A stretch of DNA of 64,000 bases from a virus: positions 124,001 to 188,000 of IMG/VR virus record IMGVR_UViG_3300042889_001503, one strand, 5' to 3'. Positions 1 through 64,000 of this stretch are shown piece by piece (positions within the stretch are counted from its first letter, which is position 1; every line of letters starts with the position of its first letter). A program made the position numbers and the translations under genes. The notes beneath the pieces were generated by a model. The model was not told the DNA's origin and searched no databases. It saw only the letters and a list, made by a program, of their open reading frames with translations.

Positions 1-1
1 A

Positions 2-319
2 ATCATTACGATTGTTTCGGAATATTTTAATCCGGAAAATAGACAAATGGGTGAAAATGTTAATATTTCTGAATTAAGAAGATTAATACAAAGTGAAAAC
101 GGGGTAATTTCATTATCCGATATTCAAGTCTTTAATAAAGTTGGTGGACAGTATTCATCATCTCAAACATCTCAACGATATATTGACAGTACAACTTATC
201 AGATAGGGTTAATTGATGATACAATCTTTGCGGAACCAAACCAAACTTACCAAATAAAATATGCAAACAAAGATATAAACATTAGAGTTAAAAATTTAAA
301 AACGGTTAATTTCTCTTGA
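2..319 (+). CDS. Baseplate protein, C-terminal end (partial)
   Basis: The reading frame is open from the first bases of the window and stops at 317-319, so about 105 C-terminal residues of a longer protein are visible. An internal Met at base 47 is not the true start, because the frame continues upstream with IITIVSEYFNPENRQ. The order of an FNPE-type segment, a GENVNISELR segment and a GVISLSDIQVFN segment resembles the C-terminal part of phage baseplate wedge proteins of the gp6/baseplate-J type. That family builds the baseplate ring of contractile tails. The plus-strand tail genes downstream agree with a baseplate role. The family call is by eye and moderate. Confidence 0.55.
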   Translation: MITIVSEYFNPENRQMGENVNISELRRLIQSENGVISLSDIQVFNKVGGQYSSSQTSQRYIDSTTYQIGLIDDTIFAEPNQTYQIKYANKDINIRVKNLKTVNFS

Positions 320-350
320 TAATTTAATCGGTATTCTCTATTTTTAATAA

Positions 351-1277
351 ATGGATTATATTACAGATATTTTAACTTTTATTAAAGGGTATAATGGGAC
401 TTGGTCTCAATGTTTTGTTGCGGGATTATATCTTAACTTCAGATTGATTTGTTCTTTTATTATTTTTTTGATTTTTTTTAATCAAATTAGGGTAACTAAA
501 AAAGTAACAAAATTTCAAATTTTTTTATTAATAATTGTTAGTTCTTTTATTACTTCAGATATTACCGATTTTAATGAAAGAAGAAAATTAGAAACAATCC
601 AACACCCCCAAGATTATTTTAATAAAAATACCAAAAATTTAGTTATAGTTGTTGAAGGTTCGTTAGGACCATTCAAGGATGTGTCAGGGGCTAATGAGGT
701 TCAAATTGACATTTCTAAGTCGAGGGACTTAGATGGTTTGGGTTTGGTTGAAAGTAAGGTCGAAACTAAAGAGACAAGTGTAATTACATATATTGGAACA
801 AACAACTATAATTTAACGTCCGAAGAGGTTTTTAAAACAGTAAAGTATTTTAGGCTATTTAACCCAACAGGTAAGGTTGTTCTTATTGGACATAGTATTG
901 GTGGGTATAATGTTGCTCAGGTGTTGGATAATTTAAATAAAGAAAAAATTGGTGTTGATTTAGTTGTTTTCTTAGATAGTGCTAACCAATTGTATAATAA
1001 CTATGATTATCAAATTAAAGATAATGTTGGTTATGTGATAAACTTTATGTCTGTTAAATGGTCGGACAATATGATTTTCTTCACCAATTCAGGGGGACGA
1101 GTGTCCTTATTTAAGGATAATCGAATAACTAAAGTCCTTAATGTTGATATTCCTAATACAACTCACACATCTATTGATAACACTGTTCACAAATATGTTA
1201 TTAGTATTGTTAATAATTTTTTAGAAAAAAAATCAAACCCTATTGATTTTGTTAAACAATATAAGTTTAAACCATAA
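351..1277 (+). CDS. Membrane-anchored alpha/beta hydrolase (lipase-like)
   Basis: This 308-residue protein has two hydrophobic segments near the N-terminus (about residues 30-45 and 55-72) and then a soluble domain. The domain contains GHSIGG, the GxSxG nucleophile elbow of lipases and esterases, with Ser182. Asp209 in VVFLDSAN and His272 in NTTHTS lie in the right order and spacing to complete a Ser-Asp-His triad. A lipid or ester hydrolase anchored in a membrane or hydrophobic assembly is therefore likely; the substrate cannot be read. It sits between a baseplate gene and the largest structural gene, so it may act on the host envelope during entry or be a late membrane enzyme. There is no clear Shine-Dalgarno sequence. 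The gap after it (1278-1345) is AT-rich and holds a promoter-like element. Confidence 0.7.
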   Translation: MDYITDILTFIKGYNGTWSQCFVAGLYLNFRLICSFIIFLIFFNQIRVTKKVTKFQIFLLIIVSSFITSDITDFNERRKLETIQHPQDYFNKNTKNLVIVVEGSLGPFKDVSGANEVQIDISKSRDLDGLGLVESKVETKETSVITYIGTNNYNLTSEEVFKTVKYFRLFNPTGKVVLIGHSIGGYNVAQVLDNLNKEKIGVDLVVFLDSANQLYNNYDYQIKDNVGYVINFMSVKWSDNMIFFTNSGGRVSLFKDNRITKVLNVDIPNTTHTSIDNTVHKYVISIVNNFLEKKSNPIDFVKQYKFKP

Positions 1278-1324
1278 TTTATTTTCAAAAAAAATGTTTT
1301 ATCTTTTAAAAATGGTATATAAAC

Positions 1325-1332
1325 TATTTATT
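1325..1332 (+). promoter_or_regulatory. TATTTATT element before the 1884-residue structural gene
   Basis: TATTTATT lies 13 bases before the ATG at 1346, in the only sizeable gap of this tail region. It matches the TATTTATA element found before several other genes in this window. It may be a late promoter core or a leader element. Confidence 0.4.
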
Positions 1333-1345
1333 AAAAAAGATAAAA

Positions 1346-4300
1346 ATGTCAAAATCTTATAGAATAAGAACAAAGGTCGGTGTTGACACTTCAGTTAAAG
1401 TATTAATTGACCAAGAGTTCGAACATTTAGAAATATTATCCTTAAAAATATTACAAACAGACATCTATACTAGACAATGTGCTGATTATGGTGTTATTGT
1501 TGGACGTGTTAGTGTTAATAATGGATTTGGTGTTCCAAATGCCAAAGTATCTATCTTCATACCTTTAGATAGTAAAGACCAAGCTGACCCAATTATTTCT
1601 GAGTTATATCCGTATAAATCATTGTTAGATAATAATGATGATGGTTATAGATATAATTTACTACCCTATAAACCATCATATAGTGCTCACGTTCCTACCG
1701 GGACATTTTTCACTAGAACGGATGTTTTAACTAACCCAACTTTAATTGAAGTTTACGACAAGTATTATAAATATAATGCGGTTACAAACGATAGTGGTGA
1801 TTATATGATTTTTGGGGTTCCTGTTGGTGCTCATCTAATTGTTTTAGATGTTGATTTGTCTGACATTGGAGAATTTTCATTATCACCTCAAGATTTGATT
1901 AGAATGGGTCTTGCAACAGAAGCTCAAGTATCCGGAACAAATTTTAAATCATCAAATAATTTAAGAGAATTACCACAAATTGTATCGGTAAATAGAAGTA
2001 TTGAGGTTGAACCATTATGGGGACAACCTGAAATTTGTAATTTAGGTATAACAAGAACAGATTTTGATTTAAGTAGTGAGGCGAATGTTGATATTCGACC
2101 AACATCTATTTTTATGGGTTCTATAATTTCTGACTCAGATACTAACGCATTAAAGTCTAATTGTAAACCAACTAACAGGTCGGGGTATCAATGTAGTTTA
2201 ACTACGGGTCCCGGTGAAATATTGGCGATTAGACAAACAATACAACAAGATTCTAACGGGTTACCTATTCTTGAAAATTTTAGTTTAGAGGGGGGTGGTA
2301 AAGTTATTGATGAAAACGGAACTTGGTTGGTAGATGTCCCAATGAATATGGATTACTATGTAACCAATGAGTTTGGAGAACAAGTTCTTTCAAATGACCC
2401 TGAGGTTGGTATCCCAACTAAAGCAAAATATAGATTTAAAGTAAAATGGTCTCAATCACCATCATTATCAGACCTTACTAAAAGAGCTTATTTTTTAGTA
2501 CCAAATATTAGAGAATATAGTTCCAATCAATTTGAATCGTATGCTTTTAGCGTTGATTGGAATGATTATGGAAATACTCAAATGATTCAAGACGCTATAA
2601 ATTGTGATGATAAGTTTTACATAATGCAGTATAATAAAGTTTATACTGTATCAGAATTTATATATAATCATAGAGGGGGTAGCGGAAGTGAAAGGTATGT
2701 CGGTATTAAAAATATCTTAGAGGAATCTTGTGAAACTGAAAATAATAAATTTCCAACAAATGATGGTAATTTTAGGTTTGACATACTATACATAATTTTT
2801 ATGTTTTTCAGTATAATACTTACACCGGTATTCTTTGCGTTAATATTGGTGATGCACATTTTATATTTTGTTGTGTGGTTATTAAGGCTTATAGTTATAC
2901 CTGGATTAATTGTTTGGTGTGCTATTAGTATTATTAACTACGGGATATTGATTCTTGGTTGTGTTCCATATGCTTTAGGGATGATTGCGGGGTATTTGGC
3001 TATGATAGTTATATATATAATATTAGGACTTCTTTTGGCGTATATTTTAAGGCTGTTATGGAAACTTGACTTAAAAGGGATAAAAGTTCCTATATTAACA
3101 TATCCGGATTGTGACCTTTGTTCTTGTGAACAAGGACAAAGTGTTAATGAAAACCCTGACCCGGATGGTAATGATGAGGATGAAGAAAATGAATTAGTAC
3201 CGTGTCCAACAATATCGTCAGACCCTAAACCAATATCACCATTAAATGCTGGTTTAATAAGTGTTCCATTATCTACCTTTGCAACGTTTAAATTACCATC
3301 CTTTAATGCTGAGACAAATCCAAATGGGTTTCCGGGTCAAAGAAAAGTTATTTTTGCTAATGATTTTGCGGGGTATCAATTTGATAATCAATATGGGTCA
3401 TCCACTATTGGAGCACCTTACTTACAAAGTGAGGTTATTGCTGTGGGTGAAGGGGGTGATAGTACATCTTTTGCGTATGATTGGTTTACTAACGCATTAC
3501 CAATGGCGGATAGAATTAACTTATTTAATGTTAAAGCGAAATATTTTAATAGTGGTACAACTAATCCGGGAGGTGGTGTTAATAGAATTAATGTTACTTT
3601 TGACGAAGCACGTAATCCGGGTAAATTTCATAAAGATAATACTATTGTAATATTATGTGATAAATCAACTGCTAGAAGATTAGTTGCGGGAGAAATGTTG
3701 GCTTTTCAAAATCCGACTTTTAGTAAAGACCCAAATTTAACGGGAGGTATTAAAAATATATTTAATAACAACGCAATTACAGGAACAACATATACAGGTG
3801 ATACAACGGTGACAGTTAATTACGCACATCCTAACGGTATTAGTAGTATGTTATCAACTACTTATGATGTTAGAGTATTTGATGATGCTGGTCCATATAG
3901 TGCAAAAACAACTACAAATACCCATAAATTCCCTATTGATATAGAATATTTCCAAGTTATTACTGCTATGACATACAGTAATTTTAGTGGTCAATGTGTA
4001 AATACTTTACCTAATTCATTAAATAAAAAATACTTCAGAAATGAGTCGACTTTGTTTCAATTGTTCTCAACTATTAATGGAGGAAGACGGGATTGGACGG
4101 GTACTATTTTTAACCCAAATTGTTATTATCGACCTAATGGTAACACACATCCAGACCCAATACCTTTTGGAGTTCAAAAGTATGATTCGATGAATTATGT
4201 TAGAAACCGTAATGAAAACGTTGTTGTGATATTAAATAGAGGTGTTGACCCATATACCAGTAAAATACCAATTAAATATGGTATTGGTAAACTTTTTGGA

Positions 4301-7000
4301 CATCAAAATGAAAGTGATGTTGAGATTAGTGGTTACTATAGAATGAATATTCCGATTCAGGGTAAATTTTTAAATATTAGTCACGATGGTAATGAAAGGG
4401 CGGTTACAACACCATTACCTGCTTGGACACCATTACCAACTGGTAGCACACCAAATTATGTGACAGGGGCTACTTGGGTAGGTGGAATCCAACCAACGGT
4501 AGGTGGAAATATTAATACTGAAACAGGGTACGCTATTGGACAAAATTTATATTTTAACTCATTTTCTTATTGTCCTAATCAAAAAGAAACTTGGCAATTT
4601 GTTACAGGTTATACTCAGGGAGTGACAGCGTCTACTTGGACGCAAATGACATCTAGATTCTCAGGGTTTAATTCAAACTTAATTAGTTATTATTCTAACT
4701 TAGATAATCGTTCACTATTTTACGCACCAAGTTGTAAAAACGCACAACCTTTACGTGGGACAACTCAAACAAGTGATGATTCACTATCAAATGGAGCTTA
4801 TCCGAATACACCTACCGTAAGTAATGGTGCAAGTTCTTCACCATTTGGTTTACGAATAAGTTTAAATAATGATTTTACTAAAGCGTATACATACACTCCT
4901 TATGGGATGATAAGGGATTTTAATGGTTACTGTTATATGCAGGTACCTACTCCAGATAATCCAAGTGTCTATAATGTGACAGGTAGGACTGAAGGATATA
5001 TTCCTAATGAGATTGTTGAGGGAGCATCAATGATGCTCATGGACATTCAATATTTAAGAATTTCCCTTAATTTCGACCCATCCGATACTCCATATTGGTA
5101 TCAGTACGGTGATTATCGATTTCCTCCAACTCGAGTTTTAACGTATTATTATTCACCAATCTATAGTACGGGAAATACTATGAATTTTACATTAGGTAGG
5201 GTTGGTTCTTATTCTGGTGCTAGTAATAATCAAATTGTTATGAGAGGCGATAGATTACCGACAGGGACTGTTGTTGAGGAATACTGTTGTAATGGACGTG
5301 TTTTACAAAAAAACAGTAAATTAACGTTGTATTTAATACCTTCGACAGGTGTAATCGGGATAAATTCAATAGCGGGGTCAACAGGGTCTTTTGGTAACGG
5401 GTCTTTAGATGATGTTAGGGAAGATTTAGTTGGTTCTCCAAAAATAAATCGAGTTATAAACACTTTTACCTGTGCTGGTTCCGTTAATTTGGACTGTTAT
5501 GGTTGTACTCCAAGTCCTGTAAATAGTACTATATTCGTAAGACCGAGAGGTGGTGATTGTCTCCAATATGAGGGTGAAACGATTTTTGTGGGTGGATGTT
5601 ATGTCTTTATTACAACAATATTTATTTCTTTATTTAGAGATTGGGAATTAATGTTTGAATGGATTGCTCGAAATATGGTGATGCTTGGTGCGTGTAGAAA
5701 TGTGTTTTCTCACAGATTTAATAATAATTGGGTGAATGGAGTATTATATGCTTTTCCATTTAAAAATGAGATTAGTGGGTTTAGTTCTCCAACATCAAAT
5801 CCACCAAACTTTCCGCAAGGAAAGAAATGTAATAGTGTTATTATGTATCATAATCCATCTAGAAGTTTTTATTATAGATGTTCACCTTATGACTCCAATT
5901 CAGGTGAATTTAGTGCTGACCTAAAGTATCCAACAACAATTATGGATTTGGGTCCTAGAGCGGACTTTTTACAAGAATTGGTGATGTCTGACGAGTATGA
6001 CGGATACTTGGTTAATAAGTTAACAAGTTCAACGTATTCTCACGTTGATGAAATCCTTAATTTATTTATTATAAGTAGATTTATGGATAATAACTTTTTA
6101 AATAATTTGTTAGGGGCGTTTAACATATTTGCGTATTTTCAAAATAGTAGAAAAGGGAAATATTTAATTGATGCTGATTACTCTCAATTAATTTCAATTA
6201 ATTCTGAATTAGGTGTTGCAGCATTCCAATCGTCGAATTATCCTGATGCACCAACAACGGTAGGTGCGGGTGGTTTTGTAACAGGTATTCGATATAAAAT
6301 TTTGTCGGGTGGAACGGCTTCTAACCCAACAGATTTTACGTCGATTGGAGCACCTCCGGGATACGTTGCGGGAACAACAACATTTATCGCAACAGGTCCC
6401 GGAACAGGTACAGGAACAGCATTGGTTGACCCTGGTATTCAAAACCCTATTTTCTTTGATTGTAAGAATTCTTTGGGAATATTCTTTTCATCGGATACTC
6501 AAATTAGAGATTATGTTTCACCAAAAAGAACAATAATAAATCCAACAGGGACAACATCAAGTATTTGTACATTTAATAATTTTACAGTTTATTCTCAAGA
6601 AGTTCCATTATCACAATGGAGAATTGATGGTGGTGGTGAGCATGCGGGAAGTATTTTTGGTGGTGAATCAAATGATTGGGATTTTCAAACAATTTTTTCT
6701 TCAAAATATCAATCTTTGGATAGGTTATTACCGGTATCTAGATATTTTAGAACTACTAATCAGTCACAAAATGACTTTTTTAAAGGTTACATATACGCAG
6801 TCACTAATGGGAATAGTTTACCAACTTACCAAAATAACTCAATAACTGCAAAACCACAATATTGGAGTCAAAATACTCCTGAAACAGATTTGATTACTGT
6901 CGGAGCGCCATTTCACTTTTATTTTGGACTTAGAAGAGGAGCGTCGGCATTTGATAGATTTAGAACAAAATGGATAAACACTAGTAACGTTATAAATTAA
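1346..7000 (+). CDS. Very large structural protein with an internal membrane-helix block
   Basis: This 1884-residue protein is the largest in the window. Residues about 45-75 and 148-180 (IVGRVSVNNGFGVPNAKVSI, then DSGDYMIFGVPVG) look like a CnaB or carboxypeptidase-regulatory-like beta-sandwich. Residues about 475-580 form a dense run of roughly four to five hydrophobic helices, which is unusual in a tail protein. It is followed by an acidic, Cys-containing linker (DLCSCEQG, then a DPDGNDEDEENE stretch). A second hydrophobic patch lies near residues 1413-1447. Near residues 1637-1695 is a Gly/Thr-rich beta repeat ending in ATGPGTGTGTA, a type seen in phage virion proteins. It is followed two bases later by the next structural gene. 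I infer a baseplate or tail-associated protein that may contact or enter the host membrane. I do not recognise the full-length family. Confidence 0.6.
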   Translation: MSKSYRIRTKVGVDTSVKVLIDQEFEHLEILSLKILQTDIYTRQCADYGVIVGRVSVNNGFGVPNAKVSIFIPLDSKDQADPIISELYPYKSLLDNNDDGYRYNLLPYKPSYSAHVPTGTFFTRTDVLTNPTLIEVYDKYYKYNAVTNDSGDYMIFGVPVGAHLIVLDVDLSDIGEFSLSPQDLIRMGLATEAQVSGTNFKSSNNLRELPQIVSVNRSIEVEPLWGQPEICNLGITRTDFDLSSEANVDIRPTSIFMGSIISDSDTNALKSNCKPTNRSGYQCSLTTGPGEILAIRQTIQQDSNGLPILENFSLEGGGKVIDENGTWLVDVPMNMDYYVTNEFGEQVLSNDPEVGIPTKAKYRFKVKWSQSPSLSDLTKRAYFLVPNIREYSSNQFESYAFSVDWNDYGNTQMIQDAINCDDKFYIMQYNKVYTVSEFIYNHRGGSGSERYVGIKNILEESCETENNKFPTNDGNFRFDILYIIFMFFSIILTPVFFALILVMHILYFVVWLLRLIVIPGLIVWCAISIINYGILILGCVPYALGMIAGYLAMIVIYIILGLLLAYILRLLWKLDLKGIKVPILTYPDCDLCSCEQGQSVNENPDPDGNDEDEENELVPCPTISSDPKPISPLNAGLISVPLSTFATFKLPSFNAETNPNGFPGQRKVIFANDFAGYQFDNQYGSSTIGAPYLQSEVIAVGEGGDSTSFAYDWFTNALPMADRINLFNVKAKYFNSGTTNPGGGVNRINVTFDEARNPGKFHKDNTIVILCDKSTARRLVAGEMLAFQNPTFSKDPNLTGGIKNIFNNNAITGTTYTGDTTVTVNYAHPNGISSMLSTTYDVRVFDDAGPYSAKTTTNTHKFPIDIEYFQVITAMTYSNFSGQCVNTLPNSLNKKYFRNESTLFQLFSTINGGRRDWTGTIFNPNCYYRPNGNTHPDPIPFGVQKYDSMNYVRNRNENVVVILNRGVDPYTSKIPIKYGIGKLFGHQNESDVEISGYYRMNIPIQGKFLNISHDGNERAVTTPLPAWTPLPTGSTPNYVTGATWVGGIQPTVGGNINTETGYAIGQNLYFNSFSYCPNQKETWQFVTGYTQGVTASTWTQMTSRFSGFNSNLISYYSNLDNRSLFYAPSCKNAQPLRGTTQTSDDSLSNGAYPNTPTVSNGASSSPFGLRISLNNDFTKAYTYTPYGMIRDFNGYCYMQVPTPDNPSVYNVTGRTEGYIPNEIVEGASMMLMDIQYLRISLNFDPSDTPYWYQYGDYRFPPTRVLTYYYSPIYSTGNTMNFTLGRVGSYSGASNNQIVMRGDRLPTGTVVEEYCCNGRVLQKNSKLTLYLIPSTGVIGINSIAGSTGSFGNGSLDDVREDLVGSPKINRVINTFTCAGSVNLDCYGCTPSPVNSTIFVRPRGGDCLQYEGETIFVGGCYVFITTIFISLFRDWELMFEWIARNMVMLGACRNVFSHRFNNNWVNGVLYAFPFKNEISGFSSPTSNPPNFPQGKKCNSVIMYHNPSRSFYYRCSPYDSNSGEFSADLKYPTTIMDLGPRADFLQELVMSDEYDGYLVNKLTSSTYSHVDEILNLFIISRFMDNNFLNNLLGAFNIFAYFQNSRKGKYLIDADYSQLISINSELGVAAFQSSNYPDAPTTVGAGGFVTGIRYKILSGGTASNPTDFTSIGAPPGYVAGTTTFIATGPGTGTGTALVDPGIQNPIFFDCKNSLGIFFSSDTQIRDYVSPKRTIINPTGTTSSICTFNNFTVYSQEVPLSQWRIDGGGEHAGSIFGGESNDWDFQTIFSSKYQSLDRLLPVSRYFRTTNQSQNDFFKGYIYAVTNGNSLPTYQNNSITAKPQYWSQNTPETDLITVGAPFHFYFGLRRGASAFDRFRTKWINTSNVIN

Positions 7001-7001
7001 G

Positions 7002-8879
7002 ATGGATGATATAAGAATAGTATTAGGGTCGTTAAGGTATAAAACGTCGACGGACACTAATTTATCGATACCAACACCATTGGTTCAAAACACAAAAAAT
7101 CTTGAAGAATTTGATAGGAGTATTGATGTTAATTTAGTTCAAATATTTAACGATGAAAGGCAAAAATCGACAACATTTAGACCGGTTTGTAAGTTTCAAG
7201 TGTTATTTAATAACTCATATACGGGTTCAACAAATTATGAACCATTAGAAAATAATTTATATTACATTAATGAAACTGCGTTAACTTTAAGACAATGTGG
7301 GGCGTTGTCTACCTCAGTAAGTTGGGAAGGATTTCCCCAATATGATGAGTTTGATTTTATTAGAAGTGATTACAATGTTTCGGGATACACGGTTCCAATA
7401 CCATCAACAATTCCAAATGGACAACCACAGGTTCACGTTGATTTTGTCGCTAGAAGTGCTTCAACCTATAATTGGAATCATTTTGTTAGTTATCCATATA
7501 AGAACATAGATAAGGTTATGAATTTTTATGATGGTACCGGGTCTAATGTTCCTACTTTTGTTTGGAATGCTGTTGATGGGATTCCTTTTATAATTAATAG
7601 TAAGGATAATGACGGTAATGATATTATGGAGGGAGGGAACCCTATAATTCAATTTAGATGTCCCGTTAAACACGGATTATCGGAATCTGAATTTGTAAAA
7701 ATAAAATTAAATAATGGGTATGTTAATACATATCAAGTATTTTCTTTTGGAGACGGTTTGCCGGGAACTAATGAGTATATCTTTAACATATTTAATATCG
7801 GATACGGGTCTTCAATTTTTGTGGATGACCAAACTACAGGAACATTTAAAAGAGTTATAAATTATGAAAACCCTAATGATACTACATCCAAATATTATGT
7901 GATTCAACATAAAATAATTACAGATGTTAATGACGCTGTTTTAGTTAATGCCGGGTTTGAAAAAAATATATTTGGGACTAAAAAGAAATTTGAAAGTCCT
8001 GTTTATACACCAAATAATGTAAAGAGAGTTTCAATTAAAGAAAATGCTCAATCATATACTTTATCGTTTAATAAAGATATTGATGTTAGTGAGTTGCGTG
8101 ACAATCAAAAACGACCAATTAGTGAGTTATATATTACAACAATTTGGAAAGGGTATTTTGGATTAACTTTTGGGGGTGTTGATAGTAATGGTAATGATGT
8201 GGGATTAAAACAGGGGTTTGATTTTAATTTACCACCGGATACTCAGTTTAATAACCCACAAACTTGGTGGGATGTGGATACGGTAGAATCAAATTTTGTG
8301 GATTCAAATAATAACGCATATCCAACGGGGTATTATAACACACCTTATGGTGGTAATGTGAATGGAATAAATATTGATTTCACATATCTTAAATCACTTA
8401 AAAGTGGTGACACAATAAATGGTAATTACTGTGAGTGGAATGATTATGAACAAAAAGAAAGAGTTATTTCTGAAATGTATCATAAGTTTACATTTAATAC
8501 TGATGTGTTTGATATGAGTTTGGTAGATATGAATAATAATCAATTTGGTTATTACTACAAACCAAATAGACGAATGAAAATAAGAGGGTTTTCTGATTAT
8601 ATAGAAACAGGTAGCATTAACAATATGGTGGGTGTTCCGGATTACTCATATTTTTCAACAACATACAATTCATTTATTTGGAGAGATTTATATACCTATG
8701 GTTTTAATGATGGTCTCGGTAATGGTGTTGATTATCCATTTTTAAATGGAAAACATTATCCATATGAAAATTTTATTTTTAGAATAATACCGGAAGGAAC
8801 TAATTATATAGAAAGTACTTTAAATAATTACGCAACTCTTTATGGAGCTGCTCAACCAACAAAAGACGATTGTGAATAA
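7002..8879 (+). CDS. Putative tail/baseplate structural protein
   Basis: This 625-residue protein starts two bases after the preceding stop. It is rich in Asn, Tyr, Gly and aromatic residues, with no signal peptide or membrane segment, as in beta-rich phage tail proteins. I see no enzymatic motif. The last 38 bases overlap the start of the next gene. A structural role is inferred from composition and from its place in a run of co-directional tail genes; the family is not recognised. Confidence 0.55.
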   Translation: MDDIRIVLGSLRYKTSTDTNLSIPTPLVQNTKNLEEFDRSIDVNLVQIFNDERQKSTTFRPVCKFQVLFNNSYTGSTNYEPLENNLYYINETALTLRQCGALSTSVSWEGFPQYDEFDFIRSDYNVSGYTVPIPSTIPNGQPQVHVDFVARSASTYNWNHFVSYPYKNIDKVMNFYDGTGSNVPTFVWNAVDGIPFIINSKDNDGNDIMEGGNPIIQFRCPVKHGLSESEFVKIKLNNGYVNTYQVFSFGDGLPGTNEYIFNIFNIGYGSSIFVDDQTTGTFKRVINYENPNDTTSKYYVIQHKIITDVNDAVLVNAGFEKNIFGTKKKFESPVYTPNNVKRVSIKENAQSYTLSFNKDIDVSELRDNQKRPISELYITTIWKGYFGLTFGGVDSNGNDVGLKQGFDFNLPPDTQFNNPQTWWDVDTVESNFVDSNNNAYPTGYYNTPYGGNVNGINIDFTYLKSLKSGDTINGNYCEWNDYEQKERVISEMYHKFTFNTDVFDMSLVDMNNNQFGYYYKPNRRMKIRGFSDYIETGSINNMVGVPDYSYFSTTYNSFIWRDLYTYGFNDGLGNGVDYPFLNGKHYPYENFIFRIIPEGTNYIESTLNNYATLYGAAQPTKDDCE

Positions 8880-9720
8880 TAACAGTTATAAATTTACCTT
8901 ACCAAAAGGTGACGACAAATATATCAATATACCGATTGAAATTAAATGGGATTTTCTTGGGCAAGGTGATGCCGTTGAAGAATATCAACAAAATGTTGTT
9001 GAGGATATTGTTGGATTTCCGGGGGATTTTGAAGTATTAAGATTTGCTCACGCACCGTATAGTAGTGATACAAAAACGGATATTAAATACGATTTTCATT
9101 TTTTTAGTGACTTACAGTTGGATTCAAATGGTAATTTAGTTCCAACGGTTCCTGTTAATCCATCTTCGTTAGTAACAACTGCTCCGTCAAGTTATTGGGT
9201 GACTAGTTATGTTCCGGAAGGATTTACCATAAGTGAAATATATTATTATGTAAAACCATTTACTAAATCTTTCTTTAAATTGGATTTTTATGATAGTAAA
9301 GATACTATCACTCAAACTAATTATTTTACAGTGATATTACCTGTGCAACAAGGGTTTACGGTAACAGAAGTTGTGAGTTCGTATAAACCTTCAGTTCAAA
9401 TTAAAATACCATCATTTAAGTTAGATTATGTGGGTGACAAAGAAGGGTTCTTTCTATATTGGTTAAGAAATAAAAAATTCTTAGACATTAGTAAATTTTA
9501 TATGACAGCAAAATTTTTTGATGCTAGATTGGGTGTTTTTGTTAAAATGACAAATACACCACAAAGTAATATTACATCAAAATTTATGTTTGACCCTGAG
9601 ATTTATTTTTATTATGAGGTAAGGTTAAATTATAATGAAAAAACATATGAAGTTTGGGATAATAGTGTAAGAAGAGGAACATCAGTTCCAATAAAATGGT
9701 ATGAATATATAAATCCATAA
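8842..9720 (+). CDS. Putative tail structural protein
   Basis: This 292-residue protein uses the ATG at 8842, inside the end of the previous gene (38-base overlap in another frame). A GTG at 8872 would shorten the overlap and is an alternative start. The body is beta-rich, with segments such as FRFAHAPYSS-like and PEGFTISEIYYYVKPF, and no membrane segment. It ends at 9720 with the next ATG at 9722, so translation is probably coupled. The function is not recognised beyond likely virion structure. Confidence 0.55.
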   Translation: MELLNQQKTIVNNNSYKFTLPKGDDKYINIPIEIKWDFLGQGDAVEEYQQNVVEDIVGFPGDFEVLRFAHAPYSSDTKTDIKYDFHFFSDLQLDSNGNLVPTVPVNPSSLVTTAPSSYWVTSYVPEGFTISEIYYYVKPFTKSFFKLDFYDSKDTITQTNYFTVILPVQQGFTVTEVVSSYKPSVQIKIPSFKLDYVGDKEGFFLYWLRNKKFLDISKFYMTAKFFDARLGVFVKMTNTPQSNITSKFMFDPEIYFYYEVRLNYNEKTYEVWDNSVRRGTSVPIKWYEYINP

Positions 9721-9721
9721 T

Positions 9722-10918
9722 ATGACAGAAAGAGATTATCATATTAAAATATCACCGGAATTTATTAGTGGAGACATTTTTAAAGTTAATTATAATGCTG
9801 GAACTATAACGGGGTCAGGTATTGTTAATAAGTGTTGTATTATTCCTGCAGAAACCTTTAAAATTGATTTAGTGGGGGCATCTTACATTTATTCGTCAAT
9901 GACAGAAGTCTTGTCAGGAGGTACAAACACTACTAATATTTCGTCGGCGACAACCAAATCAGGTACTTCTTTATTAACCGGATTAACTATCCCAATTTTA
10001 TTAACAGAAACTGTGACAGACATAGGATATTATTCTGTATTTGATGGTATGGTGTTACAACAAGAAACTATGACGAATTTTATCTTTTCGGGCAATAGTT
10101 CAAACTCAAAAAGGTGTTATGTTTATAATACATCGGATATTGAGTTTAAAAAGTATTTGGAGTTTTCTACATACAAGATTGATTGGGGTGATGGGCAAGT
10201 TAGTGCGGTAACATCAACATCAATGTACCATGATTATGCTAATAATACGGCATATACAATCACTATGTCAGGTATGAGCCCTTGGGGGACAAATGTAATA
10301 ACAAAAACGGTTAACACACCATTCACGGGTGTAACAATAACAAATCCTAAAGGGGTTGCTTATTTTAAACCTGCGGGTGGTAATTGGTCAAATACGTTAT
10401 TATCGTATGATTATATATTCAGTGGAGATTCAAGTTGTGGTGCAACATTAAATGATATTAATTTATTTAACCCAATAACATCAATTCCATTTTTAATAAC
10501 GGGATATACAATGTCATCGTTAAGTGATTTAAAACAATATGGAACGACTCAATATATACCTAATCAATGGGTGACGGGTAATACTGGTACGATTGGTAAA
10601 TATTCAGGAGTAAGTTCAAATGGTTTATATACCGCCTATACAATTAATGATATTGATTACTATGATTATTCAAATGGGACAACAATTTTTGTTGTAAAAT
10701 CTTCGGGTTTAACTTCTGATATGTTAGTTTGTGAAAAAATAGTAAAAAATGATTTATTAATGAATATAATTGATGAAGCAGAAGTACAATCCAACATATT
10801 TATAGAACGAGGGAAGAACTCAGCACTTGAGAGAGTTGAAAGATTGGGTGAGGTTGACAACGTAGGTGATTTAGTCAAATACGGATATAAATTTTTTAAT
10901 GTAAATAATAGTATATAA
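9722..10918 (+). CDS. Putative tail protein with a PKD-like domain
   Basis: This 398-residue protein has a Thr/Ser/Gly-rich N-terminal half and, near residues 151-185, the pattern YKIDWGDGQ, then YHDY, then YTITMSG. That is the signature order of a PKD or Ig-like beta-sandwich (WGDG, HxY, YxVxL). Such domains usually serve as spacers or carbohydrate-contact modules in extracellular and virion proteins. The C-terminal 70 residues look more helical (IIDEAEVQSNIFIERGKNS) and may be an attachment segment. It lies between structural genes with gaps of one base on each side. Confidence 0.55.
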   Translation: MTERDYHIKISPEFISGDIFKVNYNAGTITGSGIVNKCCIIPAETFKIDLVGASYIYSSMTEVLSGGTNTTNISSATTKSGTSLLTGLTIPILLTETVTDIGYYSVFDGMVLQQETMTNFIFSGNSSNSKRCYVYNTSDIEFKKYLEFSTYKIDWGDGQVSAVTSTSMYHDYANNTAYTITMSGMSPWGTNVITKTVNTPFTGVTITNPKGVAYFKPAGGNWSNTLLSYDYIFSGDSSCGATLNDINLFNPITSIPFLITGYTMSSLSDLKQYGTTQYIPNQWVTGNTGTIGKYSGVSSNGLYTAYTINDIDYYDYSNGTTIFVVKSSGLTSDMLVCEKIVKNDLLMNIIDEAEVQSNIFIERGKNSALERVERLGEVDNVGDLVKYGYKFFNVNNSI

Positions 10919-10919
10919 T

Positions 10920-11828
10920 ATGGCTACAGGAACATATGGGACAATAAGACCGGCTGACGTAAGTCCGGAAGATGTTGAGATAATTTTAAATTATACTCCA
11001 TCAAGAGATGAAACAGATAATTTTGTTTTAACAAAATTGGATGCGAAGTCTATTTTAAGACCTTATTATAATAATGATACTACAGGTGTGAATAATGGTA
11101 TTGAGATATTAGGTGGTTTATATAATTTAAAATTACCTGCTGAACAATTTAATCAAATTGGGATTTATACGATTTTTATTAGACCTGCTCAAATAAGAAC
11201 AACAATATTAGATTGTGGTGTTTTATCGGCACTTCCTAATGTTAAAGGATTAATTTTTGATTTAAATTCTGTTCCATCTACTTATAGAAACAAATTTGTT
11301 AGTCAAGGGTTAGTTGGTTTTAGAATTGAATATCTAAATGCTGATGGGACAAAGATACCTAATTTCTTTAGAATTATTACCTCATCATTCTTTTGTGAAC
11401 CGGTTGTTCAAAACTTAACAAATTCATCTCAAAAGGCTATTAGATATCGATATACAGATAATAACACTAATTTATTGTTTTGTACATTAACACCATCTTC
11501 GGCACCAACAAATAAGCCAAACGCCACACCATATATTGGTCAACCAAATCAAAATGTTATTATAACAAATACTTTCTTTAATCCAATAACTTTGGATATT
11601 GAAATTGGAGAACACGATTTCTCAACATTGGCTATTGCTTTATATGGTAATCAAACTAAATCTATTGATGATGGTGTGTATACACTATACGATAATGCTA
11701 ATAACATATACAAACAATACAACTTATATGAGATTAGAGACCAATTTAACGAGTTATTATATGAAGTTAGACAAGACAGAGGGAATAACATAGATTTTAG
11801 TAAAAACTTTACAAATATAACCCAATAA
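10920..11828 (+). CDS. Putative tail structural protein
   Basis: This 302-residue protein is soluble, with no signal peptide. It starts with a Thr/Gly-rich segment, and near the C-terminus has the pattern IEIGEHDFSTLAIALYGNQT followed by a polar tail. Its stop codon overlaps the start of the next gene (TAATG at 11826-11830). A position between a PKD-containing tail protein and a gpI-like protein supports a baseplate or tail-fibre-connector role. The family is not recognised. Confidence 0.5.
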   Translation: MATGTYGTIRPADVSPEDVEIILNYTPSRDETDNFVLTKLDAKSILRPYYNNDTTGVNNGIEILGGLYNLKLPAEQFNQIGIYTIFIRPAQIRTTILDCGVLSALPNVKGLIFDLNSVPSTYRNKFVSQGLVGFRIEYLNADGTKIPNFFRIITSSFFCEPVVQNLTNSSQKAIRYRYTDNNTNLLFCTLTPSSAPTNKPNATPYIGQPNQNVIITNTFFNPITLDIEIGEHDFSTLAIALYGNQTKSIDDGVYTLYDNANNIYKQYNLYEIRDQFNELLYEVRQDRGNNIDFSKNFTNITQ

Positions 11829-14800
11829 TGGCAATAGAAAAATTTACGTGTCCACCACAGACAGCATCCGGTGCAGGTACATTCTCCGATAATTTAGTTG
11901 GATTCCAACTTGTTGCGGGGGGTGGATTGACGCAAGGAAATTTTGAGTTCACTAGAGGAGTTAAGGAAAAATCAAATAGAACTTTTACAACAGGAGCATT
12001 CTCAAACCCTATTAACTTAGATAGTATGGGGGTTAATAGTGTTGTTCAATCAAAGGTGATATTTGAAAACAATTTTAAAGTTTATCCTAATTTTGATTTA
12101 ACTGAAGTAACTAATTTTACATCATACGGTTCAATGGTTAAAAGAATTTCAACATCGGTTGAAATGATTATTAGTAAATTTCCGGCAGCGTTGGAGGTTA
12201 CTTTTATGGATGAAAACTATTTAACCGGAGCTACTGCGACAAACATTTCATATAATCCAATAGTTAATGAAACAAGTATTGATTTAGATATTTCAAGAAT
12301 TAGAAACCCTTTTGATATTGATTTTACTGTTAACGCAACTAGAAATTTAGAACTAAGAGAGATTCAAGTTTCTCCTTTAAGAAATATGACAAATCAATTT
12401 GCCAAATACTCCTTATATTATGGTGGTGTTGGATTTGATGTTACTCATATTGAGCCAACAACGTCATCAACTACAGGAACCCTTAGAATATACCTTAAAG
12501 GTGATGTTTTTCCGGGTCAAACTCAGACACAAGATGATTTAGTTATTAGACCAAATGATTATCAGGTTAATAGAGTTCTTAATGAGGATTTGGATGAAGT
12601 TCAACGATTTTTATTAAATAGAAATGTTGTTCCTATTTATACAGCAACTTTCCAAGTTCCAAATGAAAACGATGATGGAACTTTTTATATTCAAAATAAG
12701 TTAGTGACTTGGCCGTTATATGGTAATTGGAATTTGGATATATTAACCAATTCCTTTACAATATATTTAACAACATTAAATGAGATTAGTTTGTCTTTTG
12801 ATGGATATCAAACAAATCTTGTTTCAAGATTTTTAACAACTGATTCACTTAAAGAATTTGACACCTCTGACCAAAAAATTGAAAAAATATTACAAATTTA
12901 CGGTAGAAGTTTTGATGAAACTAAGAAATTCATTAATGGTTTAGCTTATATGAATTCGGTGAATTATAACACCGGAAACGATATTCCGTCTCAATTACTA
13001 AAAAATTTATCACAAACATTAGGTTGGGCGACAAATATGTCCCCAATTACTAACGAGGACTTTTTAGGTTCGGTATTTGGTCAAAAGAATGTTGATAAAT
13101 CCGCTTTTAGTGGTGTAGGACAGTCTCAAACGCCTGACGAGTTAAACTACCAATATTATAAGAATTTAGTTCTTAATTCCGCCTATTTGTTTAAATCAAA
13201 AGGGACTAGAAAATCCATAGAAACTTTAATGAGGTTAATTGGTGCTCCGGACGCTTTAATTGATTTTAATGAGTATGTTTGTTTAGCTGACCAAAGAATT
13301 AATATGTCAGAGTTCGACTCTCAATATGCTAAAATATCGGGTGGAACATATTCTAAAACATTACCGACATTAGAGAGTGGATATACATTCAATATACAAG
13401 GGGTTCAATATTCTGGTTTTACAACAACATCAGTTCTTCAAGAAGTTGATTTAAGTAAAGGAGATTATCCAATTAGTGATAGTGGATATCCTATGTCACC
13501 GGGTAATTCTGAAACATATTTTTATCAGATGGGTGCTGGTTGGTTTGAATCAACACCAAAACATAGGTCATTAGAACAACCGGATTTAACTAATAGTGTG
13601 TTCACAGGTTCAAATCCTAATTATCAAACAAAATTAGCTCCATTTACTTATGGGCAAGAATATTTGAATGTATATAAATCATTCCCATTTACTGATTTAG
13701 GTTATAACATAAGAACAGCCGTAGATAACAATAAAACGTGGGTTGATAGTGAAATTGGGGATAGAAATAATTTAGATGGTGGGTATAACGCATTATATAA
13801 TGTTGGGGCAGAAGGTTTAGTTATTAATGTTAAAAATATTGATTTATACTTAAACCCCTCTCAAGGATTATCTTACGATGTTTGGTATATGTCAAGACAA
13901 TACAACTTCCCAATTAATAATCAAGGTTTGGGTTATGTTGCACCAACAAGATGTAACCCTAATCCGGTATCGTCTTATCCACATAACGGTGGTGTTGACT
14001 CAACCCTTATTAATCCCCAACCAAGGAAAGAAACCTTTTTTGAGTTTGCTCAAACATTTTGGAAAAACACAATTAATGTTAGAAATAGACAATTTGCAAC
14101 AGATGGTGGAACAAGTGGATATCCAACGTTATCATCAATATATTGGAATTATTTACAATCAGAATCTTTAGCTGGAATTCCAAATGATAACTTCACATAC
14201 AAAACAATGATTGAGTATGTTGAAGGTATGGGTGATTATTGGATTAGATTAGTTGAACAAATGATTCCGGCAACTACAATTTGGAATACGGGTGTTAAAT
14301 TAGAGAATTCTATTTTTCATAGACAAAAATTTGTTTGGAGAAGACAAAGAGGGTGTGCGTTGGTACCAATTATTTGTAAACCTTGTAAATTCACGGGTAG
14401 TGTTTATCAACTTAATTGTGATGTTTGGTATACCTTATGTAATCGATATCCGGAAAATGTAATGGAATTTGATAGTTTTAGTGGTGTTTTTAGTGATGTT
14501 ATTAATCAGTGGGAAACCGATAATGGAATAGATGTTGGGTCGTGTTATAGAGACGGAACAATTGTTAGTGAATGGTTTGTTGACATAAGTATAAATGGAA
14601 CTAATATTATTCAAGATGTGTTCTTTGATGGGGTAGGATACTCAAACCCGGTTGGTTACCTTTGTAGTGATGCGATGCCTTGTGTATCTGCATGGGAAAC
14701 AGCGTTAAATAATAGTCTTTCTACTTTAATATTAATGGGGTATGATTATCGTTATGAACGTTCAGTTAATGATGAAATAGGTTCACCACCAACAAAAGTT

Positions 14801-14893
14801 AAGATATGGAACATAAATTGTTCTGTTTCTCCACTAAATACAACTATAAGTATAAATGTAGGAATAAACTTTAATATAACTTGTCCACAATAA
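11828..14893 (+). CDS. Baseplate protein, P2 gpI-like
   Basis: In this 1021-residue protein residues about 335-400 (FLTTDSLKEFDTSDQKIEKI onward) and 447-480 (NSAYLFKSKGTRKSIETLMR, then LIGAPDALIDFNEY) match the pattern of P2 gpI-type tail proteins. In those, a helical segment with a YLFKSKGT(R/K)KAI motif precedes a short domain ending in an I-G-x-P turn. The gpI family links baseplate wedges to tail fibres in contractile-tailed phages, which argues for a myovirus. The protein is much longer than P2 gpI (under 200 residues). It carries a beta-rich N-terminal third and a Cys-rich C-terminal region around residues 842-872 (CALVPIICKPCK, then LNCDVWYTLC). The adhesin gene follows after three bases, as expected for a fibre attachment protein. 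Confidence 0.65.
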   Translation: MAIEKFTCPPQTASGAGTFSDNLVGFQLVAGGGLTQGNFEFTRGVKEKSNRTFTTGAFSNPINLDSMGVNSVVQSKVIFENNFKVYPNFDLTEVTNFTSYGSMVKRISTSVEMIISKFPAALEVTFMDENYLTGATATNISYNPIVNETSIDLDISRIRNPFDIDFTVNATRNLELREIQVSPLRNMTNQFAKYSLYYGGVGFDVTHIEPTTSSTTGTLRIYLKGDVFPGQTQTQDDLVIRPNDYQVNRVLNEDLDEVQRFLLNRNVVPIYTATFQVPNENDDGTFYIQNKLVTWPLYGNWNLDILTNSFTIYLTTLNEISLSFDGYQTNLVSRFLTTDSLKEFDTSDQKIEKILQIYGRSFDETKKFINGLAYMNSVNYNTGNDIPSQLLKNLSQTLGWATNMSPITNEDFLGSVFGQKNVDKSAFSGVGQSQTPDELNYQYYKNLVLNSAYLFKSKGTRKSIETLMRLIGAPDALIDFNEYVCLADQRINMSEFDSQYAKISGGTYSKTLPTLESGYTFNIQGVQYSGFTTTSVLQEVDLSKGDYPISDSGYPMSPGNSETYFYQMGAGWFESTPKHRSLEQPDLTNSVFTGSNPNYQTKLAPFTYGQEYLNVYKSFPFTDLGYNIRTAVDNNKTWVDSEIGDRNNLDGGYNALYNVGAEGLVINVKNIDLYLNPSQGLSYDVWYMSRQYNFPINNQGLGYVAPTRCNPNPVSSYPHNGGVDSTLINPQPRKETFFEFAQTFWKNTINVRNRQFATDGGTSGYPTLSSIYWNYLQSESLAGIPNDNFTYKTMIEYVEGMGDYWIRLVEQMIPATTIWNTGVKLENSIFHRQKFVWRRQRGCALVPIICKPCKFTGSVYQLNCDVWYTLCNRYPENVMEFDSFSGVFSDVINQWETDNGIDVGSCYRDGTIVSEWFVDISINGTNIIQDVFFDGVGYSNPVGYLCSDAMPCVSAWETALNNSLSTLILMGYDYRYERSVNDEIGSPPTKVKIWNINCSVSPLNTTISINVGINFNITCPQ

Positions 14894-14896
14894 AAA

Positions 14897-17800
14897 ATGC
14901 CTTGTAATTTAACATATAACGCTAGTATAACAGGAGATTGTGCTAATACTAATTCAGGTTCGTTCACCATTGATATTATTGGTGAAGCTCCTGATTATAC
15001 CATCCAATGGTTATCACCATCGGCAACAACTATTTCATTAGGTCCAAGCGCGACAACATATAACGCAACAAGTTTATCCGCAGGAACGTATTCATTCAAC
15101 ATTATTGATAGTTGTGCTCCAACCAATACAATATTACCGGTAAATATTATTATATCTAGTGGAACCTGTGTTACAATAACATCAGCAACCAACACATTAT
15201 GTGGGTTCAATAATGGTTCTCTAATTGCGTCAACAATTAATGCGTATGATATATCAACTTTTAGTTTATATAATAATACAACAGGGTTTGTATCCTCAGG
15301 GGCATCATATTCAAACACATTTGAATTCACAACAATACCTTATGGAACTTATTATGTGATTGCTGATGACGGAGGTGGTTGTACCGGGAAGTCTGAGACT
15401 TGTATTATTAAAAATTCAACAACAATTGATTATGGTTTCTACATTGTAAACGATGCGGGATGTGCAGTTAATTCCGGAAAAATGTTTATTTCAGGATTAA
15501 CAGGTAACCCACCATATACGTATTTATGGTCTGACGGTAGTGTTGGGGATTCTATTTCTAATTTATCGACAGGGACATACTCTGTGACAGTTACAGATAA
15601 TACAGGATGTAGTATAAGTAAAAGTGGGTTTGTTGGTAAAATAGAACCCGTTGGTTTTGGTGTTGCTTATTTAACACAACCGACTTGTTTTAGTAGTGAT
15701 GGTGAAGTTAGTATAACTATAACCGGCGGTACACCACCATTTTATTACTTAGGGTCAAATGGTGTAACAAATATTACTTTTGACAGAACTGTTGTCTTTA
15801 GTGGATTGGGTGCTGGAGGATTTACAATTCAAGTTACTGATGCCGGGTTATGTACGTTTACAGCAACAGTTACTCTACAAGTTCCTATGGGGATATCTAC
15901 AGTTTCTGTTAATACAAGAAACTCAAAGTGTAATGATTCATCAGGAGCAATAGGTCCTATTCAAGTTTTTGGTGGGGTTGCTCCTTATACATTTACTTTA
16001 ACAGATTCTGACGGTAATTCAGACAGTCAAACACCATCAGATAGTGGTACTTGGATTTTTGATTTTTTATCGTCAGGAACATATTCATTAACAGTATCTG
16101 ATTCAGGTTCTGCTTTATGTGTATTTATGGGGACTTACGTCATTAATAATGATGTTGTGTATGATTTAACAGTTACCACAACCGGAACAACTTGTAACGG
16201 AAAAGATGGGTCGGTTAAATTGGAAATAACTTCAGGTGGAACTCCACCTTATTTGTATACAATTAATGGTAAATCTATATCAACTTCATTTACGTCATAC
16301 ACTTTTACTAATTTATTTTCAGGTAATTATATTGCAAATGTGACAGACGCATTGTTATGTAATCAATCATCTCCGTTTACCATTGATGGTTCAAATACTA
16401 TTGATTTTCATTTATTAAGTACTGACTCTATTAATAGTAATGGTTCGTTAACATCTTATATAACAAACGGGACACCACCGTTTACATTATATTTTGATGG
16501 AGATACTGTTGGAACTACTGTTATGGAAATAACTGATTTACCTCCGGGTGATTATGAGGTTAGAATTGTAGATAGTTCAGGGTGTTCAAAAGCGAAAAGA
16601 ATGGGTATTAGGGGAGATAAAGTCTACGAAAACCAAGTAGGTTATTCTAATGTTTGTTTAGGTGAATTAAACAAACCTATGAAAATTTACTCAGGTCCTA
16701 GACAATATTTAAATGAGGGATATGCCGAATTAATTATAGGGAATGAAAATTGTCTTTTAACTCAAACAATATTCTCAGCGTCAACAGTCATTGGTGACTG
16801 TGTTAATTCCGCAACATTCTATACAGGGTCTACATTGCAGGATTACCCTTCAGATAATTTATGGTACTCAACAATCGCATCATTGATTGAATCGTGCCCT
16901 CAAATTGGTCCGGGAAATGTTGATATTAATCCATTAACAAATGAAATAACAATCTCAACAAATTGTGAACCGGAATCGTTACATAATTCTAATGTTTTAA
17001 TTAAAATGAGAATTGATTACGATATTGAATGTGAATTTGGTTGTCTTACACCAACACCTACTCCTACAAATACTACGACAGTTACGCCTACCCAAACTCA
17101 AACACCAACTAAAACTCCGACAAATACGCCAACTCAAACACAAACACCAACTCATACTCCAAGTCAAACACCAACAATTGGGTCTATACCTCCAACTCCA
17201 ACACCAACACCAACAAATACGGCTACAGTTACGCCTACAAATACTCAAACCCCTACTCAAACTAAAACTCCTACTCAGACTCCAACTAAAACTCCGACAA
17301 ATACTCCAACTCAAACTCAAACCCCAACTCAAACAATGACAATGACTCCAACACCGTCTTCTAAGAAAACGTATTACGCTTATTTAATATGCGGAGAAAG
17401 ACCGAATAAAACTACTGTAGTTATTCAACCGGTTCCTGCGGTTCCGGGTAACGTTGTTGGTGGTGTTATTTTGGACTTTACAAATAAACTTTGTTGGGAA
17501 TTGAAAGAGATTTCTAGTGATTTAGCTCAATTAGAGAACAATTGGGGTGGAACAACTTATGATTATAATTGGTTTGACGATGTGTCGCCAACAATATATA
17601 CAGGTAGTGATGGGGTTAAACCTTGTGAAGAATGTGTTAAACTGTTAGATACTGTTATTGTTCCTGTTAAATCAAACTGTCCTACTAAATTAAGAAATTG
17701 GAGTGATTGTGCTAGGTCTAACGCAAGTGGTAATATATATATTAATGATATTTTAATCTATTCATTTGATTCAACCTTTGACGCTAATGTATTTATTAGT

Positions 17801-18469
17801 ACTTTAGGTACAAATGAGGGTGACGTTGTAAAAATTGTATTAACACCAAATGTAACTAATAGTGTGGTTACTTTAAATGTTACGTATAATGGAGCATCAG
17901 TATTTTCTCAAACAAGTAGTAATAGTGAAATTGGTTTTGTGTATACGGTTAGGTGTGATAAAAAATCAACCACTCAATACAACATTGATATCTTTTCAAC
18001 TTGTAAAAAGGGAGAACCATCAATAACATTATACAGTAACACATATACTGAAGGAAATGTTATTCCAACAGCGTATTATTCATCGTTTTGTTACCAATTT
18101 AATGACTCTCCTGAGATGAATTGGATTTTAAATTCGTTCGATGTTTCAAATGTTGTGAGTTATGAAATACTTTGTGAAGATATAGATGCTTCAGGTAGTA
18201 GTCCTGATGGATATTTCATCCATTGGTGGGTGACGGATATTGACCCGACCCAATTAAACATACCTATAAATGGTAATTGGAATAGTGGTAATGTTCAACC
18301 AACAGATTATGGTTCAGGTGATAATTTTAATGGATGGAATGGACCTTGTCCACCTTCAAATCCGGTTCATAATTATAGAATAAGAATATCGGCAACATTA
18401 TTAAATGGTAATGTTATTGATAGTAACTACTCAACATTTACTGCAGGTTGTATATACCCATTCTGTTAA
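14897..18469 (+). CDS. Receptor-binding adhesin: SprB repeats, Pro/Thr stalk, PEBP-like tip
   Basis: This 1190-residue protein has three parts. Residues about 15-600 hold some seven repeats of 75-90 residues, each with C-x-x-x-x-G near its start, then GTPPY or GNPPY, then [10 protein letters not shown] or a variant. These match SprB repeats of Bacteroidetes surface adhesins. Residues about 717-820 are a low-complexity Pro/Thr stalk. Residues about 1038-1190 look like a PEBP/YbhB domain: a YTEGNVIP segment, NDSPEMNWI, then [12 protein letters not shown] and finally [20 protein letters not shown], in the order seen in PEBP proteins. It follows the gpI-like protein and is last in the plus-strand tail operon, ending at a strong terminator. 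I infer the main host-recognition fibre. Confidence 0.7.
17046..17355 (+). repeat. Pro/Thr-coding low-complexity tract
   Basis: About 300 bases of degenerate CCNACN-type repeats encode [16 protein letters not shown]-like sequence. The tract is the stalk between the SprB part and the C-terminal part of the adhesin, with a break at [10 protein letters not shown]. Long antisense reading frames over it are by-products of the repeat. Confidence 0.85.
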
Positions 18470-18474
18470 TAAAT

Positions 18475-18504
18475 AAAAAAACCCCCTTAATTGGGGGTTT
18501 TTTT
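18475..18504. terminator. Bidirectional terminator
   Basis: A run of A, then CCCCC-TTAATT-GGGGG, then a run of T. It lies between the converging adhesin gene (stop 18469) and the RuvC-like gene (stop 18506), and works as a terminator on both strands. Confidence 0.85.
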
Positions 18505-18505
18505 A

Positions 18506-19105
18506 TTACCATAAATTTTCTTGATTCATATGACCTAAGACACAACAATAAGCGTCTGTTTGGTCGAAGTTCTCTTTTTTAAGAGTGTTGTTTCTTGTGT
18601 ATTGCCAAGTGATTTGGGGTTCTTTTTTGGCTATTAATTCCCATATGATTTGTTTTTTATCAATGTCTTTTGGTAGACCACCAAATAAAACAAACTTACC
18701 TTTATCATTTTCTTTAACTAATTCGGGGAAGGCGAACTTACGAGAGTTATATGTTGATATGAAGTCAGGAACTACCCCTAAAACGTCGTAAATTTCTTTT
18801 GTGACTAATGTGTTAAACCTTAATAAAGTTTGGACTGTATAGACGTTATTTGAGTTTAATAGAGGTTCCTCAATAATAACTTTAGTGATACCCATATCTT
18901 TGTACTCTAAAAGTTTGGTTCTAAAGATTTCACCTTTAAGAAGTAGTTCTTTTATTTTATTATCTTCCTTTGGTTTTGGTGTTGGTGATACGTGGGTTAG
19001 TTCTAATAATTCTCTACTTTGTATGTCAAATAATGCCCAACCAATAGTTTTGGTTGATACATCAAGCCCTAAAACTTTAGGGCTTTCTTTTAATGTTTTT
19101 TTCAT
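18506..19105 (-). CDS. RuvC-like Holliday junction resolvase
   Basis: This 199-residue protein has an RNase H-like fold signature of the RuvC family. VLGLDVSTKTIGWALFD carries the first acidic residue (Asp15), KVIIEEPLL carries the catalytic Glu on the next core strand, and FDQTDAYCCVLGHM carries the C-terminal Asp on a helix. The family cleaves branched DNA; in phages it resolves recombination and replication joints before packaging. It is the last gene of the minus-strand fibre cluster, with three bases between it and the 807-residue fibre gene. A resolvase transcribed with structural genes fits a late, packaging-related role. Other RNase H-fold nucleases of the RuvC clade are the main alternative. 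Confidence 0.75.
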   Translation of the reverse strand: MKKTLKESPKVLGLDVSTKTIGWALFDIQSRELLELTHVSPTPKPKEDNKIKELLLKGEIFRTKLLEYKDMGITKVIIEEPLLNSNNVYTVQTLLRFNTLVTKEIYDVLGVVPDFISTYNSRKFAFPELVKENDKGKFVLFGGLPKDIDKKQIIWELIAKKEPQITWQYTRNNTLKKENFDQTDAYCCVLGHMNQENLW

Positions 19106-19108
19106 ATG

Positions 19109-21532
19109 TTAAAAATCAAATTTTACTAAAAACTGTTGAATCCCCTGTCTAAGAATAGGTGATTGTAGCTTTGATACAATCATAAGATTCATTTTGTCAT
19201 CGTAAAGCCCAATTTCTGAAATATATGGTGAGACACCTTGTGACCAAGTTGGGTTTGATGAACGTTGAAATTCTGCTTGACCAAGGTTTATCTTATATCT
19301 CATTTCATAGATAGTTGCTTGGATGTCGGTTTCTAATGAACCATAGAAATAATATTCGTCACCAAAATTAAGAGTAGGTGTTGTAAGATTTATTGGTGTT
19401 TTAGGTGGTAATGAAATGTAATTATTTAAGTTGTATTTTGTTGCGACAGTAGAGTTAAGCATATCGCTAGTTATAACAAATGTGTTCCCTGTTAATCCGC
19501 TTTGAGTTATATAACCATTTACTGTTGACGCACTTAATTGGTTTGTAAAGTTAATTATTGTCCAAGCGTTTGACAAAGGTCTACTACCGTCCTCAACTAT
19601 TTGACAAATAATTTGAAATTTATTTGCAATATAACCACCAAAAAGTGAATTATTTGTTATTTGATTTAAACAATTAAATTCTCCACCAAATCTAACAGCA
19701 ACGTTTTGACTACCCGGAGTTCCACAGTCAACGTTTGGTCCGGATATGGTTGAGTAGTAATTACAATGTAATGAATTAGTTGCTCCTGAGGTTGTATTTG
19801 TTAATAAATAACTAACATACATAGTTTGATTAGCACTTGTTAATACACCATTAAATGACCCTTCTTTTGAACTACAACTATTTGGAACGATTAGTGATGT
19901 TGTTGCTGCCGGTAAAGTCCAGTTACGGTTTGATTTATATGATAACGCCGCAATCAATTCTTCATCATCTATAATTATTATTTTTTGGTCAGGGAATACT
20001 TTACCAACTCTATTTGGTAATCCACTACTACTATTTTGGTGAGTGTCCCATAAAAAATAATATCGAATACCCGGATTATTCATATCACTACTTTTTGTTG
20101 ATTTAATATAGTGAGGTTCAAAAACGTTAATTAATACCTTGTCTTCAGGTGGACTAACATAAAATGTTTCACCAAAACAACATTCAGGGTTTTTATGCCA
20201 CATTAACCAAGGTAAATGTAGTTTAAAGTTTCTAGCGTCTCCTGTAATATCTTCAGGGATTGTTCCACTAATAGGTTGTTCTAATGCAAATTTTTCACCA
20301 TAAAAGAAATCAATAGATTGGTTTGTGTAATGAATAATTGCGATAGCTTTTTGTTCTTTAGGTGCGACTGTTATTTTATTGTAAAATGAGTCGTAGTAAT
20401 AAACTGAATCTTCAACATCGCCCGCCATATTAACAAAAGTTTGTCCACTATCGGACATATATCCTAAATATTCTTTAGTTCCAATGTATGATTTAGAGTT
20501 AAATGTTTTATAATCTTGAGAAATAGTGTCAATTAATCCCGCAGGATTCTCCGACCAAGGAATATTCATATTCCAAACTTTAACGTCAAATTCGTCTGTA
20601 TTACAAACAGATTCATAATTAATTACATCAGTGTTCCAATGTGGTGACGGTGTAATACTGTCATATAAATCAGTCATATTTGGCGGATACACTAATGTTC
20701 TAACATAAGAACATCCGGAGGCAATATATGAATAGTTTGGTGTTACTCTATCTAATGTTACAACATTTAAACAAATATCGACAATTCTGTATGTTAATAT
20801 ATTGTAACAACTATTAACATTTACAAAACTATTAATAATTGGTGTTGGAGTACAACCTGTTGGTGTTGTAACGCAACAAGATGATGACGGTGTTGGTGTT
20901 GGATATATGATACAAGCGTCGTATGATGGTGTTGGTGTCGGTGTTGGTGTCGGTGTTGGGGTAACAGAAATTGGTTCAGTGGTACAAGAACTTGAATTAC
21001 CGTCAAAATAAATTGTTATTAAATCACCTTTAGCTGGTAATCTAACAATGGTTGAATCACCGCAAGCTGAGTATATTATTTTAATGTTTGTTCCTCCGGT
21101 AAATGTTGAAATATCAACAACGTAGTTAGAATCAATCACATAGTTAGTATCGGTTAATGCACTCCAATTAGATGTGGATGAATCTCCACTAAAAAAACCT
21201 CTCATTGTTGCTCTATTATATATTGGAGAAACCGCTGGGTCTGAAAATGGAATACCAAACGTATTACTGTCATCAGGGTCAACGTAAATTGGATATTTTA
21301 CATTTTGTTTATTACTTTGTCCCGGAGCGGAATTTTGTGAATTAAAATTAGGTTCTAATATATTGTTACTAGATTGATTGTAAGATGTTCCGGTTAGTGT
21401 ATTATAAGACACTTCACTATCTCCAACTTGGAAATACGAAATGTTAAAATTACCTTCAGATAGTTTTTGTCTAGCTGTGTCGGTTAATCTTGTACTAATT
21501 AACGCTGATGTGTTTTTAATTATATATGCCAT
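19109..21532 (-). CDS. Tail fibre/baseplate-attached protein with Pro/Thr linker
   Basis: This 807-residue protein has a helical N-terminus (ALISTRLTDTARQKLSEGNF followed by a beta segment) that looks like a fibre attachment domain. Residues about 190-225 are a TPTPTP linker with a Cys pair. The middle is a beta-rich body. The C-terminal segment EIGLYDDKMNLMIVSKLQSP is a pattern common in fibre proteins that resemble tail collars (an x-EIGIYD-x-L-IA-x-K form). A TATTTATA element lies four bases before the ATG. With neighbouring fibre genes it forms a minus-strand block facing the plus-strand tail operon. I infer a long or side tail fibre; exact position in the virion is unknown. Confidence 0.6.
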   Translation of the reverse strand: MAYIIKNTSALISTRLTDTARQKLSEGNFNISYFQVGDSEVSYNTLTGTSYNQSSNNILEPNFNSQNSAPGQSNKQNVKYPIYVDPDDSNTFGIPFSDPAVSPIYNRATMRGFFSGDSSTSNWSALTDTNYVIDSNYVVDISTFTGGTNIKIIYSACGDSTIVRLPAKGDLITIYFDGNSSSCTTEPISVTPTPTPTPTPTPSYDACIIYPTPTPSSSCCVTTPTGCTPTPIINSFVNVNSCYNILTYRIVDICLNVVTLDRVTPNYSYIASGCSYVRTLVYPPNMTDLYDSITPSPHWNTDVINYESVCNTDEFDVKVWNMNIPWSENPAGLIDTISQDYKTFNSKSYIGTKEYLGYMSDSGQTFVNMAGDVEDSVYYYDSFYNKITVAPKEQKAIAIIHYTNQSIDFFYGEKFALEQPISGTIPEDITGDARNFKLHLPWLMWHKNPECCFGETFYVSPPEDKVLINVFEPHYIKSTKSSDMNNPGIRYYFLWDTHQNSSSGLPNRVGKVFPDQKIIIIDDEELIAALSYKSNRNWTLPAATTSLIVPNSCSSKEGSFNGVLTSANQTMYVSYLLTNTTSGATNSLHCNYYSTISGPNVDCGTPGSQNVAVRFGGEFNCLNQITNNSLFGGYIANKFQIICQIVEDGSRPLSNAWTIINFTNQLSASTVNGYITQSGLTGNTFVITSDMLNSTVATKYNLNNYISLPPKTPINLTTPTLNFGDEYYFYGSLETDIQATIYEMRYKINLGQAEFQRSSNPTWSQGVSPYISEIGLYDDKMNLMIVSKLQSPILRQGIQQFLVKFDF

Positions 21533-21536
21533 ACTG

Positions 21537-21544
21537 TATAAATA
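21537..21544 (-). promoter_or_regulatory. TATTTATA element before the 807-residue fibre gene
   Basis: In gene direction the sequence reads TATTTATA-CAGT-ATG. The gap of four bases to the start codon would leave almost no leader if the element is a promoter core. Confidence 0.4.
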
Positions 21545-21559
21545 TTCTGTGTTTTATTA

Positions 21560-22855
21560 TTAGTTAATAATTATTGAACAACAATCGCATCCACTAATAA
21601 CCGGATTACTAATTGAGTAGTTATCGTTACTATATCCAACAACACATTTTCCTGTTGTTGTTTTGTCAACTCTTGATGATGTAGAGATTGTTATTGTATC
21701 ACTATTAGAGATTGTTAATGAACTCCAAACATCACTAATATTTGATTGGTAAACATAATCCGTTTGACATCCTGCGGCGGTATTAACAGATTGATTAACA
21801 CTATTTGAAGTGCTTGTTAATAATACTTCATCACCATTTTTATATAATAATGTTGAAGTGGTTAGTATTGATGTTCCACTATTAGGTGATGAATAGAAAT
21901 TATTGTTATGTATTAAATCAAAAGTTATTGTTGCTCCGTTAGGTAACGGTGGGTTCACTACTACTGTTGTTTGATATGAATTTGCTAACGACACATTATT
22001 GTTAACCGGTTTTGTATTAGTTGTGTAAAGAGATATTGTATACGTTGTTGATGGGATTTCAGTTTTTACTATTTCCGTACTTAAATGAACATTCCCAATT
22101 GAATCAAGAACTGCTAAAATATAAGTTCCACTACAAAGGTTTGTAAATATTGGAGATGATGAATAGGTTACACCATTATCAATTGAATAACTGAAAGGTG
22201 GGTTATCTAAATCAACATTAAAAATAATACTACCGTCACATATACACGTAGGTTGGTTTACACTTCTTCTAAAATTACCTTGTTGTATTACGGGACAATT
22301 ACCTAAAGTTTGGGTAAAGTATACTGAAACCCCCCCAACACTCTGCCAATTACTTGGTGGGTTTGATGTTGAGTTAGTTGGATATTTTGATGAGATAACA
22401 TTACCTGTTCCCCCCGGTTGATAATTATTTATTACAAATCTAGCGGGGTTCAGAGTTGCGTCCCAAGTGATTGTAATTGTTGAATTCAATTCATTATCCT
22501 TCCAAGAAGGGTATCCACCAACTAAACCATTTGGTATGAAAGTTTTATGTACAACAGTTCCTAAATAACTAGATTCAAATGATAAACAGAATGGATTATA
22601 AGTAATATTCACCGGTGGTAATAATGATAAATTGTTACCACAATACGTATTGTAAAGGAAAATTGAGTTTGGTGTGGTGTTAGTTTTTATTGTTACGCCC
22701 GCTTGTAATAAAGGTAATGATAAACCTGTTGCTGGGGCGGCAACAGGATAAAGTGTTGCAACGGTTCCAAAGACACTATCAAGATAAATTGTGTATGGTC
22801 CCGGTGATGACGTTGTCCCCGTTATTTTTATTGTGTAATATTTTTCTGTGCTCAT
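21560..22855 (-). CDS. Fibre-type protein with one SprB-like repeat
   Basis: This 431-residue protein opens with a beta-rich module (YTIKITGTTSSPGPYTIYLD) that is also found, in varied form, at the start of the 751-residue neighbour (SFVSPGPFNIYLTDD). Residues about 198-265 hold a SprB-like repeat: QPTCICDGSIIF, then NPPFSYSIDNGVTY, then LCSGTYILAVLDS. No enzymatic motif or membrane helix is visible. It starts three bases after the neighbouring fibre gene. I infer an adhesive fibre component. Confidence 0.55.
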   Translation of the reverse strand: MSTEKYYTIKITGTTSSPGPYTIYLDSVFGTVATLYPVAAPATGLSLPLLQAGVTIKTNTTPNSIFLYNTYCGNNLSLLPPVNITYNPFCLSFESSYLGTVVHKTFIPNGLVGGYPSWKDNELNSTITITWDATLNPARFVINNYQPGGTGNVISSKYPTNSTSNPPSNWQSVGGVSVYFTQTLGNCPVIQQGNFRRSVNQPTCICDGSIIFNVDLDNPPFSYSIDNGVTYSSSPIFTNLCSGTYILAVLDSIGNVHLSTEIVKTEIPSTTYTISLYTTNTKPVNNNVSLANSYQTTVVVNPPLPNGATITFDLIHNNNFYSSPNSGTSILTTSTLLYKNGDEVLLTSTSNSVNQSVNTAAGCQTDYVYQSNISDVWSSLTISNSDTITISTSSRVDKTTTGKCVVGYSNDNYSISNPVISGCDCCSIIIN

Positions 22856-22858
22856 AAA

Positions 22859-25114
22859 TTATCCGATTATATATGTTGATGATGAATATGTAACATTTCC
22901 ACCTGAATATCTGTATGCTAATACATCTGGCGGTGTTGGAACATAATTAATAATTGGGGTTGCCCATATTTCAAAACTACTAGTATCGGCAGAATTAGGG
23001 TATAATGTTGTATATTGACATAATAATGTGTTGTTGTAGAAACCCCCTTGAAAAGACCCTTCAGAACCAAGATTATTAAAGTTACATACAGAACCGGATA
23101 ATGATGGTATTATTGAAGGTGATGTTCCTGAATATGGGTATGTACTTGTTGACCAATCATTGGTAAATATTTTTTCTCCTATTGTTTGTGCTGAAAATGT
23201 GGTTGTGAGTGCTGTGATATAATATAAAAATTCAAATACGGGGGCATAATAGATACCATACCAACCAAAACTTGTATTGGCAGAAAAGTATTGATTAAAT
23301 TGTGTATTCCCGGTTGAAGAATCGTTAACAACCGATAATACCCCACTAATACGTGATACACAATCGATATCACAAGTAGAAATGGTATATCCGCTTGTGA
23401 TTGTATTTGCGGTTATATTAAAAAAGTAATTTCCGCCTGATGTTGTCCCGGTTAATACCGTTGATGATGGGTGAATTAGTGCCGCGTTTGTACCACTTTG
23501 GTCACCACAAGCATGTGGGTGATTCGTTTTTGGAAAATACCAACCAAAATATCTATAATACCCCAAATTTGTGTTATTAGGGTTATATCCTAATGAGTTT
23601 GAAAGGTTGATGGCGGCTATCCAAGAATCGTAAAATGTTGATATTACGGTTGATGAACCGGTAATGCTAAACACTCCTCTATTGCTACCATCAGTTAAAA
23701 ATGTTTTTTTGTAAGTTATATCATTTGGGTCTGTTTTACAACTAGTTAGGGCACCTTGAGGATATTGAAAATCATAAGTACAAACTTTATTATTATAATA
23801 AAAATCGGCACTATCATATGGTAAATTACCATTTGTGTCTGCGTATCTAATATTGTTAAATGTACCTCCAAATTGTTGTTGTGATAAAATACGTTGAGCG
23901 TCTTGAAATAATGTACTAACACCATTCAGTTCGGTGGTATCGTAATACTTAAAATAATCCTCACTAAATAAAGTATTTGAAGAACATCCGGACACTGTAA
24001 ACTTTACGTTTATTTTACAATTATTTGTAATTCCTGTTATTGTTGAACCAATAATTTTGTATGGGTTAGTATATGCACAACTATTACAATTAAAGTTATC
24101 TAAACACGTTATAAGTAAGTCCCAATCAGTATTTGCTTCTGCGGGGATTACATCAATAATTATTTCATCACCGGGATTTCTTGTTAATCCTGTTAAACAA
24201 GTTATTTTTGTAAAATAACTTGCGGTTGCGGCTGATTTAGAGATTAAAGATGGAGTATATGCGTTGGAACTATTTGTACCAATTACCCAATTTTCCAATC
24301 CAATATCATTAAGATAACTACTACCTCTAAATGATAATTTAATTGTATCCGGATTCGCTTTACCTTGAAATTTCCAAGCAATAAAATTTGTGGTTGGAGA
24401 CAACACATATGTTGATGAAACTGGTTGAGGTATTCCTTGACTTTGTGAACTAAATGTAATGTTATGATTATAACCGCTAGCCCAATATTCAGTTTTTGTG
24501 TTAGTTTGATTAAAACAAGTTAATGGTTGTATTGTTGTTGTTGGAAGACAATTACCATCAAACAATATACTATTGGTCCCACCTGTGTTTGAAAAAGTTA
24601 ACCCACTTACAATTACTTTTTGAATAATAGGGGTGTAAATACCTTCGGGTAAAGGTATAGAAGATATGCCCAAAAATGGGTGGGGAATATCGTATTGTCC
24701 TGAAAAAACTGAACCAAATCCGGTTCTTTTTTGTAATGTTGTTGTATCGTTTGGACCATACCAATGAATAACATAGTCCGTAATATTTTGACAAGACCCT
24801 GTTAAAAAACCACAAGACAATCTTGTTATTGTTGTTGCAGAATAGTTAGATAATCCTAAATTACAAGTTTGACATATGTTGTTATCTCTAACAGGTATTG
24901 TAAAACAATAAAGTAAGTTAACATCTTTTAAGTAAAGGGTGGTTGTTCCGGTAGGAATATTACTAAAAATAAATGGACATCCAATTGTAAGTTGATTTTT
25001 TGTTACAGAACTAAAGGGTGTTGAACTATAATCATCGGTTAAATAGATGTTAAATGGTCCCGGTGAAACGAAACTTGATGTTAGACAGGTTGCTGCTGAA
25101 AATGTTGTTGGCAT
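22859..25114 (-). CDS. Large fibre-type protein, paralogue of the 728-residue protein
   Basis: This 751-residue protein aligns by eye along much of its length with the protein encoded at 27303-29489. Both share an N-terminal cysteine module (CQTCNLGLSNYS against CTTCDLSFDSYS), LTGSCQ, an FVAWKF/YFAWKF-type segment, TSLTRN(P/T)GD, a CNSCAY or CNICAY pair, an SGC-x-S/T-N segment and a similar C-terminal domain. The many paired Cys residues suggest metal or disulfide stabilisation. No catalytic motif is seen. Duplication followed by divergence is the simplest explanation. It is placed among SprB-containing proteins, so a receptor-binding or fibre role is inferred. Confidence 0.55.
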   Translation of the reverse strand: MPTTFSAATCLTSSFVSPGPFNIYLTDDYSSTPFSSVTKNQLTIGCPFIFSNIPTGTTTLYLKDVNLLYCFTIPVRDNNICQTCNLGLSNYSATTITRLSCGFLTGSCQNITDYVIHWYGPNDTTTLQKRTGFGSVFSGQYDIPHPFLGISSIPLPEGIYTPIIQKVIVSGLTFSNTGGTNSILFDGNCLPTTTIQPLTCFNQTNTKTEYWASGYNHNITFSSQSQGIPQPVSSTYVLSPTTNFIAWKFQGKANPDTIKLSFRGSSYLNDIGLENWVIGTNSSNAYTPSLISKSAATASYFTKITCLTGLTRNPGDEIIIDVIPAEANTDWDLLITCLDNFNCNSCAYTNPYKIIGSTITGITNNCKINVKFTVSGCSSNTLFSEDYFKYYDTTELNGVSTLFQDAQRILSQQQFGGTFNNIRYADTNGNLPYDSADFYYNNKVCTYDFQYPQGALTSCKTDPNDITYKKTFLTDGSNRGVFSITGSSTVISTFYDSWIAAINLSNSLGYNPNNTNLGYYRYFGWYFPKTNHPHACGDQSGTNAALIHPSSTVLTGTTSGGNYFFNITANTITSGYTISTCDIDCVSRISGVLSVVNDSSTGNTQFNQYFSANTSFGWYGIYYAPVFEFLYYITALTTTFSAQTIGEKIFTNDWSTSTYPYSGTSPSIIPSLSGSVCNFNNLGSEGSFQGGFYNNTLLCQYTTLYPNSADTSSFEIWATPIINYVPTPPDVLAYRYSGGNVTYSSSTYIIG

Positions 25115-25121
25115 ATATGTT

Positions 25122-25784
25122 TTAAGTTATATCAAATGTGTATCCGGACATTACCGTAGGAAGACATTCTTCCACAAAAGTTTCTTCTATACTAGCACCA
25201 AACGTGCAAATTTTTGGTGTGAATATTTCACAAACTGTTGTTGCCGTGTAATCACCATAAAAATCAACCGTAGTTGCGGTGTATGAACCATTTCCAACCA
25301 TTTCAAGTGCTGGTGAGACATTTCCGTTATTCAACCAAGTGACGGTATATGGGGCGGTTCCTCCCGATATTGATACCGAGACTTCGCCATCTTCGAGACC
25401 CCAAACTGATGGTGGAGAACTTTCACATACTACACTCATTGGTAAAATTGTTACAATTCCACATTCGTTTTGATATCCTATGATTGTAGGGGGTACAACA
25501 ACGGGTGGTGTATAACAAGGAAATAAAATAATACATTGATTACAACTATATGAAATAAATATTGGAGGAGTTGAGGATACGTTTTTTAATGGTATAGGCG
25601 GGTTTGTGATAACGGTGTTTGAACTACCACTATATGTTACGCATCCTGAGTATGAACCAATAACAAGTCCGTATGTTGTTCCAACAGTATCTGTGAAACC
25701 ATTCCAAGGCACAAACGGGTTAGAGTTATTTGGAACCCCAAAAACCTTTGTTCTATCACAGCAAGAAGTAAAGTAATATATCAT
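25122..25784 (-). CDS. Small fibre-type protein with a SprB-like repeat
   Basis: This 220-residue protein begins MIYYFTSCCDRTKVFGVPN. Residues about 125-190 form one SprB-like repeat (DGEVSVSISGGTAPYTVTW, then NGSYTATTVD), and a Cys-containing C-terminal segment follows. It is the first gene of a four-gene fibre transcript on the minus strand, with seven bases before the next gene. A TATTTATA element lies 19 bases upstream of the ATG. It probably forms an adhesive module. Confidence 0.5.
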   Translation of the reverse strand: MIYYFTSCCDRTKVFGVPNNSNPFVPWNGFTDTVGTTYGLVIGSYSGCVTYSGSSNTVITNPPIPLKNVSSTPPIFISYSCNQCIILFPCYTPPVVVPPTIIGYQNECGIVTILPMSVVCESSPPSVWGLEDGEVSVSISGGTAPYTVTWLNNGNVSPALEMVGNGSYTATTVDFYGDYTATTVCEIFTPKICTFGASIEETFVEECLPTVMSGYTFDIT

Positions 25785-25803
25785 TATACAAGTTTTATTT
25801 TAC

Positions 25804-25811
25804 TATAAATA
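25804..25811 (-). promoter_or_regulatory. TATTTATA element before the 220-residue fibre gene
   Basis: In gene direction TATTTATA-GTAAAATAAAAC precedes the ATG by 19 bases. The A-rich sequence after the element resembles that before the genes at 44565 and 50485. Confidence 0.45.
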
Positions 25812-25819
25812 ATCTAAAG

Positions 25820-25850
25820 TTTGATTTTATTAAAATATAATTGACATTTG
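25820..25850 (+). promoter_or_regulatory. Possible Bacteroidetes-type promoter
   Basis: TTTG (25820-25823), 19 bases, then GACATTTG (25843-25850), one to two mismatches from TAnnTTTG. It would serve the isolated small plus-strand gene at 25888. Confidence 0.3.
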
Positions 25851-25876
25851 TTGTTAATAAATGGTGAGGTAGTTGA

Positions 25877-25884
25877 TATTTATA
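25877..25884 (+). promoter_or_regulatory. TATTTATA element before a small gene
   Basis: TATTTATA lies three bases before the ATG at 25888. The close spacing repeats what is seen before 56408 and 58034. Confidence 0.35.
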
Positions 25885-25887
25885 GAT

Positions 25888-26070
25888 ATGAAACTTATAG
25901 ACACAATATCAAATGTTGTTACTGAGGCTAAAAATGTCTACGAAACGGCTTGTGACAAAGGTGTTCCTGAGAAGGAACTTGATAGATTAGAAAAAAATTA
26001 CTACGAATCCTTAAAACTTCTAAGGATATATGAAAATTTAGGTAAGAGAGAAAATAAACCTATTGATTAA
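25888..26070 (+). CDS. Small helical protein of unknown function
   Basis: This 60-residue protein starts MKLIDTISNVVTEAKNVYE. I prefer the ATG at 25888 to the upstream TTG at 25873, which overlaps the TATTTATA element. It is predicted to be almost all helix, and the N-terminus MKLIDTISNVVTE resembles the short (V/L/I)-x-E leader of proteins further right. It is the only plus-strand gene inside the minus-strand fibre block and overlaps the end of the opposing 212-residue gene by four bases. Function unknown. Confidence 0.5.
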   Translation: MKLIDTISNVVTEAKNVYETACDKGVPEKELDRLEKNYYESLKLLRIYENLGKRENKPID

Positions 26071-26705
26071 TAAATTTTAGTAAGTGTAAAATTTCTTGAA
26101 AATATTTGATTTCCCGCATTAGTGGTATTCCATTGGACATTCACCGATAATGTGTTGATTATTGTGGTGTCAAATGTCGTATTATTAATCTCACTTAATG
26201 GATATCCTTCATAGGTAAGTCCAGAATCTTTAAGGTAGGAGAATAGTCCACCGGATGATATTGAAGCAACGGTGGTTCCCCCGATTTGTCTTATCGTGAA
26301 ATATAGTGTTAATAACCAAGGCTTTGAGGTTGAGGTATCCAAATCTATTACTCCTGTATCAATGAGTAATGTCCCACCAGTTGTTCTAACGTGAACGTGG
26401 ATTGTTGCGGTGTTAATGCAAGACAAAACGCCATCGAATGATGCTTGAAACGAATCACCAACTCTGAAACTATTTGCAGGAACAGACAAAGTCCCAACAC
26501 CCGGTCCTATTACACTAGTCTCGACAGTGGTTGCGGATACCGTAGCGCTATCACCTGTTTGGGCAAATAAACCATATGCCAACGGAAACGGTGTTAATGT
26601 TGATTGTTTTATTTTATATGTTGTTCCCGAAAGTTCAACAGCATATTCTGCATTTGAGGTTGTAGCGGTTAATTCGGGTAATCCTGATATTGGTAAATCT
26701 GGCAT
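26067..26705 (-). CDS. Virion protein, tail or fibre accessory
   Basis: This 212-residue protein begins with LPISGLPELTATTSNAEYAV followed by a TYKIKQSTL segment. This start is a common form among phage structural proteins that lead into a beta-rich C-terminal domain. The rest is a jelly-roll-like, Ser/Thr/Gly-rich sequence with no catalytic motif. A TATTTATA element is 11 bases upstream of the ATG. Its place between fibre genes supports a small fibre or decoration protein. Confidence 0.5.
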   Translation of the reverse strand: MPDLPISGLPELTATTSNAEYAVELSGTTYKIKQSTLTPFPLAYGLFAQTGDSATVSATTVETSVIGPGVGTLSVPANSFRVGDSFQASFDGVLSCINTATIHVHVRTTGGTLLIDTGVIDLDTSTSKPWLLTLYFTIRQIGGTTVASISSGGLFSYLKDSGLTYEGYPLSEINNTTFDTTIINTLSVNVQWNTTNAGNQIFSRNFTLTKIY

Positions 26706-26716
26706 ATCTTTTTATT

Positions 26717-26724
26717 TATAAATA
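26717..26724 (-). promoter_or_regulatory. TATTTATA element before the 212-residue virion gene
   Basis: In gene direction TATTTATA-AATAAAAAGAT-ATG, an 11-base gap. Confidence 0.45.
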
Positions 26725-26726
26725 GT

Positions 26727-27299
26727 TTATGTTATAATAATTTTTGACCCATTGGCTTGTAAAATGTAAAACCCGTTGGCTTGTTCTAAATAATATATTG
26801 GAGTCGGTGTAGGTGTTTGTGTGTGGGTTGGAGTTATAGTTGGTGTCGGTGTTGGAGTAAGAGTGTTTGTTGGGGTTTGTGTGTGGGTTGGAGTTATAGT
26901 TGGTGTCGGTGTTGGAGTAAGAGTGTTTGTTGGGGTTTGTGTGTGGGTTGGAGTTATAGTTGGTGTCGGTGTTGGAGTAAGAGTGTTTGTTGGAGTTATA
27001 GTTGGTGTCGGTGTTGGAGTAAGAGTGTTTGTTGGGGTTTGAGTCATTGTTGGGGTTGGCGTTGGGTATAAAGAGTTACAATTAATAATATTAAATCGTT
27101 CACACCCATCCGAGGTTATAATTTTAATACCGACAGCGGGTGCCATATCAAATGGAATTGGTAATACAATTTCTACAGATGCTGGTACAGGTGTGTTAAT
27201 TTGAACAATATATCCACAATTATTCCCATAGACATCACATACGTAAACATCGTATGGGTAAGTTAACCCTGTGATACTATTTAGGATTATTGATGTCAT
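26727..27299 (-). CDS. Fibre-type protein with a Pro/Thr tandem-repeat stalk
   Basis: This 190-residue protein has an N-terminal beta module (residues 1-75: [20 protein letters not shown], then a DGCERFNI end) that is clearly related to the free-standing 73-residue protein at 30583-30804. Residues about 79-163 are [20 protein letters not shown]-type repeats, encoded by near-perfect 60-base tandem units. A short C-terminal segment ([20 protein letters not shown]) may be a tip or anchor. It starts three bases after the stop of the 728-residue gene. The design, a small globular head on a stalk of variable length, suggests a fibre or spacer protein. Confidence 0.55.
26819..27042 (-). repeat. 60-base near-identical tandem repeat array
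   Basis: The unit starting GTGTGGGTTGGAGTTATAGT (plus strand) occurs at 26821 and 26881 in identical 60-base copies. A third copy at 26941 matches for about 53 bases. A shorter 42-base copy follows to about 27042. The frame is kept, so the repeat lengthens the Pro/Thr stalk by 20 residues per unit. Near-zero divergence points to recent expansion. Confidence 0.95.
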
Positions 27300-27302
27300 A
27301 AA

Positions 27303-29489
27303 TTAATATGTGTATAATGGGTTTGTAGGTAATTGGAGAACACCATTAATTACCGTTGCAACTGTATCGTATGTCAAACTATACACTCCATTAATAATTG
27401 GTCTTGCCAAAATTTGATATGATTCGACATTAAGAGGGTCTGTTAATTTTATGTCATAATAATACATGAACATTTGTCTGGCACCCCAACTAACATTTGT
27501 CCCTGCTGATGTATAATTATTACACGTTGATGCTGATAATGTGGGGATTGGTGTATAAGGTAATGTATTACCTGAAAACGGCATTGTTGTGTTTAACCAA
27601 TCACTATACATAAAATATCCATAAGCGGTTGATGCTGAAGCAACTACGGGTGCGTTTTGGTAATAGACGAATACACGCCCAAAAGGGTCTAAGTATCTAG
27701 AACCGGTATTTGAAGTAAATGCTGTAACATTTGTTGTTCCGGTCGAACTATTATTAATATCATTGATTGCACCATTGTGATATGATTGACAATTATCATC
27801 ACAAATATTATATGGTGGCATACCATTTGTTATTGTTGGCATTGTTATCGTTATAGTATAGTTTCCTGAGGTAAAACCGGTTGTTAATACACTAGAATAA
27901 TGAAATTGATATCTTAATATATTAGTTCCATCCCCACATACTTGACTACCACTTCTTTCCGGTATTGATAATTCATACCATCTATAATAAGTTGTAAGGG
28001 AAGGTGTTGATGGTGTTCCTGAATATGGTAAAATACTTAGAAATGATGAATAGTATGCGGAAAAATCACTTAAATTATTAAAACTCATTTGAACAAACCC
28101 TTGACCAAATGGACCAGTGTTAGATTTTTGAAATGATATTGTATTTGTATTTGCGGGTGATAAACAAGTAGGTGGCTCTATGTATTTTTGATACCCTCCC
28201 CCACAACTATTTGAGACCCACTTCAATGGACTCGTAGTATTTTGTAGTAGTTGTGTGGTATTGTCTGTTGATATATTATAATATTGTGTATTATTAACAC
28301 TATATAAACCTGATGCTTGATATCGTGTAATATCATTAGTTTCTATTGAATTTGTTGTACATCCAGATACGTTAAAAGAAATACTGATTGATGAACAAGA
28401 ACCTGTGGTTCCTGTGATAGATGATGCTTTTATTTTATATGGGGTGTTTAAATAATCGTATGCACATATGTTACAGTTAAAAGTATTTTTACACGTAAAA
28501 TAAAAATCCCAATTTGTTTGATTGTTATTTGGATTTGGGGTTACTTCTAATTTTATATAATCACCTGTATTTCGAGTTAATGAGGTTAATGACGTTACTT
28601 TTGAAAAATAAGTAGGTGTTTTACCTGATTTTGGGAGAGTTAATAAGTCAATATTGGTTTCTGTATTAATACCTACAACCCACTTTTCTAAAATAATTGG
28701 GTTATAACTATAGTGTGACCCATAATATGTTAATGTAAGAGTGTCAGGAACTGTAAAACCTGCAAATTTCCATGCAAAATAATTTGTGGTTGCGGCAGAA
28801 ATTTCAAAAGTTGATGACATTATTAATGGTTGTACTCCCGCAGATGCTCCTGAAAACTGAACTCTATGTGTATAATCCCCGGATTCGGTACCATTATCAC
28901 ATCTATACGCTTGAACCACAACGGTTGTGGAGTTAAAACATTCTAAGTTTGCTTGAATAAATCCTGTTCCACCTGTTTGTGAGTAATTTAACCCGTTTAA
29001 TTTTATTTTATCGATAATTGGTGTATAAGTCCCCGCGATTGTCATTGGTGAGGTTGCACCGGTTAATGGATGTGTATAATTGTATGGGATAAATTCTGTT
29101 CCATATCCTGATGTAAATACAGGTGTTGTAAAATCAGGACTTTTAAACCAATTTATTCTATATTGAGCAATACTTGGTTGACAAGACCCTGTTAAATTTC
29201 CTGCAACTATTCTACTAATTAAACTTGTTGAATACGAATCAAAAGATAAATCACACGTCGTACATAAGTCATTACAAGTAAGAGGAACATCACAACAATA
29301 AAAGTTTGCTGATTTTAACTTTATTGTTGATGTCCCATCAGGTATTCCTGTTAAAACTAACGGACAATTTGTTATTTGGTTTAATGTAACTGCGGTAATA
29401 AACACATCACTAAAAGTGTAAATTGATATTGGTTCCGTTAAAGTTGTTGTTCCTGTATATGATAAACAAGTCGATGCTGAAAATGACAT
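27303..29489 (-). CDS. Large fibre-type protein, paralogue of the 751-residue protein
   Basis: This 728-residue protein shares domain order and Cys pairs with the protein at 22859-25114: an N-terminal module (ASTCLSYTG, then LKSANFYCCDVPLTC), CTTCDLSFDSY, LTGSCQPS, YFAWKFAG, TSLTRNTGD, CNICAYDYL, an SGCTTNS segment and a C-terminal domain with CNNYTSAG. Sequence similarity is patchy, highest around the Cys motifs. No signal peptide, membrane helix or catalytic motif is visible. The upstream gap is an AAAAT repeat rather than a TATTTATA element. Probably a receptor-binding fibre that arose by gene duplication. Confidence 0.55.
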   Translation of the reverse strand: MSFSASTCLSYTGTTTLTEPISIYTFSDVFITAVTLNQITNCPLVLTGIPDGTSTIKLKSANFYCCDVPLTCNDLCTTCDLSFDSYSTSLISRIVAGNLTGSCQPSIAQYRINWFKSPDFTTPVFTSGYGTEFIPYNYTHPLTGATSPMTIAGTYTPIIDKIKLNGLNYSQTGGTGFIQANLECFNSTTVVVQAYRCDNGTESGDYTHRVQFSGASAGVQPLIMSSTFEISAATTNYFAWKFAGFTVPDTLTLTYYGSHYSYNPIILEKWVVGINTETNIDLLTLPKSGKTPTYFSKVTSLTSLTRNTGDYIKLEVTPNPNNNQTNWDFYFTCKNTFNCNICAYDYLNTPYKIKASSITGTTGSCSSISISFNVSGCTTNSIETNDITRYQASGLYSVNNTQYYNISTDNTTQLLQNTTSPLKWVSNSCGGGYQKYIEPPTCLSPANTNTISFQKSNTGPFGQGFVQMSFNNLSDFSAYYSSFLSILPYSGTPSTPSLTTYYRWYELSIPERSGSQVCGDGTNILRYQFHYSSVLTTGFTSGNYTITITMPTITNGMPPYNICDDNCQSYHNGAINDINNSSTGTTNVTAFTSNTGSRYLDPFGRVFVYYQNAPVVASASTAYGYFMYSDWLNTTMPFSGNTLPYTPIPTLSASTCNNYTSAGTNVSWGARQMFMYYYDIKLTDPLNVESYQILARPIINGVYSLTYDTVATVINGVLQLPTNPLYTY

Positions 29490-29491
29490 AT

Positions 29492-29516
29492 TATTTTATT
29501 TTATTTTATTTTATTA
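29492..29516. repeat. TTTTA pentanucleotide repeat
   Basis: About five copies of TTTTA (plus strand) fill the gap between the 728-residue gene and the 353-residue gene. Slippage here could change the leader length of the 728-residue gene. Confidence 0.7.
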
Positions 29517-29519
29517 CTA

Positions 29520-30581
29520 TTAACTAAGACACACAGTATTTGAAAATGAATACCCTGACATACCACTATCTAAACAAACAATTGGTAATGTTGATGTTGG
29601 AGTATTAGTTGGTGTTGGTGTGTGTGTTTGTGTTGGCGTTTGTGTTGGTGTCATTGTCATTGTTTGGGTAGGTGTCATTGTTGGAGTTCGTGTTGGTGTA
29701 GGTGTTGGCACAGTATCTGGTTGACAGTATATACAATCACCTTCTGTTGAAAGACCATACGAAACCGGGTTTGTAATTTGAATTATGGAATCGTTTCCGT
29801 GATTATAATCATAACCATAATATGAGACACATTTTAATTCATTCACACCATTGTAATATACAAGTGCTAAATAAACCGAATATAACTCAAATTGAGTTCC
29901 CGTTGGAACACCAGTTATTTCGTTAGCGTAATAATATTGTTTATTATCAAAACAATCTTGGAATTTTTGAGTGCCGGGACATATAATTTGTCCTTCTATT
30001 GTTGTAAAGATAGCCAATCCGGACGCGTCACAATTTCTAGCAATTAAGGATGAATAGAAAGGTAATCGAGCTTTTCTATTATTTACGTAATACATTGTGG
30101 GTGTTACGGTAGGTGTTGGTGTTGGAGTTGGTGTGTAGGTATATCCACTAGCGTCAATACCAATAATTGAACAGAAATTAGTTGGTGATGGTGTTATTGT
30201 CGGAGTTGGAGTAACACTAGCGGTAGGTGTGGGTGTTTGTGTCTGAATAAAATCACAATTAAACATTGCGGAAAAATCTAACACATCACAATTCTGTGTA
30301 GGTGTTGGGGTAGGTGTTAAACATATACCACTAAAAACATAAATACTTGATAAATCAGGACATAGACTACTACAAGGTGATTTACCTGTCAAGTAACAAG
30401 GTCCTCCTAAAGTATCTGATAAACACCATTGACTAGTTGTTCCGGTTGAGTAATAAATGGTCCAACCACTTGTTTGTCCTGACCAATAGGTGTCACCATT
30501 ATAGGTTCCTCCTGTAATGTAATTATCGTCGGCACCTACTAATCCGGTATTGCTTATACAGTATGTTGAATTACAAGGCAT
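29520..30581 (-). CDS. Fibre-type protein with several Pro/Thr stalks
   Basis: This 353-residue protein alternates globular Cys-containing segments with Pro/Thr tracts: an N-terminal domain (residues 1-85, MPCNSTYCISNTG, then WTIYYSTGTTSQWCL), two TPTPTPT tracts near residues 90-165, a middle domain (about 170-285, RKARLPFYSSLIARNCDASG, then VYLALVYYNGVNELKC), a long [20 protein letters not shown] tract (about 290-335) and a short C-terminal tip. It starts one base after the 73-residue gene. MPCN also begins the plus-strand adhesin, hinting at shared N-terminal processing or ancestry. I infer a flexible fibre component. Confidence 0.55.
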   Translation of the reverse strand: MPCNSTYCISNTGLVGADDNYITGGTYNGDTYWSGQTSGWTIYYSTGTTSQWCLSDTLGGPCYLTGKSPCSSLCPDLSSIYVFSGICLTPTPTPTQNCDVLDFSAMFNCDFIQTQTPTPTASVTPTPTITPSPTNFCSIIGIDASGYTYTPTPTPTPTVTPTMYYVNNRKARLPFYSSLIARNCDASGLAIFTTIEGQIICPGTQKFQDCFDNKQYYYANEITGVPTGTQFELYSVYLALVYYNGVNELKCVSYYGYDYNHGNDSIIQITNPVSYGLSTEGDCIYCQPDTVPTPTPTRTPTMTPTQTMTMTPTQTPTQTHTPTPTNTPTSTLPIVCLDSGMSGYSFSNTVCLS

Positions 30582-30582
30582 A

Positions 30583-30804
30583 TTAAATTAAGATATTTGA
30601 GATTGATACGCAACCATTATTATCGACAACTTTTAAATTATATGATGGTTGATTTTCCATTATTGATGGGACCTGAAAATCGTATGGTAACGACAATGCG
30701 GGGATTGTATCAATATAAACGCAAGTGACGTTTGTTTGGTCACATAGATAGACATTGAACGGTGTTGCTCCTGATATGTCGTTAATTAAAATATTCGTTG
30801 GCAT
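30583..30804 (-). CDS. Small beta module protein, free-standing copy of a fibre head domain
   Basis: I place the start at the ATG at 30804 (73 residues: PTNILINDISGATPFNVYLC onward). The upstream ATG at 30825 overlaps the TATTTATG element, and the paralogue at 26727-27299 begins at the matching point. The protein equals the N-terminal module of that stalked protein, sharing a pattern of ISGxTPFxVYxCD, a middle PxP segment and a final DNGCVSI or SDGCERF. It opens the minus-strand fibre cluster. It may be a small adhesin or decoration subunit. Confidence 0.55.
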   Translation of the reverse strand: MPTNILINDISGATPFNVYLCDQTNVTCVYIDTIPALSLPYDFQVPSIMENQPSYNLKVVDNNGCVSISNILI

Positions 30805-30822
30805 TTGCTTAAAAGTTATTAT

Positions 30823-30830
30823 CATAAATA
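30823..30830 (-). promoter_or_regulatory. TATTTATG element at the head of the fibre cluster
   Basis: In gene direction TATTTATG-ATAATAAC lies 18 bases before the chosen ATG at 30804. It sits back to back with the plus-strand Bacteroidetes promoter of the primase operon. Confidence 0.45.
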
Positions 30831-30856
30831 TAGGGGGATTAAAAAACTAATAAAGT

Positions 30857-30887
30857 TTTGATAATAATAATTTTATTCGTATCTTTG
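30857..30887 (+). promoter_or_regulatory. Bacteroidetes-type promoter for the primase operon
   Basis: TTTG (30857-30860), 19 bases, TATCTTTG (30880-30887). This is a perfect match to the -33/-7 consensus of Bacteroidetes housekeeping promoters. The primase ATG at 30892 follows within five bases, implying a very short leader or a leaderless message. Confidence 0.75.
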
Positions 30888-30891
30888 CTGT

Positions 30892-31791
30892 ATGTCAGAT
30901 GATGCGGAAATTTTATTGGAGATATTACACGATATCTTAGGGGATGAGAAACTTCACTATGAGTCAAAGGGTCAGATATCTTTTGACTGTCCAATATGCG
31001 ATGAAGACCAACATAAGGGAAATATGGAGGTGAACTACTTTGAACACGTCTACAAGTGTTGGAGTTGTGGGGATGAAAACAATACCAAAGGACCTCTTGG
31101 AAAACTTATAGATACTTTTGGTAATAAGAAACAGAAAAAAATCTACAACCTACTTCAACCGGAAAATCACAAACCAAAAGAGAAACGTGTTGACAAACTA
31201 AAACTACCTGATGGATTTACCAAATTCAAAGATAGTAGTTTAGTTTATCCGGTTCGTCGTCAGGCATATAATTACTTAACCCAACGTGGTATTACAGATA
31301 AGATTGTTGAGAAATATGGAATTGGATTCTGTGATAGGGGTGCGTTCTCGGGTAGGATAATAATTCCTTCTTATGATAGTAAGGACGAATTAAACTATTT
31401 TATCGCCCGAAGTTGGGACCCAAATAGTCGTGCTAAGTATAAGAACCCGGAGGCGGCAAAAGATGAGATAATCTTCTTTGAAAGTACAATTAATTGGAAT
31501 GCCGATATCTATCTTTGTGAAGGAGCGTTTGATGCTATCTTCCTACCAAATAGTATTGCTATGTTGGGAAAACATATGTCGGAGTTGTTACTTAATACAT
31601 TATATGAGAAGGCAAATGGGAATATAATTATATGTCTTGATGCTGATGCGTGGCAAGATGCCGTAAAACTATACCACAACTTAAATGGGGGTAGACTATA
31701 TGGTAAGGTTAAAATAATAAAACTAACGGGTGATGCCGATGTTGCTGATTTAAGAGGTGATATAGATAATCATTTTTATACAATGAAATAG
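30892..31791 (+). CDS. DNA primase (zinc-binding and TOPRIM domains)
   Basis: This 299-residue protein has an N-terminal zinc ribbon (Cys33, Cys36, Cys56 and Cys59 in FDCPICDEDQH and YKCWSCGDEN) of the CHC2/T7-primase type. A TOPRIM core follows: YLCEGAFDAIF with Glu210, and IICLDADAW with Asp250 and Asp252. It lacks a helicase domain, so it would work with a separate replicative helicase, as T4 gp61 does with gp41. It makes RNA primers for lagging-strand synthesis. It is the first gene of a plus-strand replication and recombination operon, read from a host-type promoter, and so is likely early. The nuclease gene begins at the next base after its stop. Confidence 0.85.
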   Translation: MSDDAEILLEILHDILGDEKLHYESKGQISFDCPICDEDQHKGNMEVNYFEHVYKCWSCGDENNTKGPLGKLIDTFGNKKQKKIYNLLQPENHKPKEKRVDKLKLPDGFTKFKDSSLVYPVRRQAYNYLTQRGITDKIVEKYGIGFCDRGAFSGRIIIPSYDSKDELNYFIARSWDPNSRAKYKNPEAAKDEIIFFESTINWNADIYLCEGAFDAIFLPNSIAMLGKHMSELLLNTLYEKANGNIIICLDADAWQDAVKLYHNLNGGRLYGKVKIIKLTGDADVADLRGDIDNHFYTMK

Positions 31792-32655
31792 ATGATAGAT
31801 TTAAATGAGGTTGCAAAAGAAATAAGGGGGTTGTTAGATAAACGAAGAGAGGACCTTGGGTTAACATTCGTTGAGGATACCCACACTTATTATATGAAGG
31901 ATGAAACCGGTGTAATCCGAAGTGATTATCCGTCTGTTAGTAAGGTAATGAAATATTTCTACGAGGAGTTTGATACGGAAGGTATCTCACTAAAGAAAGC
32001 CAAAGGAGACCCTGAGGTTCAACAACAACTATTAGATGAGTGGAAAGCGGCGGGTGACTATTCAACCAATATGGGGAGTAGAGTTCACTATATGTTGGAG
32101 AAGAAAACCATTGAGATGTTTGGGGATTACAAAGAAGTAAGACAACCCATATTTGAATGTGACTTCACCCAAATATTAAAGGGGGATAGTATGATATCTG
32201 CGGGAACGGCTTACTTGGACCTTATGGTTGAGAGGGGTGCTGTGTTATTGGACACGGAGATTGTATTGGGTGACCCCGAGTTGAAATATACAGGACAACC
32301 GGATAAGGTGTGGTTGATTATGAATAAGGAACAAACTGAGTTTGGTTTGGTGATAACAGACTGGAAAAGTAATAAGCCGAAGAACTTTGAAGAATCGTTC
32401 TTTACCAAAAAGATGTATTACCCGTTTGATAAGTTACCAAACAATGCGTTGGGTCACTATTTTACCCAATTACCATTTTACGGGAAACTTCTTATTAAAA
32501 TGTTACAAGGAACCAAATACGAAAACATTAAATTGTATGGATGTGTAATTGTTCTTGTAAAAGAAATTGGTCAGTATGAAGAGTTCCGTGTTCCTAAAGA
32601 AGTTCAAGAAACAATCTTGAAGATGGATGTGACAAAATATTTGACAAAGAAGTAA
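31792..32655 (+). CDS. PD-(D/E)XK nuclease (RecB/Cas4-like exonuclease)
   Basis: This 287-residue protein carries the ordered motifs of the RecB/Cas4 nuclease clade: GSRVHYMLEK with His99, GQPDKVW with Asp171, and VITDWKSNK with Asp190 and Lys192. A Gln/Tyr pattern (YFTQLPFYGKLL) near residue 225 matches the QxxxY motif. I see no helicase part and no Fe-S cysteine cluster, so a stand-alone exonuclease for recombination or host DNA breakdown is more likely than a Cas4 protein. It is directly after the primase gene with no gap, upstream of the Mre11/Rad50-like pair, which supports a role in DNA end processing. Confidence 0.8.
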   Translation: MIDLNEVAKEIRGLLDKRREDLGLTFVEDTHTYYMKDETGVIRSDYPSVSKVMKYFYEEFDTEGISLKKAKGDPEVQQQLLDEWKAAGDYSTNMGSRVHYMLEKKTIEMFGDYKEVRQPIFECDFTQILKGDSMISAGTAYLDLMVERGAVLLDTEIVLGDPELKYTGQPDKVWLIMNKEQTEFGLVITDWKSNKPKNFEESFFTKKMYYPFDKLPNNALGHYFTQLPFYGKLLIKMLQGTKYENIKLYGCVIVLVKEIGQYEEFRVPKEVQETILKMDVTKYLTKK

Positions 32656-32671
32656 AAAATAACTAAATTTA
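32640..32671 (+). promoter_or_regulatory. Weak Bacteroidetes-type promoter
   Basis: TTTG (32640-32643), 20 bases, TAAATTTA (32664-32671), which lacks the final G of TAnnTTTG. It could add transcription to the gene at 32684. Confidence 0.3.
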
Positions 32672-32683
32672 AAAGAAAAACAT

Positions 32684-32899
32684 ATGGACGATTTATTACA
32701 ACCAAAGATTGATTTAAAAAAACAACCTACATTAGTATGTGAGGAGTGTGACAGTATCTACTTCAAAGAAGTTGTTATGATAAAAAAAGTTAACAAATTG
32801 TTAACAGGAAGTTCGGAAGACACTATAGTTCCGTTCCCAACATACAGATGTGATGATTGTGGTCACGTAAATGTGGAATTTAAATTATTTGATAAGTAA
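32684..32899 (+). CDS. Small zinc-ribbon protein
   Basis: This 71-residue protein has two knuckles, CEECDS near residue 19 and CDDCGHVN near residue 58, separated by about 35 residues. This is the layout of a zinc ribbon. Such small proteins in phage replication operons may bind DNA or transcription proteins, but no specific role can be read. Its stop overlaps the next start (TAATG). Confidence 0.6.
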   Translation: MDDLLQPKIDLKKQPTLVCEECDSIYFKEVVMIKKVNKLLTGSSEDTIVPFPTYRCDDCGHVNVEFKLFDK

Positions 32900-33120
32900 T
32901 GATTACTGAAAGAACTTTTGATACAAATGATTTAAATTGGATTGCCAACTCATTAAAAGAAAATGTTGGGAGAATGAACTATACCGGTGACTTGAGTGAC
33001 TGTGGTAATGAGATTGGAATTATAGTTGGATATAAATATAAGAATATGACTGAAGATGAAACTCAAGATTTTATTTCAGGTATTAAACACGGAATTTCAT
33101 TAACAAATGGGACTCACTAA
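32899..33120 (+). CDS. Small protein of unknown function
   Basis: This 73-residue protein starts with the A of the previous stop codon. It contains ERTFDTNDLNWIANSLKENV followed by a Gly/Tyr-rich middle (GIIVGYKYKNM) and a helical end (EDETQDFISGIKHGIS). No motif was recognised. Close coupling to neighbours on both sides supports a real gene. Confidence 0.55.
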   Translation: MITERTFDTNDLNWIANSLKENVGRMNYTGDLSDCGNEIGIIVGYKYKNMTEDETQDFISGIKHGISLTNGTH

Positions 33121-33130
33121 TAAAAAAAAT

Positions 33131-33919
33131 ATGATTAAAAAAATAGTCCACTTCAGTGACTTACATATAAGATTATTCAAAGACCACGACCTTTATAGGT
33201 TAATTTTGAATGATATGTTGGAACAATTTAGAGATATTAAACCTTGTAGAATCGTGTTTTCGGGAGACCTAGTTCATTCCAAGAACCAAATGACACCTGA
33301 ACTTATTGAGTTCGTTGCTTGGATTCTTACGGAGTGTTCTCAGATTGCCAAAACTATTGTTATAATTGGAAACCATGATTTTTTGGAGAGTAATTCATCA
33401 AGATTGGACGCTCTTACACCGGTAATTGATTCGTTAAAGGACGACAACATCGTTTATTTGAAGAATAGAGGTGAATACGAGGATGATAATGTTGATTGGG
33501 TGGTGTATTCATTACTTGACCATAACATTCCGCCTGAGATTGAAAAAACGGGTAGATTAAAGATTGGATTGTTCCACGGACCAGTTCAGGGATTAACAAC
33601 CGATATCGGATATAAGTTTGAAACCGGATTTGAAACTGATAAGTTTGATGGTTGTGACTTGGTATTATGTGGTGATATTCACAAAAGACAAATCTTTAAC
33701 ATTCCGGGAGGAAAGAAAGCATATATGGTGGGTTCAACAATCCAACAGAACTATGGGGAGACAATAACCAAACACGGATTTGGAATTTACAATTTAGAAT
33801 CTGATGAATATTCATTTGTTGATTTAGATAATCCAAAACCTTTCTTATCATTTAAGATGAAATCATTTGATGATATAATTAATGGAACTGAAAAATTAAT
33901 TAATTATGGGAAATCTTAG
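33131..33919 (+). CDS. Mre11/SbcD-like nuclease subunit (T4 gp47-like)
   Basis: I prefer the ATG at 33131 (262 residues), because MIKKIVHFSDLHIRL is the usual start of this family. The ATG at 33107 would add eight residues and overlap the previous gene. Calcineurin-type phosphoesterase motifs are present in order: HFSDLHIR (Asp10, His12), VFSGDLVHSKN, IIGNHDFLES, GLFHGPVQG and CGDIHKRQI. With the Rad50-like protein encoded at 36672 it should form an SbcCD/gp46-gp47 complex that trims DNA ends for recombination-dependent replication. The two genes are separated by seven small genes. Confidence 0.85.
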   Translation: MIKKIVHFSDLHIRLFKDHDLYRLILNDMLEQFRDIKPCRIVFSGDLVHSKNQMTPELIEFVAWILTECSQIAKTIVIIGNHDFLESNSSRLDALTPVIDSLKDDNIVYLKNRGEYEDDNVDWVVYSLLDHNIPPEIEKTGRLKIGLFHGPVQGLTTDIGYKFETGFETDKFDGCDLVLCGDIHKRQIFNIPGGKKAYMVGSTIQQNYGETITKHGFGIYNLESDEYSFVDLDNPKPFLSFKMKSFDDIINGTEKLINYGKS

Positions 33920-34163
33920 TGACAAATACACCAACGAAGAGTGGGATGAAATGGAGAATCAGATTAAAAGAGATAGATTATTGGGAAAACCGCAACACGG
34001 ACATATTACGGTTTGGGTGGATAAATTGACTATTAAACAATTAAAAAAACTTAAAAAGAAGTTAAAGAAATGTGGTATTGATAGTCACGATTGTTCCAAA
34101 GTTGACCAATGGATAACGTATAATGAAAACAAAGAACGTGTCACAAATAAAACTAACGGCTAG
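33906..34163 (+). CDS. Small charged helical protein of unknown function
   Basis: This 85-residue protein overlaps the end of the Mre11-like gene by 14 bases. It has an acidic N-terminus (DKYTNEEWDEMENQIKRD), a KLTIKQLKKLKKKLKKCGID basic helix and a polar tail. Very high Lys content in the middle may allow nucleic acid binding. Function unknown. Confidence 0.5.
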   Translation: MGNLSDKYTNEEWDEMENQIKRDRLLGKPQHGHITVWVDKLTIKQLKKLKKKLKKCGIDSHDCSKVDQWITYNENKERVTNKTNG

Positions 34164-34731
34164 TCAATTAAGTAGCGTCAACGAGTATTGTAAATTAAAT
34201 AATATTGAGGATGTGGACAAGTTCATAACCAAATGTTATACCGAAGGGTTTAACATTACGAAATATGGGTTACTTGGTGATGATTTGGGAAAAACGGGTA
34301 TTGTTGGTGAAAAACAGGTAGAAATTGAAGTAATCCGTGAAATACGGGTTGAAGTTCCGGTTGAAGTTATCAAAGAGATTGAGGTAATTAAAGAAATAAT
34401 CCGAGAAGTTGAGGTTATTAAATATGTTGATAAAGAAGTTATCAAAGAAGTGAGGGTGGAAATCCCTGTCACAAATTTAGACAACATTTGTGACAAACCT
34501 GAACCAATAATTATTGAGAGAATAATTGAAGTCGAGAAGATTGTTGAGATAGAAAAATCAAATGATAAGACATTACTTCTTCAAGAAACTTTACAGAAAC
34601 TTAGAAAAGAACTATCTTTAAAGAACACAAGGATTGAAGACCTTGAAAAAATAAATAAACAATTGGAATCTGTTAAAGTTAGTCAAGGGGCTATTTTTAT
34701 GAAAGGTTCTAACTTAAACGAAATGATGTAA
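34123..34731 (+). CDS. Coiled-coil protein with VxVEVI/KEI repeats
   Basis: This 202-residue protein has a small helical N-terminus (residues 1-60, TASQLSSVNEYCKLNNIEDV) like a DNA-binding or dimerisation segment. From residue 64 to about 150 it has alternating Val/Glu/Ile repeats (VEVPVEVIKEIEVIKEIIRE) and a C-terminal heptad coiled coil (LQETLQKLRKELSLKNTR onward). The repeat type also appears in the membrane protein at 40816. It overlaps the previous gene by 41 bases. A scaffold or tether function is possible; the family is unknown. Confidence 0.55.
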   Translation: MKTKNVSQIKLTASQLSSVNEYCKLNNIEDVDKFITKCYTEGFNITKYGLLGDDLGKTGIVGEKQVEIEVIREIRVEVPVEVIKEIEVIKEIIREVEVIKYVDKEVIKEVRVEIPVTNLDNICDKPEPIIIERIIEVEKIVEIEKSNDKTLLLQETLQKLRKELSLKNTRIEDLEKINKQLESVKVSQGAIFMKGSNLNEMM

Positions 34732-34732
34732 T

Positions 34733-35083
34733 ATGATTAACATTTTAACTTGGTTCATCTTAAGCTACGGGCTTATGAATATTATGGTTTACGGGTCAAT
34801 CTTTCAGGGATTCAGAGATTTCTTCCAAAAATGGGGAAATAATAAATTATTACCATTTAATGGTATTGCTAACTTTATCTCGGGTATAATAACTTGTCCG
34901 ATGTGTTTTAGTTTTCACGGAGGTTGGTTTTTATCATTAACCGTATTTTCACCAACATTTGTATTGTTTGGTACACCAATATGGATTAGTTGGTTCTTTG
35001 ATGGAATTCTATCATCTGGAGCGGTATGGGCAATCAATGCAATAATTGAATGGTTTGAAGAAAATAAACCATCAAAAAATTAA
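34733..35083 (+). CDS. Small membrane protein with a CPMC motif
   Basis: This 116-residue protein has about three hydrophobic segments (residues 1-22, 45-75 and 82-104). A GIITCPMCFSFHGGWF segment lies in the middle, and a charged C-terminal tail (EWFEENKPSKN) follows. The Cys pair beside a helix resembles small phage membrane proteins with a CxxCxSFxxG motif whose function is not known. The gene starts two bases after the coiled-coil gene. Confidence 0.6.
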   Translation: MINILTWFILSYGLMNIMVYGSIFQGFRDFFQKWGNNKLLPFNGIANFISGIITCPMCFSFHGGWFLSLTVFSPTFVLFGTPIWISWFFDGILSSGAVWAINAIIEWFEENKPSKN

Positions 35084-35086
35084 AAT

Positions 35087-35719
35087 ATGGAAACTAAATT
35101 AGGTGATTTTGTTATTAAGTTTTTACAAAATAAAACAGAGACAAGAAAGATTATTAAGTGTGATGACTTTTTTCAGTTAATAAATGATATGGGTATTACT
35201 GATGATAGTGATGAAATTATAAGTATTATAAATTATTTGGAAGATAATGATACAGATATAAATTTTCATAAAGCTAACACTCAAGATTATTATAATAGGT
35301 TTAGAAATATTGAACGAAAAGTTCAGATGTCTAAAATGTTAATAGGTTCTAAAACTGAAGTTCAAAAAATGATTGAGAAGGTTGAAAGTATTAAAATTGA
35401 AGAGAGACCGGATTGGTTGGATTATTATAAAAATGAGGATGATGAAGATGAAACAAATGTTAATGGTAAGCCAACATCGGATAGAGATAAAAATTTGGGT
35501 CAAGACATTATTGACAGATTGACTAATGAGATTAAAGAAAAAATTGAGAATGAACCGGGAATGACTTTAGATGAAATCCGAATAGAAATTAATGATGAAA
35601 TGAATGTTATGAATACTATTCGTCAGGGTTTTGGTATGACTAATGAAATGTTAGAACAATTAAGAAATGCTCCGGATATTACTGAAGAACAAATAAATGA
35701 AATTAGAAATAACAATTAA
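35087..35719 (+). CDS. Acidic helical protein of unknown function
   Basis: This 210-residue protein is rich in Asp, Glu, Ile and Asn. The N-terminal part (FVIKFLQNKTETRKIIKCDD) is mixed, while the C-terminal half (residues about 135-210) is helical with EIKEKIENEPGMTLDEIRIE and EEQINEIRNN. No membrane segment or catalytic motif was seen. It sits in a run of small genes between the two recombination nuclease subunits. Confidence 0.5.
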   Translation: METKLGDFVIKFLQNKTETRKIIKCDDFFQLINDMGITDDSDEIISIINYLEDNDTDINFHKANTQDYYNRFRNIERKVQMSKMLIGSKTEVQKMIEKVESIKIEERPDWLDYYKNEDDEDETNVNGKPTSDRDKNLGQDIIDRLTNEIKEKIENEPGMTLDEIRIEINDEMNVMNTIRQGFGMTNEMLEQLRNAPDITEEQINEIRNNN

Positions 35720-35731
35720 ATAAAAACAATT

Positions 35732-35989
35732 ATGCCAAAGTCAAAATTACGTGGTGGAGCAAAAGCTCACAAAAAAAGAGTTACATTAAGAAATCAAAAC
35801 CTTAATGGATTAAGAAAGAAAGCTCAAGCAGAGTATACTGAAATGTTTGAGAAACAAATGGAAGAGTTGAAAGCTCAATACCAAAATGAAAATGGTGAAA
35901 CAACTGAATTAAATACTGAGGTTCTTGGTGACGTTAATGAGGTTAATGTAACAGATGCTGAAGTAATAACTCCTGATGTTGAGAACTAA
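35732..35989 (+). CDS. Small basic-then-acidic protein of unknown function
   Basis: This 85-residue protein has a strongly basic N-terminus (PKSKLRGGAKAHKKRVTLRN) and an acidic C-terminal half ending TDAEVITPDVEN. The basic start may bind nucleic acid, and a helix around QAEYTEMFEKQMEELKAQYQ follows. Its end overlaps the start of the P-loop gene by 14 bases. Function unknown. Confidence 0.55.
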   Translation: MPKSKLRGGAKAHKKRVTLRNQNLNGLRKKAQAEYTEMFEKQMEELKAQYQNENGETTELNTEVLGDVNEVNVTDAEVITPDVEN

Positions 35990-36488
35990 GATAGTATCTG
36001 CGTTTCCTGGTGTTGGAAAAACAACGTATCATAAAAACAACACAGGGACTACATTGGATTCGGATTCAAGTAATTTCAGTTGGGTTGTTAATGAGAATGG
36101 AGAAAAGGTAAGAAATCCTGAGTTTCCACAGAACTACATTACCCATATTAAAAATTGTATAGGTAAATATAAATACATTTTTGTGTCATCACATAAAGAA
36201 GTTAGAGACGCATTATTAGATAATTGTCTTTTCTTTTATTTAGTTTATCCGGATGACAATAGAAAAGAGGAATTTATCCAACGATACCGAGATAGAGGTA
36301 ATGACGAGAACTTTATTAAGTTGGTTGATTCCAAATGGGAAGAGTGGATGTCTGAGTTCTATTGGATGGGTAGAGGTTGTGAGAAACTTACTGCGTATGA
36401 TGGTTGGAATTTAGATACTGTATTGGAGGCTCAAGAAAGAAGAGACGGTGGTGAAGTCATTCAAGAAGACGTAGAAGAACTGAACTAA
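35976..36488 (+). CDS. P-loop NTPase, possible small kinase
   Basis: This 170-residue protein begins with a Walker A motif (AFPGVGKTTYH, residues about 9-19). DSDSSNFSW follows, and a strand with IFVSSHKEVRDALLDN ends in a FYLVYPDD segment. RDRGNDENFIKLV near residue 110 looks like a lid region. This layout is that of small P-loop kinases or related NTPases found in phages; the substrate cannot be read. It overlaps the previous gene and is followed five bases later by a 58-residue gene. Confidence 0.65.
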   Translation: MLRTKIVSAFPGVGKTTYHKNNTGTTLDSDSSNFSWVVNENGEKVRNPEFPQNYITHIKNCIGKYKYIFVSSHKEVRDALLDNCLFFYLVYPDDNRKEEFIQRYRDRGNDENFIKLVDSKWEEWMSEFYWMGRGCEKLTAYDGWNLDTVLEAQERRDGGEVIQEDVEELN

Positions 36489-36493
36489 AACAA

Positions 36494-36670
36494 ATGGAGA
36501 AGTTAAATGAAGAATATATTGAGGTGATTAATCAAATGAGGGTCTTAAACAAGAAACGAAAAGAAATCTTTGATAAATATAAAGACATTGAGCCCAATGC
36601 TGAACCGGTAATTATGAGAACACCAACATTTTATCACGATTTATTCGGGAATGATTTAGACAAAAAATAA
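36494..36670 (+). CDS. Small protein between the NTPase and Rad50-like genes
   Basis: A 58-residue frame runs from ATG at 36494 to TAA at 36668-36670. It encodes a helical start (EKLNEEYIEVINQMRVLNKK) and an end with PVIMRTPTFYHDLFGNDLDK. It fills the gap between two real genes exactly, with five bases before it and one base after. No family was recognised. Confidence 0.55.
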   Translation: MEKLNEEYIEVINQMRVLNKKRKEIFDKYKDIEPNAEPVIMRTPTFYHDLFGNDLDKK

Positions 36671-36671
36671 A

Positions 36672-39038
36672 ATGGATTTATTTAATCCCCCACCACAATT
36701 TAATTACACAATAATGGAAGATTTAGATATTGTAAACTTGGATAATCCTTACCTACAGGTTGTATGGGAGGATTATGCTGAGAATTTTACACAAGAAAAA
36801 ATAAAGAGTGTTCGTCATTACTTTCAAAAGAAGTATAACACAACCAACGTCAACGTAATCACGAAGACAAAGGTTGCTGACGACACCACACATACCGTAG
36901 ACATATCATTTAACATTTTGGATGAGAACTATCAATTAGAGTTAGTTCGTTCATTCTTGGAGTCAAAAGGGAATATGGAACACTACGATGATATCTACCA
37001 ACTTAATAGTATTGTGGATAACAAATTGTTACAGGACCAAACCGATGCCACTCCGTTTAAGAGATGGTATATCAAAAACATTGAGTTCTCAAACTTTTTA
37101 TCCTATGGTGAGAATCAGAAGATAGATTTTGAGAAGTGTGATGGGATTACGGTTGTGGAGTCAAACCCACCTAACTTTGGGGGTAAGACAGTTCTTACTG
37201 TTGATTTACTTATGTTCTTATTCTTTAATGAGACAACCAAGACATCAAAGGCGGAGGAAATATTCAACAGGTTTACAGAGAGAAACAAAGTCGCCGTAAA
37301 AGGTGAGATTACAATCGATGGTGAGGAGTATATCATATTGAGAAATATTGAGAGAAAGTTATCAAAGAAAAATGAATGGACGGTTAAGACCGAGTTGGAC
37401 TTCTATAAAAGATTGTCTGATGGTAGTTTGCAGAACTTCACCGGAGAACAACGAAGAGAGACCGAGGCGTTTATCAAAACATCTATCGGGACCAAAGAGG
37501 ACTTCTTAATGACCATCCTAACAACTGCCACCAACTTGGAAGAACTAATAGATGCCAAACCTACGGCGAGGGGTCAAGTTCTTTCAAGGTTTATGGGGTT
37601 GGATTTTCTTAAACGAAAGGAAGAAGCTGCCAAAGAAATTTATAGTGACTTCTCCAAAGGAATGTTATCAAACATCTATAACTCTGAAGAACTTAAAACA
37701 GATAACCAAACTAGTCAAGAAACGATTGATACTCTAACGGAGAGTAATCTTACGTTAGATACTCAATTGGAAGATGCTAAAGCAAGAATCCTTAAGGGTC
37801 AGGAGTATCGTGATGGATTGTTAAAATCCAAACACAATATTGATAGAGATTTAACATTGGTATCACCGGATAAAGTCCAAGAGGAAATTAATGGGTTGGA
37901 CCTACAGAAATCCAAAGCCATTTCTGACAGAGATGGGGTTAAGGTTGTTGAACCATCCAAATTTTATCACGAGGATAAACACGATGAGGTAAAACAAGAG
38001 ATTAAGGACTTGATTACCAAACAAGCGGAGAACAACGCCAAGATTAAAAATATTGAAGAACTTAAGAGTTCGGTTGATGGTGGAATCAAATGTGAACATT
38101 GTGGTATTGAACTAATGAATGCGGCAATTACCAACGCAAAAATTGGTGGACTTGCCGGTTTTATCACGCACAAAGTCGAATTAGAGGGGTTAATGCAGGA
38201 TTTAACCATCAAAGAGTTAAGTTTTGTTAATCTTAAAAAAGAGTTTGATGAGTATGAGAAAAACAAACTTATCAAAGAGAAATATGAATTAAGTGTAGAA
38301 CGTTTCCAATTGATGATTGATGCGTTAAAAACCAAATTGGAAAGATACTCTGAAGTTCAGGATAAGATTATTGAAAACAACAAGACAGATGGATTGTTAA
38401 TTAAAGCGGGGATTAGAATTGATGAACTTGAGGGTGAGAAGAAAACTATTGAAACTAGTATCTCAAACAATAAGTTTACAATGACTAACCTGACTACCAA
38501 GATAACTTCTAACTTGGAAACAATTAGAAAGATTGCGGAAGAGGCGGAGAGAGAAAGAGTCTACAAAATCTATTTGGAAATCTTTGGTAAGAATGGTGTG
38601 ACCAAACTTATAATGAAGACGATGATGCCACTTATTAATAGCGAACTTCAAAGACTATTGGAAGATAGTTGTCACTTTAGATTAGAGGTTAAGATTAATG
38701 ATAAGAATGAGGTTGACTTCCTTATGATAGACAACAACACTCAGGTTGAGAAACCGATGGCATCCGGTTCCGGGTATGAGAGAAGTATCGCTTCACTAGC
38801 GTTGAGAGCCGTGTTGAGTAAGATATGTTCATTACCAAGAGCAAATGTTGTTGTATTTGATGAGGTGTTCGGAAAGATGTCCAACGACAACTTGGAGATG
38901 GTGTCAGAATTCTTTAATAAGATTAAAGAATATTTTGAGAAAATATTTGTAATCACACACAACCCATTAGTAACAAATTGGGCGGATAATGTAGTGAGAA
39001 TTAGAAAAGAAGAAAATATTAGTTATGTTTCCCAATAA
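36672..39038 (+). CDS. Rad50/SbcC-like ATPase (T4 gp46-like)
   Basis: This 788-residue protein has the split ABC-ATPase layout. The N-terminal lobe (from about residue 135, KNIEFSNFLSYGENQKIDFE) carries a P-loop in SNPPNFGGKTVLT. Long coiled coils follow, with a zinc-hook knuckle (CEHCG, near residue 477) at the apex. The C-terminal lobe has the signature ASGSGYERSIASLALR, Walker B NVVVFDEVFG and a final FVITHNP. A preceding extension of about 130 residues (ending before the ATPase) is not typical of SbcC and is unexplained. It should pair with the Mre11-like protein in end resection. Its last codons form the left arm of a terminator. Confidence 0.85.
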   Translation: MDLFNPPPQFNYTIMEDLDIVNLDNPYLQVVWEDYAENFTQEKIKSVRHYFQKKYNTTNVNVITKTKVADDTTHTVDISFNILDENYQLELVRSFLESKGNMEHYDDIYQLNSIVDNKLLQDQTDATPFKRWYIKNIEFSNFLSYGENQKIDFEKCDGITVVESNPPNFGGKTVLTVDLLMFLFFNETTKTSKAEEIFNRFTERNKVAVKGEITIDGEEYIILRNIERKLSKKNEWTVKTELDFYKRLSDGSLQNFTGEQRRETEAFIKTSIGTKEDFLMTILTTATNLEELIDAKPTARGQVLSRFMGLDFLKRKEEAAKEIYSDFSKGMLSNIYNSEELKTDNQTSQETIDTLTESNLTLDTQLEDAKARILKGQEYRDGLLKSKHNIDRDLTLVSPDKVQEEINGLDLQKSKAISDRDGVKVVEPSKFYHEDKHDEVKQEIKDLITKQAENNAKIKNIEELKSSVDGGIKCEHCGIELMNAAITNAKIGGLAGFITHKVELEGLMQDLTIKELSFVNLKKEFDEYEKNKLIKEKYELSVERFQLMIDALKTKLERYSEVQDKIIENNKTDGLLIKAGIRIDELEGEKKTIETSISNNKFTMTNLTTKITSNLETIRKIAEEAERERVYKIYLEIFGKNGVTKLIMKTMMPLINSELQRLLEDSCHFRLEVKINDKNEVDFLMIDNNTQVEKPMASGSGYERSIASLALRAVLSKICSLPRANVVVFDEVFGKMSNDNLEMVSEFFNKIKEYFEKIFVITHNPLVTNWADNVVRIRKEENISYVSQ

Positions 39039-39060
39039 AAGTTTGGGAAACATAATTTTA
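39023..39060 (+). terminator. Strong terminator inside the end of the Rad50-like gene
   Basis: A perfect 13-base-pair stem (39023-39035 with 39043-39055), seven-base loop and a TTTTATTATT tail. The left arm is in the last coding codons, and the right arm overlaps the -33 element of the next promoter. Confidence 0.85.
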
Positions 39061-39072
39061 TTATTATCTTTG
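39042..39072 (+). promoter_or_regulatory. Bacteroidetes-type promoter for the sigma operon
   Basis: TTTG (39042-39045), 19 bases, TATCTTTG (39065-39072), a perfect -33/-7 match. The start codon of the 189-residue gene follows 31 bases later. The promoter shares bases with the preceding terminator. Confidence 0.75.
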
Positions 39073-39103
39073 TAACATAATACATAACTTAAACGTATAA
39101 AGT

Positions 39104-39673
39104 ATGAATGGTTTAACCAAATACATTTTATTTGTCTTTGCAAAAAACGACAACCCAAAAGAATTTACAGAACAAATCGCGGAAGAATTGTGTGTTATTT
39201 CTGACACACCAAATCTTAATTTTTATTTTGGACCGGAATCGTCTGTGTTCACAATCTCAACATTGGATTCTCATCAGGATGTGAAAGACTACATTGATAT
39301 GATTTTAGGTGTAGGGGACATTATGTATGTCTTACTACCTTATACGTCTGACAATTTGTCATATGGTTTACCTAAAAAAATATCCGAACACCTTTTTAAC
39401 GATGGGATTAGTGACTTTATGTCAGAAAAATCTAAACTTTCTGATAAAACTGAATTTGAGGTGCGAAAAATGATACAAGATGAGATTAAAGAAAGTTTTA
39501 TGTTAAACATTGACGACTTTGACTTTGATTACGATGAGGAAGATGATATTGAAAAAATTAAAAATAAAACACGTAATCCATCTTTAGACCAATTGTTAGA
39601 TAAAATTAAAGAAAAAGGTTTAAATTCGCTAACAGAAAAAGAATTAACACAATTAAACAAATACTCAAATTAA
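39104..39673 (+). CDS. Protein of unknown function, co-transcribed with the sigma factor
   Basis: This 189-residue protein has a mixed alpha/beta N-terminal half (residues 1-90, YILFVFAKNDNPKEF, then DIMYVLLPYTSDN), an acidic middle (DDFDFDYDEEDDIEKI) and a C-terminal helical tail with LDQLLDKIKEKGLNSLTEKE. That tail resembles a short C-terminal helical segment seen in Bacteroidetes proteins. It is the first gene after a host-type promoter and lies one base before the sigma factor gene, so it might regulate or partner it. No family was recognised. Confidence 0.55.
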   Translation: MNGLTKYILFVFAKNDNPKEFTEQIAEELCVISDTPNLNFYFGPESSVFTISTLDSHQDVKDYIDMILGVGDIMYVLLPYTSDNLSYGLPKKISEHLFNDGISDFMSEKSKLSDKTEFEVRKMIQDEIKESFMLNIDDFDFDYDEEDDIEKIKNKTRNPSLDQLLDKIKEKGLNSLTEKELTQLNKYSN

Positions 39674-39674
39674 T

Positions 39675-40475
39675 ATGAAAGAAAAGAGCTCAGGTATTCC
39701 AATTAATCAAGAAGAAATAAACCTGTATTTAAAGGACATCCGTAAAATTAAGGTAATGACACCGGAAAGAGAGAAAGAATTATCTAAGATGATTACATCC
39801 GGTACTTTATCCCCAAGGGAGATTGATGAGGTAAACCAAGAACTATTGGAAGGTAACTTACGTTTTGTTATTACCGTGGCAAAACAATATCAAAATCAAG
39901 GATTAGACTTTCCTGACTTAATTGCTGAGGGTAATTTAGGATTAATGAAAGCCATCCAAAATTTTGATTGGTCTAAGAACCTTAGATTTATATCTTACGC
40001 GGTATGGTGGGTTAAACAATCAATCCTTCAGTCATTAAATGATAATGCGAGAACCATCCGACTACCTGTTAATGTGGTTCAGGATTTACATAGAGCCAAG
40101 AAAGCGATTGAATCCAACGGTGGTAAGTTGGAGGACAAGTTTCAAAATCTACCATCAATGGTTTGGTTAGATATGAGTATTAATGAAGATGGGGACACTC
40201 TTGTTGATATTGTTAGAAACGACCAAGCAGATATGCCTGACGAAGTTTTTGATACCAAGGATGAATTAAAAAGACAATTACATTCACTGTTGAATGTTTT
40301 GGATGATAGAGAAAAAGTTATTGTGGGAGACTATTATGGGCTTACCGGGACACCAAGAACTCTTGAAGACATTGGTGGTGACTTTAACCTAACAAAAGAA
40401 CGTGTTAGACAAATTAAAGAGAAAGCCTTACGGAAATTAAGGAATGATAGTTCAATATTATACGATTATATGTAA
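39675..40475 (+). CDS. RNA polymerase sigma factor (primary sigma-70 type)
   Basis: In this 266-residue protein residues about 10-40 match region 1.2 (NLYLKDIRKIKVMTPEREKE). Regions 2.1-2.4 follow (NLRFVITVAKQYQNQGLDFP, LIAEGNLGLMKAIQNFDW, FISYAVWWVKQSI), and then a shortened region 3. Region 4 (LDDREKVIVGDYYGL and LTKERVRQIKEKALRKLR) is a helix-turn-helix for -35 type contacts. It is close to the Bacteroidetes primary sigma factor but lacks most of region 3 and all of region 1.1. It probably redirects host polymerase to phage promoters, perhaps the TATTTATA element. A terminator follows. Confidence 0.85.
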   Translation: MKEKSSGIPINQEEINLYLKDIRKIKVMTPEREKELSKMITSGTLSPREIDEVNQELLEGNLRFVITVAKQYQNQGLDFPDLIAEGNLGLMKAIQNFDWSKNLRFISYAVWWVKQSILQSLNDNARTIRLPVNVVQDLHRAKKAIESNGGKLEDKFQNLPSMVWLDMSINEDGDTLVDIVRNDQADMPDEVFDTKDELKRQLHSLLNVLDDREKVIVGDYYGLTGTPRTLEDIGGDFNLTKERVRQIKEKALRKLRNDSSILYDYM

Positions 40476-40484
40476 AAACTTTAC

Positions 40485-40516
40485 AACCTTCTATTTATTA
40501 TGATAGAAGGTTTTTT
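40485..40516 (+). terminator. Terminator after the sigma operon
   Basis: AACCTTCTAT (40485-40494) pairs perfectly with ATAGAAGGTT (40503-40512) around an eight-base loop and runs into a T tract. It ends the sigma operon seven bases before the ATG at 40523. Confidence 0.85.
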
Positions 40517-40522
40517 ACTTTT

Positions 40523-40816
40523 ATGATAAAACTAATACAAAAAATTATGAAAGCAATATTAAATTTTATTGATGCTTGGGGTGTTAGAATAATGTTTTTA
40601 CTTGTGGTAATCATTTTCTTCAAAACCTGTACAACTAACACAAAAATTCAAAATGTTAACGATAGTGTTGATTCATTATCGGTTAAACTTATTAAAGAAA
40701 TAAAGATTGAAGGTCTTAAATCAGAGAAAAGAGCTATTCAAGCGTCAGATAGAAAAATATTAGATGTTAATAGACAAACTGAGATTGACCAAGAAATATC
40801 TAAATTAGAAAAATAA
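40523..40816 (+). CDS. Small membrane protein with a coiled-coil tail (lysis region)
   Basis: This 97-residue protein has one membrane helix (residues about 20-38, RIMFLLVVIIFFKTC) with an N-terminal basic side, followed by a polar helical tail (VNDSVDSLSVKLIKEIKIEG). Such one-helix proteins with a periplasmic coiled coil are typical of inner-membrane spanins or holin-like proteins. It is first in a cluster that contains the endolysin. Its stop overlaps the next start (TAATG). Spanin or holin is a guess from context. Confidence 0.5.
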   Translation: MIKLIQKIMKAILNFIDAWGVRIMFLLVVIIFFKTCTTNTKIQNVNDSVDSLSVKLIKEIKIEGLKSEKRAIQASDRKILDVNRQTEIDQEISKLEK

Positions 40817-41577
40817 TGAAGAAAATATGGAATTGGGTTATTGAACACCCAAATAGAGCAATGTTCTTAGTCCCAATTTTATTGGTTGCGGGAATATCAA
40901 TATCACACGTTGTTTCTTGGTATAATTTAGCCAACCCAATAAGTTGGGCAATTTACTTATCGATAGCTATTGAGATTGGTGCTATGACAGCATTGGTTGC
41001 CGCTACCAACAAAATTAAAGGTGGTGTGTGGTTTATGTTTGGATTAATAACATTCATCCAAATGATTGGTAATATCTTTTTCTGTTATAAAGAAATTGAT
41101 GAAACAGGTGAATTATTTAAATCTTGGATGGAATTAACCGGACCGGTATGGGAAATGTTAGGTTCAAAAGCTAATGATGTTATTACGATGAAAAGATGGT
41201 TAGCGTTTTTAGAAGGTGGGTTACTTCCAATTATTTCATTGACTTCTTTACATTTCTTCACCAAATACGATGATGGTAAAACTGATAAGGAAGAGGTAAA
41301 AGAGATAATTAAAGAAGTTATTGTAGAAAAAGAGGTAATTAAAGAAGTTCCGGTAGAAGTTGAAAAAATTGTTGAGGTTGAAAAAATTGTTGAGGTTGAA
41401 AAAATTGTTGAGGTTGAAAAAATAGTTGAGGTTGAGAAAATAGTTGAGGTTGAGAAAATAGTTGAAATTCCAGTTTATCAATCAGAATCTATTGATATAA
41501 AAGATGAATATGTTAGTCCGGGAATGGACACACACGAACCACCACGTCCAAATAGGTTAAGTTACGTTAAACCATAA
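40816..41577 (+). CDS. Multi-span membrane protein with a VEKIVE repeat tail
   Basis: This 253-residue protein has about four membrane helices in residues 15-155 (FLVPILLVAGISISHVVSW, WAIYLSIAIEIGAMTALVA, FMFGLITFIQMIGNIFF and GGLLPIISLTSLHFF). The cytoplasmic or periplasmic tail holds six exact six-residue repeats VEKIVE (residues about 182-217) between longer Glu/Val/Lys stretches. A similar repeat type occurs in the protein at 34123-34731. It lies just upstream of the endolysin, so a holin-like or lysis-control role is possible. No known family is recognised, and four spans plus a long rod tail is unusual for a holin. Confidence 0.55.
   Translation: MKKIWNWVIEHPNRAMFLVPILLVAGISISHVVSWYNLANPISWAIYLSIAIEIGAMTALVAATNKIKGGVWFMFGLITFIQMIGNIFFCYKEIDETGELFKSWMELTGPVWEMLGSKANDVITMKRWLAFLEGGLLPIISLTSLHFFTKYDDGKTDKEEVKEIIKEVIVEKEVIKEVPVEVEKIVEVEKIVEVEKIVEVEKIVEVEKIVEVEKIVEIPVYQSESIDIKDEYVSPGMDTHEPPRPNRLSYVKP
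41359..41466 (+). repeat. 18-base tandem repeat (VEKIVE codons)
   Basis: Six consecutive 18-base units of the form GTTGAAAAAATTGTTGAG encode VEKIVE. They are identical or differ at one to three bases. The array lengthens the rod-like tail in steps of six residues. Confidence 0.9.
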
Positions 41578-41595
41578 AACATTAATCTATATGGA

Positions 41596-42192
41596 ATGAT
41601 AGACATAATTAAATATGGTGAATTCAAACCTGTTGGAAAACAAAAAAAGAAACACCAAATAATACTTACACACACATCAAGAAACATCAACGACTATCTT
41701 CAGTCGTTGAAGTTTCGTTTTAACGGGGGTTTTAAAAGAATTCCTAACTACATTATTACCCGGGAGGGTAAAATTATACAATTATTGGGAAACACCGAAC
41801 ACTCGGAATACTTCAAAGACCCCAATATAAATCGTAATTCAATTATCATATCATTAGAAAATTTAGGGTGGTTACAAAAAGAACCACTAACTGACCATTA
41901 CATTAACTGGATTGGGGATATTTATAAGGGTAGCGTGTTTGAAAAAAAGTGGAGAGATTACTTTTTTTGGCAACCATATACTGAAACTCAAGTTGATAAT
42001 CTTGGGTTATTATGTAAGGAATTGTTTGAAAGTGTAAAGATTAAATCACAAATTGTTGAACATAACACAAAAATAAGCGGGATTGAAAAATATTGTGGGA
42101 TTGTAACTAAAAGTAATTTTGGTGTTGATTATACCGATGTTAGTCCGGCATTTAAATTTAATGAACTTTTAAAAAAAATAGAAAATGAATAA
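41596..42192 (+). CDS. N-acetylmuramoyl-L-alanine amidase endolysin
   Basis: This 198-residue protein fits the amidase-2/PGRP fold. IILTHTSRN supplies the first zinc ligand (His26), then YIITREGKIIQLLGNTEHS, IIISLENLGW and YTETQVDNLGLLCKEL follow the usual strand and helix order. IVEHNT carries His156, and DYTDVSPAF carries Asp181 in place of the third ligand. It would cut the amide bond between MurNAc and the peptide stem to free progeny. No signal peptide is present, so a holin or other membrane step is needed. It lies within a run of membrane and spanin-like genes and overlaps the next gene by eight bases. Confidence 0.8.
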   Translation: MIDIIKYGEFKPVGKQKKKHQIILTHTSRNINDYLQSLKFRFNGGFKRIPNYIITREGKIIQLLGNTEHSEYFKDPNINRNSIIISLENLGWLQKEPLTDHYINWIGDIYKGSVFEKKWRDYFFWQPYTETQVDNLGLLCKELFESVKIKSQIVEHNTKISGIEKYCGIVTKSNFGVDYTDVSPAFKFNELLKKIENE

Positions 42193-42802
42193 TTCACACG
42201 ACGAAATTAAACAATTATTAAATGTTTCTCGAAGATTATTGGGGGATAATAATGTAAATGAAGATATCCGTAGACAATATGGGTTATTGACAGAACAGGG
42301 TGTTGATTTGACAGATAATAATGTTACATCAAAAGTTAATGTGACTAAATCTGTTGAGGACAAAATTGATTATGATACCGCTGATACTGAAGAAGAACTT
42401 GAATCTGAGGATGATAAAAAGCAAGCGTATAGAATTTCCGGTGGATTATTGGTTTTACACGGAAAAGAACAAACAGATTTAGAGTTAACGACAGATGAGA
42501 AGATAGCGTTTCAAGAAACAATGGATGAGTTTGTTTCTAACGTTTCTGATATGGTTGATTTTAATAAATTAAACGTATATTCCAATAATGTTGAATGGTC
42601 CGGGAAACTTATTGAATTTGATATTGAATTTTTCTTTTCGATAGGTGAAGAAAATGGTGTTTACATCAATGGAGAAATGTTAAACGCTGATAATGAATTC
42701 ATCGCGTTAATTACTAAATTAAAAACTTATTACGAGAAATTCAAATCAAAATGGGCGGCTGTATTATCATCAAGAAAGAAAACAATTAAAACTGAAGAAT
42801 AA
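42185..42802 (+). CDS. Protein of unknown function with an RRQYGLLTE leader motif
   Basis: This 205-residue protein has an N-terminal helical segment with EDIRRQYGLLTEQG near residues 27-40. The same DIR(R/S)(Q/R)YGL(L/V)(T/N)EQ pattern opens the peptidoglycan-binding-domain protein at 62580. A central acidic linker (DTADTEEELESEDDKKQ) and a soluble alpha/beta domain follow. It overlaps the endolysin gene by eight bases, so expression is probably coupled. It may be a packaged protein, given the LTE leader pattern shared with others. Function unknown. Confidence 0.5.
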   Translation: MNNSHDEIKQLLNVSRRLLGDNNVNEDIRRQYGLLTEQGVDLTDNNVTSKVNVTKSVEDKIDYDTADTEEELESEDDKKQAYRISGGLLVLHGKEQTDLELTTDEKIAFQETMDEFVSNVSDMVDFNKLNVYSNNVEWSGKLIEFDIEFFFSIGEENGVYINGEMLNADNEFIALITKLKTYYEKFKSKWAAVLSSRKKTIKTEE

Positions 42803-43173
42803 TGGAAGATATTAGTAAAAATAAAGATGGTATTATTTTATTGGTAATTATTGCCTGTTTGGTAGGGTGGAATATTTTCACAACCAATACAATAAAAACG
42901 GATGTTAAAGGTTATGGGAAAAAAATTGAAAATATCCAAACAAAAATTGATTCCTCACAAGTTGTTAATAAACAAATTAACACTAAAATTGGTGAGGTAA
43001 AAGAAAATGTAACAACTATCAGTAATGAAATCCATCACATTGATAAAAACATAACAGTAATTAAAAAACAAACAAATGAGAAAGTTAATAACGTTGATAA
43101 TATTCCTGACAGTGAGCTTGAGTTGTTTTTCACAAACAAATACGAACAACCAACCCCAAAATCAGGTAATTAG
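42802..43173 (+). CDS. Inner-membrane spanin-like protein
   Basis: This 123-residue protein has one N-terminal membrane helix (residues about 11-30, ILLVIIACLVGWNIF) followed by a long coiled coil (TKIGEVKENVTTISNEIHHI onward) and a polar end. This is the layout of an inner-membrane spanin. The next gene, a secreted protein with coiled coil, starts inside its 3' end in another frame, with 98 bases shared, as in Rz/Rz1 pairs. It lies near the endolysin. It would help fuse the inner and outer membranes at lysis. Confidence 0.6.
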   Translation: MEDISKNKDGIILLVIIACLVGWNIFTTNTIKTDVKGYGKKIENIQTKIDSSQVVNKQINTKIGEVKENVTTISNEIHHIDKNITVIKKQTNEKVNNVDNIPDSELELFFTNKYEQPTPKSGN

Positions 43174-43516
43174 TGATACAACAAGAGTTAAGTTAAAACC
43201 ATCGACAGCTAGACTAGCGATAAAAGATATTGTTAGAGGTGAAGGTTGTGAATTAGAGTTAAAATTAACTCAAGAAAAAGTTATAAAGTTAGAATCTAGA
43301 GAATCTCAAAAGGATACTATCATTTCTTTATTAGAATCCAAAGATAAGAATAATCAATTTATTATTAGTCAACAAGGATTACAGGTTGATGAATTTAGAA
43401 ATATGACTAATGATTTGAAAAAAGAAATAAAACAAATGAGGGTTAAAACTTTTTTATACAAAGTGGGAACATTTGTTGGTATATTAACAACTTCGTATTT
43501 ATTAATTGTAAGATAA
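43076..43516 (+). CDS. Secreted spanin-like protein with a C-terminal membrane helix
   Basis: This 146-residue protein begins with a signal peptide (RKLITLIIFLTVSLSCFSQT), with Cys17 as a possible lipid attachment site, though the lipobox is weak. A coiled coil follows (CELELKLTQEKVIKLESRES, then DEFRNMTNDLKKEIKQMR), and residues about 124-146 form a C-terminal membrane helix (VGTFVGILTTSYLLIVR). Signal plus C-terminal helix is the layout of a unimolecular spanin. Its start is nested in the 3' end of the preceding spanin-like gene. It should link outer and inner membranes during lysis. Confidence 0.6.
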   Translation: MRKLITLIIFLTVSLSCFSQTNTNNQPQNQVISDTTRVKLKPSTARLAIKDIVRGEGCELELKLTQEKVIKLESRESQKDTIISLLESKDKNNQFIISQQGLQVDEFRNMTNDLKKEIKQMRVKTFLYKVGTFVGILTTSYLLIVR

Positions 43517-43517
43517 T

Positions 43518-43763
43518 ATGTCACTAACTACAACAGATAAAAAGGAGATTGAAACGTTAGTTCGTAAAGAAATTAAAGATTTCTTTGGGAGTAATACTAT
43601 GCAACAATATGAAAATAAACTAATAGATGTTATTTCCAAAGAACTTAAACGAGGTAAACTTGAGGGGGATGTTAAAGATATTACATTAAGAATGTTCCGT
43701 GAGTTCTACCAATTTATGTGGATGAATAGAAGTTATTGGGAACCAAGACTTAAAAACGCATAA
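43518..43763 (+). CDS. Small helical protein of unknown function
   Basis: This 81-residue protein is mostly helical with mixed charge (TDKKEIETLVRKEIKDFFGS, then DITLRMFREFYQFMWMNRSY). The aromatic C-terminal stretch may pack against a partner. It begins one base after the spanin-like gene and ends three bases before the next gene. No family was recognised, but similar short helical proteins sit near head or neck genes in other phages. Confidence 0.5.
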   Translation: MSLTTTDKKEIETLVRKEIKDFFGSNTMQQYENKLIDVISKELKRGKLEGDVKDITLRMFREFYQFMWMNRSYWEPRLKNA

Positions 43764-43766
43764 CAT

Positions 43767-44525
43767 ATGAGACTAAAAGAAAGTATTGGGACTGATTTGA
43801 AAAGCGCTATGTCAACTGAAATGGGAAAATTGTCTACAATTACTAGTGGTGGTATTGATGCGGCGGTTGCAGCTAACGAATTTAAAAATGAAATCCCGGA
43901 AAATAATAATAAAATAATTAAAAAACCAATGAAAAAGGTTGATATCGGCAAATTAGTGGGTAAGAGTAAACTTAAAACACCAACAGGTAAATTAACAATG
44001 GGACTACCAATAATGGGTGAAGATAGTGAAACATCTGAATCTACCGGTTCAGGTTCCGCAGGAGGGTTTGAGGCTCCATTATTCTCTGAAACTAAACAAG
44101 AGATGCAAGAAAAATGTTGGACAGGTTTTGAACAAAAGGGTATGAAAAAGAAAGGTACACGAATGGTCCCTAATTGTGTAAGAGAAGGTGACGAGGGTGA
44201 TATTAAAAAAGTTGAGGCTACTGAATCAACAGGTTCAGGTTCTTCCGGTTCTTATGAAACTACCGCCGCTTGGGCTAAATCTCAAAGTAAAAAAGATTGG
44301 AGAGGAAAGTCTAAGACACAAATACCCGGAGGAAAGTTTGTTCAAGTTAAAAAGAAATGTCAAAAATTTCCATATTGTAATCAAGGAGATATTAAAGCTC
44401 TAAAAATATTTGAAAATGAAAAGGTTAAGAAAGCTATTCAAAATATTAGTGAGAGACATAATATAAGTGAGAATGTTATTAAAACAATTATCGCTTATGA
44501 GTATGAAAATACCTTTTCAAAGTAA
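43767..44525 (+). CDS. Putative virion-internal protein with an N-terminal LKE leader
   Basis: This 252-residue protein begins MRLKESIGTDLKSAMSTEMG, so the (L/I)-x-E pattern occurs at residue 5. Two copies of an ESTGSGSxG segment (near residues 90-98 and 152-160) are followed by GFEAPLFSE or SYETTAAWA. A basic, Cys-containing stretch (KKKGTRMVPNCV, then KKCQKFPYCNQGDIKALK) and a C-terminal helix (NISERHNISENVIKTIIAYE) complete it. Low-complexity, repeated and cleavable-looking segments suggest a head-internal or scaffold-like role. No catalytic motif is visible. Confidence 0.5.
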   Translation: MRLKESIGTDLKSAMSTEMGKLSTITSGGIDAAVAANEFKNEIPENNNKIIKKPMKKVDIGKLVGKSKLKTPTGKLTMGLPIMGEDSETSESTGSGSAGGFEAPLFSETKQEMQEKCWTGFEQKGMKKKGTRMVPNCVREGDEGDIKKVEATESTGSGSSGSYETTAAWAKSQSKKDWRGKSKTQIPGGKFVQVKKKCQKFPYCNQGDIKALKIFENEKVKKAIQNISERHNISENVIKTIIAYEYENTFSK

Positions 44526-44543
44526 TAAAGTTAAAAACTAATA

Positions 44544-44551
44544 TATTTATA
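44544..44551 (+). promoter_or_regulatory. TATTTATA element before the 438-residue gene
   Basis: ATATATTTATAATAAAAACT lies 13 bases before the ATG at 44565. It shares the ATTTATAA-TAAAAAC core with the elements at 50463, 51893 and 62557. Confidence 0.5.
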
Positions 44552-44564
44552 ATAAAAACTAAAA

Positions 44565-45881
44565 ATGAAAAAATTAAATACAACTTATTTAGATAATTTA
44601 GTGTCTAAAATTTTAAAAGAAACTTTAGAAGAAAAGGCGGACACTCTTGTTTCAAAGATTAAAGGTGACGTTTGCGAATGTGGGGGTCAAATGTATGAAG
44701 GTGAATGTAATGAATGTGGTGGTATGTATGAGGATATGAGTGAAGGAATTTACGATGTTGATAACACATTAGATGATGAGTTTGATTATGTTGGAGAAAG
44801 TGAAGACTTTGTTGGTGATGAAGAAAACACTGACGAAGATAGAGAAAAAACTTGTAGATACCATATTGAAAATTTTGGTAAAGAAGACCCTGTTACTAAA
44901 GAAATGTGTCAAGGTATTAATATTACCGAGGCATTAAAAGGTCGTCAAAGAAAATTGGATAAAAACAAAAACAATAAGATTGATGCTGAAGACTTTGAAA
45001 TGTTAAGAAATAAATCAAAAAATAGTAAAGCCATTAAAAGAATTAACAAAATTTCTACAACACACGGAATGGAAGAACAAGAAACGGAAGAAGGTAATGC
45101 TTTCTCAGGAGCGTTATCTAACGCTAAAAAAAGTGGTAAAGATTCTTTTGAAGTAGATGGTAAAAAATATCCGGTTAAAGAATCGTATAGATTGACTGAA
45201 AATGAAATGGTTGGGTTAATTGAGAAAATTGTGTTAGAACAAAAAAATAAAGAAGTTAAAGACCCTGCGGAAAAAAATAACATTAAAGGTTTTGGAGGTT
45301 CTCCAAGAGGATTAGAGGTTTATAAAAAAGCTCACAATGGTTCCGGAAAGGAAAATGATGATAACATTAAAGCGGTTACCAAAAAAATGAAAGATTATCT
45401 TAAAGATGGTTCTAAAGGTGATTATGAAATGAACCCTAAAATGTTTCCTAAAGGAAATGGTGAAATAGAAAAGATGAAGAAAAAGGCTTATACTATGTCA
45501 GATGCGGGTCAAGAATTTATTGATGATTTTATGAGTCCTGGTATGGAAAATTTAGACTATGACCAAATAGAACCGAATGAAGAACAAATAACTAATAACA
45601 TTGAAGGTTCTTCTAAAACAGGTAATAACTCTGAATGGGGTAATGCTGTTGAAACAGATGTTAACAAAAAGATTAATGCCAAACGTAAAGCTAATAAATT
45701 TGCTAAAGTAAGAAATATGGCTTATCAAAAATCTGCTCAACCTATTAAAGATGCGACAGGTGAGGATAGTGGTAAAGGTATTAACCTTAAATTGGAATCT
45801 ACTGAAAAGAAAACAAAACAAATCAACGAAGAGTTTGACAGAATGAAATCGTTAATTAGTTACGACCGAAAAACACAATAA
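44565..45881 (+). CDS. Putative packaged or scaffold-like protein
   Basis: This 438-residue protein starts with a long leader (KLNTTYLDNLVSKILKE, with LKE at residues 17-19). A CECGGQMYEGECNECGG zinc-like knuckle follows near residues 37-53, then acidic spans. Residues 123-150 include LDKNKNNKIDAEDFEML, which looks like an EF-hand loop. An internal RLTENEMVGLIEKIVLEQ repeats the leader pattern near residue 208. The C-terminus ends QINEEFDRMKSLISYDR. Charged, helical, Lys/Glu-rich composition and (L/I)-x-E sites throughout suggest a head-internal or scaffold protein cut by the prohead protease. A terminator with an 11-base-pair stem follows. Confidence 0.5.
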   Translation: MKKLNTTYLDNLVSKILKETLEEKADTLVSKIKGDVCECGGQMYEGECNECGGMYEDMSEGIYDVDNTLDDEFDYVGESEDFVGDEENTDEDREKTCRYHIENFGKEDPVTKEMCQGINITEALKGRQRKLDKNKNNKIDAEDFEMLRNKSKNSKAIKRINKISTTHGMEEQETEEGNAFSGALSNAKKSGKDSFEVDGKKYPVKESYRLTENEMVGLIEKIVLEQKNKEVKDPAEKNNIKGFGGSPRGLEVYKKAHNGSGKENDDNIKAVTKKMKDYLKDGSKGDYEMNPKMFPKGNGEIEKMKKKAYTMSDAGQEFIDDFMSPGMENLDYDQIEPNEEQITNNIEGSSKTGNNSEWGNAVETDVNKKINAKRKANKFAKVRNMAYQKSAQPIKDATGEDSGKGINLKLESTEKKTKQINEEFDRMKSLISYDRKTQ

Positions 45882-45909
45882 TTTACAAACAAATATTTTA
45901 ACTTATAAT

Positions 45910-45943
45910 TTCTCCATAGACGAACTCTATGGAGAATTTTTTT
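45910..45943 (+). terminator. Terminator overlapping the next start codon
   Basis: TTCTCCATAGA (45910-45920) pairs perfectly with TCTATGGAGAA (45926-45936) around CGAAC, then a run of seven T. The ATG of the following gene (45929-45931) lies inside the right arm. Confidence 0.8.
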
Positions 45944-46393
45944 AACTACATATCAAAACCTTTATTACCGGAAGACGTTGACGTTTGGTTCCGAGGTAAT
46001 AATATAATTTCTGAAAAATTGGAATTATATTCTGATTTCACGCATTCACTCAATAGTCTGATTTTAAATACTTATTTAGGTGAGAATGATGTTAACGAAA
46101 CTAAAATTGTTTTAAGTGAATCTGATGATAAAAATCACTTCGAGTGGTGTTGGAATAAAACCATAGATAATTTTGATAAAGAAAACATTAAATTTAATAA
46201 AAAAGGTGAACACTTTGATTATTTTGAATCTTTTTTTGGGGAGACATTTTACAATCAAAAAGACACTAAAGTAAAATCCTCAATAGGGTTCTTTTTTACG
46301 GACCTATTTAACAATGAAAAACTATTTACTAAATCAGATTTAGATATGATAACAACCATTTATAAATTGTTGGATAAGTATTTAAAACATTAA
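45929..46393 (+). CDS. Protein of unknown function
   Basis: This 154-residue protein begins MENFFNYISKPLLPEDVDVW. No other ATG lies near, so the start codon is in the stem of a terminator hairpin; either it is read through or a less common start is used. A middle with DDKNHFEWCWNKTIDNFDKE and a C-terminal helical end (DLDMITTIYKLLDKYLK) are visible. It looks like a small conserved phage protein, but I do not recognise it. An imperfect inverted repeat (ATAGTA-TT-TACTAT) lies in the gap after it (46400-46420). Confidence 0.5.
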   Translation: MENFFNYISKPLLPEDVDVWFRGNNIISEKLELYSDFTHSLNSLILNTYLGENDVNETKIVLSESDDKNHFEWCWNKTIDNFDKENIKFNKKGEHFDYFESFFGETFYNQKDTKVKSSIGFFFTDLFNNEKLFTKSDLDMITTIYKLLDKYLKH

Positions 46394-46472
46394 AAAGGGT
46401 GATAGTATTTACTATAGGGTAAAAAAAATTACTTTTACTATTATAAAAAATAAATAAATTAAAATTATTCAG

Positions 46473-46649
46473 ATGGAAACGTTAGAACAAATTAAGTCAT
46501 TGGTAGAAGAACTATCAGTAGACACAACAAAATTTTTCGGTGGTAATAATAGCGCCGGAACAAGAGCTAGAAAATCAGCACAAGATTTAAAAAAATTATT
46601 AGATGGTCTAAGAAAAGAGATTTTATCTGAAAGAAAAGGGGGAGAATAA
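46473..46649 (+). CDS. Bacteroidetes-type histone H1-like (Hc1-like) protein
   Basis: This 58-residue frame (ATG at 46473, TAA at 46647-46649) encodes a helical protein with FFGGNNSAGTRARKSAQDLK near residues 21-40 and a basic end (RKEILSERKGGE). The pattern G-N-x-x-A-G-T-R-x-R-K-x-x-x-x-x-K-x-L is the hallmark of the small histone H1 proteins of Bacteroidetes, which bind and compact DNA. It could compact phage DNA or reshape the host nucleoid. The gene overlaps the next start by one base. The family match is by eye, but the GTRARK core is specific. Confidence 0.75.
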   Translation: METLEQIKSLVEELSVDTTKFFGGNNSAGTRARKSAQDLKKLLDGLRKEILSERKGGE

Positions 46650-46837
46650 TGACGGATATTAATACAATTTATTTATTTGTATTTATCTTTTCAACGTTAA
46701 CTGTTGTTAAGACAGTTGGTAGAATAATGAGTTCCCTATTTTCAAACCCACCAAAACCAATTGTATGGGGGAAATGGGAACTTATCTTTCTTGGATTGGC
46801 AATTACATATTGCTTAACATATATTATAAAAAATTAA
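46649..46837 (+). CDS. Small membrane protein with two helices
   Basis: This 62-residue protein has two hydrophobic segments (residues 5-23, TIYLFVFIFSTLTVVKTVG, and about 40-60, WELIFLGLAITYCLTYII) joined by a basic loop (RIMSSLFSNPPKPIVWGKW). The hairpin layout resembles a small holin or other membrane protein, but no role is certain. It begins in the stop codon of the histone-like gene. Confidence 0.5.
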   Translation: MTDINTIYLFVFIFSTLTVVKTVGRIMSSLFSNPPKPIVWGKWELIFLGLAITYCLTYIIKN

Positions 46838-46839
46838 TT

Positions 46840-47274
46840 ATGAGTTTATATAAAGAATTTTCATCTCTATTACCTTATTTACAGTCTGTTAGAAAATTAG
46901 AAAACTATTTAAGTTTTGACGTTAGTTTCCCAACATCTTGGAAGTTACCTAAAAAATATGTAGATGAAGAAAAGGTAATGGAACAAACTAGTAAAATTGA
47001 AGAACATCGATTTTTTTCATTTGTTTCGGAAATATCTGAAGAAAATGTGGGGATTATTTCTAGTAATTTAAAAAGTATTATACAATACAATCTTGAGTTA
47101 GAAGAAAAAGATAGGTTATTCCAAAATAAAGTTAACGAATTAAAGTCAATATTTGAGAGACAAAATTTAACAAATTTAAAAGATTTAAGTTTTGAGATGA
47201 GACCAAAGACAAAAAAAATAAAATTAGACGATGGGGAAGAAAGCGTTAAAGGAATTGGAGTTACTGAATCGTGA
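46840..47274 (+). CDS. Soluble protein of unknown function
   Basis: I choose the ATG at 46840 (144 residues, MSLYKEFSSLLPYLQSVRKL), which starts two bases after the previous stop; upstream ATG codons in the same frame lie inside the membrane gene. It is helical, with long charged segments (EEKDRLFQNKVNELKSIFER). No family was recognised. The end overlaps the next small gene by 44 bases. Confidence 0.5.
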   Translation: MSLYKEFSSLLPYLQSVRKLENYLSFDVSFPTSWKLPKKYVDEEKVMEQTSKIEEHRFFSFVSEISEENVGIISSNLKSIIQYNLELEEKDRLFQNKVNELKSIFERQNLTNLKDLSFEMRPKTKKIKLDDGEESVKGIGVTES

Positions 47275-47425
47275 TATAATTAAAAATGACCTTATCTTAA
47301 AACGAGATAAGGAAATTTTAATTGATAAAATTAAACAAATTCGTAAAGAAGATGTTGTACCAAAACAACCTGAACCACCTAAAAAATTAACATTATGGCA
47401 GAGAATAAAAGTATTGATGGGATAA
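47231..47425 (+). CDS. Small basic helical protein
   Basis: This 64-residue protein (GKKALKELELLNRDIIKNDL, then a PKQPEPPKKLTLW linker and RIKVLMG) overlaps both neighbours, by 44 and 31 bases. The Pro-rich joint between a charged helix and a short amphipathic end is unusual. Overlap in different frames on both sides is compatible with coupled translation, yet the gene could also be spurious. Confidence 0.4.
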   Translation: MGKKALKELELLNRDIIKNDLILKRDKEILIDKIKQIRKEDVVPKQPEPPKKLTLWQRIKVLMG

Positions 47426-47646
47426 TTGAAAAGTTGGCGCTTGTTGCAGATGGATTACAAACATTATTTCCGGATGGGACTATGGCGATTGCGATGGAAC
47501 TTAACTACGATGATTATAAGAAAGTTCAAAAAAACTTTAGAGATGTTGATAGAGATTTCAAACAATTTAAGATTGATATGTCCGGTGTTGAATTTATGTT
47601 TTTATTGAAGGATGGGTCGTTGTCTGACGCTGTAAGTAATTCTTAG
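47395..47646 (+). CDS. Small protein of unknown function
   Basis: This 83-residue protein starts ENKSIDGIIEKLALVADGLQ and has a mixed alpha/beta body (AIAMELNYDDYKKVQKNFRD, then GVEFMFLLKDGS). Its end overlaps the opposing minus-strand gene by 53 bases, so both reading frames use the same DNA at their 3' ends. The sequence looks like a real folded domain. Function unknown. Confidence 0.5.
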   Translation: MAENKSIDGIIEKLALVADGLQTLFPDGTMAIAMELNYDDYKKVQKNFRDVDRDFKQFKIDMSGVEFMFLLKDGSLSDAVSNS

Positions 47647-48238
47647 AAAACCCATTCTCAATTAATAAATTGTATAAGTATTTTCTTTGAGCGTTAGAAT
47701 AATCTTTAACAAACATAGTGTCATATCTTTTTTGTTCTATAAAGAATTCAGATATCACATCAATAAATCTACTTGAGTCGTAATCATTCTTCAATGTAAA
47801 TAAATTAAATTTATCGTCATTTTGAACAATAATTTTATTATTTAATTTTGATACTAATTTAAGTCCCGGTGGGTCCAAATATAATTTAATAAACTCTTTT
47901 GAGTTTATTTTTTTATTTAAAGTAGTGTCTAAAATATTTTCTTCAGTATGGTATGTGGTGATTTTTTTAATTGAAAAATCTTCATCATCTAAATTCACTT
48001 TTACATTTCTTCCTAACTCATCTTTTAAAAATACAGGTAGAAAAGTTCCCGATACCTTTTCGAGGATGGCAATTTCATAATTAAAAGAAAATCCATTTTC
48101 ATATTGTTTGTTAAACAATACGTTGTTACTATTATCCAATAAAGATTCGTAGAAGTTATTTGCTCTATTTGAGGTCTTAAACTTCTTGATTATTTTCTTT
48201 TTTACTTTATTTTTAAATAGAACAATTAAATAATTCAT
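47594..48238 (-). CDS. Protein of unknown function (minus strand)
   Basis: This 214-residue protein has a basic N-terminus (KNKVKKKIIKKFKTSNRANN) and an alpha/beta body (FNYEIAILEKVSGTFLPVFL, then LYLDPPGLKLVSKLN). C-terminal segments include FFIEQKRYDTMFVKDYSNAQ. A TATTTATT sequence directly adjoins its ATG. It converges with and overlaps the 83-residue gene by 53 bases, and it diverges from dnaJ with 38 bases between starts. I do not recognise a family. Confidence 0.55.
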   Translation of the reverse strand: MNYLIVLFKNKVKKKIIKKFKTSNRANNFYESLLDNSNNVLFNKQYENGFSFNYEIAILEKVSGTFLPVFLKDELGRNVKVNLDDEDFSIKKITTYHTEENILDTTLNKKINSKEFIKLYLDPPGLKLVSKLNNKIIVQNDDKFNLFTLKNDYDSSRFIDVISEFFIEQKRYDTMFVKDYSNAQRKYLYNLLIENGFSKNYLQRQTTTHPSIKT

Positions 48239-48276
48239 AATAAATAATTTAACTTTAAATATAGTAGAAGTAAAGA

Positions 48277-49197
48277 ATGGAAGATTTTTATCAAATATTA
48301 GGTGTTAACCAAAATGCCACACAGGACGAAATAAAGAAGGCTTATAGGAAGTTAGCTGTAGAACATCACCCGGATAAAGGTGGTGATGAAAATAAGTTTA
48401 AAAAGATTTCAGAGGCGTATGATACGATAGGCGACGAAAATAAACGAAGTCAATACGATAACCAAAAAAGAAACCCCTTTGCTAATATGGGTGGTGGTGG
48501 TGGAGGAGGATTTAATCCGTTTGAGGAGATGTTTAACCAAATGCACACTCAAAGAAAACGTGCTGTCCCGGATAAGATAATTGAGGTGGTTGTTAATGCT
48601 GTTGAATCTTTCTTGGGAGGTGAAAAAAACATTACATATGAGCGAAACCATAATTGTGGTGGGTGTAATGGAACAGGTGGTGAAAAAATAACTTGTTCTA
48701 CTTGTAATGGACAAGGAATGATTACTCAACAAATTGGAACCGGATTATTTACACAAATAATTAGAACACATTGTGGTAGTTGTAGTGGTAGAGGTTTTAC
48801 ATATAGAACAACTTGTGGTACTTGTCACGGAACCACAACAACATCCTCAAAGGAAACCATATCAATTAAATTACCACACGGAATTGATGAGGGTCAATTT
48901 TTAAGAGTTCAAGGTAAAGGAGATTTTAGAGATGGGATGTACGGTAATTTAGTAATTAAAGTTAACATTATCCCGGAAAATAATTTTGAAAAATCAATGG
49001 AGGATTTAATCTATAATGCTTATTTTGATTTAAATACTATTAAATTAGGTAGTGTTAAAGTTCCCCATCCTTTAGGGGACATTTCAATTAAACTACCACA
49101 GGAGTTTGACACGTCAAAACCATTACGAGTTAAAGGTAAAGGATATCACGGTAGAGGTGATTTATATATAAAACTATTTGTTAAGTTTAAAAGATAA
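48277..49197 (+). CDS. dnaJ: DnaJ-type co-chaperone
   Basis: This 306-residue protein has all DnaJ parts. The J domain is residues 1-66 with HPD at 31-33 (YRKLAVEHHPDKGGD), and a short Gly/Phe region follows near 69-82. The zinc domain has four CxxCxGxG-type motifs (Cys127/130, 140/143, 166/169, 180/183). Two C-terminal substrate-binding domains end in VKGKGYHGRGDLYIKL. It is shorter than bacterial DnaJ (about 370) mainly through a short G/F region and C-terminus. It would recruit host DnaK (none is visible here) for folding of phage proteins or for replication. A two-way terminator follows. Confidence 0.9.
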   Translation: MEDFYQILGVNQNATQDEIKKAYRKLAVEHHPDKGGDENKFKKISEAYDTIGDENKRSQYDNQKRNPFANMGGGGGGGFNPFEEMFNQMHTQRKRAVPDKIIEVVVNAVESFLGGEKNITYERNHNCGGCNGTGGEKITCSTCNGQGMITQQIGTGLFTQIIRTHCGSCSGRGFTYRTTCGTCHGTTTTSSKETISIKLPHGIDEGQFLRVQGKGDFRDGMYGNLVIKVNIIPENNFEKSMEDLIYNAYFDLNTIKLGSVKVPHPLGDISIKLPQEFDTSKPLRVKGKGYHGRGDLYIKLFVKFKR

Positions 49198-49219
49198 CCC
49201 CTATAAAGGGGTTTTTTTA
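49196..49219. terminator. Bidirectional terminator after dnaJ
   Basis: AACCCC-TATAAA-GGGGTT followed by a T run. It starts in the dnaJ stop codon and touches the stop of the minus-strand gene at 49217. Confidence 0.8.
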
Positions 49220-49432
49220 TGGGATATATTGAAGTAATTCTTGGATTATTTTTATTGTTCCGTATATCGCGGAGAACAATATGTAAAATGATGCTGATAA
49301 CATAATCCACTGCCCTTTAGTTAAACCTCTTTGTTTACAGGTTTTACATTCCTCTTCAGGTTGTTCAGGTTGTTCAGGTGTAACATCTATGATGTCTCTT
49401 TCTTCAATAATTTGTCCTTCAACTGTTTCCAT
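49217..49432 (-). CDS. Small tail-anchored membrane protein
   Basis: This 71-residue protein has an acidic, Pro/Glu-rich N-terminal part (EGQIIEERDIIDVTPEQPEQ), a CKTCKQRG pair near residue 33 and a C-terminal membrane helix (IMLSASFYILFSAIYGTIKI). An exposed acidic tail on a membrane anchor suggests a protein-protein contact role. Upstream is only an AT-rich gap of about 100 bases shared with the methyltransferase gene. Function unknown. Confidence 0.5.
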   Translation of the reverse strand: METVEGQIIEERDIIDVTPEQPEQPEEECKTCKQRGLTKGQWIMLSASFYILFSAIYGTIKIIQELLQYIP

Positions 49433-49531
49433 AGTAATAATATTAATTTAAAACAAATATAGTAAAAATTTTTTAAAAGAGAAACTTGCTTTTTCACTTT
49501 TTATTTCTTATACTTTAAAAAAAGAAAAATT

Positions 49532-50380
49532 ATGGCATTATCATACATCGGGGGTAAATCAAAGATAGGTAAATGGATTGTTCCGTTTATACCTCAAGAC
49601 ATTGAAACATACGTGGAACCATTTTCAGGTATGTTTTGGGTATTCTTTAATATGGACTTATCCAAATACCCAAATCTAAAAGAAGTTGTCTACAATGACT
49701 TCAATCCACTTAACTACAATTTATTTCAGTGTCTTCAGAATCCTGAGAGATTATTGGAAGTTGTTAACTCAATTCCTTGTCAACAAAGAAATGAGTTTCC
49801 GACACCGGACATCTATAAAGAACAATTTATCAGGTTTCAGGCTGAAATATTTGAAACCAATTTCAGCGTACAGGCTTACGATTATGTAGTTGCGGCTAAA
49901 TACGCTTATGTGTTGGCTCAGGTATTCTCGGGCTCTAAACCTGAAACAAGTTCGTTTATTGACTTGAAAGGGAAATACAAATCAAAGTATCTAACATTCA
50001 GAGATAAGTTATCTAAACCTGATTGGGTGGAACATTTCTTAAAAATTACTAAGGTTGAGAATATGGACTTTGAAGAGGTTATTCAAAAGTATGATAACCC
50101 ATCTACATATGTTTATGCTGACCCACCATATTGGAAAACAGAGAACTATTATAACAACCACGACTTTGATAGTGCTGACCACGAGAGACTTGCAGATTGT
50201 TTAAAAGGTATTCAAGGGAAGTTCTCTTTATCTTACTATGATTTTCCTCAGTTACATACTTGGTTCCCTCAGACTCAATATGTGTGGGAAAAGAAAGAAT
50301 TTGCTAAGGCGGCTGCGGCTAAGAAAGGTAAGACTCAAAATATGGGGGAAGAACTTCTTATTATGAATTACCGAAAATAG
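49532..50380 (+). CDS. DNA adenine methyltransferase (D12 class)
   Basis: This 282-residue protein has the D12/Dam layout. YIGGKSKIGKWIVPFIP at the N-terminus forms part of the cofactor site, and VEPFSGMFWVFFNMD stands for the FxGxG motif. VVYNDFNPLNYNLF supplies the acidic ligand, and TYVYADPPYWKTENYY is the catalytic DPPY motif. It methylates N6 of adenine in a short target. No restriction endonuclease lies next to it, so it is likely an orphan methylase that protects phage DNA or regulates it. A weak TTG-N20-TATACTTT promoter (49487-49517) is possible. A host-type promoter starts right after its stop. Confidence 0.85.
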   Translation: MALSYIGGKSKIGKWIVPFIPQDIETYVEPFSGMFWVFFNMDLSKYPNLKEVVYNDFNPLNYNLFQCLQNPERLLEVVNSIPCQQRNEFPTPDIYKEQFIRFQAEIFETNFSVQAYDYVVAAKYAYVLAQVFSGSKPETSSFIDLKGKYKSKYLTFRDKLSKPDWVEHFLKITKVENMDFEEVIQKYDNPSTYVYADPPYWKTENYYNNHDFDSADHERLADCLKGIQGKFSLSYYDFPQLHTWFPQTQYVWEKKEFAKAAAAKKGKTQNMGEELLIMNYRK

Positions 50381-50411
50381 TTTGGATAATTAAAAATATG
50401 TCTTATCTTTG
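50381..50411 (+). promoter_or_regulatory. Bacteroidetes-type promoter upstream of the LRR pair
   Basis: TTTG (50381-50384), 19 bases, TATCTTTG (50404-50411). It gives a leader of about 70 bases before the gene at 50485, inside which a TATTTATA element lies. Confidence 0.7.
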
Positions 50412-50462
50412 TCCCGTTGAATAAAGAAAATAACGTTTGTTAGATTATTTACAAAAAACAAA

Positions 50463-50470
50463 TATTTATA
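50463..50470 (+). promoter_or_regulatory. TATTTATA element before the first LRR gene
   Basis: AATATTTATAATAAAAACAA then TTAA-ATG; gap of 14 bases. Together with the host-type promoter upstream this gives two possible starts of transcription. Confidence 0.5.
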
Positions 50471-50484
50471 ATAAAAACAATTAA

Positions 50485-51882
50485 ATGAAGATTATCCAAG
50501 TACTTTCAAATTTAATAACTGAAGACGCTCGTTTTCAGGTATTTTATAATAAATATATACTACCTAGTGGTGATAGAAAAAAAGGATTACTTCCTTTTGA
50601 AATTGTTAAGCAAATAGTTTTTGCTGACCCAACAACAAGAGTTCCGGTTAACTATGACAAAAATGGTGCGTCCGTTGAAGATATGTTAAGTAATCAAATT
50701 AAGGTTGGGAAATATAGTCAATGGATGTTAAATATGTTTATTAAACCACATTTAACTAATGACAATAATGATGTTATAGAAGTTAATACTGACGAATATA
50801 AATCAAAGGCAAATCAATATAGAAAACTTTTTTTAGAAGATTTACATTACTTTACTGAATTACTAACAAAATTTGAAAGATTCAAAGGTAGTTTAGTAGA
50901 TGCGTCTAAGAAAGATATTAATAATGTTAAATCTATTAACGAATTATCTCAATTACAAGTTGAGTATGGTGATACAACAGTTGATTTGGCTGTGTATCGT
51001 GGTAAAAAAGTTAAAAACGAAAAAGGTGCTGACGTTAAAACAAACTTTAATTTTCCCGGTGCGGAAATATTAAAGGTTGGTTCAGAATATACCTTGATTA
51101 GAATTTCTGATAAAGGTGACTTAGGTTCTAAGGCGGCTTCTTATTTTGGAGGTTACGAAGGAGGATTAGCAAGAGGTGAGTCTAATTGGTGTACGGCAGC
51201 AACAGGTTCTGACCACTCACATAGATATAGACAAAAAGGTCCATTATATATTATTATGGCTAATGACGATAAAGGTAAAGTAGGTGAGGTAACAGGATTA
51301 CCTACAGAAAGATATCAACTTCACTTTCCAGCACCGAGTCAATTTAAATCTCGTGACCAATATTCTGCTGAGGGTAATGTCCCAATTGTTGAATTTTTAA
51401 ATGGTAAATGGAGTGAATTTAAAGAAATATTGAAACCTGAATTTGCTAAAGGGTTTGTTACACCAAATAGTGAAAACGTTAACATTAGATATCCATCTGA
51501 TGAAACAGGTAGATTTGTTGCGTTATATGGGTTTGAAGAATTATTTGAGGCGTTACCGGACACGATTAAAAAATTAAATATTGTTAACACTTCAAATGAA
51601 AACATTAGTGTAGCACTTCCTAAGTCAATTGTTAGGTTTAAATCGTTAGTGGCGGTGATGTTTCAGAATATGATTAGTTCAATTCCTGATAACATCTGTG
51701 AGTTGAAGAACTTGACGTTATTGGCTTTCCCTGATAATAAAGAATTAAAATCAGTTCCGGATTGTATACTGTCATTAAAAAACTTTACATTTTTAAATGT
51801 AAACGGATGTCCTAATGTTCAAGTACCAAAAGAATTGGAAAAATATAATGAAGGTAATGGTTATTACCATATGGAAGAATAG
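50485..51882 (+). CDS. LRR protein with a WCTA domain, first of a tandem pair
   Basis: This 465-residue protein opens with a leader MKIIQVLSNLITE (I-T-E ending at residue 13). A helical N-terminal domain to about residue 185 follows. The middle domain contains SKAASYFGGYEGG, then SNWCTAATGS with Trp235 and Cys236, then KGPLYIIMAND and YQLHFPAPSQF. This pattern is found in unstudied phage proteins. Residues about 358-455 are leucine-rich repeats (LPDTIKKLNIVN, IPDNICELKNLTLLA, VPDCILSLKNFTFLN). The next gene is a close paralogue (51918). I infer a packaged protein that may bind a host protein through the LRR region; there is no proof of this. Confidence 0.6.
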   Translation: MKIIQVLSNLITEDARFQVFYNKYILPSGDRKKGLLPFEIVKQIVFADPTTRVPVNYDKNGASVEDMLSNQIKVGKYSQWMLNMFIKPHLTNDNNDVIEVNTDEYKSKANQYRKLFLEDLHYFTELLTKFERFKGSLVDASKKDINNVKSINELSQLQVEYGDTTVDLAVYRGKKVKNEKGADVKTNFNFPGAEILKVGSEYTLIRISDKGDLGSKAASYFGGYEGGLARGESNWCTAATGSDHSHRYRQKGPLYIIMANDDKGKVGEVTGLPTERYQLHFPAPSQFKSRDQYSAEGNVPIVEFLNGKWSEFKEILKPEFAKGFVTPNSENVNIRYPSDETGRFVALYGFEELFEALPDTIKKLNIVNTSNENISVALPKSIVRFKSLVAVMFQNMISSIPDNICELKNLTLLAFPDNKELKSVPDCILSLKNFTFLNVNGCPNVQVPKELEKYNEGNGYYHMEE

Positions 51883-51892
51883 ATAAAGAAAA

Positions 51893-51900
51893 TATTTATA
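51893..51900 (+). promoter_or_regulatory. TATTTATA element before the second LRR gene
   Basis: AATATTTATAACAAAAAAAC lies 17 bases before the ATG at 51918. It is homologous to the leader of the first copy, so the duplication included the control region. Confidence 0.5.
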
Positions 51901-51917
51901 ACAAAAAAACAATTAAA

Positions 51918-53309
51918 ATGAAGATTACAAAAGTATTATCGAACTTAGTTACTGAAGACGCTCGTTTTCAAATTTTATACAAAAAATATGTGTTACCTAG
52001 TGGTGATAGAAAAAAAGGTTTACTACCATTTGAGGTTGTTAAACAAATTGTTTTCGCTGACCCAACAACGAGAGTTCCTGAGAACTACGATAAGGAAGGT
52101 GCGTCTATTGAGGATATGACAAGTGACAAAATTAAAGTTGGTAAATATACCCAATGGTTGTTGAATCTATTTGTTAAACCATACATAACTAGAGAAGGTT
52201 CTAATGAACCAATTGAGGTTGGGACTGATGAGTATAAATCAAAGGCGACTGAATACAGACGACTTTTCTTAGAAGATTTATCTCAATTCACTGAATTATT
52301 AGTGAAATATGATAGATTTAAAGGTAGTTTAGAGGATGCCGCTAAAAAAGACATTAACAATGTTAAATCACTTAATGATTTATCTCACTTGAAAGTTAAA
52401 GTGGGTGATGAAACGGTTGATTTAAATATGTATCGTGGTAAAAAAATTAAGAAAGAAGAAGGTGTTGCTGCTAACACAAACTTTAATATTCCCGGAGCTG
52501 AAATTTTAAAAGTTGGTTCTGAATACACACTAATTAAAATTGCTGACAAAGGTGCTTTAGGTTCTAAAGCGGCATCTTATTTCGGTGGTTATAGTGGAGG
52601 ACTTGATAGAGGTGAAACTAACTGGTGTACGGCAGCAGAAAATTCAAGTTATTCAAACACTTACAGACAACAAGGTCCATTATATATCTTTATTGCTAAT
52701 GATGATAAAGGTAAGGTTGGTCAAGTTACGGGGTTACCATCAGAAAGATATCAATTCCACTTCCCATCTAACCAATTTAAATTTGCTAACCAACACGGTG
52801 GTAACATTCCGGTTGTTGAGTATTTGAATGGTAAATGGTCTGAGTTTAAAGAAATATTCAAACCTGAGTTTGCGGCTGGATTTGTTAAACCAAATTCTGA
52901 TAATGTTGAAATTAAATACCCGGACTCTGCTACAGGTAAGTTCGTGGCTTTATACGGATTTGATGAATTATTTACATCATTACCTATAACAATTAAAAGA
53001 TTGAACATTATTAACACTTCAACAGAAAGTGTTACAATTGATGTTCCTGAGTCAATCAGTAGATTCCAATCATTAACAGCAATATTGTTTGAGAATATGA
53101 TTAGTAAACTTCCAAACTCAATCTGTGAATTAAAGAACTTGGTGTTTATCGCTGTTCCGGGTAACAAAGAATTGAAAACAATTCCGGAATGTATTATGAA
53201 TTTACCAAACCTTACATTTGTGAATGTAAGTAGATGTCCTAATGTTCAAGTGCCAAAAGCGTTAGAACAATACAATACGGGTGAAGGTTTCTACCATATG
53301 GAAGAATAA
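51918..53309 (+). CDS. LRR protein with a WCTA domain, second of a tandem pair
   Basis: This 463-residue protein is similar to the previous one along its full length, with the same leader (MKITKVLSNLVTE), the same middle signature (NWCTAAENSSYSNTYRQQGP, Trp236) and the same LRR end (LPNSICELKNLVFIAVPGNK). Differences concentrate in the middle loop after WCTA and in the LRR faces. That is where contact residues would lie if the two copies had specialised. Both copies are intact, which argues for selection on both. Confidence 0.6.
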   Translation: MKITKVLSNLVTEDARFQILYKKYVLPSGDRKKGLLPFEVVKQIVFADPTTRVPENYDKEGASIEDMTSDKIKVGKYTQWLLNLFVKPYITREGSNEPIEVGTDEYKSKATEYRRLFLEDLSQFTELLVKYDRFKGSLEDAAKKDINNVKSLNDLSHLKVKVGDETVDLNMYRGKKIKKEEGVAANTNFNIPGAEILKVGSEYTLIKIADKGALGSKAASYFGGYSGGLDRGETNWCTAAENSSYSNTYRQQGPLYIFIANDDKGKVGQVTGLPSERYQFHFPSNQFKFANQHGGNIPVVEYLNGKWSEFKEIFKPEFAAGFVKPNSDNVEIKYPDSATGKFVALYGFDELFTSLPITIKRLNIINTSTESVTIDVPESISRFQSLTAILFENMISKLPNSICELKNLVFIAVPGNKELKTIPECIMNLPNLTFVNVSRCPNVQVPKALEQYNTGEGFYHMEE

Positions 53310-53327
53310 TTTAAAAAAAATACTACT

Positions 53328-53618
53328 ATGAAAAATGTTGACGTTGAAATCTACATTAATCAATTTATAACTTTCTTTAATAACAACCCCAATGACTTAC
53401 TTGAGTTAATTGGGGATGTTTTGAAGGACGACTTCTACGACAGAGTTAAACAACAATCTTTGGATAATGTTAATAACGGTGAGGATGTTTCCTTAACCCA
53501 AAAACAAATTATATCTATTGTTGTGGCTCTTAAACAATCTCAAAATGATGAGGTTGATATGGATAAGATTAAGTCCATAATTTATCACACACAATTCGGA
53601 CATTTTTCCCTTAATTAA
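53328..53618 (+). CDS. Small protein of unknown function
   Basis: This 96-residue protein is predicted to be mostly helical (QFITFFNNNPNDLLELIGDV, then LTQKQIISIVVALKQSQNDE). It follows the LRR gene by 18 bases. The last codons adjoin a host-type promoter. I do not recognise a family. Helical composition and the absence of a leader peptide distinguish it from its neighbours. Confidence 0.5.
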   Translation: MKNVDVEIYINQFITFFNNNPNDLLELIGDVLKDDFYDRVKQQSLDNVNNGEDVSLTQKQIISIVVALKQSQNDEVDMDKIKSIIYHTQFGHFSLN

Positions 53619-53650
53619 TTTGTATATTCAAATTTAATATCTTACTTTTG
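53619..53650 (+). promoter_or_regulatory. Bacteroidetes-type promoter for the PcfJ-like gene
   Basis: TTTG (53619-53622), 20 bases, TACTTTTG (53643-53650). The ATG at 53669 lies 18 bases downstream. Confidence 0.65.
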
Positions 53651-53668
53651 TGGTTCAAAATAAACCTG

Positions 53669-55429
53669 ATGAAAGAAGAATTATTTAATTATACCGTAAA
53701 GAAATATCAAGTATCGGAATACTTGGATACCAATCCTATTCGACCTCTTAAAAAAGAGGTTCAGGATGATTTTTGGGGGGTAATTGAAACTACTATGAGT
53801 TCAACTAAAAACTCAAGTTATACGCCTTGGGGTGACTTTACTTTTAAGGAGGATTATGATACAGAAGAAAAATTTGTAGAACATTACGGGAACCCACTTA
53901 CTTCATTATATTTGAATAGGGTGATTATCTGTGTGACTAAAGAGAATGATAAAGTTTCCTTTAAGATATTCAATTACAGTAAAACAAGACGTGTTGCGGG
54001 TAAATGGTTTAAATTAAGAACTAATTGTAGGTTCATTACTTTTAACTATAAAACAAATGCGTTATATACCGGTTCATTAGATAATTACCATTTGAAGAGA
54101 AAATGTCGTAAAAATATTAGAAGAGTCCTTTTTAATAATGACCCTATCAATAATATGAGACGATATTTGAGAGAGTCATTCAACTCAATAGTTGATAAAG
54201 ATAAAGTTGATATCCCAACAATAGTTAATCAGGTTATCTCAACCTTTGTTAACGCCATTCCCGGAACTGAACTATACTCTGATTTACTTCCTGAACAAAG
54301 AATCTATAAAAGATATTTGGACGTTCAAGGAATTAAAGTCCCAAACAATTGGTTTGAGCTTATGAATGTTTATCCCCAACCAAAGAAGAAAGATTTGGTG
54401 AAGTGTGAGTATAAGTATATTGATGCTCTAATGAGGGTTCATAATTTAAAGGGGGATAAAGTTAAAAGGGTATTACATAACGTTAAATCATTTGAGGGTG
54501 TAAATAATTTAACCAATGCTTGTTCAATATTTGGAGATAAGTTTATTTTAAATCAACCGGACGAGTTTGTTCAATTGTTACTGGAGAAGTCTCAACCCGG
54601 ATTTCATAATAATATTGGAAAAGGATTGTTAACCAAAAAAGAATTCTCTAATTTCTTTGAAATATATAAATTATTTCAAAAAGGATTAGTTAATAATAAT
54701 GTGATTGAAGACCACTTTAGATTTTATCGTTTATTGGACGAAATGGAACCGGTTAAATGGACTTCAAGGACTCACGATGAGTTTGTTCAAGAACATTATG
54801 ATTGGTCGGAAAAATATAACCATTACACAAACGGAGATTTCAATAGAATTTACAACCGAGGGTTTGTAGATAAAATAAATGAGGTTATCTTAACCAAAGA
54901 TGGTCCATATTTCCCGGAGGTGTTAACAACATCCAAACGATATAACAACGAGTCGTTCTTCCAAAACAATTGTGTTAAGACATATGTTAAACGTGTGGGT
55001 TCTGTGTTGATATCACTAAGACGTGGTGAGGGAGAAACTGAAGAAAGAGCGTCAATTGAAATTGAAGTAACTCCGCTTGTGTGGCTGGATGAAATGTATT
55101 TTAATTTAAGACGAGTTCAAACCTTGGGAAAACGTAACAGTAGGTTAGATAATAGTTGGGATGATGTTTTGGGTAAATTAGATGATAGAATTGAATATAT
55201 TGTTCGTGAGAAATTGTTTGATACATTACAGATTGATGGTGAATTTGGGGGGAGAAAAGTGTTTTCTGATTATAAAATTGGGGAATATAGTAGAGACAAT
55301 TATGGTACTTTTCCAAATATAACAAAAGGGGTTCAATTAGAATGGGAAAACGATTCAATTATGAAATTAAATTCGTATAATTATAACATTGTTCCCGTCT
55401 TTAATGACCCGGACGCATTAGATTTTTAA
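53669..55429 (+). CDS. PcfJ-like protein
   Basis: I choose the ATG at 53669 (586 residues), because an upstream in-frame TTG at 53648 lies inside the promoter -7 element. The N-terminal half is mostly charged and helical. Near residues 425-490, NNESFFQNNCVKTYVKRVGS is followed by VLISLRRGEGETEERASIEI and then LRRVQTLGKRNSRLD. This follows the PcfJ-domain pattern of a QNxCVxxY segment, a strand with xLR, then xATIEI and finally xQxxGxxN. PcfJ-like proteins occur in phages and conjugative elements and their biochemistry is not settled. It is probably early, given the host-type promoter. Confidence 0.6.
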   Translation: MKEELFNYTVKKYQVSEYLDTNPIRPLKKEVQDDFWGVIETTMSSTKNSSYTPWGDFTFKEDYDTEEKFVEHYGNPLTSLYLNRVIICVTKENDKVSFKIFNYSKTRRVAGKWFKLRTNCRFITFNYKTNALYTGSLDNYHLKRKCRKNIRRVLFNNDPINNMRRYLRESFNSIVDKDKVDIPTIVNQVISTFVNAIPGTELYSDLLPEQRIYKRYLDVQGIKVPNNWFELMNVYPQPKKKDLVKCEYKYIDALMRVHNLKGDKVKRVLHNVKSFEGVNNLTNACSIFGDKFILNQPDEFVQLLLEKSQPGFHNNIGKGLLTKKEFSNFFEIYKLFQKGLVNNNVIEDHFRFYRLLDEMEPVKWTSRTHDEFVQEHYDWSEKYNHYTNGDFNRIYNRGFVDKINEVILTKDGPYFPEVLTTSKRYNNESFFQNNCVKTYVKRVGSVLISLRRGEGETEERASIEIEVTPLVWLDEMYFNLRRVQTLGKRNSRLDNSWDDVLGKLDDRIEYIVREKLFDTLQIDGEFGGRKVFSDYKIGEYSRDNYGTFPNITKGVQLEWENDSIMKLNSYNYNIVPVFNDPDALDF

Positions 55430-55430
55430 A

Positions 55431-55754
55431 ATGAAAGAAATACCTCAAAATTGTATAGATACGTTTAAATCTAGGTTCTTAACACAACCAAGTATTATTG
55501 AAGTGTATCCAAACCTGTCTAATGAAGACACGGACAAATTATTAAATAAATCACTTTTATTATGGTTTGATTATTTTGTAAATAACGAACACGACATAGT
55601 TTATAAAGATAGATTATACGAATATGATGCTACGGGAATTTTAATTTTACGGAAGTCACAAACTAAGATATTTATTTTAACAAGAGTGGATAAACAAAAC
55701 GTAGTAGAGTATTTGTTACTACAACTAAAACGATTAACAACAAAAAAAGATTAA
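55431..55754 (+). CDS. Small protein of unknown function
   Basis: This 107-residue protein is alpha/beta with TFKSRFLTQPSIIEVYPNLS, LLWFDYFVNNEHD and a basic C-terminal end (LLQLKRLTTKKD). It starts one base after the PcfJ-like gene and ends two bases before the thioredoxin gene, so it is part of the same transcript. No motif was recognised. Confidence 0.5.
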   Translation: MKEIPQNCIDTFKSRFLTQPSIIEVYPNLSNEDTDKLLNKSLLLWFDYFVNNEHDIVYKDRLYEYDATGILILRKSQTKIFILTRVDKQNVVEYLLLQLKRLTTKKD

Positions 55755-55756
55755 GA

Positions 55757-56080
55757 ATGGAAATTACACAAGAATTATTACAGGAAAAAATTAACAATGG
55801 TGAAAAATTAGTGGTTGACTTTTGGGCTCCGTGGTGTGGACCTTGTAAAGTTATGAAACCCGCATTTGAAAAAGTTTCCGAACATTACAGAAATGAAAAT
55901 TCGGAAGTTCAGTTATTCACATTGAATGTTGAGGAAAACAAAGAATTTGCGGCTAAATTAGGTATTAGAGCAATCCCAACAGTTAAAACATTTTCTGAAG
56001 GTAAAGAAGTTTATTCTCAACCGGGAATGCAAATGGAAGGACAAATTAAACAATTGGTGACTAACCTAATCAATGGATAA
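55757..56080 (+). CDS. Thioredoxin
   Basis: This 107-residue protein has the complete thioredoxin fold: LVVDFWAPWCGPCK with Cys27 and Cys30, EKVSEHYRN, FTLNVEENKEFAAKLGI, the cis-Pro segment AIPTVKTF and a C-terminal helix. It reduces disulfides and may serve a phage ribonucleotide reductase or DNA polymerase; neither is visible here. The stop overlaps the start of the glutaredoxin gene by eight bases, so the pair is translated together. Confidence 0.9.
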   Translation: MEITQELLQEKINNGEKLVVDFWAPWCGPCKVMKPAFEKVSEHYRNENSEVQLFTLNVEENKEFAAKLGIRAIPTVKTFSEGKEVYSQPGMQMEGQIKQLVTNLING

Positions 56081-56360
56081 GTTACTAATTCTTTTCACAA
56101 TGGAAGGTTGTCCTTATTGTGATATGATGAAGGAACAACTAACGAAATCAAATATCCCATTTGAGGTTAGAGATATCGATGAACACAATGATGAATATGA
56201 GATGTTTGTTGAGATTACGGAAAATGAATTTGTTCCCGCATTTATGATTGTTGAATCACCTCTAACAGATAACCACAAGAGTTATCTGTTTGCTCCGGAA
56301 AGAGATTACAACGAGATTGAAGAAGGTGTTGCAATCATTAAAGAACATTTTGGAAAATAA
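56073..56360 (+). CDS. Glutaredoxin
   Basis: This 95-residue protein has LLILFTMEGCPYCDMM with Cys13 and Cys16 (CPYC, the class I glutaredoxin site). FEVRDIDEHNDEYEMF follows, and EFVPAFMIVE is the cis-Pro region. It overlaps the thioredoxin gene and is followed by a terminator. The pair may supply electrons to ribonucleotide reductase. Confidence 0.8.
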   Translation: MDKLLILFTMEGCPYCDMMKEQLTKSNIPFEVRDIDEHNDEYEMFVEITENEFVPAFMIVESPLTDNHKSYLFAPERDYNEIEEGVAIIKEHFGK

Positions 56361-56362
56361 AG

Positions 56363-56387
56363 AATCCCCTTGATTGGGGGTTTTTTA
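56363..56387 (+). terminator. Terminator after the redox pair
   Basis: AATCCCC-TTGATT-GGGGG then TTTTTT. It ends the transcript three bases after the glutaredoxin stop. Confidence 0.8.
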
Positions 56388-56396
56388 TTTATGGGA

Positions 56397-56404
56397 TATT
56401 TATT
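56397..56404 (+). promoter_or_regulatory. TATTTATT element before the 143-residue gene
   Basis: GGGATATTTATTATT-ATG, a gap of three bases to the start codon. The gene is boxed between two terminators, so this element is the only visible candidate promoter. Confidence 0.5.
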
Positions 56405-56407
56405 ATT

Positions 56408-56839
56408 ATGAAAATAGTAATTAAAGAATCTCAGTATAACTTTTTGGTTGAACAAACTACACCATCAACAACACCGGTTCCATTAAGTAGAGAAGAACAA
56501 ATTAAGTTAAATAAAGAAAAACTTGAACTTAAAAAGAAAGCTGCTGAGGAATTAAAACTTAAAACCATTCAAAAAAAGGATTCAATTGCAAAGGCTTGGG
56601 ATGAAAAAAGAGCTCCTGAATTAAAGAAAGCTGAAGAATTACATAAAAAATATCTTGATGCTTGGTTAGCTGCTAATCCGGGTAAAACGGAAAAAGATTA
56701 TAGTAAGTATTTGGAGAAACAAAAAAAATTACCTGATTCACCATCCTATGAAACTCAAGACCCATCATTCAAATCAACAAAATGTGGTGTTTCAAAAGCG
56801 GCGGCAAAACAATCTAAAAGTGATTGGTCTAAAAAATAA
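56408..56839 (+). CDS. Putative packaged protein, charged and helical
   Basis: This 143-residue protein begins MKIVIKESQYNFLVEQTT, with I-K-E at residues 5-7. The body is a Lys/Glu/Ala-rich helix (KEKLELKKKAAEELKLKTIQ, then AEELHKKYLDAWLAANPGKT) and the end is basic (KAAAKQSKSDWSKK). It has a TATTTATT element close to the start and terminators on both sides, so it forms its own transcription unit. High charge and a cleavable-looking leader recall T4 internal head proteins. Function unknown. Confidence 0.5.
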   Translation: MKIVIKESQYNFLVEQTTPSTTPVPLSREEQIKLNKEKLELKKKAAEELKLKTIQKKDSIAKAWDEKRAPELKKAEELHKKYLDAWLAANPGKTEKDYSKYLEKQKKLPDSPSYETQDPSFKSTKCGVSKAAAKQSKSDWSKK

Positions 56840-56840
56840 A

Positions 56841-56867
56841 AAATCCCCAAGTTAGGGGATTTTATTT
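56841..56867. terminator. Bidirectional terminator
   Basis: AAATCCCC-AAGTTA-GGGGATTT, flanked by A-rich and T-rich sequence, between converging genes that end at 56839 (plus) and 56868 (minus). Confidence 0.8.
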
Positions 56868-57686
56868 TTAAAATAATATTAGGTCTTTAATTTTATCTCT
56901 AATTAACCAAGGTTTATTATCAAATGGTTTTGTTATGTCTTCCATAATATCATAATCTTTTATCATATCATTGAATACCAACATATCAAAATCAAACACG
57001 TCCAATGTCATTGAGATAATATCTTTTTTAGGAAACACCGTGTTAGCATTAATGTCTATTTGATTATCGTCGTCCACTTTAATGGACGAATATTTGAAAG
57101 TTAACTTATCTGTTAACAGAACATCTAATAACTGATTAGAGATGTATTCTGAGTAGTATAACTCTTGTCTTCCCATACCTAAACTATATCCGTGTGGAAA
57201 CTCTGATGAGATATTCAACGGAGCATAAGTATAATATTCCAAATTGGTAGTGTCGTCTTCAGAATAATCTAATTCATATTCCAATCTTCTATTATAAAAA
57301 ACTGAATTAAATTTAGGTTGAGGATTTTCAACAATATCTAAAATAAGATTACGGTGATATAACGGTCTTGATGAATGATAAAAATCAAACGTGTATTCTG
57401 TTTTTTTAGTTAAGTCTCGATTATACATAATTAAATCAATAATGTTAACCGTCTCATAACCAAATTTAGTCATTAAAGATTTATAGGTTTCAACAAATGA
57501 CTCTCTTACTTTAATTATATCTAAAATTTTATCTGATGTTGTCATACCGTTAACAACAAAGAATTTACCACAATCAGTAACTTCAATTACGGAGTCATAA
57601 TTAATTGTTTTATTTATCTCTTTTATTAAAAAGTCTGCGAATAGGTTTACTATACCCCGGTTTGAATTTTCATTAATATATTTCAT
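56868..57686 (-). CDS. Protein of unknown function with an INE leader
   Basis: This 272-residue protein begins MKYINENSNRGIVNLFADFL (I-N-E at residues 4-6). An alpha/beta body follows: VIEVTDCGKFFVVNGMTTSD, then VETYKSLMTKFGYETVNIID, then a long Tyr-rich beta portion (GYSLGMGRQELYYSEYISNQ). The acidic C-terminus has VFDFDMLVFNDMIKDYD. The upstream gap holds a TATTTATA element 41 bases from the ATG. I do not recognise a family. A packaged role is possible by leader similarity only. Confidence 0.5.
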   Translation of the reverse strand: MKYINENSNRGIVNLFADFLIKEINKTINYDSVIEVTDCGKFFVVNGMTTSDKILDIIKVRESFVETYKSLMTKFGYETVNIIDLIMYNRDLTKKTEYTFDFYHSSRPLYHRNLILDIVENPQPKFNSVFYNRRLEYELDYSEDDTTNLEYYTYAPLNISSEFPHGYSLGMGRQELYYSEYISNQLLDVLLTDKLTFKYSSIKVDDDNQIDINANTVFPKKDIISMTLDVFDFDMLVFNDMIKDYDIMEDITKPFDNKPWLIRDKIKDLILF

Positions 57687-57727
57687 ATTTTTAAGTTATA
57701 CGAAATGATATAGAAATTAATTCTAAT

Positions 57728-57735
57728 TATAAATA
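57728..57735 (-). promoter_or_regulatory. TATTTATA element upstream of the 272-residue gene
   Basis: In gene direction TATTTATAATTAGAATTAAT lies 41 bases before the ATG at 57686. It overlaps the A-rich flank of the terminator for the gene upstream. Confidence 0.35.
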
Positions 57736-57761
57736 AAAAAAGGGAACTAAATTGTCCCCTG
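57733..57761 (-). terminator. Terminator after the 49-residue gene
   Basis: On the minus strand an AGGGGAC/GTTCCCT stem with one mismatch is followed by a T run (the A run at 57731-57740 on the plus strand). Confidence 0.6.
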
Positions 57762-57790
57762 TAATTTTTTTCACCCCTAACGTTTAGTTA

Positions 57791-57940
57791 CTACCTCTTG
57801 TAATATTTCTCAACAACTTTACGAATTGATTCTTGGATAGGTTGAGTCTGTGGTTGACTTTGACCCGCAGGAGTATTCGTTTGTTGAGCTGGTGGTGGTG
57901 GAGGAGTTTGATTTCCTTGGTTTTTACATCCGCATCCCAT
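57791..57940 (-). CDS. Small Cys/Pro-rich protein with an IQE motif
   Basis: I choose the ATG at 57940 (49 residues), giving MGCGCKNQGNQTPPPPPAQQ as the start; the upstream ATG at 57991 would add an unrelated AT-encoded stretch. The MGCGC start, a Pro/Gln linker and a C-terminal helix (QPIQESIRKVVEKYYKR) are visible. The end repeats the leader pattern seen elsewhere (I-Q-E then a basic helix), but here at the C-terminus. The two Cys near the start could bind metal. Function unknown. A TATTTATG sequence is 29 bases upstream. Confidence 0.5.
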   Translation of the reverse strand: MGCGCKNQGNQTPPPPPAQQTNTPAGQSQPQTQPIQESIRKVVEKYYKR

Positions 57941-58022
57941 GATAATATATGTATTAAAGTTTATATATCCATAAATATCAATAATAATCATAATAAGTAA
58001 ATAAATTTTGTATCTTCGTGGA

Positions 58023-58030
58023 TATTTATT
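58023..58030 (+). promoter_or_regulatory. TATTTATT element before the 455-residue gene
   Basis: GGATATTTATTACT-ATG, a gap of three bases. The first bases match the leader of the gene at 56408 (GGATATTTATTATT-ATG). Confidence 0.5.
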
Positions 58031-58033
58031 ACT

Positions 58034-59401
58034 ATGGGTAGAAAATTAAGACTTACAGAATCCGAATTATATAAAGTAATCAAAAAAATAGTTGAGCAAA
58101 CTGAGGACGAATATTATAGAATATCTCCTGAGGATTACTTGGATATGATGCAATATGCCAGTTATAATGGTAATGTGTTTAGAAAAATGAAAAAATATGG
58201 TGGAAAACCATTATATATTACAGGTGATTTAGATTTAAGCGGTTTACCGGTTAAAGACATTGGACCAATAGGTTATGTTGACGGTAGATTTGATATTAGC
58301 AGAACTAAAGTATCCGATATTGGTAATTTAAGAAGTAAGTCACATATTTGGGATTCGGGGTCTCCTCGAGAAAGAATTAGAGAAAAACAAGAACTTTTGG
58401 GTAAACAAGCTGAGATGGACTCCAAACGAGAAGATGATGAATGGAATTTTCAAAATCACGATGAAGAGGGATTAAAGGCTATGGCTTTATTAGAATATCT
58501 TGAGGGTCAAGGTAAAGTTAAAGTATTGGATAATGATGAGAAAGAAGAGTTAAAAGAATTGACTCAACAATTGGAAGAACTTAATGCCGATTATGATGAT
58601 GAAGATAGAGACGGTGACCCGGATGAGAATGTGGAAATATTAAATAAAATTGAAGAAGTTCAAGAAAGAATTGATGATTTAACTGGTGACGTTGGTGACA
58701 TCTATGATATGTATCCAACAAATTATACTCATTATGGTTTGACTCAATTTGAAGTTTTGGTGGATGGTTTTAAAGGTGAAGAATATACTGTTGGAACTGA
58801 GGAAGAAATGGATAGAGCGGCTTTAGAGTATTCTAAAAATTATATTGATGATGTTGGAGCTGATGGGTTTAGTAAAAGTTTTATTGAGGATTATTTGGAT
58901 GAAGATGCAATTGTTGACTTTGCAAGAGAAGATTATGAATATCAAGTAAGAGATAGTCCGGAAAGTTATTTTAATGATGATGATTTTGAATTGACTTCAG
59001 AACAAGAAGAAAGAATAGAACAGATTGAATCTCAAATTGAGGATTTGGAACAACAAAAACTTGAATTAGATTCAGATGATGAAAATTATTATGACTACGA
59101 AGAGGATTTAGATAATCAGATTGAATCTCTTCAAGAAGAGTTAGACAATATTGAGGTTGATACTGACCCAACTGAGGATATGATTGATAATAAAGTTGAA
59201 GAATTAGTTAGGTGGGTTAAACGAGACCCTATGCAATATCTTAATGATTACGGTATGGACGTTAAAGAATATATTGATGGAGATGCTTTAGCTCAAGGGT
59301 TAGTTGATTCTGATGGGTGGGGTATTATGAACAGTTATGACGGTACTTATGACAGTATTGATATAGGTGGTGAGTCTTATTACGTAATGAGAGTTAACTA
59401 A
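58034..59401 (+). CDS. Putative packaged protein with an LTE leader
   Basis: This 455-residue protein begins MGRKLRLTESELYKVIKKIV (L-T-E at residues 7-9). A segment with YITGDLDLSGLPVKDIGPIG near residues 56-75 looks like one or two LRR or beta-solenoid turns. It is followed by long acidic coiled coils (residues about 165-205 and 320-375) with many Asp and Glu. The C-terminal domain has VEELVRWVKRDPMQYLNDYG and ends GGESYYVMRVN. High acidity could let it mimic DNA or act as a head filler. It has its own TATTTATT element. No family was recognised. Confidence 0.5.
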   Translation: MGRKLRLTESELYKVIKKIVEQTEDEYYRISPEDYLDMMQYASYNGNVFRKMKKYGGKPLYITGDLDLSGLPVKDIGPIGYVDGRFDISRTKVSDIGNLRSKSHIWDSGSPRERIREKQELLGKQAEMDSKREDDEWNFQNHDEEGLKAMALLEYLEGQGKVKVLDNDEKEELKELTQQLEELNADYDDEDRDGDPDENVEILNKIEEVQERIDDLTGDVGDIYDMYPTNYTHYGLTQFEVLVDGFKGEEYTVGTEEEMDRAALEYSKNYIDDVGADGFSKSFIEDYLDEDAIVDFAREDYEYQVRDSPESYFNDDDFELTSEQEERIEQIESQIEDLEQQKLELDSDDENYYDYEEDLDNQIESLQEELDNIEVDTDPTEDMIDNKVEELVRWVKRDPMQYLNDYGMDVKEYIDGDALAQGLVDSDGWGIMNSYDGTYDSIDIGGESYYVMRVN

Positions 59402-59406
59402 AACTA

Positions 59407-59437
59407 TTCCTTTTTCCAATCTTTTCCTGTATATTTG
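59407..59437 (+). promoter_or_regulatory. Weak Bacteroidetes-type promoter
   Basis: A perfect -7 element TATATTTG (59430-59437) with only TTCC at the -33 place. It would start the transcript of 59450 and the genes that follow it. Confidence 0.35.
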
Positions 59438-59449
59438 AAATAATAGAAT

Positions 59450-60217
59450 ATGGAAATGAGACAGAAAAATAAGAATAAATTTATAATGGACACGGATTGG
59501 TTGTTTGACGGTATTTTAGATGCTGAACAAAAACAATACGTGTTATTAGATTACTTTCAAAAGATGAACAAACATCTTGAGAGAATGGAGGTCTACCCAA
59601 TGTTTATTGAGCTTTCATTACATTTAGGTAATATACAAACTTTACTAACCCAAAACAAAATCTTATATGTTGATAAAAAATTAACATCTACTGATGATGA
59701 ATTGGTATTAAACGATTTAAAGGTTAGGGACATCCCGGTACTTGACGATGAAGAAGTAATTGAATATCAAAAAATATTAAAAAATAGTCAACCACAATTA
59801 CACGACTATTTCAACTTTGCAAAATCAATATGGAGTATTGTTTATGATTCCATAGATATTGTTGTAAAGAAAAATAAAAACAATCTACAAAGTAAATCAG
59901 GTTTTTTTTCATATAAGACACCGGAAATTTTATATGTTTGGCAATATACTACAAGAAAAGTCTATAAAACTAAAAACCAAACAAAAACATCTTTAAAATT
60001 AATTTTTAAAGGTCAACAAGATGATTTGACTATCCCGGAAATTATCTCTACTTTTTCAAAAACATACGAGAAAAACAATGAAGTTGGTTATCCAATCTTT
60101 GAGGTGTTTTGTAGTGATATATTTCCATTAGAGCAGACTTTAGTTCCAATCTTTAAAAGAAAAATATTATCGTATGTCAATCAAAACGTTATTATAACAA
60201 GAAAATTAATATCATAA
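59450..60217 (+). CDS. Protein of unknown function
   Basis: This 255-residue protein starts MEMRQKNKNKFIMDTDWLFD; a second ATG at 59456 is possible. The helical N-terminal half (EQKQYVLLDYFQKMNKHLER, then IELSLHLGNIQTLLTQNKIL) is followed by an alpha/beta end with EVFCSDIFPLEQTLVPIFKR. No membrane segment or catalytic motif was found. It heads a run of small coupled plus-strand genes. Its stop overlaps the next start by one base. Confidence 0.5.
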   Translation: MEMRQKNKNKFIMDTDWLFDGILDAEQKQYVLLDYFQKMNKHLERMEVYPMFIELSLHLGNIQTLLTQNKILYVDKKLTSTDDELVLNDLKVRDIPVLDDEEVIEYQKILKNSQPQLHDYFNFAKSIWSIVYDSIDIVVKKNKNNLQSKSGFFSYKTPEILYVWQYTTRKVYKTKNQTKTSLKLIFKGQQDDLTIPEIISTFSKTYEKNNEVGYPIFEVFCSDIFPLEQTLVPIFKRKILSYVNQNVIITRKLIS

Positions 60218-60399
60218 TGGACAAGAAACAAATTAAAAATTTGATGGATAAGTTAAGACAACCAATCCATATTAGTTACATCTCAAAATACATTCTTAAA
60301 CAGAGTATTGATGAGTCACAAAAACAATTAGATGTATTAATCTCAGAAGGATATATTCAGAAAAGTTCACTAAGTGATGGTTACTATGTGGCTATCTAA
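60217..60399 (+). CDS. Small winged-helix-like protein
   Basis: This 60-residue protein has the pattern of a minimal winged helix: NLMDKLRQPIHISYISKYIL, then QSIDESQKQLDVLISEGYIQ and a short strand pair (KSSLSDGYYVAI). Such domains bind DNA or proteins. It could be a small regulator, but the call rests on pattern only. It overlaps both neighbours by a few bases. Confidence 0.5.
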   Translation: MDKKQIKNLMDKLRQPIHISYISKYILKQSIDESQKQLDVLISEGYIQKSSLSDGYYVAI

Positions 60400-60607
60400 A
60401 AAAACTTATCACATTGGTATTGGGTGTAGTCAAACGGTAATTAGAATATTTAAACAATCAATATTGTTTAGTAAATCACCATCAGGTTGGTCACTTAGGA
60501 TTAATGATGGGGTTGGTATTAATGTTACCACAAAACCACTCTTTTCGGTTAGAAATGGGTATAAAAAATCCATTAAATTGGGTAGATATTATTTAGTAAA
60601 ATTATGA
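60386..60607 (+). CDS. Small beta-rich protein of unknown function
   Basis: This 73-residue protein starts at the third in-frame ATG (MWLSKKTYHIGIGCSQTVIR), because earlier ones at 60374 and 60377 lie deeper in the preceding gene. It has several basic beta strands (ILFSKSPSGWSLRINDGVGI). No family was recognised. Overlaps of 14 bases with the previous gene and 4 bases with the next are compatible with coupled translation. Confidence 0.45.
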   Translation: MWLSKKTYHIGIGCSQTVIRIFKQSILFSKSPSGWSLRINDGVGINVTTKPLFSVRNGYKKSIKLGRYYLVKL

Positions 60608-60990
60608 ACGAATTATTTAAATCAATTGAACCTCTGTTTAAAAATAGGTTCACTATAAATGTTAATGAGGATGTTAACATTCCGGAATATCTGTTCCGTA
60701 AATTCCATATTGAAAATATTGGTGAGGATTTTATTTTTACAACAGAAATTTATCAAACCGTGGAATACACATTTAACCCATCTGATTTGACAAAAATTAC
60801 GGATATCATTCTTAAATTTTTAGGTCCGGTTGGTGATTTAGTTGGAGGGTTACATATGTTAGTTAAAGGTTCCAATATGGAAATCGAGGGTGATTATGGT
60901 GATGGTGAATTATTAATTGTTAAATTTAGATTTGTTGTTAAACCGGTAGATATTAACCTATTATGTCAAGATATTAAGAAAGATGAATAA
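60604..60990 (+). CDS. Protein of unknown function
   Basis: This 128-residue protein has an alpha/beta pattern (KSIEPLFKNRFTINVNEDVN, then DIILKFLGPVGDLVGGLHML, then GDGELLIVKFRFVVKPVDIN). It overlaps the previous gene by four bases and the DUF3310 gene by eight. The Gly-rich loop in the middle is not a P-loop. No known family was recognised. Confidence 0.5.
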   Translation: MNELFKSIEPLFKNRFTINVNEDVNIPEYLFRKFHIENIGEDFIFTTEIYQTVEYTFNPSDLTKITDIILKFLGPVGDLVGGLHMLVKGSNMEIEGDYGDGELLIVKFRFVVKPVDINLLCQDIKKDE

Positions 60991-61216
60991 AGAAATGGTG
61001 AACCACCCGGAACATTACGGAGGTCAGGACAATCCTTATGAGGTTGTAAAAGTTTGTGAAGCTTGGGGTCTTGATAAAGACGCTTACATCTTCAACGTTG
61101 TTAAATATGTTGCAAGAGCGGGTAAGAAAGATACCGATAAAGAACTTCAGGATATGAAGAAAGCGTTGTGGTATTTAAATCGTAAAATTGAAAGATTAGA
61201 AAGTGGAAATCAATAA
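60983..61216 (+). CDS. DUF3310 family protein
   Basis: This 77-residue protein matches the DUF3310 pattern closely: VNHPEHYGGQDNPYEVVKVC, then EAWGLDKDAYIFNVVKYVAR, then AGKKDTDKELQDMKKALWYL and NRKIERLE. The family is widespread in phages, and I cannot state a proven role, although a nucleotide-metabolism link has been suggested by its all-helical, conserved acidic pattern. It overlaps both neighbours. Confidence 0.85.
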   Translation: MNKEMVNHPEHYGGQDNPYEVVKVCEAWGLDKDAYIFNVVKYVARAGKKDTDKELQDMKKALWYLNRKIERLESGNQ

Positions 61217-61370
61217 AGAATATATTGAATCAATAATAGGACTTGAAATTGATGATTTCAAAGTAGAGGAATTAATAGACGACGAAGACATTATAAATGT
61301 TAAAGTTAAACCTAAGGTATTACCCAAATATATTAACATTTCAATAAAAATAGATAAAGTAGATGTATAA
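61203..61370 (+). CDS. Small GTG-start protein of unknown function
   Basis: A 55-residue frame runs from GTG at 61203 to TAA at 61368-61370 (VEINKEYIESIIGLEIDDFK, then ELIDDEDIINVKVKPKVLPK). It overlaps the DUF3310 gene by 14 bases and the following gene by eight, the same spacing style as its neighbours. It fills an otherwise empty 146-base gap, so a real gene is likely. Confidence 0.5.
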   Translation: MEINKEYIESIIGLEIDDFKVEELIDDEDIINVKVKPKVLPKYINISIKIDKVDV

Positions 61371-61668
61371 AGTAACAGTAGATATTGACCAATACGCGGA
61401 AGGTGCGATTTTATTGGATGGTTTAGAGAGTGCAATTATTGGTATTGTTGAGGACTTTGGTTCTCCGGGAAGAAAGATATTATATTCAAAACGAGAGATA
61501 TTAAACATCTTACAAGAAAGAGACTTAATGACTATGGGTGAAGCGGAAGAGTTTTACGATTATAATATATTAGGATTATATGCTGGTGAACAGAACGCAG
61601 TGTTTTTAGACCAAGGTTTAGAACCAATTAAAAATGAAGAAAACGAGTGGGAATACCACGTAAAATAA
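61363..61668 (+). CDS. Protein of unknown function
   Basis: This 101-residue protein has YKVTVDIDQYAEGAILLDGL, a Gly-rich turn (EDFGSPGRKILYSKREI) and an acidic helical end (MTMGEAEEFYDYNILGLYAG). No motif was recognised. It starts inside the preceding small gene and ends four bases before the methyltransferase gene. Confidence 0.5.
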   Translation: MYKVTVDIDQYAEGAILLDGLESAIIGIVEDFGSPGRKILYSKREILNILQERDLMTMGEAEEFYDYNILGLYAGEQNAVFLDQGLEPIKNEENEWEYHVK

Positions 61669-61672
61669 TAAA

Positions 61673-62533
61673 ATGATAGAAACAGGAAAGATAATTAATG
61701 GAGATTGTATTGAGGTAATGAAAACATTTCCTGAAGGTTCAATTGATTTACTAGTAACATCACCACCATATAATGTAAACATTTCGTATGATGTTCATAA
61801 GGATGATTTACCAATGGAGGAATATTACGAGTGGTCAAAGGATTGGTTGAGAGAGGCGTTCCGAGTATTAAAAGATGATGGTCGAATTGCTGTGAATGTC
61901 CCAAATGAATTGAATGTCCAAGAAAGAGGTGGGAGAATATTATTCGTTGCCGAGTTTTGGATGTTAATGAAAGAAGTTGGGTTTAAATTTAGTGGGTTAG
62001 TCGACCTTACGGAAGATAGTCCACATAGAGTTCGACAAACGGCTTGGGGTTCTTGGATGAGTGCGTCAGCACCTTATATCTATAATCCTAAAGAGTGTAT
62101 CATATTGGCTTATAAGAAAAGTAGTAAAAAATTAACTAAAGGAGTTTCACAATGGATGGGAATATCAACTGAGGTTACTACTGAAGATGGTAAGGTTAAA
62201 AACAAAATGATTTATCAGGACGAAGATAAAAAAGAATTTATGAATTTGGTGTTTGGTAGATGGGAATATTTTGCGGATACTAGGTCATTAACTAAAGCCA
62301 CATTCTCAATGGACATTCCATCAAAGGCGATTAAGATATTGTCTTATAAAAATGATATTGTTCTTGACCCTTTTATGGGAAGTGGGACTTCAGCTTTTGC
62401 GGCTGAGTTATTAGATAGACGATGGATTGGAATTGAGTTATCTCCGGATTATACAGAAATTGCAAGGAAAAGAGTTCAATCATTAATTGATGAACGAAAA
62501 CAAACAAAATTAGAATTAAAAGAAGAGGTGTAA
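61673..62533 (+). CDS. Site-specific DNA methyltransferase (N4-cytosine/N6-adenine, beta class order)
   Basis: This 286-residue protein has the catalytic motif IV (LVTSPPYNVNISYD, residues 27-40) near the N-terminus. The AdoMet-binding motif I (VLDPFMGSGTSAFAAELLDR, with Asp232) lies near the C-terminus. This order is that of beta-class amino-methyltransferases. The target base cannot be read from the sequence; a T/SPPY motif fits N4-cytosine or N6-adenine. No endonuclease gene adjoins it. It may protect phage DNA from host restriction. A terminator begins within its last codons. Confidence 0.85.
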   Translation: MIETGKIINGDCIEVMKTFPEGSIDLLVTSPPYNVNISYDVHKDDLPMEEYYEWSKDWLREAFRVLKDDGRIAVNVPNELNVQERGGRILFVAEFWMLMKEVGFKFSGLVDLTEDSPHRVRQTAWGSWMSASAPYIYNPKECIILAYKKSSKKLTKGVSQWMGISTEVTTEDGKVKNKMIYQDEDKKEFMNLVFGRWEYFADTRSLTKATFSMDIPSKAIKILSYKNDIVLDPFMGSGTSAFAAELLDRRWIGIELSPDYTEIARKRVQSLIDERKQTKLELKEEV

Positions 62534-62547
62534 TAACCTCTTTTTTA
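62523..62547 (+). terminator. Terminator after the methyltransferase gene
   Basis: AAGAGGT (62523-62529) pairs perfectly with ACCTCTT (62536-62542) around GTAATA and runs into T residues. The left arm lies in the last coding codons. Confidence 0.8.
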
Positions 62548-62556
62548 TTTTCTGTA

Positions 62557-62564
62557 TATTTATA
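62557..62564 (+). promoter_or_regulatory. TATTTATA element before the peptidoglycan-binding gene
   Basis: GTATATTTATAACTAAAACA then ATTACT-ATG, a gap of 15 bases. It matches the leader of the LRR genes, including the AAAACAATTA stretch. Confidence 0.5.
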
Positions 62565-62579
62565 ACTAAAACAATTACT

Positions 62580-62936
62580 ATGGCAAAAAGATTTATAATT
62601 TCGGAAGATGAAAAAAGAGATATCCGTTCAAGATATGGTTTAGTTAATGAACAAAATGATGGTTTTGAACTTAAAAAAGGGATACAATGTTTCCTTAACA
62701 AAAAAGGTTATAAAGATGATGCGAATCAACCATTAAAAGTTGACGGATTACTAGCGGGTAAAACAGCGGAAGCTTTAAGTAAATATCAATCTAAGATTGG
62801 TGTTACCGCAGATGGTGTTTGGGGTCCTGAAACACAAAATAAAATGTCTGATAAAGACGTTCAACTTTTTAAACAATGTGTATCCGATGAAGGTAGTTTC
62901 ATTGATAAAGGTTTACATATGTTTGGTTTAGATTAA
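62580..62936 (+). CDS. Peptidoglycan-binding-domain protein with an ISE leader
   Basis: This 118-residue protein starts MAKRFIISEDEKRDIRSRYG (I-S-E at residues 7-9). Residues about 30-100 look like a peptidoglycan-binding domain 1 (three-helix): KKGIQCFLNKKGY, then PLKVDGLLAGKTAEALSKYQ, then GVTADGVWGPETQNKMSD. No catalytic domain is attached, so it may direct or anchor another protein at the cell wall. The leader and the TATTTATA element group it with the putative packaged proteins. Its stop overlaps the start of the DHH gene. Confidence 0.65.
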   Translation: MAKRFIISEDEKRDIRSRYGLVNEQNDGFELKKGIQCFLNKKGYKDDANQPLKVDGLLAGKTAEALSKYQSKIGVTADGVWGPETQNKMSDKDVQLFKQCVSDEGSFIDKGLHMFGLD

Positions 62937-64000
62937 TGAAAAAACTTATAAAAGAAAGTGGATTAAGAGACATTAACGCTCTTGCTAAAAGATACCCTAA
63001 AGCTGAAATATATTTTCACCAAGATTTAGATGGTGTAACTACGGCTATTGCGATGAAAGAATATCTTAAGAATAATGGTATTGATGTAATAGATTCTCAT
63101 ATCATCCAATATGGTGATAAAGAGTTCGCTGTAAAGAAGAATGACGCTAAAGGGGACGTGATGCCTGTTTTAGTTGATTTTGCTCACGGAAAACCAATGT
63201 TTGTGATTCACACAGACCACCACGATAGACAAGCCGGAGCTGAAGACACTAAATCAACATCATTTAGAAGTTCCCGTTCAAATGTTGAGACAATCTCTCA
63301 GGTAGTTTCTCCAAAAGAATTATTCCCATCCTCAGACATATTACTTATTTCTACTGTAGATTCTGCAAACTATGCGGTTAACGATATTTCAGTGGACCAA
63401 GTAATCTCTTACTTATTCAGATTAGATAAAGAGAAATCGTTAGAAAAGAATAAAATGTTAATGGGGTTAGTTGTTAACAAACTATTATTAGCGTTTAAAA
63501 ACAAACCAGGGTTCTTAGAGACATTGGTTATGGAATGTTCTCCATCGTTATTAAATATACTTCACACCATTAAACGAATAATGGTTGAGAAAGGATACGC
63601 GAAACCGGACCAACTTGAAAAGAATAAAGAAGACTATGTCACATCAATGCAAACTAACCCTAATGTTAAAGTATTAGGTAATGTTATTGTTCAATATGGT
63701 GGGGGTTCAATGTTTAAGCCAGGTTCTTACGATAGATACACACCATTCAAAAATAATCCTGAGGCTGACTTTATTGTTATTGCTTGGCCGTTAGGGTTAG
63801 TTCAAGCGTCTTGTAACCCATTCAAAGGAGAACGTCAATTAAAAGGTGTGAATTTAGGTGAGATTGCCCAAGAGGTATTATCAAAATGGGAGGACCAATT
63901 AAAACAAAGAGAGATAACCCTTTCAACAATTAAATGGATTTCAGAATCATCAAAAGATTTTAATTCGGAATCAACAGGATTTACCTTTAAAGATTTTGTT
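62936..64000 (+). CDS. DHH-family phosphoesterase (partial, runs off the window)
   Basis: The frame from ATG at 62936 stays open to the last base, with 355 codons visible. The first residues MKKLIKESGLRDINALAKRY carry I-K-E at 5-7. DHH-family motifs follow in order: YFHQDLDGVTTAIAM (Asp30, Asp32), VLVDFAHGKPMF (Asp81), and IHTDHHDRQAG (Asp94, His95, His96). Further motifs and the C-terminal DHHA1 part are less clear: IAWPLGLVQASCNPF may belong to the second domain. DHH proteins cut nucleic acids (RecJ) or small oligonucleotides. It starts in the stop of the peptidoglycan-binding gene. A packaged or injected nuclease is an open possibility. Confidence 0.75.
   Translation, partial: MKKLIKESGLRDINALAKRYPKAEIYFHQDLDGVTTAIAMKEYLKNNGIDVIDSHIIQYGDKEFAVKKNDAKGDVMPVLVDFAHGKPMFVIHTDHHDRQAGAEDTKSTSFRSSRSNVETISQVVSPKELFPSSDILLISTVDSANYAVNDISVDQVISYLFRLDKEKSLEKNKMLMGLVVNKLLLAFKNKPGFLETLVMECSPSLLNILHTIKRIMVEKGYAKPDQLEKNKEDYVTSMQTNPNVKVLGNVIVQYGGGSMFKPGSYDRYTPFKNNPEADFIVIAWPLGLVQASCNPFKGERQLKGVNLGEIAQEVLSKWEDQLKQREITLSTIKWISESSKDFNSESTGFTFKDFV

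Follow-up and report, generated by a model that had tools for sequence, protein, structure and literature searches.

Proteins with dissimilar bodies in a giant phage, whose hosts are probably Bacteroidetes, begin with members of several leader families about 7-37 residues long. These leaders are probably removable capsid-targeting tags that follow a T4-like logic with different sequences and in far greater numbers. The phage is represented by the 272 kb IMG/VR record IMGVR_UViG_3300042889_001503, and the window referred to below is the stretch of 64,000 nucleotides at positions 124,001-188,000 of that record.

T4 IPI-IPIII and Alt are described as carrying a conserved short N-terminal targeting sequence on diverse proteins, which is cut by gp21; the cleavage rule is L/I-x-E and propeptides range from 7 to 65 residues (PMC9026906, PMC3012670). 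The 272 kb record encodes both a T4-type capsid protein and a prohead protease, the latter sought at the suggestion of an earlier sequence-only reading of the window and found as a gp21-type (S77) enzyme by profile search (PF03420, above cut-off, E 5.4e-25). The major capsid protein aligns its I-N-E/A with the L-T-E/A of T4 gp23 and is predicted to be cut there; the aligned residues are V-S-E/A in the relative immuto and I-S-E/A in Mel-JY01. Scaffold-like proteins carry [LI]-x-E at one fixed register in 33 of 39 cases, followed in 28 by Q, which is also the ending of many leaders. When the endings are compared (scaffold ...LVKESLTE/Q, leader ...IVKRVINE/Q) the scaffold scores 3.9 bits against the leader profile and ranks sixth among 1,655 interior tiles, a likeness that is only suggestive. 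The head genes lie at 25-33 kb of the record, apart from the leader stretch at 174-246 kb, and the head cluster includes a bS21-like gene, a feature shared with the freshwater Bacteroidetes phages that Chen et al. (2022) described.

The sequence-only reading had rested its proposal on a bare (L/I/V)-x-E near the start of nine window proteins, and had named an equal frequency in replication proteins as one result that would refute it. DNA polymerase A (PF00476) gave no match when sought as a replication control, so the 17 ORFs of a replication/transcription module at window 30.9-41.6 kb were used. This is a mixed control set: the 10 ORFs scanned with profiles comprise a primase, a calcineurin-like phosphoesterase, a sigma factor, a sub-threshold SbcC domain, one amidase, one protein with a DUF and four without a match. 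The rule as stated fails against it, with the motif in 12/28 ORFs of the region originally singled out and 6/17 of the module (38/97 at 188-246 kb and 8/36 in the tail/adhesin region). In this genome its frequency is not above background, at 43/126 ORFs for residues 2-20 and 36/126 for residues 41-59. Counts of the bare motif were dropped as evidence because it is too common, both here and in cyanophage S-CREM2. A larger sample of 263 non-redundant proteins, from the loci of 80 relatives and the phage itself, reveals an enrichment that is real and specific to spacing. Glu two residues after L/I/V occurs at 1.51-1.81 times expectation at residues 5-31, falling to 1.04-1.21 times deeper in the proteins, while other spacings give 0.71-1.15 and Asp in place of Glu 0.90-0.92.

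Extended leaders separate far better from background. Class patterns, drawn up post hoc once the sequences were known, match 34 of 217 ORFs in the roughly 198 kb read, 33 of them at 174-246 kb, and none of the 17 module or 37 tail-stretch ORFs; on decoys they match 1 of 140 interior starts and nothing in 20 shuffles. Models trained on relatives only find four N-termini of the phage at 8 bits or more, with no interior or shuffled match (126 ORFs). The comparison with shuffled N-termini proposed in the sequence-only reading comes out in favour of extended leaders: 51 N-terminal links join dissimilar bodies among 209 ORFs, with a tail-protein module and a few links due to chance counted in, where eight shuffles yield 1-3. 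Selection acts on the leader peptide and not on the RNA. The 19 leaders of class D, MK(I/V/L)(I/L/V)I(T/K)E, which have a single fixed site only, vary synonymously: Ile5 is present in 19/19 and uses three codons (ATT 8, ATA 8, ATC 3), Glu7 in 18/19 and uses two (GAA 12, GAG 6), and codon choice is close to genome usage. A secretion or membrane-targeting signal is disfavoured on a hydropathy test alone, which predicts spans in 1/33 leader proteins and 17/99 neighbours (p 0.043, marginal) and in 2/57 class A proteins. The hydrophobic moment of the class A leader exceeds the shuffle mean, yet 20% of shuffles match it. Pfam recognizes two families among 38 proteins of the phage itself and six among 57 class A representatives, the candidate cargos being mostly silent.

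Leaders of 23 and 31 residues gave no tblastn match at E <= 10 in the phage collection, and a DNA pattern scan of IMG/VR was therefore used instead. For class A, 88 of the 89 matches listed lie at most 15 codons from the nearest in-frame ATG, and the Glu at the leader end, which was outside the search pattern, is present in 71 of those 88, with Q next in 37. The 84 bodies among the matches listed fall into at least 58 clusters and include LysM, peptidoglycan-binding and zinc-ribbon proteins. The entire largest cluster, 12 class A proteins of relatives, is homologous (28-57% identity) to the body encoded at window position 62580, which has a class B leader; the same body thus occurs under two leader families, and leaders are exchangeable. 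Among the matches listed, PF03420 is found in 13 of 18 leader contigs of at least 96 kb, the count covering leader-bearing contigs only. Four of the other five also lack a capsid protein and two of the five carry the tail-sheath type of the studied phage; some are therefore taken as fragments, but three of the five show no such sign. Relatives' loci fetched by their capsid gene hold leader proteins in 46 of 80 cases, by models trained on these same loci. A blind comparison of N-termini, which also catches signal peptides, found leader sets in the cultured Flavobacterium phage immuto. No shared leader of this kind was seen in 50 of 190 kb of Mel-JY01, though a protease is present, or in 50 of 103 kb of crAss001.

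The nine reading frames proposed in the window, with their quoted N-termini, are all present (Table 1; genes are referred to by start position), the ninth, 62936, beginning MKKLIKESG. Five of them (50485, 51918, 56408, 58034 and 62580) either belong to a leader family or have divergent homologues that support the leader, two (62936 and 44565) are plausible, and 43767 and 56868-57686(-) are weak. The first reading missed 42185 within the window and most of the leader system beyond it. The bodies of the nine had been called unrelated, which holds for most pairs; in BLASTP of the nine and 42185 at E <= 0.1, 50485 and 51918 proved to be paralogues (70%), and the other match was the 25-residue leader of 62580 and 42185 (E 0.013). 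The N-termini of the latter two score 48 and their bodies 34, i.e., unrelated; N-terminal pairs of at least 45 average 0.2 in shuffles and number 7 in 5,151 for interior segments compared without the body filter.

Table 1. Leaders and leader candidates in the window; a slash marks a putative cleavage site.
Leader	Protein	Position	Strand	Assignment
...VNEDIRRQYGLLTE/Q	ORF 42185-42802	42185..42295	+	leader; same family as 62580
MRLKE	ORF 43767-44525	43767..43781	+	weak candidate; motif of the sequence-only reading only
MKKLNTTYLDNLVSKILKE	ORF 44565-45881	44565..44621	+	plausible leader
MKIIQVLSNLITE	LRR-tailed protein 50485-51882	50485..50523	+	leader
MKITKVLSNLVTE	paralogue 51918-53309	51918..51956	+	leader; basis as for 50485
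MKIVIKE/SQYNFLVE/Q	ORF 56408-56839	56408..56452	+	leader; class D
MKYINE	ORF 56868-57686	57669..57686	-	weak candidate
MGRKLRLTE/SELYKVIKKIVE/Q	ORF 58034-59401	58034..58096	+	leader; class A
MAKRFIISE/DEKRDIRSRYGLVNE/Q	peptidoglycan-binding protein 62580-62936	62580..62651	+	leader; class B
MKKLIKE/SG	DHH-like protein; gene continues past window end	62936..62956	+	short leader candidate

The 58034 leader reaches 19.9 bits with the relatives-only class A model and 15.3 bits with the one built from IMG/VR. That of 62580, whose body matches PF01471 at 37.1 bits (cut-off 23), reaches 17.2 bits with class B. The 56408 leader scores 47 to L004:14228 and 52 to L093:13396, proteins with unrelated bodies. 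In the LRR protein 50485, Glu13 is kept in 10/10 homologues and [LIV]-x-E is in register in nine, with LIKEE in one; its predicted model has pLDDT <50 over residues 1-12, and the four fold-search matches at E <= 0.001 are all LRR-containing. ORF 44565 reaches 6.0 bits to the relatives-only class A model, for which the best interior decoy scores 7.5. The body of this protein carries another YRLTENEMVGLIEKIVLEQ segment. The best model match of 43767 (1.8 bits) is away from the N-terminus, and the 4.6 bits of 56868-57686(-) to class B are near decoy level. Of the 80 best homologues of 62936, 79 have [LIVM]-x-E at residues 5-7 with a variable middle residue, although the homologues are 77-100% identical and conserve the residues after the motif too. 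Its suggested role as a nuclease has a DHH Pfam match behind it, but at 24.3 bits this falls below the curated cut-off of 28.1.

With T4 the studied phage shares one short leader on unrelated bodies, an S77 protease, a homologous capsid cleavage position and leaders ending in L/I-x-E, although some of its members have V-x-E. The T4 leader MKTYQEFIAE is unlike those found here, which form several other families, often have two LxE sites with Gln after the last and front dozens of candidate cargos; several have Val at P3 and Gln at P1', while in the capsid protein of the same phage it is Ala that follows the site. In a blind comparison of 65 T4 ORFs, IPII/IPIII was the sole dissimilar-body pair of at least 45 (score 55, bodies 22). 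The core of the original idea, T4-like targeting to the capsid with a cut after Glu, is supported by the protease, the capsid site, the reuse and exchange of leaders and S-CREM2; the bare LxE rule and any resemblance to the T4 leader sequence are not supported, and for two of the nine proteins the support is weak.

S-CREM2 is T4-like, has an annotated prohead protease and bears a leader of the T4 type, ending FLxE or FMAE and common to unrelated proteins, unlike the families described here. MKx(F/L/Y)xxF(L/I/M)xE, composed, like the other patterns used on this phage, after the sequences were seen, begins 4 of 217 genes (gp6, gp13, gp14 and gp154), and all four are among the 52 virion proteins listed by mass spectrometry (PMC10665884, Table 3), gp13 through one peptide. 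A strict unanchored pattern finds five virion proteins among seven matches (two non-virion; p 0.019), and bare LxE fails to tell virion proteins from the rest (15 of 40 hits, p 0.095). The leader-bearing enzymes are a SAM hydrolase, an APH-like kinase, an NMNAT and a Cas9-like nuclease; the authors could not exclude carry-over of unexpected enzymes into virions, and neither "capsid targeting" nor "leader" occurs in their text (PMC10665884). Other cyanophage NMNATs start MKSFFQFLSE (S-SM2) and MKKFSAFLTE (P-SSM7, S-RIM2), and a search of the studied phage for NMNAT with PF01467 gave no match. The S-CREM2 proteins were detected in virions, whereas for the studied phage we infer packaging; the literature yielded no virion proteome for it or a Bacteroidetes relative, immuto included. 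In P1 DarB, 30 N-terminal residues are reported to suffice for head loading, with no consensus given for Dar N-termini (PMC9024508); the signal is likewise N-terminal, but an S77/LxE system is not the one concerned. Giant phages SPN3US and phiKZ are described as cutting head proteins after Glu (PMC9026906) and packaging many ejected proteins (PMC10052503), with a protease and motif diverged from those here; a single short leader on dozens of cargos is not known to have been described for them. The published shared N-terminal motif of RaK2 was set aside as a tail-spike feature of different form. Literature searches, with most subscription journals and bioRxiv outside their scope, recovered the T4, P1 and SPN3US work; no published account of the present leaders was recognized, and the leader strings as queries gave no match.

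Could the leaders be a docking address elsewhere in the infected cell, carried by early host-takeover proteins that are never packaged? The distance of 33 of the 34 leader genes from the head genes would suit a host complex, replication site or membrane, as would the 5/18 leader contigs (among the matches listed) without a protease. We nevertheless think this unlikely: the leaders share the protease site found in the head proteins of this phage, loci fetched by capsid gene hold leader proteins in 46/80 cases (the models' training loci), S-CREM2 leaders of the same form sit on virion proteins, and few predicted spans argue against a membrane.

Descent from a single ancient gene family, or from a small number of them, with bodies diverged past recognition and the N-terminus retained, is improbable. 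The paralogues 50485/51918 and a weak body likeness among some array neighbours (e.g., L093:18070/18618, score 68) fit it, but at least 58 body clusters under one leader family, LysM, peptidoglycan-binding and zinc-ribbon proteins included, and two leader families on one body do not; a strictly kept leader would in any case still need a function, which is compatible with targeting. It is very improbable that A-rich 5' coding ends which aid translation yield K, I, T and E as a by-product. AAA, ATA, ACA and GAA codons are indeed frequent in the genome, but the synonymous variation in class D, the limitation of enrichment to the x-E spacing and the retention of the leader-end Glu and Gln outside the search pattern all speak against such an RNA-level effect. 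Equally hard to credit is that the original list arose by chance from short LxE motifs in K/E/I/L-rich proteins. The bare-motif counts agree with this, and chance may account for 43767 and 56868-57686(-), but for extended leaders it is refuted by the decoy comparisons (with post hoc patterns), the held-out models and the IMG/VR scan.

If the leaders are capsid-targeting tags, as we infer, a leader would bind the scaffold core while the prohead assembles, and its protein would be enclosed in this way. The S77 prohead protease would then cut after the Glu of the (L/I/V)-x-E site, which would free the mature protein within the head; this cargo would leave together with the DNA. More tentatively, giant T4-type phages of Bacteroidetes might possess a general cargo system, in which a few interchangeable leaders, perhaps imitating a protease-cut scaffold segment, bring dozens of effectors into each virion. 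The families could then be addresses for place or timing in the prohead, and gain, swap or loss of a leader of ~20 residues would be gain, swap or loss of delivery.

The function of most genes in giant phages is unassigned. Should the leaders prove to be labels for head cargo, sequence by itself would suffice to draw up a list of candidate injected proteins in uncultured phages; the part of this record covered here would yield about 34. Unexpected enzymes in cyanophage virions may have the same explanation, and the leaders are candidates for short tags with which chosen proteins could be loaded into phage heads in the laboratory.

A shared (L/I/V)-x-E near the N-terminus had led the sequence-only reading to nine candidate proteins of this phage, all of which are present in the reading frames with the N-termini it named. 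The claim that they share leaders, short N-terminal tags on proteins with unrelated bodies, is not borne by this bare motif but by the extended leaders. [LIV]xE occurs within residues 2-20 in 43 of 126 ORFs of this genome and within residues 41-59 in 36, and its frequency in the replication/transcription module (6/17, vs. 12/28 in the stretch from which the nine were drawn) is what the reading itself had said would count against it. In a non-redundant set of 263 proteins, drawn from this genome and from 80 loci of relatives, the x-E spacing is enriched 1.51-1.81 times near the N-terminus (residues 5-31), and neither other spacings nor Asp show N-terminal enrichment.

The extended leaders fall into several families (Table), whose patterns pick out 34 of 217 own ORFs, compared with 1/140 interior methionines and none in 20 shuffles; these patterns are post hoc, and the count excludes ORFs without an ATG start and ORF 62936, truncated where the window stops. 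ORFs 42185 and 44565 are not picked up. The proposed comparison with shuffled N-termini upholds the extended leaders. With leader models built from relatives only, four own N-termini reach 8 bits or more and no interior or shuffled segment does (126 ORFs). An all-against-all comparison of N-termini from 209 own ORFs gave 51 links joining dissimilar bodies vs. 1-3 in eight shuffles; some of the 51 belong to a module of tail proteins and a few are due to chance. Their distribution is uneven: 174-246 kb holds 33 of the 34 leader ORFs, with 15/39 at 206-226 kb, 10/34 at 226-246 kb and 1/31 at 14-50 kb, and class-pattern leaders are found in 0/17 ORFs of the replication/transcription module and 0/37 in three tail stretches. 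Two runs of small genes, many of which bear a class A, A', D or F leader, are the densest candidate cargo islands within the part of the record examined.

Leader families, cargo bodies and other features (plain coordinates and ORF starts refer to the window; the L-numbers in this table are further stretches of the record)
Feature	Location	Pattern or description	ORFs
Class D leader		MK(I/V/L)(I/L/V)I(T/K)E	17
Class A leader		K.(L)(T/S)ES(D/E)L..IIKK(V/I)..EQ	4
Class A' leader		(L)IKKILREE	5
Class F leader		MNLNENIHRIHQMMGIINEN	4
Class G leader		MKI..VLSNLITED	3
Class B leader		IISEDEK..I...YGLVNEQ	1
Recognised body	62580	Peptidoglycan-binding domain	
Recognised bodies	50485/51918	LRR repeats	
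Candidate body	62936	Sub-threshold DHH domain	
Recognised bodies	Relatives' cargos	LysM, zinc-ribbon domains	
Runs of small genes	L093:8109-19492 (record 214,109-225,492); L096:8059-10387 (record 234,059-236,387)	No assigned function	
Protein segment	43767-44525, residues ~93-180	CWTGFEQKGMKKKGTRMVPNCV segment, inside the stretch that matches seven PHROG families without assigned function	
Short ORF	25888-26070	Begins MKLIDTISNVVTEAK, similar to 50485's class G leader; in tail-gene region	
N-terminal module	21560-30825 (minus); L094:12774-15416	~30 residues, common to several tail/adhesin-like proteins	
Large protein	L002:7884-11006	C-terminus ...VYNVDVNNSNLYFANNVLTHNK, apparently like the last part of a Hint/intein-type self-processing domain	
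bS21-like gene	L002:13693-13887 (minus)	Likeness to ribosomal protein bS21 identified by eye	

The module common to the tail/adhesin-like proteins reads (P)Y(N/D)(V/I)Y(V/L)CD..., on proteins that otherwise differ in length, and is probably a virion anchor separate from the leaders.

In T4, the leader takes a protein into the prohead core, where gp21 then cuts after L/I-x-E, and the propeptides described there are 7 to 65 residues long (PMC9026906). The prohead protease for which the sequence-only reading advised a search is encoded in the 272,437-base record, of which the window covers positions 124,001-188,000, as a Peptidase_S77 (PF03420, E 5.4e-25). The same record encodes a gp23-like capsid protein, which in alignment has I-N-E followed by A where the T4 gp23 site stands, and its top-listed relatives include Flavobacterium phage immuto, Microcystis phage Mel-JY01 and an uncultured 484 kb phage. 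Putative portal-like and gp22-like scaffold genes, named by position and likeness, adjoin the protease and capsid genes. Of 39 sequences of the scaffold-like protein, 33 have [LI]-x-E in a constant register and 28 have Gln directly after it, an ending also seen in many leaders. The bS21-like gene lies within this head-gene cluster on the opposite strand, an arrangement that Chen et al. 2022 (PMC9723584) describe in freshwater phages whose predicted hosts are Bacteroidetes.

A DNA pattern scan of IMG/VR for the class A core I(K/R)LTESDLxxI(V/I)K returned at least 89 matches at no fewer than 80 loci. Among the matches listed, an in-frame ATG lies within 15 codons in 88/89 and within five in 83 (82 within 15 if the furthest in-frame ATG is used), and Glu ends the leader in 71/88, followed by Gln in 37, neither residue being part of the search pattern. 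Clustering of the 84 bodies of the listed matches (BLASTP 0.01) gives 58 groups, of which 46 have a single member. PF03420 was found in 13 of the 18 contigs of at least 96 kb among these matches, all 18 having been tested. Of the five negative contigs, four also lack the capsid protein and one has a weak 45-residue match only; this phage's tail sheath is present in two, with no such sign in three. In another set of seven records, protease and capsid protein each occur in three, the same three in both cases, and two of these had been found via the capsid protein.

Codon usage and homologues show that the leader is a feature at the level of the peptide, with a conserved end. Across 19 class D genes, Ile5 is present in all 19 via three codons and Glu7 in 18 via two, near genome usage; the pattern that selected these genes was open to I, L, V or S at position 5 and to E or K at position 7. 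Among ten LRR homologues, which share 39-87% identity with the first, the leader varies but Glu13, directly before the conserved body, is invariant, and the predicted structure of the LRR protein has pLDDT <50 at residues 1-12. Residues 5-7 are [LIVM]-x-E, with x being K, N, T or others, in 79 of the best 80 DHH-like homologues, which are close homologues and also conserve the adjacent residues.

Applied to 54 kb of the T4 genome, blind comparison of N-termini recovered IPII and IPIII as the sole pair scoring 45 or more with dissimilar bodies (leader MKTYQEFIAE, N-terminal score 55, bodies 22). Head enclosure of leader fusions has been studied with T4 IPIII and P1 DarB. The cultured phage immuto yielded three leader sets in the same way, of four MENFDLKKFLVEN-type, two MKKQILSEQFxRMQ-type and three MKKSxL-type proteins. 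Stretches of crAss001 and Mel-JY01 gave no shared leaders by blind comparison, although Mel-JY01 has a protease.

Virion data are available for the cyanophage S-CREM2, whose published proteome lists 52 proteins (PMC10665884). Its SAM hydrolase, APH-like kinase, NMNAT, Cas9-like nuclease and hypothetical gp13 have leaders ending FLxE or FMAE. With patterns picked after the proteins had been seen, a start-anchored form matches 4/217 genes, all four in the virion list; F..(F/W)(hydrophobic).E, left unanchored within the first 30 residues, matches 7/186 proteins of at least 60 aa, five of them listed (p 0.019; 5 vs. 2 against non-structural virion proteins, p 0.0018). With a looser pattern there are 13 matches, seven listed (p 0.038), and with bare LxE 40, 15 listed (p 0.095). 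Many S-CREM2 virion proteins have no leader, as expected for tail parts, and the two endolysins have none either. The published evidence is one peptide for gp13 and three for gp154, and in that account encapsulation is considered and carry-over left possible (PMC10665884). NMNAT orthologues of S-SM2, P-SSM7 and S-RIM2 keep the leader, that of S-SCSM2R reads SKFFSEA in a sequence minus the first four codons, that of Melnitz-1 starts MKKFSEIIEA, and that of RaK2 is without it. An NMNAT-type protein is also reported from S-SM1 and S-SCSM1 virions (PMC3037559, PMC9602691).

Most cargo bodies are without recognised identity, and the commonest theme among recognised domains is cell-wall binding. A protein 100% identical to 50485 across 465 residues occurs in three IMG/VR contigs from other samples (L102, L105 and L106), which stem either from closely related phages or from this phage itself in further metagenomes. 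The body of 62580, which has a class B leader here, matches 12 class A proteins of relatives (identity up to 57%, E 7e-37 to 0.002), the entire largest class A body cluster, and leader families are therefore exchangeable on one body. We consider it rather likely that the leaders are capsid-targeting sequences. In this phage the leader would bind the prohead scaffold and be cleaved, and the protein that carried it would be packaged in the head and then ejected.
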